Part shown: piece after piece, positions 1-48,256 of the stretch
Layout of the letters: every line of letters begins with the position of its first letter
How positions within the stretch are numbered: the stretch's first letter is position 1
Origin: a virus
Strand: one strand, 5' to 3'
Virus record (IMG/VR): IMGVR_UViG_3300031933_000031
Coordinates: 1 to 48,256 of that record
DNA length: 48,256 nt
The notes under the pieces: model-generated
Databases searched by the model: none
Told to the model about the DNA's origin: nothing
Seen by the model: only the letters and a program-made list of their open reading frames with translations
Program-made: the position numbers and the translations under genes

Positions 1-167
1 TAGCGGTCGGTATGGTTCAAAAATACATGACGGACTTAAAGACCCCACCAAACGCACCTAGCACGATTAAAGCGAAAGGGTCGTCTAATCCGCTAATCGA
101 CTCGGGAGCGCTGAGAGCGTCCGTAACGTATAAAGTTACATCAACTAAACCAACTGAGGGTTTGTAA
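1..167 (+). CDS. C-terminal end of head-tail connector (HK97 gp10 / virion morphogenesis-like), partial
   Basis: An open frame enters from the left edge and stops at 165-167. About 55 residues remain. They contain a segment reading roughly KGSSNPLIDSGALRASVTYKV, close to the conserved 'PLIDTGxLRxSI' region of small tail-completion proteins of the HK97 gp10 / virion morphogenesis type, which join the capsid to the tail. The family is usually 130-180 residues, so about two thirds lies outside the window. Head-closure and tail-terminator genes follow, which fits. The family call is by motif and order only. Confidence 0.6.
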   Translation, partial: AVGMVQKYMTDLKTPPNAPSTIKAKGSSNPLIDSGALRASVTYKVTSTKPTEGL

Positions 168-168
168 A

Positions 169-234
169 ATGAACGAAGAAGATTGGCCGATTATTAACGT
201 GGGTGTTTGGGACTCGGAGTTCACAGGAGCATGA
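169..234 (+). CDS. Possible 21-residue peptide between neck genes
   Basis: A short frame starts one base after the stop of the preceding gene and ends overlapping the ATG of the next one (ATGA, 231-234). The predicted peptide is acidic and rich in Trp (two) and Asp/Glu. The tight packing at both ends is typical of translationally coupled phage genes and is the only support for it. It could instead be only a spacer. No function is recognised. Confidence 0.35.
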   Translation: MNEEDWPIINVGVWDSEFTGA

Positions 235-587
235 GTCTAGACATGATGGGTTTCGTAGACCCCGTATTTACATCGATACCAGCGACACGTACGTTTAAAA
301 CTGGTGGTGGTTACGTTGACGGGATTTATCAAGAGGGCGTAGAGTCCACAACCCCACACACTGTGAATATACAGCCCGCAACGGACAGAGAAATCGAAGC
401 GCTTGAAAAAGGCGGCGAACGTATCAAAGACGCTCGAGTGTTACATGTTAACGACGGTATCGACGCGAGTATATCGCCCTCAGACGTTTGGGAATTTGAC
501 GGCCAACGTTACAAATGCCACGAACTTGATAACCGTTATTGGCGTAACTATTGTCGCGCGGTGGTTAGTCGAATAGATAACCAATAG
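231..587 (+). CDS. Putative head-closure / neck protein
   Basis: A 118-residue protein. I chose the ATG at 231 because it overlaps the preceding stop; an earlier TTG in frame is less likely. The N-terminal half has the pattern of head-closure proteins: a Gly-rich strand turn (TGGGYVDGIYQEG), then a strand reading roughly TVNIQPATDREIEAL, then a Gly/Arg turn. Such proteins sit between portal/adaptor and tail and seal the DNA exit. Position between the gp10-like end and the tail terminator supports this role. Identity is inferred from pattern and order, not from a strong motif. Confidence 0.5.
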   Translation: MSLDMMGFVDPVFTSIPATRTFKTGGGYVDGIYQEGVESTTPHTVNIQPATDREIEALEKGGERIKDARVLHVNDGIDASISPSDVWEFDGQRYKCHELDNRYWRNYCRAVVSRIDNQ

Positions 588-602
588 CGCGTTACGTTTC
601 TC

Positions 603-618
603 GGTGTTATACTGTGAA
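603..618 (+). promoter_or_regulatory. Putative late promoter -10 motif
   Basis: TATACTGTG at 608-616 matches a motif that recurs upstream of structural genes in this window (see 2727, 8655, 31354, 38635, 40836). No good -35 box is seen at the usual distance. It lies 30 bases upstream of the tail terminator gene. Confidence 0.5.
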
Positions 619-642
619 CATTATTACTAACGCGTGTAACAC

Positions 643-1188
643 ATGAATCGTTTAGAGCTATTCAACATACTGCTACCGATCGTCCGTAGCGTGACGGGTG
701 TGAGTGAGGTCATACTCGCTAATCAAGTGCGCTCAGACGGTACGGGTATCCCATCGCCGTCGGGCGAGTACATCACGATTGAGCCGAAACAATCCGTCTC
801 GCAACGTGGTCAAGCTAACATCTACCGAGCCAATTCATCGACAGCGCAATCACTAGACGTCGATGTACGCGCTCAAATCATCGTAGAAGCCGACATAAAC
901 GTTTACCGCGGTGTTGACGCCATTAGTCGCGTAGACTCTCTCATAGAGTGTAACAAGCGTCCTGACGTATCGAACACGTTACGGTCTAATAGTGTCGGTT
1001 GGCAACGCGTAAGCACACCTAACAACCTCACACGTATGCAATCGGGAAATCCTGAACAACGCGCACAGTGTTACATCTATTTATATTACGAAACAACTTC
1101 ACAAGCTACGATTAACTCTATCGAGTCGGCTAGCTGGGAAATACAAAACGAAGACGCTCAGATTGTGGCGTCTGGTTCAATTGATTAG
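643..1188 (+). CDS. Tail terminator / neck protein (LIC_12616 / gp12-like)
   Basis: A 181-residue protein resembling the phage neck terminator family. It has an N-terminal helix (LFNILLPIVRSVTGV), a conserved strand region around 'GEYITIEP', and a beta-rich middle (SLDVDVRAQIIVEADINVYR) followed by Asp-centred helices. This family caps the tail tube and makes the joint to the head. It is followed by sheath and tube genes with only a fibre-like gene between. It is preceded by its own TATACT motif. Its shine-dalgarno is weak. Confidence 0.6.
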   Translation: MNRLELFNILLPIVRSVTGVSEVILANQVRSDGTGIPSPSGEYITIEPKQSVSQRGQANIYRANSSTAQSLDVDVRAQIIVEADINVYRGVDAISRVDSLIECNKRPDVSNTLRSNSVGWQRVSTPNNLTRMQSGNPEQRAQCYIYLYYETTSQATINSIESASWEIQNEDAQIVASGSID

Positions 1189-1199
1189 GAGCTGGTCAC

Positions 1200-2684
1200 A
1201 TGGCCGATATTAAAATCACAAATTTACCGCTCGGTACGGACATAGCTGACGACGACGAGCTTTTATATATTGACGTTAGCGACCAGACCGCAGGACCAGA
1301 CGGCACCGATAAACGTGTACTTGTTGGTTCACTACGTAACATTGCTGAACGTAACGCCACAACGGAAGACTTAATCGCGTCTGATTTATCGTCTTTCGCA
1401 GTTGGTAAGTCTATCACAACTGTGGGTTTCTACGAACCTGGTGATGGTGGTGGCGCTCAATGGGTTAAGGTCGCTGACACTGATACTCCTAGTCAAACCC
1501 CAGCACAGTTGGGGGATGCTAAGTTTACCGATTCTGACGGTGCTGTTTGGGAGTTGGCAAATAACTACAGCTATAACGCAAAGCAGATAGGTGGTGAGTC
1601 CTCATTACCTATAAGTAGTCAAGGTTCTGAATCGTCATTCAATATCACAGCCATTGCTTCGGACAACATAGACCAGACCACCGGCGGTGGGTCGAAGGTA
1701 AACGGATATAAAGTCACACATGTTTTCGGAGGTGAGAGCACTAGGGGTGGTAGACATGGTTTGTATTCCGTTTTGGTACAAGGACCCCAGACAGCTACAG
1801 ACAACCCTGATAGGAACTACGTGGCTATTCAAGGTCATGTTATAGTCGGTAACAACGCTGACGGCGGTGTCGTGGGTGGTTATAAGGGTGCTTATTTTGG
1901 TTTAAGCTCATTCGCACAATGCCCAGCGTCTGCGAAGGGTGTTCTTAACGTATCTGGTGCTGAGATAAACACTAACGTTTTAGACGGTGCTGAGGTGAAG
2001 TTAAAGACTGGTGTGCAAGTGGTGAGTGCTGACACTGGGTTCGGAGACATAGACGCTGGTTATTATATATCTAAAAAAGGTAGTGCTGTAGGTTATAATA
2101 AAGGATTCATGTTAAGTGACTACAATGGTGGATTCCCAATACCCGAAACTGGCGATATGTTTTACGCTGGTTCGGATGGGGCAACAAGGTACACCGTTAA
2201 TAATGGTATATGGTTTGATAGAATAGACTTCACAACGTCAATTATTAGATCTGACAACTACGTACTTAGAGGTAGTGGCTCTACTGAGGTTGGAAGTTTA
2301 TCTGCATCTAGCGTAATAACTCAAGACCACCACACATCAGGTAACAATATAGATTACGACTACAGGGTGCAGTATTCTGGTGGTAATGCGACAACAGGTA
2401 ATGGTGTAGCATTACACATCGGCACATCCATATTCAAAGGACTGATTAGACCCTCTGAAAACAGTGTTTACGATTTAGGTTCGTCAAGCTTTAGATATTC
2501 TAATGTATACGCGTCTGTAATGGATGTTTCAAACATTATAAAAATGACACCTCTGACAACTCAACCTACAACATCAGCTGGTACTATGGCTGTTGATGAC
2601 GGTTCTAATTGGTCTGGAGTTAACCCGACTGGCTCACCTAGGCCAGTGTTCAACGATGGTACTTCGTGGGTAGCGATGTTCTAA
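1200..2684 (+). CDS. Fibre-like virion protein
   Basis: A 494-residue protein with the architecture of phage fibres. A short N-terminal attachment segment (MADIKITNLPLGTDIADDD) is followed by a hydrolysis-like linker, long Gly/Ser/Asn-rich beta-strand repeats, and a C-terminal end typical of fibre tips (AGTMAVDDGSNW then a closing TSWVAMF). It sits between the tail terminator and sheath genes rather than after the baseplate genes, so it may be a neck/collar or side fibre. Much of the gene uses AGG/AGA arginine codons and TCT/GCT-rich codons, unlike the CGT-rich neighbours, suggesting acquisition from elsewhere. Host receptor is unknown. Confidence 0.6.
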   Translation: MADIKITNLPLGTDIADDDELLYIDVSDQTAGPDGTDKRVLVGSLRNIAERNATTEDLIASDLSSFAVGKSITTVGFYEPGDGGGAQWVKVADTDTPSQTPAQLGDAKFTDSDGAVWELANNYSYNAKQIGGESSLPISSQGSESSFNITAIASDNIDQTTGGGSKVNGYKVTHVFGGESTRGGRHGLYSVLVQGPQTATDNPDRNYVAIQGHVIVGNNADGGVVGGYKGAYFGLSSFAQCPASAKGVLNVSGAEINTNVLDGAEVKLKTGVQVVSADTGFGDIDAGYYISKKGSAVGYNKGFMLSDYNGGFPIPETGDMFYAGSDGATRYTVNNGIWFDRIDFTTSIIRSDNYVLRGSGSTEVGSLSASSVITQDHHTSGNNIDYDYRVQYSGGNATTGNGVALHIGTSIFKGLIRPSENSVYDLGSSSFRYSNVYASVMDVSNIIKMTPLTTQPTTSAGTMAVDDGSNWSGVNPTGSPRPVFNDGTSWVAMF

Positions 2685-2713
2685 CCTGTTTAAACCCTAA
2701 CACTAGCGCTACG

Positions 2714-2740
2714 CACCTAACAGTTGTATACTGTTAGGTG
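2714..2740 (+). promoter_or_regulatory. Perfect 10-bp hairpin overlapping TATACT motif, upstream of sheath gene
   Basis: CACCTAACAG (2714-2723) and CTGTTAGGTG (2731-2740) are perfectly complementary around a 7-base loop. The TATACT motif (2727-2732) runs from the loop into the right arm. No T-run follows, so it is not a classical intrinsic terminator. It could be an operator, an mRNA 5' or 3' protective stem, or a weak terminator. A good ribosome site (AGGAG, 2750-2754) follows before the sheath start. Confidence 0.5.
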
Positions 2741-2763
2741 ATTGCAATCAGGAGCATTTTAAA

Positions 2764-3906
2764 ATGTCATACGATATAAATAACATTGTACCTATCAACG
2801 TGTCGATTTCCCCGACGGGTTTAGGTACGGCTAATTTTGGGAGTGCGACACTATTCGCTCCTGAATCAGAATTACCAGTCGGTTTCGATACAGATACCCG
2901 ACGCGTTTACACATCGCTACCAGATTTATCTGTGGATTTCGCGAGTACAACCGAAACGTACCAAGCGGCTAGTAAATGGTTAGGTGGTACACCTTCTATG
3001 AACGAGCTGACCGTTTACGGTGTTGACTCAACTGACGCAGATTGGTCGACTACACTTAACAAAGCGCGTAACGAATATTGGTGGTTTTACACTTTCGTAA
3101 CTGCTGACGTTTACGCATCTGTTACAGACGCTACAGAAGTTGCGACATGGTGTAACAATAACTCGTCATGGTTCCAAAACTGTCAGACTGGTGCTAACGC
3201 CACAGCGATACGCGATATTAGCGACGATACAGACATTGCAACAGAGTTCACTACGTCTGGTTATCGATTCGCTGGTACACTCGCACACGCTACAGACCCT
3301 TACGCGGGCATTACACTGTGTAAATTATTCGCTAAAGTTAATTACAACGTTACAAACTCAACGATTACCGGTGAAGGTAAAGTGTTAAGTGGTGTTGCGG
3401 GTGAAGACTTAACGGGTACAGCATACGCAGCGATGAAGCTAGCGACTAAGAAATGTCAATTCTATACTCAAGTAGAGAATAAAGGTTCAGTCGACGCAGG
3501 GCGTGTAATCAACACATGGTCACACAGTTCATTCGGTGAATTCATGGACGACGTGATTAACCTCGAAGCGTTTGTAAATGCGATTGGTGTACAACTGTAT
3601 AACACAGTGTTCAACCAAACGACTAAACTAGGTCAAGACGTTGTAGGTCAATCGGTACTTATCGGTGCGGCTAAAGCAATTTGTGAACAGTATATTCGTA
3701 ACGGTTATTTAGGTCCGCGTAACTATACCGATCCAGACGATGGTTTATACAAATATACTGAAGGTTACGAAATCTTAACGCAACCAGAAGAGATTTTAAA
3801 TCTTACCGACGCGCAACGTGACGCCCGTGAATCAGCACCGTTACGTATTCGTATATTCCGTAAAGGTGCGATACATTCTGTACCTGTCGACATTTCTGTT
3901 TATTAA
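2764..3906 (+). CDS. Contractile tail sheath protein (DUF3383 family)
   Basis: A 380-residue protein with the DUF3383 pattern. The N-terminus 'VPINVSISPTGLGTANFGSATLF' region is typical, followed by 'YTSLPDLSVDFAS', an alpha/beta domain with a Trp-rich strand (YWWFYTF), and a C-terminal 'PLRIRIFRKGAIHSVPVDISVY' strand that in sheath proteins forms the inter-subunit handshake. The protein contracts to drive the tube through the envelope. Its presence makes this a myovirus. The tube gene follows after 12 bases. Length is normal for the short DUF3383 sheaths. Confidence 0.85.
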   Translation: MSYDINNIVPINVSISPTGLGTANFGSATLFAPESELPVGFDTDTRRVYTSLPDLSVDFASTTETYQAASKWLGGTPSMNELTVYGVDSTDADWSTTLNKARNEYWWFYTFVTADVYASVTDATEVATWCNNNSSWFQNCQTGANATAIRDISDDTDIATEFTTSGYRFAGTLAHATDPYAGITLCKLFAKVNYNVTNSTITGEGKVLSGVAGEDLTGTAYAAMKLATKKCQFYTQVENKGSVDAGRVINTWSHSSFGEFMDDVINLEAFVNAIGVQLYNTVFNQTTKLGQDVVGQSVLIGAAKAICEQYIRNGYLGPRNYTDPDDGLYKYTEGYEILTQPEEILNLTDAQRDARESAPLRIRIFRKGAIHSVPVDISVY

Positions 3907-3918
3907 GGAGTCATTAAA

Positions 3919-4332
3919 ATGGCCTTGCAAAATTATGGTACCGACTCGTTTGTATTCACATTAAACCGTCGCCCTATTACGGATTGGGGCGAAACAGCCT
4001 CACCATTTCAAGACGCACCGATTGACCCGAAGCGACAAGTACGTCGCGGTCAAGGTGGTCGAGCTGTACGTTTAGACCGTATCAACCCTGGCCGTACTGT
4101 ACAGCTGTATCTAAACCCTGGTTCAGCCGATAGCGCTTACGTTCAATCGTTATTTACTGCCGGTACTGAGGTTGTGTGTGCTTACCAACAAATCGGTACA
4201 CTTGAAGGTGCTGTAGGTACTGAAGGTGCTGTAACGAACGACGCGGCTAATAACCGTGCGGGTTCAACGATTTCAGACGACCAATACACGTTAGAATTTA
4301 ACGGTTGGAACGCTACGAAGGGCGGTGCGTAA
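3919..4332 (+). CDS. Tail tube protein (DUF3277-like)
   Basis: A 137-residue protein immediately after the sheath. The N-terminal 'YGTDSFVFTLNRRPITDWGE' and the Arg/Gly-rich 'RRGQGGRAVRLDRINPGRTVQLYLNPGS' segment match the DUF3277 tube family, which stacks into the inner tail tube. AGGAG precedes the start. The stop TAA overlaps the ATG of the chaperone gene (TAATG), consistent with coupled translation. Sheath-tube-chaperone-tape measure is the expected order. Confidence 0.8.
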   Translation: MALQNYGTDSFVFTLNRRPITDWGETASPFQDAPIDPKRQVRRGQGGRAVRLDRINPGRTVQLYLNPGSADSAYVQSLFTAGTEVVCAYQQIGTLEGAVGTEGAVTNDAANNRAGSTISDDQYTLEFNGWNATKGGA

Positions 4333-4727
4333 TGTCACAAATTAAGTCAATTACAATAAATTCAAAAACGTTTAACGTTGCTCAAGCCCCAGCGCTTGAG
4401 CAAAAACGACTCATGTTGTTACTTGGCGGTAAGATAGCGTTTAACTCTAACGCTGCGGACGCTGACATCAATGTGAAATTACTCGTCGGCGCGTTAATGA
4501 CGTTACCCGAAGAGACGTTCGACAAGGTGTCGAGTATCGTACTGTACAAAACGTTTTTATCAGGTTCAACCACGTCGATTGATATACACTCGTTTCAGGG
4601 TGGTATGATTGAATACTTTACGCTCGTAGCGGAAGCTGTTGCGTTTAACCTGAATGATTTTTTTACATGGCTCGACGCCGACAGAGCCGGAAGGCGAGCG
4701 AGCGAAAGACCAACGACGACGAATTAG
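4332..4727 (+). CDS. Tail assembly chaperone, short form (gpG-like)
   Basis: A 131-residue protein starting at the ATG that overlaps the tube stop; an upstream in-frame start would lie inside the tube gene. It lies between tube and tape measure, where tail assembly chaperones are encoded. A slippery T-TTT-TTT heptamer at 4658-4664 is positioned in frame (codons GAT TTT TTT ACA). This would let some ribosomes move -1 into the downstream frame, as in the lambda G/GT pair. The tail of this frame after the slip site is Arg-rich and short, as expected for the unshifted product. Confidence 0.7.
   Translation: MSQIKSITINSKTFNVAQAPALEQKRLMLLLGGKIAFNSNAADADINVKLLVGALMTLPEETFDKVSSIVLYKTFLSGSTTSIDIHSFQGGMIEYFTLVAEAVAFNLNDFFTWLDADRAGRRASERPTTTN
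4658..4688 (+). promoter_or_regulatory. Programmed -1 ribosomal frameshift signal
   Basis: The heptamer T TTT TTT (4658-4664) is in the X-XXY-YYZ register relative to the frame starting at 4332. Four bases later a 5-bp stem can form between GGCTC (4669-4673) and GAGCC (4684-4688) with a 10-base loop; pseudoknot extension into the following GC-rich bases is possible. After the shift, the next codon is TAC (4664-4666) and reading continues to 4894. The result would be a 187-residue fusion. Tail chaperone frameshifts are well established in lambda and many other phages. Confidence 0.75.
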
Positions 4728-4894
4728 TCGATTGGTTTTTTATGCGACCATGTGTAGGTGTGACAAATTTATGTCCACCGCTTTGCACATGGTCTCAGCT
4801 ACAAGACGGCACGTATTCAATCGCGGACGTGATGCGGTTCAATATTACACTCGATGAAATGATAAGGGCGGCGGAAAGTGTCAAAAGTAATTAG
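4664..4894 (+). CDS. Frameshift extension of tail assembly chaperone (gpT-like part)
   Basis: This -1 frame is open from the slip site and encodes about 76 residues: a basic linker (MARRRQSRKASERK), then 'DELVDWFFMRPCVGVTNLCPP' and an amphipathic end 'YSIADVMRFNITLDEMIRAAE'. The latter resembles the C-terminal part of tail chaperones that recruits the tape measure. There is an ATG at 4667, but no convincing ribosome site in front of it, so expression as a fusion with the upstream frame is more likely. It overlaps the start of the tape measure gene by 17 bases. Confidence 0.65.
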   Translation, partial: YMARRRQSRKASERKTNDDELVDWFFMRPCVGVTNLCPPLCTWSQLQDGTYSIADVMRFNITLDEMIRAAESVKSN

Positions 4895-6092
4895 TAGTTT
4901 TCTAGTCGGCCTAGGTTTCAACGTAGACCAGAAGGGCGCTAAAGAGTTTGAGGGGAGTATCGACTCGGTACGCTCCAAAGCTCTACAGCTCGGCTCGGTC
5001 GTTGCGGGTGGTCTAGGTATCAAAGCACTGACCGCTGACTTCGCGGCTGGTCGCGATATGCTCGGTAAATTCTCAGAAACGTTCGGTGTATCGGCTAACA
5101 ACGTAATGGCGATAGGTAACGCGCTAGCTACTGAAGGTGGTACACTCGACGGGTTCATGTCACAACTTGAAAACCTTGAGCGTGCACGCGCTCGTATTCT
5201 AGTAGGTGATGTGGGATTCTTCGCACCGGCTGCGAAAGCGGGTATCGACCCTAACACCATCGCAGAAGCTAATAACGCAACCGAAGCGTATTTAAGTTTA
5301 GCAAACGCGTTCCAAACTATGAATACTCAACAACGACTAAACGCCGCTGAAGCGTTGGGTCTTGACGAGTCGAGTATCCGACTATTAAGTCGCGGTCGTG
5401 ACGACGTTAACGCGCTTGTAGAACAGTTCAGAGGTATACGACCAGTAACGGAAGAATCAACCGAAGCCGCTGCAAAGTTTAATCGTGAATGGCTCAAAGT
5501 TAAACAAAACGTAGGTGGCGTTACGGACGCTATTGCTGGACCGTTAACAATGGCTGTCGCTAATGTCACAGAAGGTATTAACAGTTGGTTTAGCGACGAT
5601 CAAGCTGGGCGAATTAAAAAGTATGGCGACTTAACTAAAGCTGCGTTCGGGTGGATAAACCCCGAAGAGGTTGCAGAGTCGTCGGGTTTACCTGAATGGT
5701 TGTTCAAGCCAATCGATCAAATGATACTTGACGACGACCAGCGTACCGATATAGGTCGAGGTATTCATCAAGCACTAGCGTTATTTGGTAACGAAGAGTC
5801 ACAAGCCGCACTTGACGCCGAAGCGTCTGCAGGTGGTTACACTGATGCGTATAACTTTAAACGACCTGATATAATCGATAGTAACGTTTGGAAACCACAA
5901 AACAATCTAAGCGGTATCGACTTCGCTTCGCAACGTCGAGGTGCTACAAGCGGCCAGAGCGTACCGCAGCGTCAAACGATTGAGATACCTATTATACTCG
6001 ACGGGCAAGCGTTAGACCGTCGCACTGTTGAAATCGTGGACGGTATGGCGCAAACTGCTATCGATGACATTACGTCGAATACGGAGGGTTAG
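4878..6092 (+). CDS. Tape measure protein
   Basis: A 404-residue protein with a GTG start at 4878. The N-terminus 'VGLGFNVDQKGAKEFEGSIDSVRSKALQLGSVVAGGLGIKAL' (about residues 10-50) has the usual tape-measure opening, and long helical Ala/Glu-rich stretches follow. It is short for a tape measure, which suggests a short tail (about 60 nm if the usual 0.15 nm per residue applies). No peptidoglycan hydrolase domain is seen. The C-terminal 'QRQTIEIPIILDGQALDRRTVEIVDG' strands resemble the ends of related proteins. GGCGG precedes the start. Confidence 0.75.
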   Translation: MSKVISSFLVGLGFNVDQKGAKEFEGSIDSVRSKALQLGSVVAGGLGIKALTADFAAGRDMLGKFSETFGVSANNVMAIGNALATEGGTLDGFMSQLENLERARARILVGDVGFFAPAAKAGIDPNTIAEANNATEAYLSLANAFQTMNTQQRLNAAEALGLDESSIRLLSRGRDDVNALVEQFRGIRPVTEESTEAAAKFNREWLKVKQNVGGVTDAIAGPLTMAVANVTEGINSWFSDDQAGRIKKYGDLTKAAFGWINPEEVAESSGLPEWLFKPIDQMILDDDQRTDIGRGIHQALALFGNEESQAALDAEASAGGYTDAYNFKRPDIIDSNVWKPQNNLSGIDFASQRRGATSGQSVPQRQTIEIPIILDGQALDRRTVEIVDGMAQTAIDDITSNTEG

Positions 6093-6093
6093 A

Positions 6094-6759
6094 ATGTCAC
6101 TTTTAAATATTTTCACACCTAAATCACCAACGTTAGCGGGTTTAGAGTTCGACGCGGTGCTCGAAGATACGTTCGAGGCTGAAGTCGAGGTCACAGGTTA
6201 CACCGTGGAATTAGGCGCGCGTGTAAGTGATCATCGTATCGTTAAGCCGTTTCGCTGGCGTATCGTTGGCGCAGTTAGTAACACACCGTTCAGTGCCGCT
6301 GGTGCCTTAGATGGTTTAGTTAGTGGCGCGTTAAGTAACCTGACAAGTAACGGTGTGTTAGCTACAGCAGCAGGCGCGTTTGGTGGTGTGTTAGGTGGTA
6401 TAGTTGCCGGTAGTAACGAGGCGCGGGGTTCAGCTACACTCGACTACTTGTTGGATTTAATGACACAAGGTGAACCGTTCGACATCGACGCGGGCGATAT
6501 ACAGCTCACCAATATGATTATAACTAATCTGCGTAGAACGAAAGACCCTGAGAACGAAGGGGGTTTAATATTTGAAGCTGAATTACAAGAATACTTCACG
6601 TTGACGACAGCGTTAAGTGCTAATCAACCGAATGACAGTCAATTGAATCAAGACGACCCGAGCGCTTCACAGGCTAGCTCTACTAAAAATCTAGGGCAGA
6701 TTAACGGGTCAACGTCAACAGATTCGACAGTGAACCTTATAGGGGATTTATTCGGATGA
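6094..6759 (+). CDS. Baseplate hub-adjacent protein with Dit-like N-terminal domain
   Basis: A 221-residue protein. I chose the ATG at 6094 (GGAGGG at 6083-6088) over an upstream ATG inside the tape measure gene. Residues around 25-60 (EVEVTGYTVELGARVSDHRIVKPFRWRIVGAV) match the Dit-like N-terminal domain, which forms the ring joining tube to baseplate. A Gly/Ala-rich, mostly uncharged central stretch (GALDGLVSGALSNL...AGAFGGVLGGIVAG) interrupts the domain and may be a membrane-like or flexible insertion. The C-terminus is Ser/Thr/Asn-rich and low complexity. Confidence 0.65.
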   Translation: MSLLNIFTPKSPTLAGLEFDAVLEDTFEAEVEVTGYTVELGARVSDHRIVKPFRWRIVGAVSNTPFSAAGALDGLVSGALSNLTSNGVLATAAGAFGGVLGGIVAGSNEARGSATLDYLLDLMTQGEPFDIDAGDIQLTNMIITNLRRTKDPENEGGLIFEAELQEYFTLTTALSANQPNDSQLNQDDPSASQASSTKNLGQINGSTSTDSTVNLIGDLFG

Positions 6760-7055
6760 TTACTTTACCGCTTAAAAACGGCGCGTCGAATGCTCATCAA
6801 ATATTCAGTATTCAACTAGGCGATAACTTTTTAGAGTTCACGTTGAATTATATAACTGAATCGGGTCCCGCTTGGTCGTGTGATATCAGTCGAGAAGGTG
6901 AAACACTTATCGCGGGTGCTATGCTTGAACCAGGTGCGATAATCACTGAGAACTACGAAGCCGACATAGGGACGCTATACATGGTTGGTTCAGAGGTAAC
7001 GCTCGATAACCTCGGAACGGATAACAAACTCGTATGGGTGTCAGACGATGAGTGA
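6756..7055 (+). CDS. Baseplate plug protein (Pam3 gp18-like)
   Basis: A 99-residue beta-rich protein. The pattern 'FSIQLGDNFLEFTLNYITESGPAWSCDISREGETLIAGAMLEPGAIIT' has the alternating strands, aromatic-Trp core and 'L..G..L.PG' turn of the cyanophage Pam3 baseplate plug family. It overlaps the preceding gene by 4 bases (ATGA) and the hub gene by 8 bases. It probably sits in the central hub channel of the baseplate. Confidence 0.65.
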   Translation: MITLPLKNGASNAHQIFSIQLGDNFLEFTLNYITESGPAWSCDISREGETLIAGAMLEPGAIITENYEADIGTLYMVGSEVTLDNLGTDNKLVWVSDDE

Positions 7056-7917
7056 TTATAACGATAGACGTTGGAGTGTGGACATTGACGGAGCGGAGTT
7101 TATAGCCGAAACGTCGGGTCGACAGTTTAAATGTACGTTTGAGATACTTCACGACTTCGGCGGTTATACGAGTTATGCTGACTTAGCATATTATAATCTG
7201 AGTGAAGATACGGCGAACAAAGCGTTTAAACGCGGTAAGTCGTTAAGTTTTCGCGCTGGCTACGTTGAATCGGTTGATACAATCTTTTCAGGTACGATAC
7301 GAAACGTTATAAGAGAACGTCGAGGTCCTGACACAATCACGCGTGTGATTTGTCGAGGTGGTAAACTAACCGACGAACAAACGCAAATTAACGAAACGTT
7401 AGGTAACGGAACAGCAGCAACGGACGTTATACGTGCGTGTGGTAAAGCGTTGGGGTATCCGATTGTAATGGACGATACGCAGTTTAGCGACGTAGCACCG
7501 TATATTTACGGGCCAACGTTACAAGGTGATCCGCGCACACTACTCGACAAGTTAGCGTACACCCATAAGTTTGATTACATCATAGAGAACGATAAACTAG
7601 TCATAGTACGCAAAGGCTCGTATCGTGAAGGCACTGTGAATATAATTTCACAGTTTACAGGGATGGAAGGCATACCAGAAATAACTGAAGTTGGCGCGGA
7701 CGTTGTAACACGTTTAAACCCTAAAATTCGTATTGGTGGTCGGTTTCGTATCGAGTCTGAGTTAGCTAGGTTTAATTTTAGCAACTTATACTTTCGTGAC
7801 ATTCCTGAAAGTGCGGGGCAAGGTGAGTATAATATTTTCCGTATTGCGTATACGGGTGACACGTGGGGTGACGCTTGGTCGAATAAAATTACAGGTATTC
7901 GTAGTACTAACACATAG
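7048..7917 (+). CDS. Baseplate hub protein (gp27/gpD-like)
   Basis: A 289-residue protein with the hub fold pattern. N-terminal strands (RRWSVDIDGAEFIAETSGRQFKCTFEI) are followed by 'YADLAYYNLSEDTANKAFKRGKSLSFRAGY', 'IFSGTIRNV', and a second repeat 'TLLDKLAYTHKFDYIIENDKLVIVRKG'. This is the usual layout of hub trimers that hold the spike. The spike gene would normally follow at once. Here about 750 bases of antisense non-coding sequence separate them. Confidence 0.75.
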   Translation: MSDYNDRRWSVDIDGAEFIAETSGRQFKCTFEILHDFGGYTSYADLAYYNLSEDTANKAFKRGKSLSFRAGYVESVDTIFSGTIRNVIRERRGPDTITRVICRGGKLTDEQTQINETLGNGTAATDVIRACGKALGYPIVMDDTQFSDVAPYIYGPTLQGDPRTLLDKLAYTHKFDYIIENDKLVIVRKGSYREGTVNIISQFTGMEGIPEITEVGADVVTRLNPKIRIGGRFRIESELARFNFSNLYFRDIPESAGQGEYNIFRIAYTGDTWGDAWSNKITGIRSTNT

Positions 7918-7922
7918 GTGTG

Positions 7923-8017
7923 TGGTCAGCGTTGGAATCGAACCAACCTCAACGGGTGTATACGCCCGCAACTCACCTGAGACTAAGGGACTCGAACCCA
8001 AATAACCGTTACTGACC
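7923..8017 (-). tRNA. tRNA-like RNA 1 (chimeric / degenerate, 95 nt)
   Basis: On the minus strand, GGTCAGT at the 5' end pairs with GCTGACC at the 3' end, followed by an unpaired A and no encoded CCA. A perfect T arm (GTTGG-TTCGATT-CCAAC) adjoins the acceptor. Upstream of it a GCGGG/CCCGT stem closes an 8-base loop at anticodon-arm spacing. The D region is abnormal, about 41 bases long. It contains a second T-loop-like hairpin (GGG-TTCGAGT-CCC), as if two tRNAs had been fused. The anticodon cannot be assigned with confidence. A terminator lies just upstream of its 5' end. Confidence 0.5.
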
Positions 8018-8020
8018 GTC

Positions 8021-8046
8021 TAAAAAGCCCCGACAAGTATCGGGGC
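8021..8046 (-). terminator. Intrinsic terminator between tRNA-like units
   Basis: Minus strand: GCCCCGA-loop-TCGGGGC (8046-8027) followed by CTTTTT-type run (8026-8021). It would end the transcript coming from tRNA-like unit 2, or act as a processing stem between units. It sits at the end of a 90-base repeat that is copied at 8226-8315. Confidence 0.75.
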
Positions 8047-8110
8047 GAAAACTTCTAAATTGAATAACACCTTGGGTTTAAATTAAGGGTTATGATACAA
8101 AATGTATCGG
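8021..8110. repeat. 90-bp direct repeat, copy 1
   Basis: This segment matches 8226-8315 base for base except two positions (G/A at 8037 against 8242, and at 8075 against 8280). Each copy, read on the minus strand, carries a GATACA/TGTATC hairpin, a short AT-rich stretch and the GCCCCGA/TCGGGGC terminator. Each lies directly downstream of a tRNA-like unit whose ends are TGTGTAA/TTACACA. The repeat therefore looks like a duplicated unit-plus-terminator module. Confidence 0.9.
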
Positions 8111-8112
8111 TT

Positions 8113-8212
8113 GTGTGTAATCAGGACTCGAACCTGAACCAGCATACACGATCGGGTACGCTTTCATAGCTTAAACGCGATTAAGCAAGTCTACCATTAA
8201 AACAATTACACA
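8113..8212 (-). tRNA. tRNA-like RNA 2 (class II-like, about 98-100 nt)
   Basis: Minus strand: TGTGTAA at the 5' end pairs perfectly with TTACACA at the 3' end, and the T arm TCAGG-TTCGAGT-CCTGA is perfect. The D region (TTTTAATGGTAGAC) has the conserved GG of a D loop and can form a GTTT/AGAC stem. The anticodon stem GCTTAA/TTAAGC is strong but encloses TCGCGT, so the loop is 6 or 8 bases rather than 7. A 7-bp variable arm AGCGTAC/GTATGCT follows, as in class II tRNAs. The loop does not give a Ser, Leu or Tyr anticodon, so identity is undetermined. No CCA is encoded. Confidence 0.6.
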
Positions 8213-8225
8213 CACCGTTACACTC

Positions 8226-8251
8226 TAAAAAGCCCCGACAAATATCGGGGC
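8226..8251 (-). terminator. Intrinsic terminator between tRNA-like units
   Basis: Second copy of the GCCCCGA/TCGGGGC stem (8251-8232) with a following T-run (minus strand, 8231-8226). One base in the loop differs from the copy at 8027-8046. Confidence 0.75.
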
Positions 8252-8315
8252 GAAAACTTCTAAATTGAATAACACCTTGGATTTAAATTAAGGGTTATGA
8301 TACAAAATGTATCGG
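8226..8315. repeat. 90-bp direct repeat, copy 2
   Basis: Copy of 8021-8110 with two differences. The near-identity of non-coding sequence suggests recent duplication or selection on the RNA structure. Confidence 0.9.
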
Positions 8316-8316
8316 C

Positions 8317-8386
8317 TGTGTAATGATACATGACTCTTATCGATTTACGGGCTTGCGGGTCATCCTACGCCGTTGGTCATTACACA
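8317..8386 (-). ncRNA. Structured RNA in a tRNA slot, lacking tRNA consensus
   Basis: Minus strand: TGTGTAATG and CATTACACA give a 9-bp closing stem nearly identical to the acceptor of unit 2, with the same flank (GTAACGG before it, the 90-base repeat after it). Inside, ATGAC/GTCAT can pair, but there is no TTCGANT T-loop and no recognisable D loop. About 70 bases long. It may be a decayed tRNA or a different RNA in the same module. Confidence 0.5.
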
Positions 8387-8592
8387 CCGTTACATTCTAA
8401 ATCGACCTACCGTCTATTGTTCAACAGTCGTTAAGTCTCGCTAATCTATCGGTCATAGCCCCGAGATATTGACCACCTCCTCGTTTAAGATTCGATATTC
8501 ACATCTTAATATGTAGTCGGCCGTTGGCAGATACTCCCGCTAATCGAGCTGTTTACGTCACTAGGACTACTCGAACACTGTCTACAGGACTA
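8387..8592. other. Non-coding stretch, 5' part of the antisense RNA transcript
   Basis: No open frame is supported. On the minus strand several short hairpins are visible. TTAAGAT/ATCTTAA closes an 11-base loop around 8485-8509. GGTCA/TGACC encloses about 14 bases near 8450-8475. A CTGTT/AATAG stem lies near 8413-8427. A TTCGAGT heptamer near 8569-8575 resembles another T loop, but its flanks do not pair. These may be remnants of further tRNA-like units. Confidence 0.5.
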
Positions 8593-8621
8593 ACTTTAAT
8601 CGCTGGTGACACATACGTCAA
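8593..8621 (-). promoter_or_regulatory. Early-type promoter for the antisense tRNA-like array, with TGAC-N6-GTCA operator
   Basis: Minus strand: TTGACG (8621-8616), 17 bases, TAAAGT (8598-8593). The TGAC-N6-GTCA palindrome (8607-8620) overlaps the -35 box exactly as at the other early promoters of the window. It would start a transcript running through 8590 to 7920. Confidence 0.6.
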
Positions 8622-8648
8622 GTACTTTTTATTTTTTATTTACTCAGG

Positions 8649-8663
8649 CAGTGTTATACTGTG
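8649..8663 (+). promoter_or_regulatory. Putative late promoter -10 motif
   Basis: GTTATACTGTG with TATACT at 8655-8660, the recurrent structural-gene motif. It is only 9 bases before the spike ATG, so a transcript from it would be nearly leaderless. Confidence 0.5.
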
Positions 8664-8669
8664 GATATT

Positions 8670-9488
8670 ATGACGATTAAAGCAACTCTAACCGAAGCGT
8701 TTAAACGCGCTAAGCTCGAAGCGATGAAAGAAGTCGCAACATCTATACCCGGTCACGTAATAGCGTTTGACCCTGCGACTCAACACGCCCAGATACAAAT
8801 CGGTGTGGTGCGTATAGATGTTAACGGTACTGAGTTCAGCCCACCGCCACTTATCGAAGTACCTGTAGCGTTTGTCGGTGGTGGTGAGTATTTTCAAGAA
8901 TACGAAATAAACCCTAACGACGAAGGGCAAGTGTTATTCTCGCAACGCTGTATCGACGGATGGAAAACGACGGGCGGTATCGCTCAAAACCCTATTTTAC
9001 GTTTCCACGATTACAGCGATGCGGTCTTCATTCCAGGTATACGTTCACAACCTAATGTGATCATCGACCACGCTAACAACGGTATTCGTTTACGTAGTAA
9101 AGACGGTACGCGTTACGTATGGTTAAAGAACGACGGAACAATCGAAACGACTAACGGCACGGTTACACGTACTGATTCACCCGACGGGACATTCACCGAA
9201 ACGAACGGTAATTTCACACGTGTGGTTAACGCTGACGGCTCGATGAGTGAAACGAACGGCGCGTACAATAAAACGGTAAGTACGGCTGGTGTTGTGAATA
9301 TTAACGGTTTCATAATCCTATCAGATGGTTCAGCATCAAGCCCCGTACAAGTTCAAGCGCTTACCGTCATCGGTACATCGTCGCTTATCGTGTCAGGTAA
9401 AGAAGTTAAAGAGCACGTACACGATAAAGGTACTTATATCGACGCGGGTGACTCGCCGCTCAAGTCTGGCAATAGTGGAGCATTATAA
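8670..9488 (+). CDS. Baseplate spike / puncturing protein (Gp138 N-terminal domain)
   Basis: A 272-residue protein. I chose the ATG at 8670 because the residues from there (TLTEAFKRAKLEAMKEVATSIPGHVIAFD) match the N-terminal helix and first OB-fold strand of the Gp138/gpV spike family; a GTG three codons earlier lies in the promoter. Residues 25-120 form the OB fold. A needle region follows with repeats of the type 'TNG.xTRT.D.xGT.TETNG'. Near the C-terminus HVH in 'KEHVHDKGTY' is like the HxH iron site at spike tips. The protein trimerises under the hub. Confidence 0.75.
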   Translation: MTIKATLTEAFKRAKLEAMKEVATSIPGHVIAFDPATQHAQIQIGVVRIDVNGTEFSPPPLIEVPVAFVGGGEYFQEYEINPNDEGQVLFSQRCIDGWKTTGGIAQNPILRFHDYSDAVFIPGIRSQPNVIIDHANNGIRLRSKDGTRYVWLKNDGTIETTNGTVTRTDSPDGTFTETNGNFTRVVNADGSMSETNGAYNKTVSTAGVVNINGFIILSDGSASSPVQVQALTVIGTSSLIVSGKEVKEHVHDKGTYIDAGDSPLKSGNSGAL

Positions 9489-9835
9489 TGACTGTGAGAT
9501 TACTAGACGCTGACGGAGACATATCGACAAGCGGTCAACAATTCGCAACAGGGCGGGAAGAAATCGCACAAACTGTACAGACGCGTTTACGTTTATTCCT
9601 TGGTGAGTATTTCCGCGACGTAACAGACGGTACACCGTGGTGGGAATCGATACTTGGTAAAGAAGGTACGTTGTCGAGTAAAGAAGCGATTATAAAATCA
9701 CGTATCGTACGTACCGAAGGTATTGAACAACTTATCGAGTTTAGTACTGATTTCGACATAAACACCCGTGCATATAGTGTATCGGCTGGTATACTTACAC
9801 CATATGGTACAACTTATTTTACAGTGAGCGTTTAA
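9488..9835 (+). CDS. Baseplate wedge protein (gp25/gpW-like)
   Basis: A 115-residue protein. The segment 'GREEIAQTVQTRLRLFLGEYFRDVTDGTPWWESILG' (about residues 20-55) is the characteristic gp25-like lysozyme-fold wedge segment. 'AIIKSRIVRTEGIEQLIEFS' matches the second half. It connects sheath ends to the baseplate wedge. It overlaps the stop of the spike gene by one base and is followed at once by the J-like gene, the expected order. Confidence 0.8.
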   Translation: MTVRLLDADGDISTSGQQFATGREEIAQTVQTRLRLFLGEYFRDVTDGTPWWESILGKEGTLSSKEAIIKSRIVRTEGIEQLIEFSTDFDINTRAYSVSAGILTPYGTTYFTVSV

Positions 9836-9836
9836 C

Positions 9837-11036
9837 ATGGCTGAAATTACGTACAACGGTTACGTTCTTAAAAATCAAAACACTTGGTACGCTGAAGAAC
9901 AACAGCTTTATCTCGACATTGACGCTAATTGGAATTTAGACCCGTCAAGCCCTGACGGTTTAAAGCTCGCGTCGGACGCTGAGATATTCGCAAACCTCGA
10001 CGAGCTAGCGCAAAAAGCGTATAACTCGAAAGACCCTAACAAAGCGAAAGACGTTGACCTGAATGTATTGTGTTCAATCACCGGTACGACTCGCAGTGAA
10101 GGTACACCATCAACCGTGACGTTAACCCTAACTGGTGTGAACGGTACGGTTGTAAGCGCTGGTAAGATTGTTGAGTCTGCTTCGGATGGTTCACAATGGA
10201 CAATCGACTCGGACGTTACGATTGCAAGTGGTACAGCGACGGTAACTGCTACATGTACGGAAAACGGTGCAACGGCTGCGAGTATCGGTACACTAACTAA
10301 AATTGTGAATACGGTGGGCGGTTGGCAAACTGTCACTAACTCCACGGTTGCGACACTTGGTACTGACCGTCAATCCGATTCGTTGTTACGCGTTGAGCGT
10401 CGTCGTTCGGTGGCTCGCCCAGGTAACAACCAACTCGACAGTTTGACAGGTGAGTTGTTCGCTGTCGATGGTGTTAGGCGCGTTAGAGTATATGAAAATT
10501 ATACATCGTTTACTGATGACAACGGTTTAACACAACATAGCGTTGCACCTATTATAGACGGTGGGGCTGATGCCGATATCGCAAAAGCTATATTCATTAA
10601 GAAAAACCCAGGTTGTGATTTGTACGTCGCGGGTACACCTGTAACAGTTGAAGGTGTTTACGATAAATATATTAACAACGCGACAGACATTACTTTCTCA
10701 AGACCTATATACGTCGATGTGGATTTAGTGATTAACATTACTGATGACGGGACTTTACCTGTTGACGTAGAGGATCTAATAAAAGACGCTATCATTGACT
10801 ACACTCAAGGGTCGTTAATCGATTCAGATGCGGGGTTTAACGCCACGGGGTTTGACATTGGTGACGACGTACCAGTTAGACGACTCGATACGCCTATTAA
10901 TCAAGTTATAGGTCAGTACGGTAACTCGTACATTAACACAATGAGCGTTAACGGTTTTACATCTGGTTCACTACCTATCGAGTTTAACGAATTGACTCGT
11001 TGGTCTGAGGACAATATACGGGTGATCCTATCATGA
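9837..11036 (+). CDS. Baseplate wedge protein, J-like (gpJ/gp6)
   Basis: A 399-residue protein. The N-terminus 'WNLDPSSPDGLKLASDAEIFANLDELAQKAYNSKDPNKAKDVDLNVLCSITG' has the usual J-like pattern. 'GTPSTVTLTLTGVNGTVVSAGKIVES' and 'QSDSLLRVERRRSV...DSLTGELFAVDGVRRVRVYENYT' match the conserved middle. The C-terminus contains the 'P.YVDVDLVINITDD' strand domain. Such proteins build the wedge ring of simple contractile baseplates. It overlaps the next gene by 4 bases. Confidence 0.85.
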   Translation: MAEITYNGYVLKNQNTWYAEEQQLYLDIDANWNLDPSSPDGLKLASDAEIFANLDELAQKAYNSKDPNKAKDVDLNVLCSITGTTRSEGTPSTVTLTLTGVNGTVVSAGKIVESASDGSQWTIDSDVTIASGTATVTATCTENGATAASIGTLTKIVNTVGGWQTVTNSTVATLGTDRQSDSLLRVERRRSVARPGNNQLDSLTGELFAVDGVRRVRVYENYTSFTDDNGLTQHSVAPIIDGGADADIAKAIFIKKNPGCDLYVAGTPVTVEGVYDKYINNATDITFSRPIYVDVDLVINITDDGTLPVDVEDLIKDAIIDYTQGSLIDSDAGFNATGFDIGDDVPVRRLDTPINQVIGQYGNSYINTMSVNGFTSGSLPIEFNELTRWSEDNIRVILS

Positions 11037-11689
11037 CGATATCACCCGATCGCATTTATGCGCAATACCGAGACAAACCGAAAGCCGTAGCGTGGTACAA
11101 CATCGTACCCACGCAAGCGGCACAGATCGAAACGGTGCTTAACGATATTCGATTCAGTTACGATATCGACACTAATGAGGGTGAGCAACTAAACGTTATC
11201 GGTCGAGTTGTGGATATAAGCCGACAATACCGTAACAAGTTTGAAGAAATAACACCACCCTTCATCGTGGACGGTGCTGTCGATGATGAGGTTTATCGAT
11301 TACTTATCAAGTCTAAGATACTTAAAAATAATTCAGACGCTACGATCGATACGATAGTCGACTCGATACAATTCATAAGTGATGCAACAAACGCGAGGGT
11401 ATTAGACCACCGTGACATGTCGTTCAGCTTGATATTTCAAAACGCTTTAACGGATAAAGAGCGTTACATACTTAACGTTTTTGACATTGTACCGCGTCCG
11501 CAAGGCGTGCGCTTCCGTGGTTTTGTTGAGGAAGGTAATGCCGCACAGTACGGAAGTGGTGTACAATATAACGATGGTACTCAATACGGTCGTTACTTCG
11601 GTGCGTACTTCAATGAGACAACGTATTTAGCTAGACCTGACGACGGGCGATACTTAACGCAGTCTGGGTTATTCTTAACACTTTATTAA
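11033..11689 (+). CDS. Baseplate/tail protein I-like (DUF2612)
   Basis: A 218-residue protein. The opening 'IYAQYRDKPKAVAWYNIVPTQAAQIETVLNDIRFSYDIDTNEGEQLNVIGRVVDISRQ' is typical of DUF2612, the partner of J-like proteins that anchors the tail fibre or tailspike. The Gly/Tyr/Gln-rich C-terminus (AAQYGSGVQYNDGTQYGRYFGAYFNE) is probably the docking surface for the tailspike encoded next. The start overlaps the previous stop (ATGA). Confidence 0.8.
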   Translation: MTISPDRIYAQYRDKPKAVAWYNIVPTQAAQIETVLNDIRFSYDIDTNEGEQLNVIGRVVDISRQYRNKFEEITPPFIVDGAVDDEVYRLLIKSKILKNNSDATIDTIVDSIQFISDATNARVLDHRDMSFSLIFQNALTDKERYILNVFDIVPRPQGVRFRGFVEEGNAAQYGSGVQYNDGTQYGRYFGAYFNETTYLARPDDGRYLTQSGLFLTLY

Positions 11690-11704
11690 ACGGAGCATGT
11701 GAAA

Positions 11705-13537
11705 ATGCCTTTATTACCACCTCAAGAATTTGGCGCTGCATACTCCAACGCGGCCACAAGTGAATACCCAAGCGGTTCGTATAAAGACGAGACTGTACCG
11801 GGTTCATCACGAGACGGTTCACCGCTCGTAGCTGTAACTGAAAACGACCGTTTAGGTTTTGACTATGCTTTAGCTGACGAAGTAGGTATGACGTTTACAA
11901 ACGTACCTGATACAGCGTTAAGTTCGCAGCGTCTTGAAGCTCATAAAAAACTAATACATCAAGAGGTTATCATTGAACCTTTTAACTTTGACGATGTTGA
12001 CGCTATGATAGCTTATTCCGACCATGAGGAAGGTTTAAGATATTGTACAGGTAATTCGTTTTGGTTGGTTGTCGGTACAGCTGCATTATCAACAGGGACT
12101 TACATTTCGTTAGGTGGTTCTCTTGGTGTTGTCGCTTTAAACTTCCTGCACGTTGACGACTTCGGTGCTGCTGGTGATTACCTGTTATCGGATAGAACTG
12201 TTAACCCTAGTCCCACTGACGACACGACTATCATAAAAGACGTGTTAACTTTGTGCGAATCTATGGGTAAACATTTCGTAGCGTCTAACAAATATTACAT
12301 GTTGACCGAGAGTATAAACCTTAAAACAGGTTTAATGATGCGTGGTGGCGGTCGACAAACTTACGGTGAGTTCGATCAATCTAAAGCGTCAACAACGTTT
12401 AAATTTGTCGGTGTTACTGGTTTCTGTATCACTACCGACCAATATACTAAAACGTTAGTTATCGAAGATTTCAGCTTCGAGGGTGACTACACATGTTCAG
12501 GTATCTCTATGGGTTTTCAGTCTAGAGAACTAACGCTAAACCGTGTAAGTCTTAAATACTTTAATAACGGTATATACACAAACGACTGTTTTGTTGCTTC
12601 GTTGAAAGACGTAACAATAACCGCACAGGGGGTGGGTTTGGATTGGGGCGCTGGTACAACATTAAGTGTTGACAACATAGGTATACAAGGCGACCCAAGA
12701 CTTGACGGTATTGACATTGGTATGAGGTTCCGAGGCGGTCTAGCTAACTCTAAGTTTAGCGGTTTTATACAGTACGCTAAAACATTTGTAGCGTACGCTG
12801 GGCGAAATAACGTGTTATTAGGTAGTATGGATTTTGAATTTGCTGACGATAGTGAAGGGTCTAGACTTATTCAAATAGGTGACGTGTCAACAGGCTCGTT
12901 AACATTGCAAAACATAACGGCTGTTCTAGGTACTGCTACTGATGACATAGGGTTTTTCGAGTATGTGGGTGTAGCTGAGGGTACGTTCATACTTGACATA
13001 CAGACCATTTATCAAAACATACCTCCACAAGATAAGTGGTTCTATGAAGATGGCGGGACGTTCAATCATAACGTGTACATTAAAAAAGATATGTTCACAC
13101 CGTACGAATCTAAATTGAATTCGACTATAGACGACAGACTTTTTCAACTCACAGGTAATAGTGACGCTTCACAGGCTGACACAATATATTTATCTGGTAG
13201 TGGTACTTATCCGTTAACAATGCTTGAGGTGTTGTATTACGGTACGATGGTTGATAAGAACAATAGTTATTTACGTAACGGTATTGAGAATTTAAAATTC
13301 GGTAACGGTGTAACGTATCGAATAGCTACAGCGGCCGTAACGGGTGGTACTGTTGGTCAACCTATGGTGTCGTACATATCGGCACGTTACGATGCTGTAA
13401 CTACTTACGGTATAGTTACACCAGCTGTGGTTACGTCTACTAGTCAAGAAGTCCCGATAACGATTGACGCTACTGCTGGTACTTTTACAATAACTGCACA
13501 AACAGAAGTTCAATTGTTTTTCATATCTAAAGGTTAA
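11705..13537 (+). CDS. Tailspike with right-handed beta-helix (pectate-lyase-like fold)
   Basis: A 610-residue protein; GGAG at 11692-11695 favours the ATG at 11705 over a GTG at 11699. Residues 1-150 form an attachment domain that has 'VALNFLHVDDFGAAGDY' at its end. That motif is the standard entry to a pectate-lyase-like beta-helix. A 'DDTTIIKDVLTLCESMGKHFVASNKYYMLTESINLKTGLMMRGGGRQTYG' stretch follows, then repeated strand-turn units to about residue 480. The C-terminal domain is small and beta-rich. Likely binds or cleaves surface polysaccharide. No catalytic residues can be assigned. The middle uses more AT-rich codons than the baseplate genes. Confidence 0.75.
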   Translation: MPLLPPQEFGAAYSNAATSEYPSGSYKDETVPGSSRDGSPLVAVTENDRLGFDYALADEVGMTFTNVPDTALSSQRLEAHKKLIHQEVIIEPFNFDDVDAMIAYSDHEEGLRYCTGNSFWLVVGTAALSTGTYISLGGSLGVVALNFLHVDDFGAAGDYLLSDRTVNPSPTDDTTIIKDVLTLCESMGKHFVASNKYYMLTESINLKTGLMMRGGGRQTYGEFDQSKASTTFKFVGVTGFCITTDQYTKTLVIEDFSFEGDYTCSGISMGFQSRELTLNRVSLKYFNNGIYTNDCFVASLKDVTITAQGVGLDWGAGTTLSVDNIGIQGDPRLDGIDIGMRFRGGLANSKFSGFIQYAKTFVAYAGRNNVLLGSMDFEFADDSEGSRLIQIGDVSTGSLTLQNITAVLGTATDDIGFFEYVGVAEGTFILDIQTIYQNIPPQDKWFYEDGGTFNHNVYIKKDMFTPYESKLNSTIDDRLFQLTGNSDASQADTIYLSGSGTYPLTMLEVLYYGTMVDKNNSYLRNGIENLKFGNGVTYRIATAAVTGGTVGQPMVSYISARYDAVTTYGIVTPAVVTSTSQEVPITIDATAGTFTITAQTEVQLFFISKG

Positions 13538-13556
13538 ATAATAGGAGTGTGAAGTG

Positions 13557-13610
13557 ATGGCCGATCCAACTAAACCAGATTTACCTAACGACGACAAGAA
13601 ACAGAAGTAA
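13557..13610 (+). CDS. 17-residue peptide, MADPTKPDLPNDDKKQK
   Basis: A tiny frame with a good ribosome site (AGGAG at 13543-13547). Its stop overlaps the ATG of the next gene (TAATG), so it is well placed for coupling. The bases 13560-13588 are nearly identical to 44778-44806, within the head gene at 44574, giving the shared peptide ADPTKPDLP. It may be a leader peptide or a fragment left by recombination. Confidence 0.4.
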   Translation: MADPTKPDLPNDDKKQK

Positions 13611-14050
13611 TGTTCTTCGTCATACTAGCGGTGGCCTTCGGGCTGCTCGCTATTCACCCTAAAGCACGTTATGTGTGCTGTCTGCTTTGCGGACTTAACA
13701 CTTTTTTACTTATTATTTCTTTACTTTGCGATAAAAACGGCGATACGTTATACTTGTTACGTACTATCGGTACAACCGCAGTAGCGGTATTAGCATGTAT
13801 TCCAAAAACGACAATCGGTTTTCATCAAGCTTTTATACAACTAGCTATATTGTGTAGTTACGTTATGCTTGCTTACGATGTCACACAAGGGAAACACGTT
13901 TTAATTTATAATAATTATGAAACGGTGATTTATGGCCTTGTTGCTTGTCAATTTGTTGGAATTTTCACAGCGATATGGGACGTTAATTATGATCACATTA
14001 AACGTGGTCTACGTAGCCGTTTATATTTACAGAGGAATAAAAGAACATGA
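13610..14050 (+). CDS. Membrane protein with about four transmembrane helices
   Basis: A 146-residue protein. Hydrophobic segments lie at about residues 2-16, 20-42, 50-66, 72-92 and 104-124, with four or five spanning. A basic tail (KRGLRSRLYLQRNKRT) would be cytoplasmic. No family is recognised. It sits between the tailspike and a small holin-like gene and overlaps both neighbours by 1-4 bases, so a role in lysis or inner-membrane exclusion is possible but unproven. Confidence 0.6.
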   Translation: MFFVILAVAFGLLAIHPKARYVCCLLCGLNTFLLIISLLCDKNGDTLYLLRTIGTTAVAVLACIPKTTIGFHQAFIQLAILCSYVMLAYDVTQGKHVLIYNNYETVIYGLVACQFVGIFTAIWDVNYDHIKRGLRSRLYLQRNKRT

Positions 14051-14373
14051 GCGCACATTCGTTAGATGCCACAAATGCAAACATTATCGTGTCAAGCACG
14101 ACAGGCGCGGCAGTGGCGGCAACTAGTGCTATGAATGTGATTAACGAATACGCTGTGATCATAGGTTTATTGATAAGTGTTGTTTCGTTAGTGGCTGGTG
14201 TGTGGTTCAAGATAGCTTCAAACCGTAAAGAAGATGTTAGGCGTGAAGAAGAATTAGCGTATCGTGCTGAAGAAGCGCGACAATCGAGAATGCAAATCGA
14301 CGCGCTTGCTGCGATGATGGAAAGTATGATCACCCGCGACGGGATTGAGCGTCGTGAGGAACCCCGCATATAA
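14047..14373 (+). CDS. Small holin-like membrane protein (HP1-type)
   Basis: A 108-residue protein. An Ala/Ser/Thr-rich N-terminus leads to one strong membrane segment (EYAVIIGLLISVVSLVAGVWF, about residues 34-54). A basic stop (KIASNRKEDVRR) and a long charged helix follow. This is the pattern of HP1-family holins, which have 'NEWGVIIG...YKRKE'-like sequences. It could instead be a spanin-like protein. The start overlaps the upstream stop (ATGA). Its 3' end overlaps the convergent gene by 44 bases. Confidence 0.5.
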   Translation: MSAHSLDATNANIIVSSTTGAAVAATSAMNVINEYAVIIGLLISVVSLVAGVWFKIASNRKEDVRREEELAYRAEEARQSRMQIDALAAMMESMITRDGIERREEPRI

Positions 14374-14734
14374 TATCTTCGAAATAACCAAGCCCAACAC
14401 CTTGTAACATACTCGGCGTTCGTCCGTTATCCATTTCGTGTAATAGTATTTCGTGCGCTTTTTTGAGTGCTTCAAGCAACTCGGCGTTACGTGCTTCGAG
14501 TGTGGTCAACTCAACACTTGAGGGCATTCCCACTGGTTCCTCATCACCGAACAGCACTTTCATTTGTTTACCATAAAAACAATAGTCTAAAGTGGGAGTA
14601 ATGTTTTTACAACCTACCCGCTTTAGTTCGTCGTGGTCAACATACCAACAACCACCTTTATATGTGGCTTTAACAATTGACCCGACCGGTAAATCTAAAG
14701 CTACATACGGGTTTTTAATAATTTGTATATTCAT
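14330..14734 (-). CDS. Hypothetical protein, small beta domain plus coiled coil
   Basis: A 134-residue protein. I chose the ATG at 14734 (GAGGG about 10 bases upstream) over a start at 14764. The first 65 residues (VALDLPVGSIVKATYKGGCWYVDHDELKRVG) resemble those of the 73-residue protein at 30658 (FPVEVEGVIEHECG...SAELKRIG). Residues 75-110 form a helix rich in Glu/Leu/Ala. It is the last gene of the leftward region and runs 44 bases into the convergent holin-like gene. Function unknown. Confidence 0.6.
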   Translation of the reverse strand: MNIQIIKNPYVALDLPVGSIVKATYKGGCWYVDHDELKRVGCKNITPTLDYCFYGKQMKVLFGDEEPVGMPSSVELTTLEARNAELLEALKKAHEILLHEMDNGRTPSMLQGVGLGYFEDIICGVPHDAQSRRG

Positions 14735-14757
14735 GTGCAGTGACCCTCTGTTAATTA

Positions 14758-14776
14758 GCGCCACGGAGTGTGACGC
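14758..14776 (-). promoter_or_regulatory. Conserved 5'-leader hairpin, copy 1
   Basis: Minus strand GCGTCACACTCCGTGGCGC; GCGTCAC and GTGGCGC pair with one mismatch. It is followed by TAATTAA and a purine-rich ribosome site. Near-identical copies occur at 19176-19194 and 29508-29526, always in the 5' leader of a gene and in the same orientation relative to it. Confidence 0.6.
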
Positions 14777-14784
14777 TTTCGGAT

Positions 14785-14813
14785 AGTATTGTCTATAGTG
14801 ACGGGGTTGTCAA
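14785..14813 (-). promoter_or_regulatory. Early-type promoter with TGAC-N6-GTCA operator
   Basis: Minus strand TTGACA (14813-14808), 17 bases, AATACT (14790-14785). The palindrome TGAC-aacccc-GTCA overlaps the -35 box. It would drive the 134-residue gene ending at 14330. Confidence 0.65.
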
Positions 14814-15007
14814 TAAATTATATATACTTCCATCACGCTGAACGAACTCAAACGTGCTTGACGATATAGAATGTCCTCACCGTCATCTTCAAGTCTGAAT
14901 TTTATAACATCGTCTTCAAGCGATGGTTCGTAATCTGTTAACACTGTGAAACAGTCGCCCTCCGATGTTCTGAGTATAACTTTAAAACCTTTTATCATCG
15001 TAGCCAT
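14810..15007 (-). CDS. Hypothetical 65-residue protein
   Basis: The start at 15007 has GGGAG nine bases upstream; an ATG at 15016 overlaps the polymerase stop and is less well spaced. The protein is mixed charge with a beta-like pattern (GFKVILRTSEGDCFTVLTDYEPSLEDDVIKFRLEDDG). It is coupled to the DNA polymerase gene. No family recognised. Confidence 0.6.
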   Translation of the reverse strand: MATMIKGFKVILRTSEGDCFTVLTDYEPSLEDDVIKFRLEDDGEDILYRQARLSSFSVMEVYIIY

Positions 15008-15008
15008 T

Positions 15009-17198
15009 TTATTCATCTCCCATTAAAGGTTTAACTAATTTTTCAGCTTCTTGTACATAGTAATCGTAATTAACAGTAGAGCGGTCGAAATTCTTAACGT
15101 TTGAACAGTCCGTTACGCGCCAGCCAACACACACACCCATTTCACGTATACCATGCTTGCTACGGTTTTTAGTGTGTATGCGCTCGTCCCATGGTACGCC
15201 GTTTGCGTCCATATTATCCACGAGGTATGTGCCGCCTATTGAATCCATGTTATCCACATCTTGATGTAACTCAGCAAGCACTGCCGCGTATGTTGCGTCC
15301 GATACTTTTGCGGCGCGTTTCCACGTACCTAACTCACCTGTAGGTGGTGCGATCTTAACGAGTGAACCGCCGCTGTTCGATACGTAGTAACGCACGATAT
15401 TCGCTAAGTCTATCTCGGCGTTGTCGTATTCAGGCCAACGCATGACAAGACGGTTCGAGCGTGGCGCTTTTGCACGACACATAAAGTCGTAATTATCAGC
15501 GTGGTTTTCGATAAACGTGCGAATATCCGTACCATGTACTAACGCCGCTTCGGCTGCTTTAGGTATGACAAGTCCGCTGGGGTCTTTACCGTAAGGTACT
15601 TCACGTGTGCCTGGGTTTTCGTCCATGCGTTCATGAGCGTAAGCACCGATACGTTTTAACCCGCCCCCTTCGTACTCAGCGATATACGAGTTAACGTCAC
15701 GAATAAACATGCGTGAATATTGCGCCTCTTCAAGCTCTAAACACGTTAACTGTTCCCACCACTTACATAACGCTCGAGTGTGTTCAATGTATCCGCGTGG
15801 GCAATAGTAAGTGATACCATCCGTGTTCGCTTGAATCATTTCAAGACCCGGTATTTTTATCATCTGCTCAACGAGCATACACAATAATAACTGGCCATTT
15901 AATGTGGTCATCATGGTCACTTTGGGGTCAAGGAAAACACTGTACGCATTGTTACTGTTACCGTAAGCAGCGTTAAGTGCCTCTTTGTACGCCGCGTTTT
16001 CTGGTGAACCTTTAGGGTACGATTTACGAGTGTGATAAACACCTTCATAAGCGTTGCAAAACTCCACACCTAAATGTTCAGCGTGTAGACGATTTTTAAT
16101 TGCTAAGTTTGGGTAGAAGCTAGCGACATCGACATCGATTATTTGGTGCGTTTCGTTTGATTCGAATATACGAGACTCAACACTCGCATGGATACCACCA
16201 GTACCGAAATAATACTTCAAACCATCCACATCAGCGTTAAGACCTTTAAACACGCCTTTCGTTTCGGTTATTGTTTTACTCGCTAGTAACGCGCGTACAG
16301 CTTCAAACTCTGGGCGCTCGAAACGCACGTAAGGGAATATACATTCACCGAGGTTAATAGACGGACGTATTGTTTGGCGTTTAACACGCTTGTTATTAAC
16401 ACGGTCGAAAAACTCGATTCCCGCTTTTTCACATTCGTGTATAAGAATATCACCGCCCATTTTAGTATTAGAATGGTTAATAAAATTCTTACCGAACGTG
16501 GTCGATAGTTCTTCACGTAGTTTAATTTGCGTCAATGATCGTACGTAGAAAAATATCGTAGCGATTACGTCGTGTTCGTTGTACCTGTGGAGTTCGTCAA
16601 TCTGTTCGTCTGTTAAGACCGTGCCAACGTCAAACGGTAAGTCCTCAACGTCATCCATACGCATCGCAATCTCAAGCGCTTTAAGACTTGTAGGCTCTGT
16701 ACCGGTGATTGGATTTTCTTTGTTGTAATGCCACACCATTATCAGGTCTAACTGATCGAAGAGTCTGTCACGATCCCAAACTTGTAACGCAAACTTTTCG
16801 TCCTTCGAACCTTTGATAAGTTTCATAGCTAAATCGTAAATAGCGCGGGGGTCGTTCATCTGTTGCATAACGATACGATGTAACACAGGGTAATCGAACC
16901 CAACGTTATTGTAACCAACGCCGCGAGCGTTACACGCTTTGAGCTGCCATACAAACGCGATAAGCTCGGCTAGGTCGTTACGTCGATACGAGATTTCAAA
17001 CTTCCAGCGCGTATCGGTCGCCATGTGGATAAATCGAGCTGTAAACGCGTTAGGGTACGTTTCCAAATCGTAAGCATAATCGCGCGGGTTAATCGGTGCG
17101 ACGCTTGACGCCCACTCAGGTTCGCCACAATGCGGACAGTTGTCTATATCGCCAGGATAGGTTTTCCCGCATTCACACAATGAAAGATATTTAGTCAT
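15009..17198 (-). CDS. Family B DNA polymerase with N-terminal zinc ribbon
   Basis: A 729-residue replicative polymerase. Exonuclease motifs: Exo I DLET (about 44-47), Exo II 'YNNVGFD' (96-102), Exo III 'YNEHD' (196-200). Polymerase motifs: A 'DVASFYPNLAI' (347-357), B 'KEALNAAYGNSNN' (395-407), C 'ANTDGI' (447-452), in which the first Asp of DTD is Asn, a variant seen in other phage polymerases. It begins with a zinc ribbon (C-x-C and C-x2-C, residues 8-24), unusual for the family. Near the C-terminus 'DANGVPWDERIHTK' (654-667) recurs in the 285-residue protein at 21102. It starts in the stop of a 58-residue gene (ATGA). Confidence 0.9.
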   Translation of the reverse strand: MTKYLSLCECGKTYPGDIDNCPHCGEPEWASSVAPINPRDYAYDLETYPNAFTARFIHMATDTRWKFEISYRRNDLAELIAFVWQLKACNARGVGYNNVGFDYPVLHRIVMQQMNDPRAIYDLAMKLIKGSKDEKFALQVWDRDRLFDQLDLIMVWHYNKENPITGTEPTSLKALEIAMRMDDVEDLPFDVGTVLTDEQIDELHRYNEHDVIATIFFYVRSLTQIKLREELSTTFGKNFINHSNTKMGGDILIHECEKAGIEFFDRVNNKRVKRQTIRPSINLGECIFPYVRFERPEFEAVRALLASKTITETKGVFKGLNADVDGLKYYFGTGGIHASVESRIFESNETHQIIDVDVASFYPNLAIKNRLHAEHLGVEFCNAYEGVYHTRKSYPKGSPENAAYKEALNAAYGNSNNAYSVFLDPKVTMMTTLNGQLLLCMLVEQMIKIPGLEMIQANTDGITYYCPRGYIEHTRALCKWWEQLTCLELEEAQYSRMFIRDVNSYIAEYEGGGLKRIGAYAHERMDENPGTREVPYGKDPSGLVIPKAAEAALVHGTDIRTFIENHADNYDFMCRAKAPRSNRLVMRWPEYDNAEIDLANIVRYYVSNSGGSLVKIAPPTGELGTWKRAAKVSDATYAAVLAELHQDVDNMDSIGGTYLVDNMDANGVPWDERIHTKNRSKHGIREMGVCVGWRVTDCSNVKNFDRSTVNYDYYVQEAEKLVKPLMGDE

Positions 17199-17371
17199 AG
17201 TAACTCCTTGAGTGAGTCTTGCAACTTACAAAAAGCGTGGTTATCGACCGAATCGAATAAATTGTGTGAATGGTCATTGTCTTCAGTATCAGAAGTGCAA
17301 GCACCGTCTAAAGTATCAATTAATTCAATTAATAAAGTTGATAGTCGTTTAATCTTATCTTCGGTATTCAT
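17195..17371 (-). CDS. Hypothetical 58-residue acidic protein upstream of DNA polymerase
   Basis: Frame from ATG at 17371 to TGA at 17197-17195; AAGGA lies about 8 bases upstream. The N-terminal half is a Leu/Ile-rich helix (MNTEDKIKRLSTLLIELIDTL) and the rest is acidic with His and Cys. The stop overlaps the polymerase ATG (ATGA), the arrangement of coupled genes. No family recognised; a polymerase accessory factor is possible. Confidence 0.6.
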   Translation of the reverse strand: MNTEDKIKRLSTLLIELIDTLDGACTSDTEDNDHSHNLFDSVDNHAFCKLQDSLKELL

Positions 17372-17386
17372 ACTAACAATCCTTAA

Positions 17387-17425
17387 AAGGCACTTTAACC
17401 ACGTTTTACACGCTTAAAGTGCCTT
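17387..17425. terminator. 12-bp inverted repeat, possible terminator or attenuator
   Basis: AAGGCACTTTAA (17387-17398) and TTAAAGTGCCTT (17414-17425) are perfectly complementary around a 15-base loop. It lies between the MazG-like gene and the 58-residue gene of the leftward operon. On the minus strand it ends in CCTTTT, so it may partially stop transcription before the polymerase gene or protect the upstream mRNA. Confidence 0.5.
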
Positions 17426-17439
17426 ATCAGTCGTTTTAA

Positions 17440-17961
17440 TTATTCGTCTTTTACAAAGACCCCGTCAACCGTTGAACCTGTGCGGTTACGTATCACATTA
17501 TAAGCGATACGATAACACTCACCGATATCTACACATAGTAGTGACGTTATGTTGTTCAGTTCATACACCACGTCAACCATGTGACCTCTGATAGGTTGCT
17601 GTTTTGCGACCGCCCTTGCTAATCGCCCTTGTACGGACCCGTATTGACAAGCTGCTTGTAACGCTTCGCGCGATTTAACGGCTTCTTCAAATGAGTCAAA
17701 TAACGTCCAAGTATCACAACGAACACGTTTAACATAATCGACAGGATCTAAACCAGCGTTAAGGCACTCGATGGTTGCAACGACTAAACGATCGCCTATC
17801 GCGTCGATTAGCTCGTCCTTGTCACGATTGAGAATAGCGTCGAATATCTCCCCACCTTCCTCAACACCTTTAATAAACTGTGAACGTAACGCATCGTTTG
17901 ACTCTTCGACCAAACCCTTATCGTGCGCCCACTCTTCAACTAACTTTATATTGTATCGCAT
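17440..17961 (-). CDS. MazG-like nucleotide pyrophosphohydrolase
   Basis: A 173-residue protein. The helical metal-binding pattern of all-alpha NTP pyrophosphatases is visible: 'FIKGVEEGGEIFDAIL' (E-E-x2-E) and 'KDELIDAIGDRLVV' (E-x3-D-x2-D). Phage MazG-like enzymes hydrolyse dNTPs or ppGpp-like nucleotides to adjust pools. The second half (about residues 85-173) carries an extra, unrecognised helical part. The start overlaps the upstream stop (TGATG). It lies in the replication operon, fitting a nucleotide-pool role. Confidence 0.65.
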   Translation of the reverse strand: MRYNIKLVEEWAHDKGLVEESNDALRSQFIKGVEEGGEIFDAILNRDKDELIDAIGDRLVVATIECLNAGLDPVDYVKRVRCDTWTLFDSFEEAVKSREALQAACQYGSVQGRLARAVAKQQPIRGHMVDVVYELNNITSLLCVDIGECYRIAYNVIRNRTGSTVDGVFVKDE

Positions 17962-18191
17962 CACTCGTCATCCTCGTCACCACCGAAAGAGATTGGTAAT
18001 TCACCAAGACTATCTAACGCTACAGTTACACCTATAACCACACCTGTATGTACCGCTGAACCCGCTTTTATTGTTTGATCACCTAGTTGTATATCAGCGT
18101 CTTTTTTTTCTAATATTAAATTCAAACCATCTACACGGTTTTTGTGCCATTCAATTAACTGCTGTAAGATTTCGTACGTTTGAGCGTCCAT
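17961..18191 (-). CDS. Hypothetical 76-residue protein
   Basis: An N-terminal helix (TYEILQQLIEWHKNRVDGLNLILEKKDADIQ) is followed by a Gly/Val-rich segment (GSAVHTGVVIGVTVALDSLG) and an acidic tail GGDEDDE. A good AAGGAG ribosome site precedes the ATG. It is coupled to the MazG-like gene downstream. No family recognised. Confidence 0.55.
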   Translation of the reverse strand: MDAQTYEILQQLIEWHKNRVDGLNLILEKKDADIQLGDQTIKAGSAVHTGVVIGVTVALDSLGELPISFGGDEDDE

Positions 18192-18204
18192 GTCAGACTC
18201 CTTA

Positions 18205-18229
18205 AAATAAGCCCCGCACGAAGCGGGGC
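18205..18229 (-). terminator. Intrinsic terminator after ssDNA-binding protein gene
   Basis: Minus strand GCCCCGC (18229-18223), loop TTCGT, GCGGGGC (18217-18211), then TTATTTT. It lies 8 bases after the stop of the ssDNA-binding protein gene and would lower transcription of downstream operon genes relative to it. Confidence 0.75.
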
Positions 18230-18236
18230 GTTAAAA

Positions 18237-19148
18237 TTAAACTTGTGTTAAACCCGCTAAGTGCGCTTCAGTCCAACCCGGCATTGCTAGCAACTGTGAT
18301 TTTGTGTACACAGTGCCTTGTACGTTATAACTCGGCTCAGCTGGTGGAGTTGCTACAGGGGCTTCAAGCACTGGCGGTGGTGTAGCGTTACCAGGTGTTT
18401 GAGGTTGTACCAAGTCGTGCGCCGGCGTTACAGGTGCTTGCTGTGCTGGTGGTGTCGATGCGGCTGGTGTAGCGCTCGGTGTCGCTTGAGCTTGTTGCGC
18501 TGGTGGAGCGCTAGCCATTGGTTGTTGTGCGTCAGGTACTGTGATACCACCGAACAATTCATTAGCGTTTACACTACCAGAACCGACTATTTCAATACCT
18601 GGGCGAATAAACACCGTGGCTTTAGGATTCATGTACACACCTGGCGTTTGAGCCGGTGCACCTTTATTGGTATTATCAGCAACTTCAATACTAACCATGT
18701 AGTAATCACCATTTTTAACCGTGTTATCATCAGTGATAGCGTCAAACGGTGAATACTTGTTATACGGGTAACATGGGCAATCGTACTGCGTTGTACATTT
18801 GATAATCCAGTGACCAGCGTGACCTTCTGTGTCGATATTCTTACGACCTTTTTTGTTCGGTATTTGTGAATCGCCGTCTTCAACTTTCCAAGAGAAATCA
18901 GGGCGGTTAATCTCACCGTTGCGATAACCTTGACCCGCCACAGCTACAACTTTTTGACCCCACTCAGTTTGTTTCCAATCTGTTTCAGCACCTTTAGGGA
19001 TAGCAACAACAAAAAAGTGTTGAGTCTTCGCTGAACCGTCGTCGTGTTGTAACTTATTACCTTTATCATCCGTCATTTGTTGACGCTTGATAGGATGACC
19101 CATAACGATACGACCTTGTACTACAATGTTTTCTTTTGATACTGACAT
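18237..19148 (-). CDS. ssDNA-binding-like protein (DUF2815 type) with Pro/Ala/Gln linker
   Basis: A 303-residue protein. Residues 1-200 fit the DUF2815 pattern: 'NIVVQGRIVMGHPIKRQQMTDDKG', a charged core, 'NGDYYMVSIEVADN' and 'PGVYMNPKATVFIRPG' (the usual G-V-Y-L/M-N... strand). This family is used as single-strand DNA-binding protein in many phages. A low-complexity Ala/Pro/Gln/Thr linker (about 205-270) ends in 'YTKSQLLAMPGWTEAHLAGL', a short conserved helix-turn tip likely used for partner contacts in place of the acidic tail of SSB. Preceded by the conserved leader hairpin at 19176. Confidence 0.7.
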   Translation of the reverse strand: MSVSKENIVVQGRIVMGHPIKRQQMTDDKGNKLQHDDGSAKTQHFFVVAIPKGAETDWKQTEWGQKVVAVAGQGYRNGEINRPDFSWKVEDGDSQIPNKKGRKNIDTEGHAGHWIIKCTTQYDCPCYPYNKYSPFDAITDDNTVKNGDYYMVSIEVADNTNKGAPAQTPGVYMNPKATVFIRPGIEIVGSGSVNANELFGGITVPDAQQPMASAPPAQQAQATPSATPAASTPPAQQAPVTPAHDLVQPQTPGNATPPPVLEAPVATPPAEPSYNVQGTVYTKSQLLAMPGWTEAHLAGLTQV

Positions 19149-19175
19149 GTTATTTCTCTCTATTTAGTTGACTGT

Positions 19176-19194
19176 GCGCCACGGAATGTGACGC
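19176..19194 (-). promoter_or_regulatory. Conserved 5'-leader hairpin, copy 2
   Basis: Minus strand GCGTCACATTCCGTGGCGC, identical to the copy at 29508 and one base from that at 14758. It lies 27 bases before the ssDNA-binding protein start and is followed by ACAGTCAACTAAATAGAGAG, close to the leader after the early promoters. Confidence 0.6.
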
Positions 19195-19218
19195 GTTAAT
19201 ATTAATTAAAGTGTTGGT

Positions 19219-19392
19219 TTAAGCTTGCTGTACACGAACGAAAGGGATGCCTTTAGCCGTTTTAATAATTTCGTCACGACCCGTGTTAGGGTTTGTAACC
19301 GTTGTGTACTCAGGACTTTTACCTTTGTACGTGCGGTCTGACATTTCGTGTAACGGTGCTTTACTTTCTACAATTCTTTGAACTTGGTTCAT
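19219..19392 (-). CDS. Hypothetical 57-residue basic protein
   Basis: Starts one base after the stop of the DUF2800 nuclease gene. The sequence is beta-like with many Thr/Lys (HEMSDRTYKGKSPEYTTV, then GRDEIIKTAKGIPFVRVQQA). It sits between nuclease and ssDNA-binding protein genes in the replication operon. No family recognised. Confidence 0.6.
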   Translation of the reverse strand: MNQVQRIVESKAPLHEMSDRTYKGKSPEYTTVTNPNTGRDEIIKTAKGIPFVRVQQA

Positions 19393-19393
19393 G

Positions 19394-20581
19394 TTATTTA
19401 TCCTGTTTAATATTTCTAAAAATGTTACGCAACTTTGCGCCGCTCATTTCAACAAGCTTTAAGCCTGTTGATGGTGTTTCACTATAGAGATTGATGACGG
19501 TCTCGTCAATACCTAATTTAATTAATTTTGTTGGTGTGTCTAAATCCACAGGTTTACGAGGGTCAACACCCATTAGTTCACCCATCATTATGATTTCGTC
19601 GACAGGTGTGTCTTTCTTCCAGCGCTTACGACCTTTACCTTGTTCGATACTGTAACCTGGTAATTGCTCGCCGTTACGCAACTGTGCGATTGCTTGTTCT
19701 TCATACGAACTTAACAACGCTTTAACCTGTTTAGACGCACGTTGCAGTATGCGAAGCTGTATCGACAACTCGTGACCCGACAACGAAGAACCTGTGACAT
19801 TACCGACTTGGTCGACTAACCCCATCGTATTATCACGAAACGCGTCGCAAGCGTAACGAGCGGGACAATAGAAGCACGACTCGGATGTCACGCACTTAGC
19901 ATCATCACTGTACGATTCGTTGGCCGCTTCGATTAACGTGTTAAAATATCCACGTAGGTCGGACGCTGTAACGTCCCAACGACTGATACACCCGTCACGA
20001 TGGAATACACGTGGTTGTGCCACACGTAACGATACTTTGATGTGTTGCTCTGCGTGCCCGTCGATGCCGAGGTAACGTAGAATACCCATCGCGTACGTTA
20101 TTAACTGCCAGTTCTCAAACGCTTCGACACGTTTATGACCGTACTTACCTTCCCATAAGGTTAACTCACCTGTGGATTTAGAGAAGCACCAAGTATCACA
20201 GTAACCGTACATACCTTCGATAATATCGTCTAGCTCGATACGTTGCTCAACTTGTAAAGCTTTTAACGAGCCGTTCGAGTTACAAAACTTTAAGACGTCG
20301 TTAGCGTATTCGAGCGCCGCGTCGTATATCTCGTCGGTGATGAGTACATTGTCACGACTTAACGTATCGACAAGTTCGTGACGACCGACTAACTCACCTT
20401 CGACACCATCTTTAAACGATTCTAAAATACGTTGCGCTACTTCGTGAAACGCACGACCTTCTAACATTGATTCGCTGTTACGGTCTGTTTCGATTCGTGG
20501 GAATTGTTGGGACAGCTTAACGCTGCCCGTACAATGTACCCATGTCGCCGCGTTGTGCGGCGCTAAGGGTGATTTGCTCAT
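19394..20581 (-). CDS. PD-(D/E)XK nuclease, DUF2800 (RecB/Cas4-like)
   Basis: A 395-residue protein. 'SMLEGRAFHEVAQRIL' supplies the early Glu/His. 'MYGYCDTWCFSKSTGELTLWEGKYGHKRV' gives the D-x(n)-E-x-K catalytic core (about residues 124-152), followed by 'NWQLITYAMGIL'. A cysteine cluster 'CVTSESCFYCPARYACDAF' (about 230-248) resembles the Fe-S binding site of Cas4/AddB-type nucleases. DUF2800 proteins are phage exonucleases thought to act in recombination or DNA processing. It overlaps the DnaQ-like gene by 4 bases. Confidence 0.8.
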   Translation of the reverse strand: MSKSPLAPHNAATWVHCTGSVKLSQQFPRIETDRNSESMLEGRAFHEVAQRILESFKDGVEGELVGRHELVDTLSRDNVLITDEIYDAALEYANDVLKFCNSNGSLKALQVEQRIELDDIIEGMYGYCDTWCFSKSTGELTLWEGKYGHKRVEAFENWQLITYAMGILRYLGIDGHAEQHIKVSLRVAQPRVFHRDGCISRWDVTASDLRGYFNTLIEAANESYSDDAKCVTSESCFYCPARYACDAFRDNTMGLVDQVGNVTGSSLSGHELSIQLRILQRASKQVKALLSSYEEQAIAQLRNGEQLPGYSIEQGKGRKRWKKDTPVDEIIMMGELMGVDPRKPVDLDTPTKLIKLGIDETVINLYSETPSTGLKLVEMSGAKLRNIFRNIKQDK

Positions 20582-21105
20582 AGTGCTAGCACCTGATAGA
20601 TTAAAGATGTGTATTTAGCTTGATGAATAGCATCAGCAAGCGCGTCATGTTTAACACCGTCAAAAGGCAAGTCACGTTTTGGGTCAACACCTTTTATTTT
20701 GCCGAGTTCAACCATCGTCCTAACGTCTCGGTCGTTCCAAAAATCCCACGGTGTTTTCAACCCTCGACTACGGTACGCGTTGTCAATTTTCACATTGTCA
20801 AAAGCAATACCGTTACCCCACACTTGAACACCACGTTTTACAAACTTAGCGAAATCATGAAGTACTTCGTTAATGTGACGAGCGTTACCGTTATCGTAAA
20901 ACTTTGAACGTGCTTCATCGTCTTGCTTCATCCACCAAATAACAGTAGGTGCGTCTATCTCACCATATGAATCAAGGTTAACTTGTTCGTGGAAAGTATC
21001 ACCTATTTCACCGGTTAACGGGTCAAAGTAACAGGCACCAATAGCCATTATAGCCGCGTTAGGGTTTGTACCCATCGTTTCAATATCTAACATTAAGTTA
21101 TTCAT
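20578..21105 (-). CDS. DnaQ-like 3'-5' exonuclease (DEDD)
   Basis: A 175-residue protein. Motif I 'LMLDIETMGTNPNAAIMAIG' (about residues 4-23) has the D-x-E pair. 'VQVWGNGIAFDNVKIDNAY' gives motif II with Asp. 'DGVKHDALADAIHQA' gives the H-x4-D of motif III. This matches the Rv2179c/phage exonuclease type acting on RNA or single-stranded DNA. It overlaps both neighbours (ATGA) in the replication operon, so a processing role beside the polymerase and nuclease is likely. Confidence 0.8.
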   Translation of the reverse strand: MNNLMLDIETMGTNPNAAIMAIGACYFDPLTGEIGDTFHEQVNLDSYGEIDAPTVIWWMKQDDEARSKFYDNGNARHINEVLHDFAKFVKRGVQVWGNGIAFDNVKIDNAYRSRGLKTPWDFWNDRDVRTMVELGKIKGVDPKRDLPFDGVKHDALADAIHQAKYTSLIYQVLAL

Positions 21106-21959
21106 GATAACTTCGCCTCTAGTGCTGTTACGAATTTAGGGATTAGGTCGGCACGTGTGGCAATCAGTGGGATTGCTGTAAGCGCTGGATCAACTTCTAA
21201 TAATGTCGCTTTAATCATGTCGTTATCAGCCCCACGCTTCTTCGCGTCACTTGTCATGTAAAGCATTAATTCTTGAAACGTCGTTACTTTTGGTTTGTCC
21301 GCTTCGACTACAGGAGGCGTTAAGCTCGTTGGAGGCGTTACGGGTGCTACTGGCGTACCGGTCGTAACAGGTGGTTCGACAATGTCCATAGGGTTATCGT
21401 TAGCATTACCGATAACATCTATCGCTTGTTGCTCCGTGAACTCTGCTTCAGGCGGTGTTACCGGAATATCTTGCACAGCTTTAAGCTCTGCTTTAACTGA
21501 GTCGATGTAAGCCGTCCACTCTTCTTCGGTCTTATCGGCTGGACGCTTACGTAAACGCCACGTGTTGTCGGCTAAACGTGTAGCACCTTTACTGTGTATA
21601 CGTTTATCGTGTGGGATACCGTCCTCGTCGAGTGTCGAGTTCACAACTTCTTCGAACGCTTCGTCGTGTTTAGTGTTTTCGTGATGGATAGACGCTTCAA
21701 GCTCTTCGTCATGGTCAGGTCGAATAAGAGTACCGTCGTCAACCATATCGTTAATAGTCGATAAAGTTTGTTTAGCTTGTGCGAATACTTCGTCTAGCTC
21801 ATTATCGTCATCAGTAGAGTAACCTTCCTCGGCTTTACTAACTAAACCACTGAACACGTCCTGCTCGTGACGTTCAGTGGCGATACGTTGTAAGGCGTCG
21901 GCCATCGCTGAAAGTGCGATGTGGTCGTTTGCTGGTACTTCGATTTTAATTTGTGTCAT
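21102..21959 (-). CDS. Hypothetical replication-operon protein sharing a motif with the DNA polymerase
   Basis: A 285-residue protein; the ATG at 21959 has GAGGA 8 bases upstream and is preferred to an in-frame start at 22028 inside the promoter. It is acidic in the first 110 residues. 'DEDGIPHDKRIHSKGATRLADNTWRLRKR' (about 115-145) matches the polymerase C-terminal 'DANGVPWDERIHTK'. A Pro/Thr/Val linker (about 180-220) and a small helical C-terminal domain follow. First gene of the leftward replication operon. Function is unknown; the layout (domain-linker-domain) suggests a scaffold or loader. Confidence 0.6.
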   Translation of the reverse strand: MTQIKIEVPANDHIALSAMADALQRIATERHEQDVFSGLVSKAEEGYSTDDDNELDEVFAQAKQTLSTINDMVDDGTLIRPDHDEELEASIHHENTKHDEAFEEVVNSTLDEDGIPHDKRIHSKGATRLADNTWRLRKRPADKTEEEWTAYIDSVKAELKAVQDIPVTPPEAEFTEQQAIDVIGNANDNPMDIVEPPVTTGTPVAPVTPPTSLTPPVVEADKPKVTTFQELMLYMTSDAKKRGADNDMIKATLLEVDPALTAIPLIATRADLIPKFVTALEAKLS

Positions 21960-21984
21960 TTGGTTAATTCCTCGTAGTTGGTTA

Positions 21985-22028
21985 TTGACAACACGGTCAC
22001 TATAAACGTATAGTAACGGTTCAGTCAA
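21985..22028. promoter_or_regulatory. Divergent early promoters with two TGAC-N6-GTCA-type operators
   Basis: Plus strand: TTGACA (21985-21990), 18 bases, TATAGT (22009-22014), driving the rightward arm. Minus strand: TTGACT (22028-22023), 18 bases, TATAGT (22004-21999), driving the leftward replication operon. The -35 element of each promoter is directly next to the -10 element of the other. A full palindrome TGAC-aacacg-GTCA lies at 21986-21999; a partial copy in the other orientation occupies 22009-22028. One regulator could thus control both replication arms. Confidence 0.75.
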
Positions 22029-22046
22029 TACTTAAAGAGAAATAAA

Positions 22047-22256
22047 ATGAAAGTTTATACGTTAACTCTAGTACGTTACGATTACGACACGTTCGAATCG
22101 CTTGAGGATGTCGGGTCGGATTTACAAAAATTAATCGACGAGCGAGAAAAGGAATGTTTACCAGTGTTAAGTTATGAAGATACTTTCGACCATCGTAACA
22201 TACCTGGTGATCAAGAAGGTGATAACCATTATTACTATCAAGAGTGGGATGTGTAA
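22047..22256 (+). CDS. Hypothetical 69-residue acidic protein
   Basis: First gene of the rightward arm, with AAAGAGA just before the ATG. The protein begins with a strand (MKVYTLTLVRYDYD) and ends in a run of Tyr (NHYYYQEWDV). Strongly acidic. No family recognised. Confidence 0.6.
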   Translation: MKVYTLTLVRYDYDTFESLEDVGSDLQKLIDEREKECLPVLSYEDTFDHRNIPGDQEGDNHYYYQEWDV

Positions 22257-22257
22257 A

Positions 22258-22425
22258 ATGACATCACTATATTTCATACTTACAACAGCGTTACTCGTAG
22301 CTGCCATATTAAGACGTTACACACGTAGAGAGGGTTGGTTAAGTAAGCTCGTTGAGTTTGTAGCGGACTTAACATTCTTTGTGTTGTGTATTTATACGTT
22401 TATTATCTGGGTCGATATTTTATGA
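22258..22425 (+). CDS. Small membrane protein, two helices
   Basis: A 55-residue protein starting at the ATG one base after the preceding stop. Two hydrophobic segments (LYFILTTALLVAAIL and FVADLTFFVLCIYTFIIWV) are separated by a basic loop RRYTRREGW. Overlaps the next gene by 4 bases. A small inner-membrane protein expressed early; role unknown. Confidence 0.55.
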   Translation: MTSLYFILTTALLVAAILRRYTRREGWLSKLVEFVADLTFFVLCIYTFIIWVDIL

Positions 22426-22577
22426 TGCTATTAGACCTGGTAATATTCATAATATTCATAATATGTGCCGTTATTATCAACGAATGTGACATGACAATCG
22501 AGCGCGAGAAGCGTTATTTACGTGTGACCAACGCTTGCGCATTGTACGCGTTTTTACGCCTCATAGGTGTTTTATGA
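22422..22577 (+). CDS. Small single-span membrane protein
   Basis: A 51-residue protein with an N-terminal hydrophobic helix (LLDLVIFIIFIICAVII) and a short charged tail. Starts in the stop of the previous gene (ATGA) and ends in the start of the next. Together with its neighbour it forms a pair of tiny early membrane proteins. Confidence 0.5.
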   Translation: MMLLDLVIFIIFIICAVIINECDMTIEREKRYLRVTNACALYAFLRLIGVL

Positions 22578-22807
22578 TAATAACTAAACACGCGGGGGTT
22601 CGCTGGCGGCAACGATTCGAGAAACGGATTAAAGGTGGTATCATCGCCGAGTTCCGTAAGGCCACTAAATGGAAACCTAACAAGGTTCGCACACTTGGCG
22701 TGCGTATCAGACGCGACAGACGTTACTATGTTACGGAGCTTTGCATCTTCGTTGTAACGTCACATAATCGCACACTTATAACAATCTTACCGAGGAATTG
22801 GGAATGA
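22574..22807 (+). CDS. Hypothetical 77-residue very basic protein
   Basis: The protein has the pattern 'ITKHAGVRWRQRFEKRI...RRDRRYYVTELCIFVVTSHNRTLITILP'. The opening H-A-x2-R...R-F and closing strands resemble small RelE/BrnT-like or DUF4258-like nuclease folds in layout, but the match is too weak to name one. Very rich in Arg/Lys, so nucleic acid contact is likely. Coupled by ATGA. Confidence 0.5.
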   Translation: MIITKHAGVRWRQRFEKRIKGGIIAEFRKATKWKPNKVRTLGVRIRRDRRYYVTELCIFVVTSHNRTLITILPRNWE

Positions 22808-23037
22808 TCATGACACCTGAAGAATTTAAACGTTTATACATGTGTACTTGGGAGCGTGACCCACGCAGCGTTGCGTTGGACGAAGCTTTCGACAAGTATT
22901 ATCGAGACTCGGAAAACCTTAACGACCGTGACGCTCGTAAAATGTGGTCTGAGTTACGTAGTTACGCGCGTGACATGGGTTTTACGGGTGGACAATTTCA
23001 AGAAGCTAAAATGAGAGCTACGGGGCGCATCAGATGA
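22804..23037 (+). CDS. Hypothetical 77-residue helical protein
   Basis: The ATG at 22804 follows GAGGA with a 7-base gap and overlaps the preceding stop. The protein is charged and helical (TPEEFKRLYMCTWERDPRSVALDEAFDKYYRDSENL). Its stop overlaps the helicase start, suggesting a helicase partner. No family recognised. Confidence 0.55.
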   Translation: MIMTPEEFKRLYMCTWERDPRSVALDEAFDKYYRDSENLNDRDARKMWSELRSYARDMGFTGGQFQEAKMRATGRIR

Positions 23038-24971
23038 ATCAACCTATTCAATCGCGTGTCGGACTTGCTGTTACTCAGGCGCTTATCAAGTTGCGACCGT
23101 ATCAACAGGACATGTACGAACAGATACACACACTGTGGGGTTCAGGCGTGCGTAACGTGCTTGCCGTTGGTCCTACAGGTATGGGTAAAACGGTATTACT
23201 ATCCGCTGTGATAATGAACCACAACGGGGCGAGCTGTACCATTGCGCATCGCCAGGAGCTTGTCGGGCAAATATCACTTGCGCTAGCGCGTAACGGTGTA
23301 GAGCATCGTATCATCGGTCCCGACTCGGTTATCCGTCAAGTCGTACAATCTCACATGTCTAAAATCGGCAAGTCGTTTTACAACCCTAACGCAGTCGCAG
23401 CGGTGGCCGGTGTTGATACGATTATGAGTTGGAACGGGTCGGGTGTTGATGGTGATTTATTCACTGAGACACGCGCCGACAAATCTAAATGGTTATACGG
23501 TCCACGCGAAAACGGGAGATGGGGTCAACCCCATCAAGTCGACAAAGCGCCTCACGGTTCGTTACTCGGTAAAAAACCACCTAAAGACCTATCAGACCGT
23601 TTAAGACGTTACGCACCTACGGTTACATTGTGGATAACGGACGAAGCGCATCACCTCGCGGCGGTTGGTGGTAAACGTAACAAATGGATGAAAGCGGTCG
23701 ACTTGTTCGGTCGTGCTAAAGGTTTAGGTGTGACCGCTACACCGTGTCGCGCCGATGGTGCAGGGTTGGGTCGTCATCATGATGGGGTGTTCGACCAAAT
23801 GGTTATCGGTCCAACTATGCGCGACTTAATAAACCAGAAATTCTTAACAGAGTATCGTATCTTTGCGCCACCGTCAGACTTGTCGGGTCGTATGGGTGCT
23901 GTTAAGGTTAGTAAGTCCACAGGTGAGTACAACACCAACGACTTACGCGACGCCGTTGAGGGGTCGGGTCTAATCGTAGCGGACGACAAAACAAAACGTG
24001 TAGTTGGTGACGTGGTTGAAACGTACCTAAGTAAGTTTAAAGGCATGTTATCCGTTGTATTCGTTCCGAGCGTTAAAGCGGCCGAAGAGTTAGAGCGACA
24101 ATTTATTAAATCGGGCGTAGCCGCTAAATCGTTAAACGGCTCAACACCCGACGATATTCGTAACAAATCTATAGACCGTTTTGCTCGTCGTGAGCTCCAG
24201 GTGTTGATAAATGTAGCGCTTTTCGATGAAGGCTTCGATCTTCCAGCGATTGAAGTTGTACAGGACGCTTACCCCACACAGTCTTACGGTTTATTTTGTC
24301 AACGTTTCGGACGTATGTTGCGACTAACGGAAGGTAAAGAGTTTGGTATCTATTCAGACCACGCGGGTAACGTGATGCGCCACGGGCTACCCGACGCTAA
24401 GCGCGAATGGACACTTGACAGACGTGAAAAACGTGGCGCTGGTGGCGATGACGCTACACCGTTACGTACGTGTATGAACGAAGAGTGTTATAGCGTCTAC
24501 GAGAAATACCTTACAGTCTGTCCGTTTTGTGACACACCTATACCGAAACCAGCACCGGCCGACCGTAAAGAGCCTGAACTCGTTGACGGTGACTTGACGG
24601 AGCTTGACGCCGATACGCTCGCACAGATGCGCGGAGAGGTTGCACGTGTGGACATGCCGCTACAAGACGCAATTGCACAGTATCGGATGGAACTCGCAGC
24701 GAAACATACCAAACCGTTACACATCGCTGCACACTCGCGTCGATTCGCTGCGAAACTTGAAGCACAACAACAAGCGCTTGAAGCACTGCGCGAAATCTTA
24801 GCGGTTTGGGCGGGTCATCATCGTGCGGCGGGTCGTTCAGATAGTGAGATATTTAGACGTTTTTATCTGCGTTACGGTGTGGACTGGTTAAGCGCCCAGG
24901 CACTCGGGTCGAGTGAGTCGTTAGCGTTAAGTGAACGTGTCGCGCTTGACATTGGTAATTTGAGTGCGTAA
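23034..24971 (+). CDS. SF2 DNA helicase
   Basis: A 645-residue protein. Walker A 'VGPTGMGKT' (45-53), Walker B DEAH (203-206), motif III 'TAT' (234-236), 'ALFDEGFDLPAI' (395-406) and motif VI 'QRFGRMLR' (423-430) show a RecA-like pair of the UvsW/RAD25/type III restriction-like class. About 70 residues are inserted between motif Ib and DEAH (around 118-190), more than usual. A four-Cys zinc finger (C480, C485, C497, C500) follows the core. The C-terminal 140 residues are helical and may bind the fork. Likely role: replication restart or origin remodelling. Confidence 0.85.
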   Translation: MNQPIQSRVGLAVTQALIKLRPYQQDMYEQIHTLWGSGVRNVLAVGPTGMGKTVLLSAVIMNHNGASCTIAHRQELVGQISLALARNGVEHRIIGPDSVIRQVVQSHMSKIGKSFYNPNAVAAVAGVDTIMSWNGSGVDGDLFTETRADKSKWLYGPRENGRWGQPHQVDKAPHGSLLGKKPPKDLSDRLRRYAPTVTLWITDEAHHLAAVGGKRNKWMKAVDLFGRAKGLGVTATPCRADGAGLGRHHDGVFDQMVIGPTMRDLINQKFLTEYRIFAPPSDLSGRMGAVKVSKSTGEYNTNDLRDAVEGSGLIVADDKTKRVVGDVVETYLSKFKGMLSVVFVPSVKAAEELERQFIKSGVAAKSLNGSTPDDIRNKSIDRFARRELQVLINVALFDEGFDLPAIEVVQDAYPTQSYGLFCQRFGRMLRLTEGKEFGIYSDHAGNVMRHGLPDAKREWTLDRREKRGAGGDDATPLRTCMNEECYSVYEKYLTVCPFCDTPIPKPAPADRKEPELVDGDLTELDADTLAQMRGEVARVDMPLQDAIAQYRMELAAKHTKPLHIAAHSRRFAAKLEAQQQALEALREILAVWAGHHRAAGRSDSEIFRRFYLRYGVDWLSAQALGSSESLALSERVALDIGNLSA

Positions 24972-25009
24972 AGTGACCACGGTGTCATAAATGATAAGGT
25001 GATGACGAA

Positions 25010-25282
25010 ATGAAACTAACAAGAAAAGAAGTTGAGTGGTTTGAGGGTCTACAGAGTTATTTAGATACAGCACCGACAAGTATTAGAAATAAATCCAGAT
25101 TGAAAAAACTTAGTTCGTTCACTATAGGTGATGACGATGTGACTGTTTATGATGAAGAAAAATGTCGAGAATATGAGAACATTCAAAGAGAGGCACCAGA
25201 TAAAGGAGCTTGTGTGTATTATAGCGAATCAGAACTTTTCAGTCTTAAATTCCCTTTTGATATTGAAAGTACGGCGGGTTAA
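25010..25282 (+). CDS. Hypothetical 90-residue protein
   Basis: AAGGTGATGACGAA leader before the ATG. Helical N-terminus (TRKEVEWFEGLQSYLDTAPTSIRNKSRLKKL) then strands (FTIGDDDVTVYDEEK). Arg codons and AT content differ from the helicase gene, being more AT-rich. No family recognised. Confidence 0.5.
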   Translation: MKLTRKEVEWFEGLQSYLDTAPTSIRNKSRLKKLSSFTIGDDDVTVYDEEKCREYENIQREAPDKGACVYYSESELFSLKFPFDIESTAG

Positions 25283-25285
25283 CGA

Positions 25286-25762
25286 ATGATACACCTTAAC
25301 GAATGGGCGAAGCGTCACGGCGTAACGCCCGAAGCGCTCGAAGATTTGCAACAGTTATTCACGCAGCCGACGGACGTACCTCACTCTATGACCGGTGCGA
25401 GCGAAGCGGCTGTGTTGAACGCTGTACGTCTTGAGGCTAGTAACGTGGGGGCGCGAGTCTGGCGCAACAATGTGGGGGCGTGTGAAGATAAGCGGGGGCG
25501 TTTAATACGTTACGGTTTGGCGAATGACTCAGCGGCGATGAATAAAGCGATTAAGTCTGCAGACTTGATTGGAATACGTCCCGTACTTATCACACCTAAC
25601 ATGGTTGGTTGTACTATTGGTCAGTTTGTCGCGCGTGAAGTTAAACGCACCGATTGGAAATATACAAGCACTGAGCGCGAAAATGCACAGTTGCGGTTTT
25701 TAGAACTTATCGTGTCGCTTGGTGGCGATGCGTGTTTTTGTAATGATGTGGGGTCACTATGA
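25286..25762 (+). CDS. VRR-NUC domain nuclease
   Basis: A 158-residue protein. 'SEAAVLNAVRLEASNVGARVWRNNVGA' gives the leading Glu and Arg-rich turn. 'SADLIGIRPVLIT...GQFVAREVKRTDWKYTSTERENAQLRFLELIVSLGGDACF' gives D, E-x-K and the Gln-containing helix of the PD-(D/E)XK VRR-NUC fold. In phages such standalone domains act as structure-specific nucleases in replication/recombination. It overlaps the next gene by 4 bases. Confidence 0.8.
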   Translation: MIHLNEWAKRHGVTPEALEDLQQLFTQPTDVPHSMTGASEAAVLNAVRLEASNVGARVWRNNVGACEDKRGRLIRYGLANDSAAMNKAIKSADLIGIRPVLITPNMVGCTIGQFVAREVKRTDWKYTSTERENAQLRFLELIVSLGGDACFCNDVGSL

Positions 25763-25941
25763 CCCCCATAACGCTTCAACTGTGGCACAACTCAGCGTCG
25801 CAACCACTAACCGACCCCGTAGAGTTACCCGAAGACCCAAGCGATTTGTTTGGTGAGTGTGACATCACTGCGGGGTCGATGCGTATGTGGGTTTTACCAG
25901 ACAGTGAAGTGCGTGTCGTAATATTTAAAGAGGGTGAGTAA
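25759..25941 (+). CDS. Hypothetical 60-residue acidic protein
   Basis: Starts in the stop of the nuclease gene (ATGA) and ends adjacent to the next ATG. Beta-like pattern (ITLQLWHNSASQPLTDPVELPEDPSDLFGECDI). No family recognised. Confidence 0.5.
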   Translation: MTPITLQLWHNSASQPLTDPVELPEDPSDLFGECDITAGSMRMWVLPDSEVRVVIFKEGE

Positions 25942-26700
25942 ATGGCGTTCAGAAAAGATTTAATGATACCTAAGACAGTTGAAGAATTAATAAAAGACCG
26001 TGATGAGATTATTCTAACGTTAACACACATGGATAAACTCAAACAGCAAGCTGAGGAACAATGTAAAAGCGTTGGTACCTATATTTTTCCGGTACATCAA
26101 TTTAGAGGTTATCACGGGATAGAAGTCCTTAAAAAAGACGTTGACCGAAGAATGTGGCGTCAAACAATCGAGCTAACTGGGTTTAATAAATACATGGATA
26201 AAAAGGCGCGTCAAGAGTTTAGCGACTCACTAGAGAAAAACCCGCCGGCGTTTACCGTTGATAACGTGAGAAGCACACTTTTAAGTAGCTACCAACAAGC
26301 CGAAACGTTCATGAATCGGGGTATAGTTGAGTTATTTAGAAACCTTGGCGCAAACTATAAAACCAATGACGCTTTTAAAATTGGTAAAAAGATAATACTT
26401 CGCAACTGGTTTACTGTTTTCTGCGGTAGCCTATCTGTTAATTACAACCAAGAACCAGAAATGAATGACCTTGACCGTGTCGTTAGGACGCTGGACGGTG
26501 TGGAATTTAAAGAGCATTTATTTAGTCAGTCAATGCGCAAGGTGATCAACTCCATGGAGTACGAGGACGATTACTTTAAAATAAAGGCGTTTAAGAATGG
26601 TAACGCTCATTTGTGGTTAAAACGTGAAGACTTAACCGACAAGATAAACGATATTATCGCGGCTTGGTATGGTGACGGTAAGTTAGCGTCTAATAAATAG
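25942..26700 (+). CDS. DUF4942 protein
   Basis: A 252-residue protein. 'VDRRMWRQTIELTGFNKYMDKKARQEFSDSLEKNPPAFTVDNVRSTLLSSYQQAETFMNRGIVELFRNLGANYKTNDAFKIGKKIIL' is the DUF4942 signature (R-x-W, L/YMD, G-V-x2-F-R-x-L...YKTN). Many DUF4942 proteins are linked to methyltransferases or plasmid/phage DNA metabolism; the molecular role is unknown. N-terminal coiled-coil-like helix. RBS GAGGGTGAG immediately before the ATG. Confidence 0.7.
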   Translation: MAFRKDLMIPKTVEELIKDRDEIILTLTHMDKLKQQAEEQCKSVGTYIFPVHQFRGYHGIEVLKKDVDRRMWRQTIELTGFNKYMDKKARQEFSDSLEKNPPAFTVDNVRSTLLSSYQQAETFMNRGIVELFRNLGANYKTNDAFKIGKKIILRNWFTVFCGSLSVNYNQEPEMNDLDRVVRTLDGVEFKEHLFSQSMRKVINSMEYEDDYFKIKAFKNGNAHLWLKREDLTDKINDIIAAWYGDGKLASNK

Positions 26701-26729
26701 TTGACAAGTCCGTCACGCGCGCTTATATT
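26701..26729 (+). promoter_or_regulatory. Promoter of the TetR-like gene with TGAC-N6-GTCA operator
   Basis: TTGACA (26701-26706), 17 bases, TATATT (26724-26729). TGAC-aagtcc-GTCA (26702-26715) overlaps the -35 box. The start of the TetR-like gene is 35 bases downstream after a leader resembling those at other early promoters (AGTCATTAATTTAAAGAGAG). Autoregulation is a natural inference. Confidence 0.75.
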
Positions 26730-26763
26730 GACCATCTAGTCATTAATTTAAAGAGAGAATAAC

Positions 26764-27105
26764 ATGTCAGACCGTAGAACAAGAATGAAACCAGAAGCAC
26801 GTCGCGAGCATATTTTAGGTGTTGCGATGGATATCGCTATTAAACAGGGTTACGACGCTGTAACGCGTGAACGTATCGCCGAGCAGGGTGGTATTTCCAC
26901 GGGTTTGGTTAGTAAAGTGTTTAACACCATGAACCAGTTACACCGTGCAGTTATGCGAGCAGCGATACACCGCGCCGAGTTACCTATCATCGCTCACGGT
27001 ATCGCTTCGGGTTGTCGTATCGCTCACGGTGCTGATGATGCGTTAAAACGTAAAGCGATGGATTGGTTGATCAGCAACGGTATCAGCGACGAATACGGGG
27101 AGTAG
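26764..27105 (+). CDS. TetR-like transcriptional regulator (short)
   Basis: A 113-residue protein. 'RREHILGVAMDIAIKQGYDAVTRERIAEQGGISTGLVSKVFNTMNQLHRAVMRAA' (about residues 14-68) is a TetR N-terminal helix-turn-helix: I-L-x2-A-x3-A...G...T...I-A...G-I-S-x-G-x-V...F. The C-terminal ligand domain is reduced to about 45 residues, so it may lack ligand response and dimerise differently. It sits immediately upstream of the primase gene and downstream of a palindromic operator found at many early promoters here. Confidence 0.7.
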   Translation: MSDRRTRMKPEARREHILGVAMDIAIKQGYDAVTRERIAEQGGISTGLVSKVFNTMNQLHRAVMRAAIHRAELPIIAHGIASGCRIAHGADDALKRKAMDWLISNGISDEYGE

Positions 27106-27108
27106 TAT

Positions 27109-29496
27109 ATGCAACAACTCCCACAATCATTTAATGCGTTACGGGCCTACGCACAATTCGTATTGTGGAAAGCCGTGGCGAGTAAGTCACGACCTGGTAA
27201 ATTCGACAAGTTCCCTTGCGACATTACCGGTAACGTGACGGACGCTCACAACCCTAACGTGTGGTTAGACCCTGACACAGCTATCAGTAGCGCTCAGCTA
27301 CTTGGTGATAATTACGGTGTTGGGTTTGTATTCACATCGAACGACCCTTTTTACTGTGTAGATGTTGACGGCGCTTACGATGGTCAGTGGTCGCCACTCG
27401 CTACGCAGCTATGCACCGAGTTAAGTGGTGCAGCTGTTGAGATTTCACACAGTGGTACAGGTTTACACATTATAGGGTCGTACCAAGGTGCTGAGCCTGA
27501 GCATAAGTGTAAGAACATCGCGCTAGGTATCGAGCTTTACACCTCTGAACGTTTCATCGCGTTGACAGGTAACGGTGTAAGTGGTGACGCTTCACACGTG
27601 ACTGACGGGTTATCGTCGGTTGTTACACAGTATTTCGCTGGTAAAGACCCCGAGCACGTTACAGGCGAATGGTCAACGACACACGTTGAAGACTCTAACC
27701 CGCCTAAAGACGACGCGGACTTAATCGAGAAAGCACTCGCGTCGAAACCTAAAGAAGTGGCTGTGATGTTCGGTGCTGAACCGACTAAAGTGTCGTTCAA
27801 AGACTTGTGGACTGGTAACGCCTCCGTGTTATCACGTGGCTACCCGCACGACACGCTTGAGGGTGAGTACGACCGTTCGAGTGCTGATGCTGCACTTGCT
27901 CAGCACTTAGCATTCTGGACGGGTGGTAACTGTGAGCGTATCGAGTCGTTAATGCGTAAGTCCGCACTCGTGCGTGACAAATGGGATTACCACAAGTCGT
28001 ACATGCAACGCACTATTACAAACGCTGTAGCGCGCCAAGGTAGCTTTTACGCGGTGGGTTTATCCACAACGGAAGTCACAGAAGTTACAACTGTGCTTGA
28101 ACCTGTCATGCGTGACGGTTATCAGTTACTAGCGGCCGACAAGCAAGTCGAGCTGTTCAAAGGCTGTGTGTATATTGCCGAGGTTAACCGTATCTTTTGT
28201 GCCAACGGTGCGTTACTTAAACCTGAACAGTTTAACGCTATGTACGGTGGTTACAATTTCGCAGCGGGTGAGGACGGTGAGAAGACGACTAAGAAAGCAT
28301 GGGAAGCGTTCACCGAGTCTCAAATAATGCATTTTCCTAAAGCTGATTCGATGACGTTCCGCCCTGATATAGAGCAAGGCGCTATCGTTGAAATTGACGG
28401 ATGGCGCTACGTTAATACGTACGTGCCCATCGATATTCACACGGTGTCGGGTGACATCAAACCGTTTATAACTCACTTGTCGAAAGTGTTACCTGATGAG
28501 CGCGACCAAACGATACTGCTTAGTTACATGGCAGCATGTGTTCAGTATAAAGGGTATAAAATCCAATGGGCACCACTATTACAAGGTGTGGTTGGTAATG
28601 GTAAGACACTTTTCACTCGTTGCGTAGCTTACGCCATCGGTGAGCGTTATACACACATGCCACCAGCTTTAGAGATTAGTGAGAAGTTTAACGCGTGGTT
28701 ATTTAATACGTTGTTCATCGGCGTTGAAGATATTTACGTACCGTCTAATAAACTTGAAATGATTGAAACGCTTAAACCTATGATCACAAATAAGCGACTG
28801 GCTAAACGTGCGATGAATACTGACCAAGCGATGCACAATATTTGTTGTAATTTTATGTTCAACTCGAACCATAAAGACGGTATCAAGGACGCAACGAAGG
28901 ATCGCCGCTACTGTGTGTTTTATTCAGCACAACAAGAAAAAATCGACCTCATACGCGACGGTATGGACGGTAAATACTTCTCGGAGATCTACAACTGGTT
29001 GGACAACGAAGACGGTTACGCTAAGGTGTCACACTTCCTTAACGAATACGCGATACCTAATGAGTTTAACCCAACGATGAGTTGTCAGACTGCGCCGGAT
29101 ACGTCAAGCACCGCTGAAGCTGCTTCGATTGGTATGGGTCGTATAGAACAAGAAGTGCTTGAAGCGATTGAAGAAGACCGTCCGGGTTTTGCTGGTGGTT
29201 GGATTAGTAGCTTTGCGTTCTCTAAATTACTTAAAGATATTCGTAAGGACAATATGTTACCACCTGGTAAACATCGCGAGTTGTTACGCTCGATTGGTTA
29301 CGACTACCACCCAGCGTTACATAATGGCCGCGCTAATAACGTTATACCGTGTGAAGGTGGTAAACCGCGTATTTATATTCGTGCTGGTCATATTCACAGT
29401 AACTTAACGAGTGGTGCGGAGGTTGCGCGATGTTACGCAGCGGCGCAAGGTGATTTATTAGCTCAAACAGTTGACACATCCGTCACTAACGGTTAA
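27109..29496 (+). CDS. Primase-helicase (NrS-1 polymerase-like, DUF5906 helicase)
   Basis: A 795-residue protein. The N-terminal part has the prim-pol pattern of NrS-1-like enzymes: 'FVLWKAVASKSRPGKFDKFPCD', 'GVGFVFTSNDPFYCVDVDGAYD' with acidic pairs, 'EISHSGTGLHIIG' and 'GIELYTSERFIALTGN'. The C-terminal half is a superfamily 3-like helicase with Walker A 'LLQGVVGNGKTLFTR' (about residues 487-501), 'TLFIGVEDIYV' as Walker B region and 'KDRRYCVFYSA' as sensor. It would prime and unwind at the fork for the family B polymerase. Confidence 0.8.
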   Translation: MQQLPQSFNALRAYAQFVLWKAVASKSRPGKFDKFPCDITGNVTDAHNPNVWLDPDTAISSAQLLGDNYGVGFVFTSNDPFYCVDVDGAYDGQWSPLATQLCTELSGAAVEISHSGTGLHIIGSYQGAEPEHKCKNIALGIELYTSERFIALTGNGVSGDASHVTDGLSSVVTQYFAGKDPEHVTGEWSTTHVEDSNPPKDDADLIEKALASKPKEVAVMFGAEPTKVSFKDLWTGNASVLSRGYPHDTLEGEYDRSSADAALAQHLAFWTGGNCERIESLMRKSALVRDKWDYHKSYMQRTITNAVARQGSFYAVGLSTTEVTEVTTVLEPVMRDGYQLLAADKQVELFKGCVYIAEVNRIFCANGALLKPEQFNAMYGGYNFAAGEDGEKTTKKAWEAFTESQIMHFPKADSMTFRPDIEQGAIVEIDGWRYVNTYVPIDIHTVSGDIKPFITHLSKVLPDERDQTILLSYMAACVQYKGYKIQWAPLLQGVVGNGKTLFTRCVAYAIGERYTHMPPALEISEKFNAWLFNTLFIGVEDIYVPSNKLEMIETLKPMITNKRLAKRAMNTDQAMHNICCNFMFNSNHKDGIKDATKDRRYCVFYSAQQEKIDLIRDGMDGKYFSEIYNWLDNEDGYAKVSHFLNEYAIPNEFNPTMSCQTAPDTSSTAEAASIGMGRIEQEVLEAIEEDRPGFAGGWISSFAFSKLLKDIRKDNMLPPGKHRELLRSIGYDYHPALHNGRANNVIPCEGGKPRIYIRAGHIHSNLTSGAEVARCYAAAQGDLLAQTVDTSVTNG

Positions 29497-29499
29497 AGT
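29471..29499 (+). promoter_or_regulatory. Early-type promoter with operator inside the 3' end of the primase gene
   Basis: TTGACA (29471-29476), 17 bases, TAAAGT (29494-29499); TGAC-acatcc-GTCA (29472-29485) overlaps the -35 box. It would start the transcript of the small-gene/lysis operon at 29550. Confidence 0.65.
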
Positions 29500-29507
29500 G
29501 TAAAAAA

Positions 29508-29526
29508 GCGTCACATTCCGTGGCGC
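29508..29526 (+). promoter_or_regulatory. Conserved 5'-leader hairpin, copy 3
   Basis: GCGTCACATTCCGTGGCGC just downstream of the promoter at 29471-29499, so it would be at the very 5' end of the mRNA, followed by TAATTAATAGAGAG. Same element as at 14758 and 19176. Confidence 0.6.
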
Positions 29527-29549
29527 TAATTAATAGAGAGTGAGTAGGT

Positions 29550-30017
29550 ATGAAAGTACAGCTTAAAAACTTAGGACCGTATAACTCTTACACGTTCTTA
29601 GATAATGTGAATTTTAATTACAATATAATTTTCGACGTGATCAGGAAAGGTGAAGGTTATGTTCAGATACTAGCTGAACATTTACAATCGGCTGGCGCTA
29701 AACCAACTCTAGCCTATGAGTGGTCTTTCTCAGACGATGAATACATTGTTATTGAGGTGGACGACACGCCATGTGACATCATCAATAAATGTTGTAATCA
29801 ATTCGGGGAGCGTGACGAGATTCAAGCGATTATCGACAAACTACGTGCGGACGTTGAGCAGCGTGACGAGCGTATTAAGACGCTTGAAGGTGCCGTTGAA
29901 GAAATGGAAGATGAAATGACCGAAGCCGTTTTCATCCTTCAGTCTAATTCGGAGACTAGAATCAACGACGCTCTAGTCACACTTAACGCGCCGTATCGCG
30001 AGGTTAGTAATGAATAA
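29550..30017 (+). CDS. Hypothetical 155-residue protein with coiled coil
   Basis: Residues 1-80 are a mixed domain (PYNSYTFLDNVNFNYNIIF...AYEWSFSDDEYIVIEVDD). Residues 92-130 form a charged heptad-like helix (RDEIQAIIDKLRADVEQR then DERIKTLEGAVEEMEDEM). First gene of the operon running to the endolysin. GAGTGAGTAGGT precedes the ATG. No family recognised. Confidence 0.6.
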   Translation: MKVQLKNLGPYNSYTFLDNVNFNYNIIFDVIRKGEGYVQILAEHLQSAGAKPTLAYEWSFSDDEYIVIEVDDTPCDIINKCCNQFGERDEIQAIIDKLRADVEQRDERIKTLEGAVEEMEDEMTEAVFILQSNSETRINDALVTLNAPYREVSNE

Positions 30018-30183
30018 CTGTAAAGCGATTCGCTGTAACGACGAGATGCACTGCGGGTGGTGTGGACTTCAATGGGATGTATCGGACGACGACCGCCCTG
30101 AGTGTAAGAAACCCACCGACGTGTTACGCGCTAGACATAACTTAACGAAACAGGAGAAACAACCGTGCAAGCTGTTCAAATAA
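30010..30183 (+). CDS. 57-residue cysteine-rich (zinc-finger-like) protein
   Basis: Frame from ATG at 30010, overlapping the previous stop by 8 bases, to TAA at 30181-30183. Cysteines occur as C-x4-C...C-x2-C...C (residues 4, 9, 15, 18, 32) with Trp/Gly between (MHCGWCGLQWD), typical of a small zinc ribbon. The tail is Lys/Arg-rich. The downstream gene begins inside it. No family recognised. Confidence 0.5.
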   Translation: MNNCKAIRCNDEMHCGWCGLQWDVSDDDRPECKKPTDVLRARHNLTKQEKQPCKLFK

Positions 30184-30377
30184 GAGTGTTTGAAGAAGGT
30201 TACTACCCTTTCAGAAGTGAGACACTACCTTTTGTGATCGATGCTAAACTAGACCGTGACGGTGATGTTTATGTTAGTGGTTTAGAGTTGCATAAGGTAG
30301 AGCCTGAATATTTCGCTAATGACGATTTTCAGTATTTCTTCTATCGTGACTGTCACTTTTTCGAGGTGGTATCGTGA
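30165..30377 (+). CDS. Hypothetical 70-residue protein
   Basis: GTG start with AGGAG 9 bases upstream, within the 3' end of the Cys-rich gene. Beta-like pattern (LPFVIDAKLDRDGDVYVSGLELHKVEPEYF) that loosely resembles the N-terminal parts of the proteins at 30658 and 14330, so a family of small paralogues is possible. Confidence 0.55.
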   Translation: MQAVQIRVFEEGYYPFRSETLPFVIDAKLDRDGDVYVSGLELHKVEPEYFANDDFQYFFYRDCHFFEVVS

Positions 30378-30661
30378 GCTATCTTTCCGAAGTCTTAACA
30401 GCTATACCGGTTAACACCGAATTTAAAGTGTGTGCGACTCTCGTAGAAATCGACAAAGCGTGGCAGTGTTGCGAGCGCTTCGGGTCTCACGCTATTAAAA
30501 TTCGTCAGGGTTGTGTTGCTGATGAGTTTATCGTTCGTATAATCCCACATCATGACGAGATTGTCGACGACGGTTATAGTGGTGACGTAGTTCAAGCGGC
30601 TGTTTCACTCGCTGGTATATGTGCAGTTTTCTACGTGTTTATAGGGTGGTATTTCTCATGA
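30374..30661 (+). CDS. Hypothetical 95-residue protein with C-terminal membrane segment
   Basis: GTG start overlapping the previous stop (GTGA). The soluble part has Cys/His (CCERFGSHAIK) and ends in a hydrophobic segment (VVQAAVSLAGICAVFYVFIGWYF), suggesting tail anchoring in the inner membrane. It overlaps the next gene by 4 bases. It lies upstream of the endolysin; a lysis-related role is possible only by position. Confidence 0.5.
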   Translation: MSYLSEVLTAIPVNTEFKVCATLVEIDKAWQCCERFGSHAIKIRQGCVADEFIVRIIPHHDEIVDDGYSGDVVQAAVSLAGICAVFYVFIGWYFS

Positions 30662-30879
30662 AAATTAAGTTACTAAACGATGGTGGTTGGGATTTTCTCG
30701 ACTTTGTTAAATTCCCTGTCGAGGTTGAAGGTGTTATTGAACATGAATGTGGTATGGGTGACGTTGCTACTATAACAAGTGCTGAGTTGAAACGTATTGG
30801 AGCTACTTTAAATTGGCGAATTTCTGATAATAATGTGTGGTGGTTCCGACTAGGTTCAGAATGTGAGGTGTTATCATGA
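30658..30879 (+). CDS. Hypothetical 73-residue protein
   Basis: Starts in the stop of the preceding gene. Pattern 'FVKFPVEVEGVIEHECGMGDVATITSAELKRIGATLNW' resembles the first half of the protein at 14330-14734 (LPVGSIVKATYKGGCWYVDHDELKRVG), pointing to a shared small beta domain. Function unknown. Confidence 0.55.
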   Translation: MKIKLLNDGGWDFLDFVKFPVEVEGVIEHECGMGDVATITSAELKRIGATLNWRISDNNVWWFRLGSECEVLS

Positions 30880-31337
30880 AATACGAAACGTTTAGGAAGC
30901 AAGTAATTGACGTACTTATCGAAATGGGGCAAGTGCGTAAAGGTATGTTCAAACCTGAAGCCGTTGAGCTTATCTGTATGATATGTGCGCATGAGTCGTT
31001 GGGCGGTGTGTTACGTGTGCAGATGGGTGGTGGTCCGGCTCGTGGCGTGTTACAGATTGAACCCGATACACACGATAGTATATGGGATAACAGCGATACA
31101 ATTGCACAGACGTCGAGTGCGTTGGGTATTACTCGCGACTGGTCACACGTTGAAGATGGCGACCGCTATTCGATATTCTTAGCGCGTCATCTTATCGCTA
31201 TGGACCCTCATCCGATACCCGACGATGTGTTAGGTATGGGTGCGTACGCTAAGCGCGTGTGGAATACCGAAGCGGGTAAAGCAACCGCTGCGCGTTACGT
31301 GTCCGATTGGATAGCCTGGCAAGCGGGGGAATTGTGA
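30876..31337 (+). CDS. Lysozyme/transglycosylase-like endolysin
   Basis: A 153-residue protein. The lysozyme-fold pattern is visible: a helix ending in the catalytic Glu (ICMICAHES, E40), the Gly-rich beta hairpin 'GGGPARGVLQIEPDTHD' and following helices with 'YSIFLARHLI' and 'AYAKRVWNTEAGKATAARYVSDW'. No signal peptide or SAR helix, so it would need a holin. A three-helix holin gene follows. It would cut peptidoglycan glycan strands in lysis. The start overlaps the previous stop. Confidence 0.65.
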   Translation: MKYETFRKQVIDVLIEMGQVRKGMFKPEAVELICMICAHESLGGVLRVQMGGGPARGVLQIEPDTHDSIWDNSDTIAQTSSALGITRDWSHVEDGDRYSIFLARHLIAMDPHPIPDDVLGMGAYAKRVWNTEAGKATAARYVSDWIAWQAGEL

Positions 31338-31347
31338 TACCCGAACA

Positions 31348-31360
31348 CCATGTTATACTG
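31348..31360 (+). promoter_or_regulatory. Putative late promoter -10 motif before holin gene
   Basis: GTTATACTGT with TATACT at 31354-31359. The predicted transcript start falls inside the left arm of the terminator that follows, so a new transcript would not form the terminator stem while readthrough transcripts would. Confidence 0.45.
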
Positions 31361-31361
31361 T

Positions 31362-31384
31362 AACCCGCCTTGTGCGGGTTTTTT
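31362..31384 (+). terminator. Intrinsic terminator after endolysin
   Basis: AACCCGC (31362-31368), loop CTTGT, GCGGGTT (31374-31380), then TTTT. It separates the endolysin operon from the holin gene. Confidence 0.8.
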
Positions 31385-31405
31385 ACGTTTGATGAGGGGA
31401 ATATT

Positions 31406-31951
31406 ATGAGTTGGTCTGATGTTGGTGGAGAGGTTGCGAAGTACGCGCCGTTGTTGGGGACTGCGTTAGGTGGTCCCGCTGGTGGTGCGCTTGGTGCGCT
31501 TATTGCGAAAGCGTTTGGAGTGAGTGAAGACCCTGACGCGGTGTTAAGTGCTGTGAAGTCCGACCCGCTCGCTGCGGTTAAGCTTGCACAGGTTGAAGCG
31601 GACACGATGCGTGTTAAGGGTGACACACTCCAAGCGATGCTTAACGCTGAGCGAACGAGTCAACACACTACACGCCCTAAGATAGCGTTAGGTGCGTTTC
31701 GTATCTTGGCGTTCTGTTCGATTGCTGTCGTGTCGGTATTCACATATGCTGTGATTGCGGGTGATGAGACGATGGTTGCGGCTGTCGTTAATGGTTGGCC
31801 GTTTGTCGCGGCGATAGTCGGTCCGTTCGTTGGGTTGCTTTACGCATACTTTGGTATACTTCGTAAAGAGTCTAAAGACCGTGTGGACGCGTTAAACGGT
31901 GGTTCGACTGGTGTGGTCGCTGGGTTGTTGAGTAAGTTTACGAGTCGTTGA
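31406..31951 (+). CDS. Holin-like protein, three-helix phage holin type
   Basis: A 181-residue protein; GAGGGGAAT precedes the ATG at 31406. The N-terminal 'YAPLLGTALGGPAGGALGALIAKAFGVSED' is the hallmark Gly/Ala segment of the 3TM (GTA-type) holin family. Two more hydrophobic segments follow: 'FRILAFCSIAVVSVFTYAVIAG' and 'WPFVAAIVGPFVGLLYAYFGI'. Such proteins are placed next to endolysins and let them cross the inner membrane. Basic C-terminus. Confidence 0.7.
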   Translation: MSWSDVGGEVAKYAPLLGTALGGPAGGALGALIAKAFGVSEDPDAVLSAVKSDPLAAVKLAQVEADTMRVKGDTLQAMLNAERTSQHTTRPKIALGAFRILAFCSIAVVSVFTYAVIAGDETMVAAVVNGWPFVAAIVGPFVGLLYAYFGILRKESKDRVDALNGGSTGVVAGLLSKFTSR

Positions 31952-31957
31952 GTGTTT

Positions 31958-31977
31958 GGCGCTCAGGGGAGAGCGCC
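31958..31977 (+). terminator. Hairpin after holin gene, possible terminator
   Basis: GGCGCTC (31958-31964) and GAGCGCC (31971-31977) pair perfectly around AGGGGA. The downstream run is weak (TAGTGTTT). It lies between the holin and the convergent gene ending at 31988. Confidence 0.55.
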
Positions 31978-31987
31978 TAGTGTTTGG

Positions 31988-32212
31988 TTACAGTACTTTA
32001 AAATCAGTTACTATTTCTAATAGCTTCCACATTGGTATGAGTGTCATTCGCGTTGAGCGGAGTATCGACGTGTGCAAATTCCATTCGTCGTTGTAATACG
32101 ATAACCACTCATCACCGTAGTTTTTGTAAAACCTGTCACGAGCTGTACTGTAGTAGTGAGCACCACCAACCGGTTCACGGTTAATAATACCTAACGCTTG
32201 TTGTGGGGTCAT
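31988..32212 (-). CDS. Hypothetical 74-residue protein
   Basis: I chose the ATG at 32212, one base after the stop of the upstream zinc-ribbon gene, with GAGAG 9 bases before it. Aromatic-rich (GGAHYYSTARDRFYKNYGDEWLSYYNDEWNLH). Second gene of the antisense cassette. No family recognised. Confidence 0.5.
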   Translation of the reverse strand: MTPQQALGIINREPVGGAHYYSTARDRFYKNYGDEWLSYYNDEWNLHTSILRSTRMTLIPMWKLLEIVTDFKVL

Positions 32213-32213
32213 G

Positions 32214-32978
32214 CTATACACTCTCTTTTTTACGGCAATCAATACAATTACCTGTTGATACGTAGCGCCACCCAGCGTGGCCGTTAACGCACTCTTCACC
32301 AGTACGGTATACTGTCATTTCGAGGTCGCGCGCTTCTTCGCGACTTATAACCATGTCGGGGTTGTTATCCATCATTTCCATTGTGGGAGTGCGAGTGTCC
32401 TTGCGTGGCGGGTTACAACCTTGACACGCGCCGTTGTGAATATTTTTAAGAGCTCGCTCACCACATTTCGGACAGTCGACCGTTGGCATATACCACGTCT
32501 TACCATCCTGTATGGCTTGTTGACGCGCTGTCAGTTTCGTCACCATTTGCTGACACTGATAACATTTACCGTGTCGTTTAAGTCCGTAATGCCCGTGTGT
32601 TTTACACGGCGTTTCGGATACTGTGAACTCACCTGTGTGTTGGTTCTGTTGATAGATATAGGCGAGATCGATCATCTCATCCCACACGTCTTCATCAATT
32701 GGTCGAAGGACGCCAGCGGATACTTTACTCACCCACCCACCTTCAGGATTACTGCAAAACATGTGCATGTGACGCTTACATAAATTGTAAAAATCACCCG
32801 CTTTTAACTGTGCACAACCGGCACACGCTTGGTTCTTTGTGTACCTGCTAGTGAAACGAGCTTTACATTTATTACACTTTATCCCTTCATCGTAGCGCTT
32901 CGATTTAAGTTCACACGCCAATTCGTAGCTCGTTGGGTGCAACGATACATCCCCGTTGGGAAAATAGTAGTGCGGCAC
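32214..32978 (-). CDS. Multi-zinc-ribbon protein related to HNH-associated module
   Basis: A 254-residue protein. The GTG at 32978 has GAGGAG 9 bases upstream and lies just after a strong promoter; a longer frame to 33065 would run through that promoter. Four Cys/His clusters are visible: 'CNKCKARFTSRYTKNQACAGC', 'CKTHGHYGLKRHGKCYQC', 'CPKCGERALKNIHNGACQGC' and 'CVNGHAGWRYVSTGNCIDC'. The last, with the preceding 'ISREEARDLEMTVYRTG', matches the N-terminus of the HNH endonuclease at 43518. No HNH catalytic motif is seen. Likely binds nucleic acid; may be a domesticated homing-endonuclease relative. Confidence 0.6.
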   Translation of the reverse strand: MPHYYFPNGDVSLHPTSYELACELKSKRYDEGIKCNKCKARFTSRYTKNQACAGCAQLKAGDFYNLCKRHMHMFCSNPEGGWVSKVSAGVLRPIDEDVWDEMIDLAYIYQQNQHTGEFTVSETPCKTHGHYGLKRHGKCYQCQQMVTKLTARQQAIQDGKTWYMPTVDCPKCGERALKNIHNGACQGCNPPRKDTRTPTMEMMDNNPDMVISREEARDLEMTVYRTGEECVNGHAGWRYVSTGNCIDCRKKESV

Positions 32979-33020
32979 GTTATCATACTCCTCTGGTAAT
33001 ATTAAGTAATTCGAGCAATT

Positions 33021-33050
33021 ATTATAATTCGATAGTATGACGTAAGTCAA
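33021..33050 (-). promoter_or_regulatory. Strong sigma70-like promoter of antisense cassette
   Basis: Minus strand TTGACT (33050-33045), 18 bases, TATAAT (33026-33021). A variant operator TGAC-ttac-GTCA (N4 rather than N6) overlaps the -35 box. It drives the zinc-ribbon gene. Confidence 0.7.
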
Positions 33051-33065
33051 TACCCCAGATTTCAC

Positions 33066-33425
33066 ACTGTGGGGAATTTATGTTAGGTGTGCTTGTAGCC
33101 CAATGGTGACGCGGGTTGTAGCGTTTCACCTTATTTACCCATCGTTTTTCGTACTTCCTTTCTATAAATCACTCATTATTATTATCGTACAGTATGATAT
33201 GTATGTATCATACTCGTATACTCTAATACTCTTCTCTCTCTTACTATCTATTCTTATATTTAAAGGGGTAAAGGGGTAAAGAGTATATATAATATAAGTT
33301 TCAAGGACTTAGGATAACCCCGCTGTTTCGATTTGTTGGGTGTACGTATGGGGTGTGGTACGGATTGTTGCGAGGCTGTGCGTTTGTGGATATACTGAGC
33401 GTATGTTACGAAATGGGCTAGAACT
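33066..33425. other. Intergenic region upstream of the terminase genes; AT-rich, palindromic
   Basis: No gene is supported here. 33160-33300 is very AT-rich with pyrimidine tracts (CTCTTCTCTCTCTTAC) and a tandem GGGGTAAA (33267-33282 region). A perfect 8-bp inverted repeat GTATGATA/TATCATAC lies at 33192-33213. The segment 33305-33390 is G/T-rich. Because it directly precedes the small terminase gene it is a candidate for the packaging (cos/pac) site, or for the late regulatory region. Confidence 0.4.
33386..33400 (+). promoter_or_regulatory. Putative late promoter -10 motif before terminase
   Basis: GGATATACTGAG with TATACT at 33391-33396, 30 bases upstream of the small terminase ATG. A variant of the recurrent structural-gene motif. 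Confidence 0.45.
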
Positions 33426-34106
33426 ATGATTGTGGAATTGGAAGGACGGTCGGTTGAATTGACCGATGAACAACTTAACGCTTACGACGCGCTTACGAAA
33501 TTACAACGTGGCGTTGCGCTTGCTTCGCTTGCTGGAAACGAACCTGCGGACGCTCATCGCATCGGCGGCGGGAAATGTAAGAACGAATCGCACCGTAAAG
33601 ACTTGGGTAATCAAATCCTATCCTATCCTCTCGTCAAGCACTTCCTATCGACAATGGCGGTCGAACCATCGCCTGAAATCGCCTCAGCGGTACTCTCACG
33701 CGACGAACTCCTCATGGGCCTTACGACCATAGCCCGAACGACCATAGACGACGTGGTGAGCTTTACAGAGCGTCCTAGCGTTGACATGGAATCGGGGCTT
33801 GAAGTGTTTAACTCATCGGTACATGTGAAATCAATTGACGAAATACCCGAAGGTGCTCGCAGTGCGATTAAGTCCGTTAAACAAACTAAAAACGGTTTAG
33901 AGATTACACTGTACGATTCGTTAGCCGCTCGTAAGCAAATCGCTGATATGTGTGGATACAACGCACCGACGAAGAGTGAAATTAGCGGACCGGGTGGCAC
34001 ACCGATACAAACTCAAGACGTACCGGACGAAGAACTCGAAACGAAACTCAAAGCGTTAGGGTTGGGTCGTTACCATAACCAGTTGGGTGGTAAGCGTGAT
34101 CAGTAA
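33426..34106 (+). CDS. terS: Terminase small subunit
   Basis: A 226-residue protein. The first 80 residues (VELTDEQLNAYDALTKLQRGVALASLAGNEPADAHRIGGGKC then LGNQILSYPLVKHFL) follow the terminase_2 pattern: helix-turn-helix with a T-E/D-x-Q opening and 'LLS.P.V..YL' close. It recognises the packaging site and stimulates the large subunit. 'SFTERPSVDMESGLEVF' to the end is a family-typical central and C-terminal domain. It overlaps the large subunit start, the usual arrangement. Confidence 0.75.
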   Translation: MIVELEGRSVELTDEQLNAYDALTKLQRGVALASLAGNEPADAHRIGGGKCKNESHRKDLGNQILSYPLVKHFLSTMAVEPSPEIASAVLSRDELLMGLTTIARTTIDDVVSFTERPSVDMESGLEVFNSSVHVKSIDEIPEGARSAIKSVKQTKNGLEITLYDSLAARKQIADMCGYNAPTKSEISGPGGTPIQTQDVPDEELETKLKALGLGRYHNQLGGKRDQ

Positions 34107-35589
34107 CGCAGCGATTTACGAAACGCTTAAACGCGAAGCAATCGAACAGGCGCGTGAATCCCTCATGGGTTACACGCTCTACACGAACCCAACGTACGAA
34201 ACAGGTTGGTTTAACGAGCTGCTATGCGCTGAGCTTGACCAATTCCTTTTAGACGTTGCGGACGGTAAGTCGCCGCGCCTCATGATATTCGCTCCACCGC
34301 GTTCAGGTAAGTCTGAACTAGCCTCACGACGCCTACCGGCATACACGATGGGTAAGTATCCGAACTGGAACATCATCGCCGCGTCGTACGCCTCACCGCT
34401 TGCGTTCAAAATGTCACGTGATACACAACGCATTGTGAAATCAGAGCAGCACGTCGACGTATTCCCCGACGCGCAAATGGGCACTCTTAAATCTGATGCC
34501 CGTACATCGGTAGATGAATGGGAAACGATTAAAGCGGATGGCTCACTCGCTGGCGGTACGTATCGTGCGGCCGGTGTGGGTGGTGGTATCACCGGTCAGG
34601 GTATGAATATCGGTATCATTGACGACCCCGCAAAAGATTACAAAGAAGCGTCGAGCCCTGCGTACCAGGAAACGGTTATCGATTGGTACGAAACGACGTT
34701 TTATACTCGACGAGACCCGAAGGTTAACGGGATTATCATCATCTTAACGCGTTGGCACAAAAACGACTTAGCCGGTCAGCTACTTGAGCGAGCGCGTGAA
34801 GGTGGTGAAGAGTTCCGAGTCGTTTCGTTCCCTATGGAATGGGACAGCGACGTACCAGAGCGCCACGAGCTCAACGGCGATACGTACACGTTACGTCAAC
34901 CTGGGGAAATACTATTCCCTGAGCGTATGCCGCAAGGTTTCGTCGACCAGTGTAAGGCGTCAGGCTCGCTTACATGGAACGCGTTGTACCAACAACGACC
35001 CACTGCTAAAGGTGGTTCACTCATTAAGTCTGAATGGTTCGGCGAGTACGATATACTCCCTAAAATGAAATTCTCGTACATCATCGGCGATACGGCTCAG
35101 AAGACGAAAGAACGAAACGATTTCTCAGTGTTTGAACATTGGGGTCTCGGTAACGACAGGTACTTGTATCTCATCGATATGATTCGTGGCAAGTGGGAAA
35201 GTGACGAGCTGAAGAAACGCTGCGTAGCGTTTTGGCAAAAAGCGAAACACATTCACGGTTTATCGTGTCGTAAGTTGATGGTCGAGGACAAAGCGAGCGG
35301 CACGGGTCTGATACAACAGATACGTAAATCCACGAAACCGTTAATACCTGTTATGGCGATACAGCGTAACACCGATAAGCTGACGCGCTTCATGGACGTA
35401 CAGGGTTACATTGAATCAGGTTATGTAAAATTACCGAAGGACGCGCCGTGGCTTAACGATTTCTTAGCGGAGTGTGAAGGGCTTCAAAGTGACTTCAAAA
35501 CCCACGATGACCAAATTGACCCGATGATTGACGCTATTGACCAAATGCTCGACCATAAGCGCCCATCGTTGAAAGACTGGGTTAAATAA
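34096..35589 (+). CDS. terL: Terminase large subunit
   Basis: A 497-residue protein from GTG at 34096; a GTG three codons earlier is also possible. ATPase: Walker A-like 'FAPPRSGKSELASRRLP' (about residues 63-80) and 'GIIDDPAKDYKEA' Walker B. Nuclease: 'YIIGDTAQKTKERNDFSVFEHW' (about 328-350) with the first Asp, and 'HDDQIDPMIDAIDQM' near the C-terminus. This is the Terminase_6C-type packaging motor. It cuts concatemers and pumps DNA through the portal. The portal gene follows after a reverse cassette. Confidence 0.9.
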   Translation: MISNAAIYETLKREAIEQARESLMGYTLYTNPTYETGWFNELLCAELDQFLLDVADGKSPRLMIFAPPRSGKSELASRRLPAYTMGKYPNWNIIAASYASPLAFKMSRDTQRIVKSEQHVDVFPDAQMGTLKSDARTSVDEWETIKADGSLAGGTYRAAGVGGGITGQGMNIGIIDDPAKDYKEASSPAYQETVIDWYETTFYTRRDPKVNGIIIILTRWHKNDLAGQLLERAREGGEEFRVVSFPMEWDSDVPERHELNGDTYTLRQPGEILFPERMPQGFVDQCKASGSLTWNALYQQRPTAKGGSLIKSEWFGEYDILPKMKFSYIIGDTAQKTKERNDFSVFEHWGLGNDRYLYLIDMIRGKWESDELKKRCVAFWQKAKHIHGLSCRKLMVEDKASGTGLIQQIRKSTKPLIPVMAIQRNTDKLTRFMDVQGYIESGYVKLPKDAPWLNDFLAECEGLQSDFKTHDDQIDPMIDAIDQMLDHKRPSLKDWVK

Positions 35590-35833
35590 CTCCCCACTGC
35601 CAATCGTGACCATCGAGGTGGTTGGAGTCTTTAAACAGTGGGTTGATTTCACAATCCTCATCATCCACTATCGAAAATATAGGGTTGTTATCTTCATGAT
35701 ATACCCTTATCACACGGTATAGTTTACCAGCCGTTATGTACGAACAACCAGTGTAATCAGTTGTCACGAATCGTCGGGTGATTACACGTTGGTTACGAAT
35801 GCGACGAGCGCCGCGTTTTGTTTTAATCTTCAT
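35582..35833 (-). CDS. Hypothetical 83-residue basic protein
   Basis: ATG at 35833 with AGGAG about 9 bases upstream, overlapping the end of the upstream gene. N-terminus is Arg/Lys-rich (MKIKTKRGARRIRNQRVITRRF), then a strand-rich part (GCSYITAGKLYRVIRVYHEDNNPIFSIVDDEDCEI), similar in pattern to small KTSC/DUF-like SH3 folds. Last gene of the reverse cassette; overlaps the terminase end by 8 bases. Confidence 0.55.
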   Translation of the reverse strand: MKIKTKRGARRIRNQRVITRRFVTTDYTGCSYITAGKLYRVIRVYHEDNNPIFSIVDDEDCEINPLFKDSNHLDGHDWQWGVI

Positions 35834-36017
35834 TTTTAAGACTCCTACGTCGTTTAACTTCAAGCTCTACGCGTAATTTATGTTGGAAGCGTTGACCGCG
35901 CGCCACACGCTCCATGTAACTCATGGTATCACGCGAAAACGCCTCGAATGGTTGTTGGAAGCGTAACGACTTTTCGCGCTTTGCGTACGCTTCGCGGTTA
36001 TCGGTTATTTGCATCAT
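35823..36017 (-). CDS. Hypothetical 64-residue charged protein
   Basis: Starts at ATG 36017 (or 36014) after AGGA. Helical and very basic (REAYAKREKSLRFQQPFEAF, then MERVARGQRFQHKLRVEL). Overlaps its downstream neighbour by 11 bases. No family recognised. Confidence 0.5.
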   Translation of the reverse strand: MMQITDNREAYAKREKSLRFQQPFEAFSRDTMSYMERVARGQRFQHKLRVELEVKRRRSLKNED

Positions 36018-36315
36018 TCTTAATCCTGTGTTTCATACCAGCTCGTTTCCTGGTAATTTGTTTAGTCGTTACACCCATTTCAAGTGCTAGACGCTTGTTG
36101 TCTCTACTCACGATGATTCGACCGCACTGCGTTGGTGTGAATTTACGCACTCGTTTCGTCTTGTTGATACCTTTCAAGTGTAACTGTAGTTCAATTCCTT
36201 TCGTTGTACGACCAAGTGTCGTTGCAATCTGATCGGGTGTAACGCCTTGTTTCGTTGCGTCACACATGTAACGCAACTCTTTGTTCGTGTAAGGTTGATT
36301 GGTTCGGTTAGTCAT
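35998..36315 (-). CDS. Putative helix-turn-helix DNA-binding protein
   Basis: A 105-residue basic protein. I chose ATG 36315, which overlaps the upstream stop by 8 bases. 'YTNKELRYMCDATKQGVTPDQIATTLGRTTKGIELQLHLKGI' reads as a Myb/SANT-like HTH of the 'G.....IA..LGRT...I...L' type. A second half-similar unit follows (FTPTQCGRIIVSRDNKRLALEMGVTTKQITRKRAGM). The protein at 47839-48063 has the same type of HTH. It could regulate late genes. Exact family not assigned. Confidence 0.6.
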   Translation of the reverse strand: MTNRTNQPYTNKELRYMCDATKQGVTPDQIATTLGRTTKGIELQLHLKGINKTKRVRKFTPTQCGRIIVSRDNKRLALEMGVTTKQITRKRAGMKHRIKNDANNR

Positions 36316-36616
36316 CACAATACACCTGAATATTTGACTCACCATAAGAACCTACGTGTATCTCAATGTAATCCACGTCCTCAACCAAACCCTTCGATAC
36401 TAGCCAAGGTAGGAAAGCTGTACCAGTGACCCGACGCTCATCGCGGTTTTTGAAAAGGTTTGGTGTCTCCTTATCGCTAGTATGTTCAGATTCCCATTCA
36501 GATTTTAACTCGTCTAAATCGAATTCAACTATCGACACCACTAAAGCCTCGACGCAATAGTCTGAATATTCACCTTCCGCGAAAGTTATGTGCTGACCTT
36601 TCTTAATCGTTCTCAT
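36308..36616 (-). CDS. Hypothetical 102-residue acidic protein
   Basis: ATG at 36616 preceded by GGTGAG; the adjacent GTG at 36619 is less well spaced. First gene of the cassette, directly behind an early promoter. Pattern 'HITFAEGEYSDYCVEALVVSIVEFDLDELKSEW' then 'GTAFLPWLVSKGLVEDVDYIEIHVGSYG'. No family recognised. Confidence 0.55.
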   Translation of the reverse strand: MRTIKKGQHITFAEGEYSDYCVEALVVSIVEFDLDELKSEWESEHTSDKETPNLFKNRDERRVTGTAFLPWLVSKGLVEDVDYIEIHVGSYGESNIQVYCDD

Positions 36617-36637
36617 CACTCTATCTCACCTATTTAA

Positions 36638-36681
36638 TTGACTGCATCGTCACTATAGTCGATAGTAGCGCAACGTGTCAA
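36638..36681 (-). promoter_or_regulatory. Early promoter with TGAC-N6-GTCA operator
   Basis: Minus strand TTGACA (36681-36676), 18 bases, TATAGT (36657-36652). The palindrome TGAC-tgcatc-GTCA (36639-36652) begins at the -10 box and covers the start site. Its leader (CAGTCAATTAAATAGGTGAG) matches those at 38585 and 40775. Confidence 0.7.
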
Positions 36682-36684
36682 GTG

Positions 36685-36697
36685 TTGATATACTCTT
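36685..36697 (+). promoter_or_regulatory. Putative late promoter -10 motif before portal gene
   Basis: TATACT at 36689-36694, seven bases from the -35 box of the opposing early promoter, so the two promoters would compete for polymerase. Confidence 0.45.
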
Positions 36698-36728
36698 AAT
36701 AATTCCGATTCATTGAGTACCGTATAAC

Positions 36729-38108
36729 ATGACCGACATCGTACCAATTCCACCACCGACGCTTGACGGGCTTAGTAACGTTATGACAGGTCTAGGTGGT
36801 CCAAATTCTAAACGCTCGCACAACAAGTGGGATTACCCGTTATTCGGTGATTTTTCCACATTAGATGCGATGTACTCAAGCAACTGGATAGCACGTAAAA
36901 TTGTGGACATACCCGCCGAGGACATGACGCGCGAATGGCGTCGTATCAAGTGTGATGGCGCTGAAGAAATAACAGCGTACGAAGCGCGCGTTGGGTTACG
37001 TCCGAAAGTGCAAGAGGCTGTTAGTTGGGGTCGTTTGTATGGTGGTGGCGGCATCTTGATGTTAACCGACCAGGACTTAACGAAACCGTTACGCGTTGAG
37101 CTTATCAAGCGTGACGGGCTTAAAGGTCTTAAGGTGTTTGACCGCTACGACATGCAAGCCGGTACGATTAACACGTGGGACATTCTCGCTGAGAACTATT
37201 TGAAACCTGAATTCTACACGGTGCGTGGCGGTGCGATGCAAATCCACCACAGTCACTTCGCACGTTTCACCGGTGAACGCCTACCGCTACGTATGCAGCA
37301 ACAAACGCAAGGTTGGGGAGATTCAACGCTTCGTAAGTGTATCGAAGATATTACGGATATGGTTGCAGCGAAGGACGGTATTGCTGAGCTAATGCAAGAA
37401 GCGAACATCGATATAATCACACGTAACGGCCTAGCGGACGAGTTAAGCACCGACCAGGACGATATGATCACCAAGCGTTACCAGATGTTCAGTCTTATGA
37501 AATCTAGTATTCAGATGGCATTGCTTGACGGTGGTGACGGTGCGGGTGGTGGTACGGCCGAGAAATTCGAGCGAGCTACGTTAAACTTGTCAGGTGTTGC
37601 GCCGATTATCGAGCAGTTCATTACGTGGATTTCAGGTGCTGCGGATATACCGGTTACACGTATGTTCGGTACGAGCGCTAAAGGTATGAACGCCACGGGT
37701 GAAGGGGACGACAAGAATTACAACAATTCGATTCGCGCTCAACAGACTAGTTATCTACACGAACCGATGCGAATACTTGACGAGGTGCTAGTACGTAGCG
37801 CGTTGGGTCACTTCCCCGACGAGTACGATTATGTGTGGAATCCGCTAGCGCTACCTAACGACCTTGAGCACGCTCAGGCTGAACAGTTACGTTCACAGAA
37901 ACACATGTCATATCTCGAAGCGGGTATCGTACAGAAGTCGCAGGTCATGCGTGAACTCCAAGCTAACGAGGAATACCAGTACGACGACGACGAGCTTGAA
38001 GAATTAGAAGAGCTTGAAGAAGGTAACATGTTCGAAGAGATGCCAAGCGCAGAAGACGATCCGATGCGTTACGCTGAAGAGCAAGTTAAGAAGAATGAAG
38101 CCCCGTAA
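36729..38108 (+). CDS. Portal protein (DUF1073 family)
   Basis: A 459-residue protein. 'TLDAMYSSNWIARKIVDIPAEDMTREWRRIK' and 'VSWGRLYGGGGILMLTD' (about residues 42-115) are the DUF1073 signatures, followed by 'QIHHSHFARFTGERLP', 'GWGDSTLRKCIEDI', and 'TRMFGTSAKGMNATGEGDDKNYNNSI'. The dodecameric ring forms the DNA gate at the capsid vertex. The C-terminus is acidic with a 'LEELEELEEG' repeat. No ATPase or other extra domain. A hairpin covers its stop codon. Confidence 0.85.
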   Translation: MTDIVPIPPPTLDGLSNVMTGLGGPNSKRSHNKWDYPLFGDFSTLDAMYSSNWIARKIVDIPAEDMTREWRRIKCDGAEEITAYEARVGLRPKVQEAVSWGRLYGGGGILMLTDQDLTKPLRVELIKRDGLKGLKVFDRYDMQAGTINTWDILAENYLKPEFYTVRGGAMQIHHSHFARFTGERLPLRMQQQTQGWGDSTLRKCIEDITDMVAAKDGIAELMQEANIDIITRNGLADELSTDQDDMITKRYQMFSLMKSSIQMALLDGGDGAGGGTAEKFERATLNLSGVAPIIEQFITWISGAADIPVTRMFGTSAKGMNATGEGDDKNYNNSIRAQQTSYLHEPMRILDEVLVRSALGHFPDEYDYVWNPLALPNDLEHAQAEQLRSQKHMSYLEAGIVQKSQVMRELQANEEYQYDDDELEELEELEEGNMFEEMPSAEDDPMRYAEEQVKKNEAP

Positions 38109-38115
38109 CGGGGCT
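38099..38115. terminator. GC-rich hairpin shared by convergent genes
   Basis: AGCCCCGT and ACGGGGCT around a single A; the portal stop (38106-38108) lies in its loop and the convergent 50-residue gene ends at 38114. T-runs are poor on both sides, so termination may be weak. Confidence 0.5.
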
Positions 38116-38266
38116 ATTCAATAAGACCTCTAAGTCTCGCTAATATCATTATATCCTCATTGGTCAGATAGATATAGGGTGTGTCAGGGTCGATATGGAG
38201 CTGTATATCACATTCATTCTCCACACTTATTATGTCGGAGTCTTCCAAGTTTATGTCGTCACTCAT
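38114..38266 (-). CDS. Hypothetical 50-residue acidic protein
   Basis: ATG at 38266 overlaps the stop of the upstream 36-residue frame (TGATG), with GGGGG upstream. Sequence 'MSDDINLEDSDIISVENECDIQLHIDPDTPYIYLTNED' is acidic and ends in a short helix (IMILARLRGLIE). Last gene of the cassette. No family recognised. Confidence 0.5.
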   Translation of the reverse strand: MSDDINLEDSDIISVENECDIQLHIDPDTPYIYLTNEDIMILARLRGLIE

Positions 38267-38376
38267 CACACTAACCCCCAAAGTTTTAAACGTTTCTCGT
38301 AGCACTCTACGAGTGTTTCGTCTTGTTGACCGAGCCAGTCGGCAAACGCTATTATTTTCGCTGCGATACGTTTCAT
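38266..38376 (-). CDS. 36-residue peptide
   Basis: Frame from ATG at 38376 (overlapping the upstream stop, ATGA) to TGA overlapping the next ATG (TGATG). The sequence is helical with Trp/Lys (IAAKIIAFADWLGQQDETL, then ECYEKRLKLWGLV). Both junctions show coupling, which supports expression. No family recognised. Confidence 0.5.
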   Translation of the reverse strand: MKRIAAKIIAFADWLGQQDETLVECYEKRLKLWGLV

Positions 38377-38564
38377 TCGGCCCCCGAGAATAACGACCAC
38401 TTTTCAACGTTCTCGTCGAACATGTCGTTAGGTTGTTCTGGATAACAATACTTACCGTTTCTATATTCGCAAATTTGATAACCTAAATCGTTCCACTCGG
38501 GACAATAGGTTATCAATACTCTATTCTTCGGCGGAACACTACTTCTCGCATGCCATATGTTCAT
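38373..38564 (-). CDS. Hypothetical 63-residue protein, DUF551-like pattern
   Basis: I chose ATG 38564, matching the leader layout of the gene at 40754 (GTGAGTAAAGATATG). 'WHARSSVPPKNRVLITYCPEWNDLGYQICEYRNGKY' and the closing 'VEKWSLFSGAE' follow the DUF551 layout (W...P....VLI...W..L). The similarity is weak. First gene of the cassette. Confidence 0.5.
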   Translation of the reverse strand: MNIWHARSSVPPKNRVLITYCPEWNDLGYQICEYRNGKYCYPEQPNDMFDENVEKWSLFSGAE

Positions 38565-38584
38565 ATCTTTACTCACTCATTTAA

Positions 38585-38627
38585 TTGACTGTAACGTCAC
38601 TATATATCCATTAGCACAACGTGTCAA
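38585..38627 (-). promoter_or_regulatory. Early promoter with TGAC-N6-GTCA operator
   Basis: Minus strand TTGACA (38627-38622), 17 bases, TATAGT (38604-38599), a near-ideal sigma70 promoter. TGAC-tgtaac-GTCA (38586-38599) covers the start site. Confidence 0.75.
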
Positions 38628-38628
38628 C

Positions 38629-38644
38629 ACTTGTTATACTGTGA
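38629..38644 (+). promoter_or_regulatory. Putative late promoter -10 motif before MuF gene
   Basis: TTGTTATACTGTGAATAT with TATACT at 38635-38640, seven bases from the -35 box of the opposing early promoter. 29 bases before the MuF ATG. Confidence 0.5.
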
Positions 38645-38669
38645 ATATACCAACGAACCGAGCAGCACC

Positions 38670-39566
38670 ATGACGAGCGCCGAACTATTACAACAGCAAC
38701 TAGCGACCAGCAAGCGCCGCAAGCCGAAAGGTGTTAAGCAAGACTTACAAGCGGGCGCAACGTATCACACCGAGCTACGCCGTATCGTGCGTGAAGTACG
38801 TAAAGACATCGACAAGTATGTGATGAGCGCCGTTAAGTCGACAAGCTTCGAATACACTGCTGACGGCATATCGACTCGTATCGTTATGGACTCGTACGTC
38901 GACGTTATTGCAGGAGCGTTAAAACTAGTTCGGGAGCGTTGGTCAAGTCCACAATTTAACGCGCTTGCGACTCGTATCGCGCGTAAGTTCGTTACGACGG
39001 CTAACAATACAAACGCTGAACGTACGAAACGTGATTTAGGTATCGATGTGTTTGTCGACAACTCTGAGTTGCGCGACTACGTTCAAGCGTCTATTTACGA
39101 TAATGTACGTTTAATCGAATCGATACCAGCTCAATACTTAACACAAGTCGATAGTATCGTGATGACAAATGTACGTGCGGGCGGTAGACCAAGCGCAATC
39201 GCTAAGCTACTACAAGAACAATTCGGCGTTACGGAACGTCGTGCTAAACTTATCGCACGTGACCAGACAGCAAAGGTGAACGGTGACCTGAACGCTAAGC
39301 GTCAAACCGCTGCGGGTTTTCCGTACTTTGAGTGGACTGATAGTGGTGATGAGCGTGTACGTGATAGACACGCCGATATTAACGACAAGGTTACAGCGTA
39401 TGGTAAGGGTATTTATCGTTGGGATAATCCGCCGCTAAGCGATCGTGGTACACCAATAATACCCGGGCAAGATTTCAGTTGCCGGTGTATAGGTAGGCCT
39501 GTGAGTCAGGAAGAAGTGGACGCGAATATCAAAGCGGGTCGCGTCCGTAAGGGTGTTACAAGGTAG
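38670..39566 (+). CDS. MuF-like head morphogenesis protein
   Basis: A 298-residue protein; ATG at 38670 preferred over an earlier in-frame start inside the promoter region. The N-terminal 170 residues are helical. 'RRAKLIARDQTAKVNGDLNAKRQTAAGFPYFEWTDSGDERVRDRHADINDKV' and 'PPLSDRGTPIIPGQDFSCRCIGRPV' (about 205-285) are the Mu gpF domain: R-D-Q, W-x-(T/S), D-x-R-x-x-H, C-R-C. This minor head protein is needed for capsid assembly and may be ejected. Convergent overlap of 11 bases with the next gene. Confidence 0.85.
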   Translation: MTSAELLQQQLATSKRRKPKGVKQDLQAGATYHTELRRIVREVRKDIDKYVMSAVKSTSFEYTADGISTRIVMDSYVDVIAGALKLVRERWSSPQFNALATRIARKFVTTANNTNAERTKRDLGIDVFVDNSELRDYVQASIYDNVRLIESIPAQYLTQVDSIVMTNVRAGGRPSAIAKLLQEQFGVTERRAKLIARDQTAKVNGDLNAKRQTAAGFPYFEWTDSGDERVRDRHADINDKVTAYGKGIYRWDNPPLSDRGTPIIPGQDFSCRCIGRPVSQEEVDANIKAGRVRKGVTR

Positions 39567-39762
39567 GTGAGTTGCGAGACATCCAACCGAGGTGATGACC
39601 GTAACGTATTAATTTACGCTCGTTATCATCCATTGGTGAACACGCTAAATCCCATGATTCCCATTCGTTAAGCCATTCACGGTCTTTACCCACAGGGTTT
39701 AGCTCCACCATTCGAGTTTTAAACTCACTGTAAGGTAATAATACGTCTGATGGTCTAATCAC
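39556..39762 (-). CDS. Hypothetical 68-residue protein
   Basis: GTG start with an excellent GGAGG ribosome site 6 bases upstream. Trp-rich (EWLNEWESWDLACSPMDDNERKLIRYGHHLGW). Last gene of the four-gene reverse cassette. No family recognised. Confidence 0.55.
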   Translation of the reverse strand: MIRPSDVLLPYSEFKTRMVELNPVGKDREWLNEWESWDLACSPMDDNERKLIRYGHHLGWMSRNSPTL

Positions 39763-39797
39763 GACTCACCTCCACACTGCTTCGAGTAGTTTTCGTA

Positions 39798-39902
39798 CTA
39801 TTTGAATAAACGTTCAGCTTCGTGTAATTCTTCCATTTCTAAAGCTGCTTGATAAGCGCGGTACATCTCGTCGCGCTTCTTTACGTACCATTCGTTATTC
39901 AT
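39798..39902 (-). CDS. 34-residue peptide
   Basis: ATG at 39902 overlaps the stop of the upstream gene by 8 bases; TAG at 39800-39798. Sequence 'MNNEWYVKKRDEMYRAYQAA' continues as an acidic helix. GAGA precedes the start. Expression is plausible from the operon layout only. Confidence 0.45.
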   Translation of the reverse strand: MNNEWYVKKRDEMYRAYQAALEMEELHEAERLFK

Positions 39903-40575
39903 GATTCAGTCTCTCTTTTTGGTCTAATAGTATTAACGCTTTTTGAGCGCTTTCAATAATGTTTAAATAATCTGTGCGTTTATCTTTATGGCCACGCTCA
40001 CCGGGTTTTAACGCTTTCTTGATGAGATGTTCAATATGCGGGTCAACCTGTGGATACGCGTCAAGCACACGGTAAATATCAATTTTAACAGCTGTACCGC
40101 ACAAACCGATGATAACCGCTTCGTACTTCTTACCGTCGTCAAGGTCGTCCTGTTGCTGTTCAACACTAGGTGTTGGGCGGTGAGAGTGATGAATCACATC
40201 CTCAACCGTGAGCATCAAGGATTTTGAGAAATCGAATACATCGCTAGTTTTACCTTTTGCGTATATGTACATATACTGTTCGTGGTTGTACCATATCGGG
40301 TGTTTACATGGTGGAACAGTACCATAACTAGTCGCCCAGCTTGGTGCGTTGTTCCAATCTATAACCGTACAACTCGACCTCGCTTCGAACTCTTCGCGCG
40401 TCCAGACCTTACCGTCGTAGTAGTCCGGTGCGAAATGTTCGGATAGGTCTACGATATGATAAGGTGATGTTATCGGATTGCTGAAACCAACTCTACCGTC
40501 TCTCCATAACATCACATGTTTAGCGTCACTAGGCCATTCCGTAACGTGCTGTTTAATAAATTCTAGACTGTTCAT
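39895..40575 (-). CDS. Hypothetical 226-residue protein with DUF3310-like C-terminal motif
   Basis: The N-terminal half is unassigned, with many aromatic residues (YHIVDLSEHFAPDYYDGKVWTREEFEARSS). The C-terminal 'VKIDIYRVLDAYPQVDPHIEHLIKKALKPGERGHKDKRTDYLNIIESAQKALILL' follows a common phage pattern 'VDVYDVLxAx.V..PAIQHAxKKLLxxGxRGxKDxxxDLxEAIxSIxRAI', seen in small phage proteins near nucleotide or recombination genes. Role unknown. Coupled at both ends. Confidence 0.6.
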   Translation of the reverse strand: MNSLEFIKQHVTEWPSDAKHVMLWRDGRVGFSNPITSPYHIVDLSEHFAPDYYDGKVWTREEFEARSSCTVIDWNNAPSWATSYGTVPPCKHPIWYNHEQYMYIYAKGKTSDVFDFSKSLMLTVEDVIHHSHRPTPSVEQQQDDLDDGKKYEAVIIGLCGTAVKIDIYRVLDAYPQVDPHIEHLIKKALKPGERGHKDKRTDYLNIIESAQKALILLDQKERLNHE

Positions 40576-40754
40576 ACTCGACCCTCTTTTTTAAGTAGCT
40601 CTGCGATTGCTACAAGCTCAGAGAATGTCACGCTGCAATATTCGTCCACCCATATAGAACCGTTGTCCCAAACTGTAATTGCGCTGTTAATCTTCTGAAC
40701 CTTTTCTTGAAGTTCTTCGTCTTCGTACACTTCACTTTGTTTTAAATCACTCAT
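40572..40754 (-). CDS. Hypothetical 60-residue acidic protein
   Basis: ATG at 40754 with the leader layout GTGAGTAAAGATATG shared with 38564. Sequence 'SDLKQSEVYEDEELQEKVQKINSAITVWDNGSIWVDEYCSVTFSELVAIAELL' is helix-strand mixed. First gene of the cassette; stop overlaps the next start. No family recognised. Confidence 0.55.
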   Translation of the reverse strand: MSDLKQSEVYEDEELQEKVQKINSAITVWDNGSIWVDEYCSVTFSELVAIAELLKKEGRV

Positions 40755-40774
40755 ATCTTTACTCACCTGTTTAA

Positions 40775-40817
40775 TTGACTGAATCGTCACTATACGACAC
40801 GAAATAAATATTTGCAA
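40775..40817 (-). promoter_or_regulatory. Early promoter with TGAC-N6-GTCA operator
   Basis: Minus strand TTGCAA (40817-40812), 17 bases, TATAGT (40794-40789). TGAC-tgaatc-GTCA (40776-40789) covers the start site. TTGCAA is its own complement and can also serve as the -35 box of the late promoter on the other strand. Confidence 0.7.
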
Positions 40818-40845
40818 GTATTATTGTTAACGCGTTATACTGTAG
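40812..40845 (+). promoter_or_regulatory. Putative late promoter before DUF2213 gene
   Basis: TTGCAA (40812-40817), 18 bases, TATACT (40836-40841), followed by GT. The -35 box is shared with the divergent early promoter, so the two cannot both be occupied. Confidence 0.6.
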
Positions 40846-40870
40846 CTATTAAAGCAGAGGACACGCAGTC

Positions 40871-41971
40871 TTGAAACATTTACATATCACAGACACGTTC
40901 GATTTCGCACCGTCATCACGTACTTATACGGATAACGGTTTTTTGCGTGTTAAAGGCCGTGCAGCCCGTACGGGTGTTTATCAATACCTTGCGAGCGAGT
41001 TGGAATTAACCGACCGCGCACCCAATGACACTGTGAACGTGTACCGACCAGCCGAAGAAGTGTTTAACACCGATTCGCTATCTTCATATTCAAACGTAGA
41101 CGTAACGAATGACCACCCTAAAGCTATGGTAGACTCTAAGTCGTACAAAGCTACGAGTGTGGGTCACGTTATCAGCGCGACACAGGACGGCGATTTCGTC
41201 AATGTGGATATGATTATTAAAGAAGACGACGCGATTCGTGATATTGAGAGCGGAAAGTCTCAACTGTCACCAGGTTATACCGCAGTGTACAAATCCGAAC
41301 AGGGTATAGCACCTTGCGGTACTGCTTACGATTTTAAACAAACCGGAATTGATGTAAACCACGTAGCAATCGTTAAACGCGGTCGTGGCGGGGATCAAGT
41401 TCGTATCAATGACAACCACGGAGTAAAAACCATGAACAAGGTAACACTTGACGCTGGTCGCTCAATCGAGATTGAAGACGCTGCGGTTGCCGCACTCGTT
41501 ACAGATTCGATTGCACGATTAGAAAAACAAGTCACCGATGCTCAAGCCGCTATCGACGCAGCGAGCGCAGAGCGTGACACTATCGCCGAGAAACTTAAAG
41601 CCGCTGAACTAGCTACTAGCGACGAAGCAATCGCTAAGCGCGTTGCGGACGTTGCGAGCGTACAGTCTCAAGCGCGTAAAGTTGCTGGTGATAAATTCAC
41701 ATGTGAAAGTGTGGATACATTAACGATTCAACGTGAAGCACTTACGCTAGTACGCGATTCAATCGACTGGTCTGAAAAAGCCGAAGCGTATGTACAAGCT
41801 GCTTTCGATATGGCCGTTGTGGACGCTGAAGCGACCCCAGCACACAAACCAGAAGACCAACACGCTAAGCTTGCGTTAGACGCAGCGAACGTACAAAAAC
41901 AAGCAGAAGTTAAAGTATCTGCATACGACGCACATCGTGCGAAATTACAAAACGCTTGGATGGAGAAATAA
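40871..41971 (+). CDS. Capsid protease/scaffold-like protein (DUF2213)
   Basis: A 366-residue protein with an unusual TTG start preceded by AGAGGA. 'GFLRVKGRAARTGVYQYLASEL', 'VTNDHPKAMVDSKSYKATSVGHV', 'IESGKSQLSPGYTAVY' and 'GIDVNHVAIVKRGRGGDQVRI' (about residues 19-180) are the DUF2213 signature. After residue 195 the protein becomes a long coiled coil (about 205-260) and an Ala/Glu-rich tail, the scaffold portion. The first domain is thought to be a prohead protease. Gene precedes the cement and capsid genes. Confidence 0.8.
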   Translation: MKHLHITDTFDFAPSSRTYTDNGFLRVKGRAARTGVYQYLASELELTDRAPNDTVNVYRPAEEVFNTDSLSSYSNVDVTNDHPKAMVDSKSYKATSVGHVISATQDGDFVNVDMIIKEDDAIRDIESGKSQLSPGYTAVYKSEQGIAPCGTAYDFKQTGIDVNHVAIVKRGRGGDQVRINDNHGVKTMNKVTLDAGRSIEIEDAAVAALVTDSIARLEKQVTDAQAAIDAASAERDTIAEKLKAAELATSDEAIAKRVADVASVQSQARKVAGDKFTCESVDTLTIQREALTLVRDSIDWSEKAEAYVQAAFDMAVVDAEATPAHKPEDQHAKLALDAANVQKQAEVKVSAYDAHRAKLQNAWMEK

Positions 41972-41973
41972 CC

Positions 41974-42456
41974 ATGGCCGTTTTAGGTGGTAATACAATC
42001 AATCACGGCGTAGCGTATGCCGGTCAAGTAGCTGACTTACAGTTACGTAACAAAGTATCGAAACTTAACCAAACAGGCGCTTCAATCGCTTACGGTAAAG
42101 GTTTAGTTACTGAAGACGAACAAAGCGCAATGTTACCTGAGTCGACCTCGACTGCTGCTGAATTTAACGGCGTATTAGTTTACGAGTTGAACCGCGCACG
42201 TCAAGACGGTGAATCAGGCGCACCAGACGGTTACGACATGACGTTGCTAACTGAAGGCGTTATTTGGGTTAGAGTACTTGACACAGTTGCTAAAGACGAC
42301 GCAGCTTACCTACGTGTAGGCGCTACAGATGCGGGTGACTTCTCGGGTATCGTTGGTACTGGTGCGACGCTTGGCGTAGCTTTACCAAACGCTAAATTCT
42401 TAACCGCTGGTGATGCTGGCGACCTTGTTAAACTTTCACTAGGGTTAGGTGGCTAA
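41974..42456 (+). CDS. Structural cement/decoration protein
   Basis: A 160-residue protein from ATG 41974 with GAGAAATAACC upstream. Ala/Gly-rich beta pattern: 'GQVADLQLRNKVSKLNQTGASIAYGKGLV', 'GVIWVRVLDTVAKDDAAYLRV', 'GDLVKLSLGLGG'. Proteins of this DUF2190/cement type between scaffold and capsid genes bind the capsid lattice. The next gene starts after one base. Confidence 0.65.
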   Translation: MAVLGGNTINHGVAYAGQVADLQLRNKVSKLNQTGASIAYGKGLVTEDEQSAMLPESTSTAAEFNGVLVYELNRARQDGESGAPDGYDMTLLTEGVIWVRVLDTVAKDDAAYLRVGATDAGDFSGIVGTGATLGVALPNAKFLTAGDAGDLVKLSLGLGG

Positions 42457-42457
42457 C

Positions 42458-43471
42458 ATGAAACATACATTTACTTTAGACGCTGACACAGCCGAACGCT
42501 TAGGAATGGAAGCGGGTCAAACTGTGCAGTTTGCCGACGGTCTTAAGACTATGGACGACGGTATGGGTTTCTATATCTCTCAGCTTGCAAATTTAGAAGC
42601 TAAGATTTACGAAGCTAAATACACAAATATTAACTTCCAAGAAATGGTTCCGGTTAATACGTCTGTACCAGAATACGTTGATTCGTGGGATTACATTTCA
42701 TACGATGCCGTAACGCTCGGTAAATTCATTGGTTCAAGTGCTGATGACTTACCGTCGGTTCAAGCTAGCGCGAACAAAACAAGTGTACCGATCGGTTATG
42801 CTGGTAACTCGTTCGACTACTCGCTTGACGAGCTTCGTAAAACGCAACAAATGCGCATGCCTATCGACACTATTAAAGGTCGTGCAGCATTCCGCGGTTC
42901 ACAAGAGCACAGTCAACGTGTAGCTTACTTCGGTGACGCGGCGCGTAACATGACAGGTTTGTTTAATAACCCTAACATCGCTGTAGATAACTCTACTGTG
43001 AACTGGGCGACTGCTACAGGTCAAGAAATTGTAGCGGATATGAACAGCTTACTAATCGAAGTGTGGATTAACTCAGCTAATACACACGTGGCTAACGCGT
43101 TTGGTCTTGACTCAGCACGTTACGCACAGATTAGCTCGCAGCGTATGGACAGTGGTACAGATACTACTATCTTAGAGTTCTTTAAAAAGAACAACCTGTA
43201 CACTACGATGACAGGTGCAGAGCTTCGCATCTTCCCACGTTTACAACTTAGCGCTTCAGTATTAGCCGCTAACGGTGTGGACAACGGTGGTAAAGACCGT
43301 ATGATGGCTTACGAGCTTAACGACGACAACTTAGGAATGGTCAACCCTATCCCATGGCGTCCACTAGCTCCACAGATGAAGAACCTAATGGTTATCGTTC
43401 CTGCGGAGTATAAAATAAGTGGTACGGAGTTTAGATTTCCGTTCAGCGCAGCGTATCGCGATCACCTATAG
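42458..43471 (+). CDS. Major capsid protein (DUF2184, HK97-like fold)
   Basis: A 337-residue protein; ATG at 42458 has AGGTGG upstream. 'GFYISQLANLEAKIYEAKYTNINFQEMVPVNTSVPEYVDSWDYISYDAVTLGKFIGSSADDLPSVQASANKTSVPIGYAGNSFDYSLDELRKTQ' is the DUF2184 pattern. A loop rich in 'RAAFRGSQEHSQRVAYFGD' follows, and 'VPAEYKISGTEFRFPFSAAYRDHL' closes the fold. No long N-terminal scaffold, which is provided by DUF2213. A strong bidirectional terminator follows. Confidence 0.85.
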   Translation: MKHTFTLDADTAERLGMEAGQTVQFADGLKTMDDGMGFYISQLANLEAKIYEAKYTNINFQEMVPVNTSVPEYVDSWDYISYDAVTLGKFIGSSADDLPSVQASANKTSVPIGYAGNSFDYSLDELRKTQQMRMPIDTIKGRAAFRGSQEHSQRVAYFGDAARNMTGLFNNPNIAVDNSTVNWATATGQEIVADMNSLLIEVWINSANTHVANAFGLDSARYAQISSQRMDSGTDTTILEFFKKNNLYTTMTGAELRIFPRLQLSASVLAANGVDNGGKDRMMAYELNDDNLGMVNPIPWRPLAPQMKNLMVIVPAEYKISGTEFRFPFSAAYRDHL

Positions 43472-43493
43472 TAATTGACATTGCGAAACACAG

Positions 43494-43520
43494 AAAAGCC
43501 GCTTCGAAGCGGCTTTTTTA
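43494..43520. terminator. Bidirectional intrinsic terminator after capsid gene
   Basis: AAAAGCCGC (43494-43502), TTCGAA, and GCGGCTTTTTT. A-run on one side and T-run on the other make it work for both the capsid gene and the convergent HNH gene. Confidence 0.85.
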
Positions 43521-44339
43521 TATGTTATTGGATTTAGTCAAATTATCTATAGCCCAAAGAGGTTGTAAATTCCCCAAAGCATTTATCACTTTAGGATCCG
43601 TAACACCTTCCTCTATACATTTACTGACTGGGTAAATGTGATCGATGTGCCACTCACCATAATTATCCCATGTCATCCCGTCGAGAAATAAAGACTCTAA
43701 ATGTTTTCTCAAATCTAAAGGTGTGTAACCAACTGTTGATATGGTGTCTTTTCTCTTCTCACTGGAGGATACTCGTATAACCCTGCCCAGCATATTACGC
43801 ATGTAACAAGATATTTTAAAGTCCACATCTTTGTTACGTCTATTCACGTAGTAGCTATTCAATTTATTTTTATTTTCCTCTCGATACTTTTTATTTTTCA
43901 ACTTCCTAGATTCTCTATGTTTAGCATAGTCATTACGTTTTTGCTCCAAGTGTTTGTCAGTATCCTTGTAGTACAGTTTCATTTTTTGAGAGTTTATAAT
44001 ACTACGGTTTGAGTCCACGTACTTTTTACGAGTTAACCTGTGCTTTTCAGTTTTAGTATATTCTCTGAGTTTTCGTTTTATAACTTCAGAATTGGTTACC
44101 CTGTACTCTGAAACACGATGTAATATTTCACTTTTGTTATTCTCATAATATGCTTTATCGGTTGACCTCTTTCTATCTTTGTTATTGACATTCCATTTTG
44201 CTACTTTATTTTTAACGCATTCTGAACATTTACCGTCGTTAACATATCTATAAGACACGTGGCCATGTTTACATGATTTACCGGTGTAATAGTGTGTTAA
44301 CTCTAGTTTTTTAGCTTCTTGTCTTGAAATGATTTTCAT
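43518..44339 (-). CDS. HNH homing endonuclease with N-terminal zinc module
   Basis: A 273-residue protein. Residues 3-45 hold a zinc module (IISRQEAKKLELTHYYTGKSCKHGH...YRYVNDGKCSEC). The middle is a long basic, Lys/Asn/Tyr-rich helix region. The HNH core is near the C-terminus: 'GEWHIDHIYPVSKC' (H-I-D-H) and 'NALGNLQPLWAIDNLTKSN' (N...N...K). It makes double-strand breaks and would spread by homing. Codons are far more AT-rich than in neighbours (AAA, AAT, TAT, AGA). It lies antisense between capsid and accessory head genes, a free-standing insertion. Confidence 0.85.
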   Translation of the reverse strand: MKIISRQEAKKLELTHYYTGKSCKHGHVSYRYVNDGKCSECVKNKVAKWNVNNKDRKRSTDKAYYENNKSEILHRVSEYRVTNSEVIKRKLREYTKTEKHRLTRKKYVDSNRSIINSQKMKLYYKDTDKHLEQKRNDYAKHRESRKLKNKKYREENKNKLNSYYVNRRNKDVDFKISCYMRNMLGRVIRVSSSEKRKDTISTVGYTPLDLRKHLESLFLDGMTWDNYGEWHIDHIYPVSKCIEEGVTDPKVINALGNLQPLWAIDNLTKSNNI

Positions 44340-44483
44340 GTTTGTAACCCCTAAGTCATAGGTAGTCTTGAAAGGTTGCGACAGGCATTGACTAAATGCT
44401 TTTCAACTGGCCGGTCTAGTCGCTTTAATTAATATAACAAACTTGCTAGTTAATTGTCAAACGTGCTATTATTTATACGATGT
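44340..44483. other. Non-coding region upstream of the HNH gene
   Basis: No gene is supported. A small hairpin GCATT-GACTA-AATGC lies near 44386-44400, and GCGAC (about 44378-44382) may pair with GTCGC (about 44428-44432) across it, giving a possible pseudoknot on the plus strand. The rest is AT-rich. It may be residual sequence from the homing insertion. Confidence 0.4.
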
Positions 44484-44573
44484 AACGAGACTAATTAACT
44501 CGTTGCGGACTCACGTGGAAGGCCCGCCACACCGTAACGAGTTATACTAATCATCGGGCCGAGGGCTAATATC
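44484..44573 (+). promoter_or_regulatory. Structured 5' region with mutually exclusive stems
   Basis: AACGAG (44484-44489) can pair with CTCGTT (44499-44504). The same CTCGTT is part of AACTCGTTGCGG (44497-44508), which pairs over 12 positions (one G-T) with CCGTAACGAGTT (44532-44543). GGCCCG (44521-44526) can pair with CGGGCC (44555-44560), next to the ribosome site CGAGGG. The TATACT motif (44543-44548) abuts the second stem. The layout resembles a switching leader, but it could also be an operator cluster around the promoter. Confidence 0.45.
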
Positions 44574-44951
44574 ATGTTATTGAAAAATAAATCAGCACGT
44601 TTAATCACCATCAACGGTCCGTTAAACGAAAAAGGTGAACGCACCGCTAAGTACCAAATCAAACCGGGTAAAAACCCAGCTGTTGAAGTACCTAATGGAT
44701 ATTGTAAATCTGATTTCGTTAAATCGTTAATCGATAGCGGTTCACTCGTTGCACAATCTGGCTCGGTTGAAGCGTTAGCCGATCCGACTAAACCAGACTT
44801 ACCGAAACCTAAATCGATGAGCGTAGATGAAGACGAATCGATTTATACAGATTTCGACAAAGCACAATTAGTAGTACAATGTGAAGAGCGCGGAATCGAA
44901 GTATCGAGTCGTGACACTAAAGCCACATTGATCGCCAAGCTTGAAGCTTAG
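44574..44951 (+). CDS. Head-associated protein with C-terminal SAP/HeH-like domain
   Basis: A 125-residue protein. N-terminal strand domain (ARLITINGPL...YQIKPGKNPAVEVPNGYCKSDFVKSLIDSGSLV) is typical of small phage proteins after the capsid gene. A linker 'ADPTKPDLPKPK' follows. The last 35 residues (YTDFDKAQLVVQCEERGIEVSS, then a Lys-rich helix) form a helix-extension-helix of the SAP/LEM type, often DNA-binding. The linker bases are nearly repeated at 13560-13588. A terminator follows. Confidence 0.55.
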   Translation: MLLKNKSARLITINGPLNEKGERTAKYQIKPGKNPAVEVPNGYCKSDFVKSLIDSGSLVAQSGSVEALADPTKPDLPKPKSMSVDEDESIYTDFDKAQLVVQCEERGIEVSSRDTKATLIAKLEA

Positions 44952-44983
44952 GACGAGTAAAAACTCATAGTTGACTGACTGTT

Positions 44984-45008
44984 GGGCTGCTATATGTAGC
45001 CCTTTTTT
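44984..45008 (+). terminator. Intrinsic terminator
   Basis: GGGCTGC (44984-44990) and GTAGCCC (44996-45002) with one G-T pair, followed by TTTTTT (45003-45008). It separates the SAP-domain gene from the following operon. Confidence 0.8.
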
Positions 45009-45026
45009 ATATTTGGAGAATAAACC

Positions 45027-45305
45027 ATGTCTGATACACAACCAAGTATCGTTTTACCCTCTGGTCAACCTGTGGATTTATACGCCGAAACAGGTATAAC
45101 GGTAGGTACGCAAGTTAGTGTTCAAAACGTAACGAGTGGTGATGTACGAATATACGTTGGAGCTACTGAACCCACACTTGGCGTATCTGGCGGTGCTTTA
45201 CTCGTGCCTGGTCAGACCGGTGAGAATACACAAGGTGATTCAGGTCTTTGGGCGTGGAGCGTTGCCGGTGGTGCTGTTCAAGTTGTCGAAGGGGTTGTAT
45301 CATGA
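45027..45305 (+). CDS. Small virion-type protein
   Basis: A 92-residue protein with the pattern 'GQPVDLYAETGITVGTQVSVQNVTSGDVRIYVGATEPT...ALLVPGQTGENTQGDSGLWAWSV', a common small beta-sandwich found beside fibre or decoration genes in phages. GGAG precedes the ATG. Its stop overlaps the start of the SGNH gene, so the two are probably partners, for example an adaptor attaching the hydrolase to the capsid. Confidence 0.55.
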   Translation: MSDTQPSIVLPSGQPVDLYAETGITVGTQVSVQNVTSGDVRIYVGATEPTLGVSGGALLVPGQTGENTQGDSGLWAWSVAGGAVQVVEGVVS

Positions 45306-46567
45306 GCTTTTTCATAACCAACCGTGTGAAGTTCGGCGGGTTCGCTGGGGTCGTACCGCCAGTTGCATTCTCAATAGGCGCAACTAAACTAATACCAAAC
45401 AACGAATCATATATGATTACTCCAATAACTGAATCAAACTCAACACAACACGTCAAGGTTGAGGCTGAGGCGGCATTCACTAGAGTAAGGCTTAGGTTTT
45501 ACTGTGGTGCATCGGATGCTGGCACTATAAAGCTAGCTTTAGCACCTACAGAAGCAGTTGCAAATGACACTGATGACAATAGGTATAAACCTATAAGTGG
45601 TGGTTCAGTAGACAACACCCTTTGGGAACAAGCCACTTTTGGCGGTGTTTCTGTTGGTGATATTTCAGATGGTACAAGCGTTGACATAGGTATAACTGTT
45701 AGTGATTGGGTTGATGTAAGTTCATTAACACCTGTGTCGGGTGAGCGCCCATTCTTGTTAGCTAGAATAAATCTTAATGCTACTAATTTAACTGTTGTAT
45801 CTGGTGGCGCTATGGACTTATGGCGAGCTGCGAGTGGTGAGACTTTTTATAGGTTATTCGATAAAGGTAGTGCAGCAGGAGATAACACCGAATCTCCTAA
45901 CAACACGCCAACTGGTGCGTTTTCTGGCGGCTCACACTGGTTTAGCTTTGAGTTTGACTACGGTGTAAATACCAAAACCATACTAGCTGCGGGTGATTCA
46001 ATTACTGCGGGTGGCGGTGGGCAGGTTGCTACGTTTGACCAGTGGACTTTAAGAGCTGCAAACAACATGTCAACACCCACACAGCCTTGGAACTCTTACA
46101 ACATAGGAATGAGCGGGAGAAATAGCGCGGAGTATATGACAGCTTTAATGAATGAGCTTGATTCTCTAAAGGGGGATTTATTACCTAAGTACGTAACAAT
46201 ACCAGCGTTTACACCTAACGATGGCAATCCTACTCAAGCTAGCGCTGACTCGCGCATACTTAAAATCATAGCAGCTTGTGAAAGGTGCGCTGAGCTTGGC
46301 ATTACACCTATAGTGTGGACTGGCCTTCCTAATGACGGCTATGGTGTTGATACGTGGCGAGCATACGCTAATGATTGGGCTAAAGACACATCTAATCAAA
46401 CAACTTACGGTTTTGAAATGTTAGATTTTGATGCGCTAGTTGGTACAGGTGCAAACCCAAACAGGTTTAAAGATGGATGGACAACTGACGGAATACACCC
46501 TGCGTTAGTGGCTATTCAAGCAATGGCGTTGGCACTGTCAGATAAAATAACAGAACTTGAAGGTTAA
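45302..46567 (+). CDS. SGNH/GDSL-family hydrolase on a virion-like protein
   Basis: A 421-residue protein. Residues 1-220 form a beta-rich module with no recognised family. The SGNH domain begins with block I 'ILAAGDSITAGGGG' (Ser233), block II 'NIGMSGRNS' (Gly269), block III 'PAFTPNDGN' (Asn306) and block V 'DGIHP' (Asp396, His399); all four catalytic blocks are present. Such enzymes remove acyl groups from glycans. Its place among head genes suggests a head-attached enzyme. Codons (AGG, CTT, GCT, AGC) differ from the flanking CGT/ACG-rich genes, which suggests acquisition. Confidence 0.8.
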   Translation: MSFFITNRVKFGGFAGVVPPVAFSIGATKLIPNNESYMITPITESNSTQHVKVEAEAAFTRVRLRFYCGASDAGTIKLALAPTEAVANDTDDNRYKPISGGSVDNTLWEQATFGGVSVGDISDGTSVDIGITVSDWVDVSSLTPVSGERPFLLARINLNATNLTVVSGGAMDLWRAASGETFYRLFDKGSAAGDNTESPNNTPTGAFSGGSHWFSFEFDYGVNTKTILAAGDSITAGGGGQVATFDQWTLRAANNMSTPTQPWNSYNIGMSGRNSAEYMTALMNELDSLKGDLLPKYVTIPAFTPNDGNPTQASADSRILKIIAACERCAELGITPIVWTGLPNDGYGVDTWRAYANDWAKDTSNQTTYGFEMLDFDALVGTGANPNRFKDGWTTDGIHPALVAIQAMALALSDKITELEG

Positions 46568-46571
46568 TAGT

Positions 46572-47150
46572 ATGATACCTGATTGGCGTAACATCAAAAC
46601 GACCGACGCTATGACTCTACAGGTTATTAACGGTCGTCGCGCCTTGTGTACTCAAACGTACGACGAAGTTAATAAAAAATCTGGTACTCAGTGGGAGGCG
46701 TCACGACTTGTGACCCTCCTATCGGGTGAGACAGCTACGTCTATACTACTCATCGGTTCAAAACCTGTGGATTTAAAGAAACGTGAGTTTGCGTATCGTA
46801 AAGCGGGTGTCGTAGCGCGTATTTATAAAAACCCAACATATACGGGTGGTGTTGAAGACGCACTATATAACATGAATACGTCAGGTGTTTTGCCAGAAAC
46901 TAAACTCTTGACGGGTTTTACGTTAACTGATAACGGTGTCGAGTGTGGCGCACCTATCTACGCGATAGGACCTGACACGAACCAAACAACCGGTTCGAGC
47001 ACAACGGCTTACGCAACGAATAGAGTTTTAGAACCTAACACAGCTTATCTATTAACCTTCGAATCACTCGACGCAGCGTCACAAGATGTCGCAGCACGTA
47101 TCGAGTTTTACGAAGGTATATTAGACTTACCGAACGGTGACTTACTATGA
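46572..47150 (+). CDS. Putative virion structural protein
   Basis: A 192-residue protein. It has 'YRKAGVVARIYKNPTYTGGVEDALYNMN', 'GAPIYAIGP', and 'NRVLEPNTAYLLTFESLDAASQDVAARIEFYEG', a pattern of beta-sandwich virion proteins in many phages where the last strands read 'L.PNT.YL..... ...V...L.WYE'. Placed between the hydrolase and DUF4054, it overlaps the next gene by 4 bases. Probably a capsid or head-fibre component. Confidence 0.6.
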   Translation: MIPDWRNIKTTDAMTLQVINGRRALCTQTYDEVNKKSGTQWEASRLVTLLSGETATSILLIGSKPVDLKKREFAYRKAGVVARIYKNPTYTGGVEDALYNMNTSGVLPETKLLTGFTLTDNGVECGAPIYAIGPDTNQTTGSSTTAYATNRVLEPNTAYLLTFESLDAASQDVAARIEFYEGILDLPNGDLL

Positions 47151-47578
47151 GTGTGGAAATTACACAAGAAATAATCGACGCGTTTCGTGTCAATAAACCA
47201 GCGTTCAGTGACGAAACGAAGTGGCCGACGGAAGTCGTTACCGAGGCGTTTTGTGAAGCATTCCCTGAATGCGGTGGGCGTGGTTGGGGCGCGTTTGACG
47301 TGACGGACTGTCAAAACTTTAAACGTCGTGGTGTGTTCTTATTCGCTGCGCACTGGTTGAGTATTGAATACACTACTGGTCAAGGTGCTACAGACCCGAC
47401 CGCCGTAAGCTCGACAGCGCGTTTAAACGTTGCGGCTAAGTCAATACGCGACGAGTCTGTTACGTTCCGTGTGGGTGCTATACAGTCCACACAGGATGAT
47501 TGGTTATCGTTAAGTAACTATGGTGTCCAATACCTACGCTTAAGGCGTCGCGCTGGTATGGGTGCTCGCGCTGTCTAG
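47147..47578 (+). CDS. Head completion/adaptor protein (DUF4054)
   Basis: A 143-residue protein. 'IIDAFRVNKPAFSDETKWPTEVVTEAFCEAFPECGGRGWGAF', 'NFKRRGVFLFAAHWLSIEYTTGQGA', 'RLNVAAKSIRDESVTFRVGAI' and 'LSLSNYGVQYLRLRRRAGMGARAV' are the DUF4054 signature. These proteins form the first ring below the portal. The 3' end overlaps the convergent cassette by 39 bases. In related phages the gp10-like connector follows next, which matches the left end of this window. Confidence 0.8.
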   Translation: MSVEITQEIIDAFRVNKPAFSDETKWPTEVVTEAFCEAFPECGGRGWGAFDVTDCQNFKRRGVFLFAAHWLSIEYTTGQGATDPTAVSSTARLNVAAKSIRDESVTFRVGAIQSTQDDWLSLSNYGVQYLRLRRRAGMGARAV

Positions 47579-47842
47579 CGATTCAAGCTCTCGACGTGCT
47601 TCGAGTTCGTCGAGACGCTTTTTAATTGTGACACGTTTCGCGTCGTTGGTATGCTTACGACTTCTCGCCACTGAACAATCAACACACTTATCATTCGACA
47701 CGTAACGTAACTTGTGACCATATTTACACACGTAAAAATAAACGGGTATGTCGAGTTTTTGACACTCTTCTTTCGTCATTTTATTGACAGTCACTTTACG
47801 GTGTATCACTGTTGAATCACCACCTAGATTGTATCTACTCAT
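47540..47842 (-). CDS. Small zinc-module protein related to HNH-associated module
   Basis: A 100-residue protein. 'MTKEECQKLDIPVYFYVCKYGHKLRYVSNDKCVDCSVARSRK' (about residues 22-63) is the same module as in the HNH endonuclease at 43518 and the multi-zinc protein at 32214 (C-x2-G-H...RYV-x3-K-C-x2-C). The rest is a basic helix (DAKRVTIKKRLDELEARREL). No HNH core. Starts in the stop of the HTH gene (ATGA). Likely nucleic-acid-binding. Confidence 0.6.
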   Translation of the reverse strand: MSRYNLGGDSTVIHRKVTVNKMTKEECQKLDIPVYFYVCKYGHKLRYVSNDKCVDCSVARSRKHTNDAKRVTIKKRLDELEARRELESLDSASTHTSATP

Positions 47843-48063
47843 AAAACTCGTCCTGATTCTCTTAATATGTATAGTCGTGCGCTTAATTGTATAGGTGTTT
47901 TACCTATCGTCGCGGCTATTTCCTTACGGTTATGACCGCGTTTCACACCAAACATTAACGCTTCGTCTTGCCATTCTTGCCAATACGGTAAACTATTCAA
48001 CTCACTTTCAGCTTTTAATAGTTCGTTGTATCGCAATCGTGAAATCTGTACGGTGTCGTTCAT
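47839..48063 (-). CDS. Putative HTH DNA-binding protein
   Basis: A 74-residue protein. ATG at 48063 with GGAG about 12 bases upstream; a TTG at 48081 is possible. 'WQDEALMFGVKRGHNRKEIAATIGKTPIQLSARLYILRES' is an HTH of the same type as in the protein at 35998-36315 (G....IA.TIG.T...L). Coupled to a zinc-module gene downstream. First gene of the cassette. Confidence 0.6.
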   Translation of the reverse strand: MNDTVQISRLRYNELLKAESELNSLPYWQEWQDEALMFGVKRGHNRKEIAATIGKTPIQLSARLYILRESGRVL

Positions 48064-48096
48064 TGCGTTGTATCTCCACAAATTTACTGTACGGGA

Positions 48097-48125
48097 AGTG
48101 TAACGTTTAGTGACGATCCCGTCAA
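48097..48125 (-). promoter_or_regulatory. Early-type promoter with TGAC-N6-GTCA operator
   Basis: Minus strand TTGACG (48125-48120), 17 bases, TACACT (48102-48097). TGAC-gggatc-GTCA spans 48111-48124. It drives the HTH/zinc-module cassette. Confidence 0.65.
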
Positions 48126-48256
48126 GTATTATGTTGGGGTTGGTGTAGGGTGCTGTAAGTCTTTGAATTTAAAGCGGTACCCCGAAACAGGGTAAAATCC
48201 CGCACTTTCCCACTCTCTTAGTAATACTCTTAATATTATTATTATGATTATGTATA
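48126..48256. other. Terminal non-coding stretch
   Basis: No gene is supported. A G/T-rich part (48130-48155) is followed by a C-rich tract and an AT-rich end (CTCTTAATATTATTATTATG). The composition recalls 33160-33300 before the terminase genes. It should lead into the head-tail connector gene whose end is at the left edge of the window. Confidence 0.4.

Follow-up and report, generated by a model that had tools for sequence, protein, structure and literature searches.

Regulators of the TetR family (TetR, QacR, RutR, HapR/LuxR) combine a TetR_N HTH with autoregulation and with palindromic core-promoter operators whose half-sites lie about one turn apart. P1 C1 and mycobacteriophage L5 gp71 are lysogeny repressors with many operators spread over the phage genome. 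The phi29 protein p4 turns off early sigma70 promoters and also activates the late promoter. The locus described here, found on a window of 48,256 bp (the whole stretch of phage DNA that we analysed), resembles each of these systems in part. It shares with the TetR family the DNA-binding fold and, as predictions, a palindromic operator, its placement on core promoter elements and autoregulation, but the phage protein has 113 residues or fewer in the phages concerned and no ligand-binding domain, and many predicted operators for it stand on a single phage genome of small size. Like P1 C1 and L5 gp71, the putative repressor is encoded by a phage and has many candidate sites (here 12), but those two proteins have other folds, their sites are not palindromes of the TGAC-N6-GTCA kind, and no tyrosine integrase or serine recombinase was found in the seven phages searched here (the window and six relatives). 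The proposed shut-off of early sigma70 promoters by a phage protein is reminiscent of p4, which differs in its fold and in its activation of a late promoter.

Genes for proteins orthologous to the 113-residue protein have been described in phages phiPLPE, CP-T1 and 138 as 'TetR-like cellular transcriptional regulators', and co-option of bacterial osmotic-stress regulators was proposed for them (Comeau et al. 2012; PMC3391216). The text of that paper nowhere mentions a promoter, operator or palindrome and leaves the targets undescribed. A description of such a regulon was not found in the openly licensed literature on phage TetR operators, and prior work elsewhere is possible. The early-gene switch proposed here is widespread among phages and apparently undescribed. 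At its centre would be a many-operator phage repressor that consists of a TetR HTH lacking a ligand domain and is conserved in several genera of phages.

A palindrome on the core elements of sigma70 promoters

The palindrome TGAC-N6-GTCA occurs at 12 exact sites in the window, where 1.04 would be expected. Out of 100 dinucleotide shuffles of the window, not one attains this number, and the reversed pattern, used as a control, does not occur in it. When all 4-mer dyads at spacings of 0-16 are counted without bias, TGAC-6-GTCA ranks first; two close relatives (G001 and G003) carry 14 and 13 sites, with no occurrence of the reversed pattern. Across ten phages enrichment is confined to the N6 spacing (124 sites, against 6-24 at each other spacing), and 104 of the 124 lie outside gene interiors against 35.7 expected, with gene starts called by a simple script. 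The palindrome is thus not equally common away from promoters.

The initial annotation of this DNA had listed nine sites and spoken of about ten operators. Eight of the nine coordinates are exact and one, given as 14795-14808, should read 14799-14812; the sites at 19495, 24974 and 26729 had been missed. The estimate of ten was too low, as the window holds at least 12 predicted operators and two to three degenerate ones (Table 1). The two variants already noticed are genuine, one differing by a single mismatch and the other by an N4 spacer.

Overlap with a -35 or -10 box, also claimed at the outset, is true of all 12 sites. The sigma70 promoters overlapping them score 12.5 bits on average against 7.2 in shuffled flanks, every site reaching at least the 95th percentile of the window's shuffled-flank null, and the 124 sites of the ten phages reach 10.7 bits where the shuffled null gives 6.4. 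Two fixed registers on near-consensus promoters cover 12/12 window sites: in register 1 (7/12) the operator supplies the -35 box through its TTGAC, and in register 2 (5/12) the operator starts with the T that ends the -10 box (TATAGT, TATATT or TAAAGT). The tetR promoter has both registers, with one predicted operator in each; the earlier reading was correct in placing an operator on this promoter but counted one copy where there are two. An independent consensus scan of 21900-41000 returned ten promoters that match at 10/12 positions or more; an exact operator lies on seven of them and the N4 variant on one.

Since TTGAC is itself the -35 box at seven of the window sites, the dyad could be promoter sequence only, with back-to-back promoters forming a chance palindrome to which no protein is bound. 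We give this reading next to no chance. At the five -10 sites TGAC is no promoter element, the enrichment is tied to a single spacing, and the right half GTCA is conserved despite having no role in a one-way promoter; that relatives lacking TetR are nearly site-free (see below) refutes it in the main. The site at 19495 is a separate case, as it encodes G-I-D-x-x-V-I, a stretch that recurs in related exonucleases, and so may be partly coding constraint. Coding constraint may not be the sole reading, as the site also lies on a promoter.

Promoters with sites read into both replication arms, the tRNA-like array and antisense cassettes, as first proposed. Structural genes have a separate, operator-free class of late promoters of the extended -10 type (TGTTATACTGTG; also written TGTTATACTGT(G)), which lie 8-36 bp upstream of the gene starts at 608, 2727, 8655, 38635 and 40836. 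The sites at 36639, 38586 and 40776 adjoin the portal gene, the head-morphogenesis gene and the following structural gene, and their promoters are directed away from these, into antisense cassettes. The statement that no structural gene has the palindrome in the same position therefore holds by promoter direction. Control of the portal and head genes from 36639 and 38586 was considered and rejected, since the consensus promoters there read the opposite way and the structural genes have promoters of their own. The virion module is that of a phiPLPE-like dwarf myovirus, with domain matches to portal, Mu F (head morphogenesis), sheath and a Gp138-type protein. The CP-T1 head protein is 51.6% identical to that of the window, and Megablast with the first 25 kb of the window found no close named phage.

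Table 1. The tetR gene, predicted operators and their promoters in the 48,256-bp window
Feature	Position	Strand (gene or promoter)	Promoter and register	Target or remark
tetR	26764..27105	+		113-aa mini-TetR; recognition helix at residues about 46-53 (G-I-S-T-G-L-V-S-K-V-F)
Predicted operator	8607..8620	-	TTGACG-17-TAAAGT (-10 at 8593-8598); on -35, register 1	Into tRNA-like array 7920-8400
Predicted operator	14799..14812	-	TTGACA-17-AATACT; on -35, register 1	Toward minus ORF 14330-14734
Operator-like site	19495..19508	-	TTGACG-17-TATAGT; register 1	Within exonuclease gene
Predicted operator	21986..21999	+ and -	Common to the two divergent promoters below; register 1	
Promoter	21985-22014	+	TTGACA-18-TATAGT	To helicase arm
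Promoter	21999-22028	-	TTGACT-18-TATAGT	To exonuclease/SSB (annealing protein)/DNA polymerase arm
Degenerate operator (TAACGGTTCAGTCA)	22014..22027	-	On -35 of leftward replication promoter	
Predicted operator	24974..24987	+	TTGACA-17-TAAAGT, 24946-24974; at -10, register 2	Upstream of endonuclease/methyltransferase-like small early genes
Predicted operator	26702..26715	+	TTGACA-17-TATATT, 26701-26729; on -35, register 1	tetR-primase promoter; same half-sites in G001, G003
Predicted operator	26729..26742	+	Begins at last -10 base of tetR promoter; register 2	Second operator on tetR promoter
Predicted operator	29472..29485	+	TTGACA-17-TAAAGT, 29471-29499; on -35, register 1	Overlaps primase gene end; to small-gene operon from 29550
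Variant TGAC-N4-GTCA	33038..33049	-	TTGACT-18-TATAAT, 33050-33021	Upstream of minus gene 32214-33065 (antisense cassette)
Predicted operator	36639..36652	-	TTGACA-18-TATAGT, 36681-36652; at -10, register 2	To antisense cassette 35582-36619
Predicted operator	38586..38599	-	TTGACA-17-TATAGT, 38627-38599; at -10, register 2	To antisense cassette 38114-38576
Predicted operator	40776..40789	-	TTGCAA-17-TATAGT, 40817-40789; at -10, register 2	To antisense cassette 39895-40766
Predicted operator	48111..48124	-	TTGACG-17-TACACT; on -35, register 1	To antisense genes 47839-48081

The 113-residue protein and the distribution of its predicted sites

The product of tetR matches Pfam TetR_N (PF00440) over residues 17-63 (28.5 bits, against a cut-off of 24), and in its AlphaFold2 model (pLDDT 87.7) four helices form the DNA-binding part and three short ones follow. 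All 50 PDB matches listed are TetR-type regulators, with EilR superposing over 64 residues at 1.1 A, and superposition is good only over the first 60-70 residues, the HTH part. The C-terminal ligand-binding/dimerisation domain is absent, as just three short helices follow the HTH in a protein of 113 residues, against 186-273 in most solved relatives. It is therefore a TetR_N-domain mini-regulator and not a canonical TetR. A ligand-binding domain would not fit, so how active the protein is probably depends on how much of it is present.

That the sites belong to the TetR-like protein of the phage itself, which in the initial annotation was a guess made on a single genome, is supported by half-site conservation, by the presence and absence of tetR, by operators upstream of tetR and by covariation with the recognition helix. 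Between the window and its relatives the half-sites diverge by 2.4%, against 21% in the spacer and 12.5% in the flanks (P=1e-7), and at site 24974 the spacer of G001 is entirely changed with both half-sites kept. TetR-bearing phages are rich in sites (LAPP1 16, IME346 16, RCIP0047 17, CP-T1 9), whereas among phages that have a related head gene and encode no TetR_N protein, F12 g1 has a single site and 1.007.O, 207E34-1, 1.248.O, 1.263.B, 95E33-2 and 4_D05 have none. Close to tetR, in most cases some 45 bp upstream of it, a predicted operator is present at 31 of 45 loci with Gly in the recognition helix and at 0 of 20 with Pro or Gln. The CP-T1 tetR has no operator directly upstream; the nearest upstream promoter site heads the tetR operon. 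Counting against the assignment is phiPLPE, which has a Gly-helix TetR yet a single site in its genome.

For the covariation, 83 phage genomes or loci were sorted by the residue at the Gly47 position of TetR. With Gly (49 genomes or loci) there are 284 sites against 28.0 expected, and there is no enrichment with Pro (6 against 4.5; 15 genomes or loci) or Gln (1 against 0.6; 9 genomes or loci), many loci in the set being mutually related so that site counts are not independent. Four loci with Ser have 4 sites against 1.9 expected. The six loci with Ala have 14 against 2.4 but split, with 9 against 0.6 in one clade and little elsewhere; because of this split, Gly alone is, on these counts, an incomplete recognition code. 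The first 20 phages had already shown this covariation rule when the larger set was assembled. A query built on proteins of the other type later brought in a further clade (EGLISKYF/EGLPSKYF-like helices; 16 loci), which holds 43 sites against about 3.7 expected. De novo dyad counts give other subfamilies dyads of their own, TAACTT-N9-AAGTTA and, in PY6, GTAGCG-N6-CGCTAC, and they return candidates for the Pro and Gln subfamilies. An alignment of nine TetR proteins was too diverse to serve as a scan query. The proposed circuit is not special to this phage but widespread: the pair of protein and site recurs in dozens of other phages.

This distribution also bears on whether a host regulator of like specificity uses the sites. 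RutR of E. coli is a TetR protein that binds TTGACCA-N2-TGGTCAA, a sequence with the same half-site spacing, and the window sites at 24974 and 26729 start with TGACCA. Such use is extremely improbable, as the sites follow the phage gene: Vibrio phages with a Gly-helix tetR carry them and Vibrio phages without tetR have nearly none, and the hosts concerned span Vibrio, Klebsiella, Pantoea, Edwardsiella and Acinetobacter.

A proposed early-off circuit and the question of lysogeny

The sites, their promoter registers, their conservation and the way they covary with tetR and with the TetR recognition helix make it quite probable that an autoregulated mini-TetR binds TGAC-N6-GTCA and represses early promoters by occlusion, giving an early-off switch from which late genes are exempt. 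We infer repression from the position of the operators on the -35 and -10 elements of near-consensus promoters. A dimer of the protein (an HTH with a short tail of helices and no pocket for a ligand) would bind the palindrome directly, a geometry that the half-site centres, one helical turn (10 bp) apart, would fit, and bound TetR would block RNA polymerase at strong host-sigma70 promoters. Its predicted targets comprise both replication arms, which run in divergent directions, the operon of tetR and primase, other small operons of early genes, the tRNA-like array and those antisense cassettes that are interspersed with late genes. At phage entry, with no repressor around, the operator promoters would fire; TetR would then accumulate and shut every one of them, its own included (negative autoregulation), while the late structural genes would go on being transcribed from their operator-free extended -10 promoters. 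Because tetR lies inside its own regulon and its product lacks a ligand domain, the simplest reading is an early burst that limits itself and then ends in shut-off.

Methyltransferase genes adjoin tetR in many relatives, and the sites could be methylation marks of such a neighbour, or the protein could be an activator of these promoters. We regard either as highly improbable. Promoters this near to consensus would need no activator, and the sites lie on core elements and not upstream of them; a bipartite N6 mark would not stay confined to promoters.

The same protein and operators could also act mainly as a standing repressor, holding every early promoter off in a carrier state (lysogeny-like or pseudolysogenic) or conferring superinfection immunity, in the way that P1 C1 or L5 gp71 does. 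All early promoters including that of tetR are covered, as they are in those two systems. CP-T1, with its nine sites, is reported to be temperate yet without known lysogeny genes (PMC3391216), and its record reads 'induced lysogen'; its TetR is a candidate for the repressor that this phage otherwise lacks. We consider a standing role unlikely, given that the seven phages have no tyrosine integrase or serine recombinase, that phage 138 has the same regulator and is lytic (PMC3391216), and that two scans of 84,980 bacterial species genomes found no close relative of the Klebsiella-type or CP-T1 TetR. A wider proposal, which we put forward tentatively and regard as unlikely, is that the mini-TetR may be a single-protein master repressor that provides a lysogeny-like or immune state for phages without integrase, CI or partition genes, and that changes in its helix may have diverged the operator code, leaving sister phages with separate specificities (one subfamily with the N9 dyad, PY6 with its own). 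If true, this would account for the reported temperate behaviour of CP-T1, and the system offers a direct test of how that phage can be temperate without known lysogeny genes.

With self-limiting early shut-off as the preferred reading, an annotated phage TetR gains a predicted operator, a set of targets and a logic that can be tested, in phages of at least five host genera. Together these phages provide a natural set of small repressors, each paired with its operators and differing in specificity, in which the evolution of the TetR recognition code can be studied, and the repressors may be usable as ligand-free circuit parts. In this group of small myophages, to which KpV52 and IME346 (Klebsiella phages of the Jedunavirus kind) belong, the gene is annotated as a 'TetR regulator' of no known purpose, and one such record labels its TetR anti-defence.

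Promoters and operator-like sites in the window

Structural genes of the window are preceded by a second promoter class, a TGTTATACTGTGAA-like extended -10 that lacks a -35. In the close relatives G001 and G003, too, promoters of this class precede structural genes by 8-36 bp. The promoter at 8607, which carries the operator TGAC-N6-GTCA, stands over a tRNA-like array. Within this array (7920-8400) ARAGORN identified no tRNA, and the sole Rfam match was a sub-threshold tRNA-Sec (7925-8016; E 0.47). Among the antisense cassettes, only gene 43518-44339 has neither an exact operator nor the N4 variant; the one-mismatch site TAACCCCTAAGTCA beside it is possibly a decayed operator.

Coordinates of features in the window and related phages
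Feature	Genome	Position	Details
tRNA-like array	window	7920-8400, minus strand	T-loop motifs, repeated terminator-like hairpins
TGTTATACTGTGAA-like promoters	window	608, 2727, 8655, 38635, 40836	8-36 bp upstream of structural genes
One-mismatch operator-like site TAACCCCTAAGTCA	window	44345-44358	directly upstream of antisense gene 43518-44339
GTGA-N6-TCAC sites (examples)	1.007.O (L012, MG592393.1)	4218, 6636, 20685, 26023	
TetR protein	Scuro (L008)	21424-21924	167 aa
TetR protein	SppYZU01 (L011)	38065-38565	167 aa

A different dyad in a TetR-less relative

Vibrio phage 1.007.O, a relative without TetR, contains 15 GTGA-N6-TCAC sites (1.1 expected), nine of which have the form TGTGA-N6-TCACA, that of the CRP consensus. 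Late promoters lie upstream of its portal, head and neck genes, and at several of them the -10 (TATACT) is immediately followed by GTGA-N6-TCAC. A CRP-like or other regulator could possibly act on the late genes of this phage.

TetR proteins, operators and dyads in other phages

In the TetR proteins of both Scuro and SppYZU01 a degenerate HTH-like segment is followed in tandem by a second one, and their DNA-binding domain may have been duplicated. The whole SppYZU01 genome (43.6 kb) holds two operators, far over the expected number because TGAC, GTCA and TGTC are scarce in it (53, 26 and 22 occurrences, versus 136 for GACT). Besides the operator, CP-T1 (L009) carries the GC-rich dyads GCGC-N11-GCGC (12 copies) and CGCCCC-N5-GGGGCG (four copies); GC-rich repeats are listed as a speculative attachment site of this phage by Comeau et al. 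(PMC3391216).
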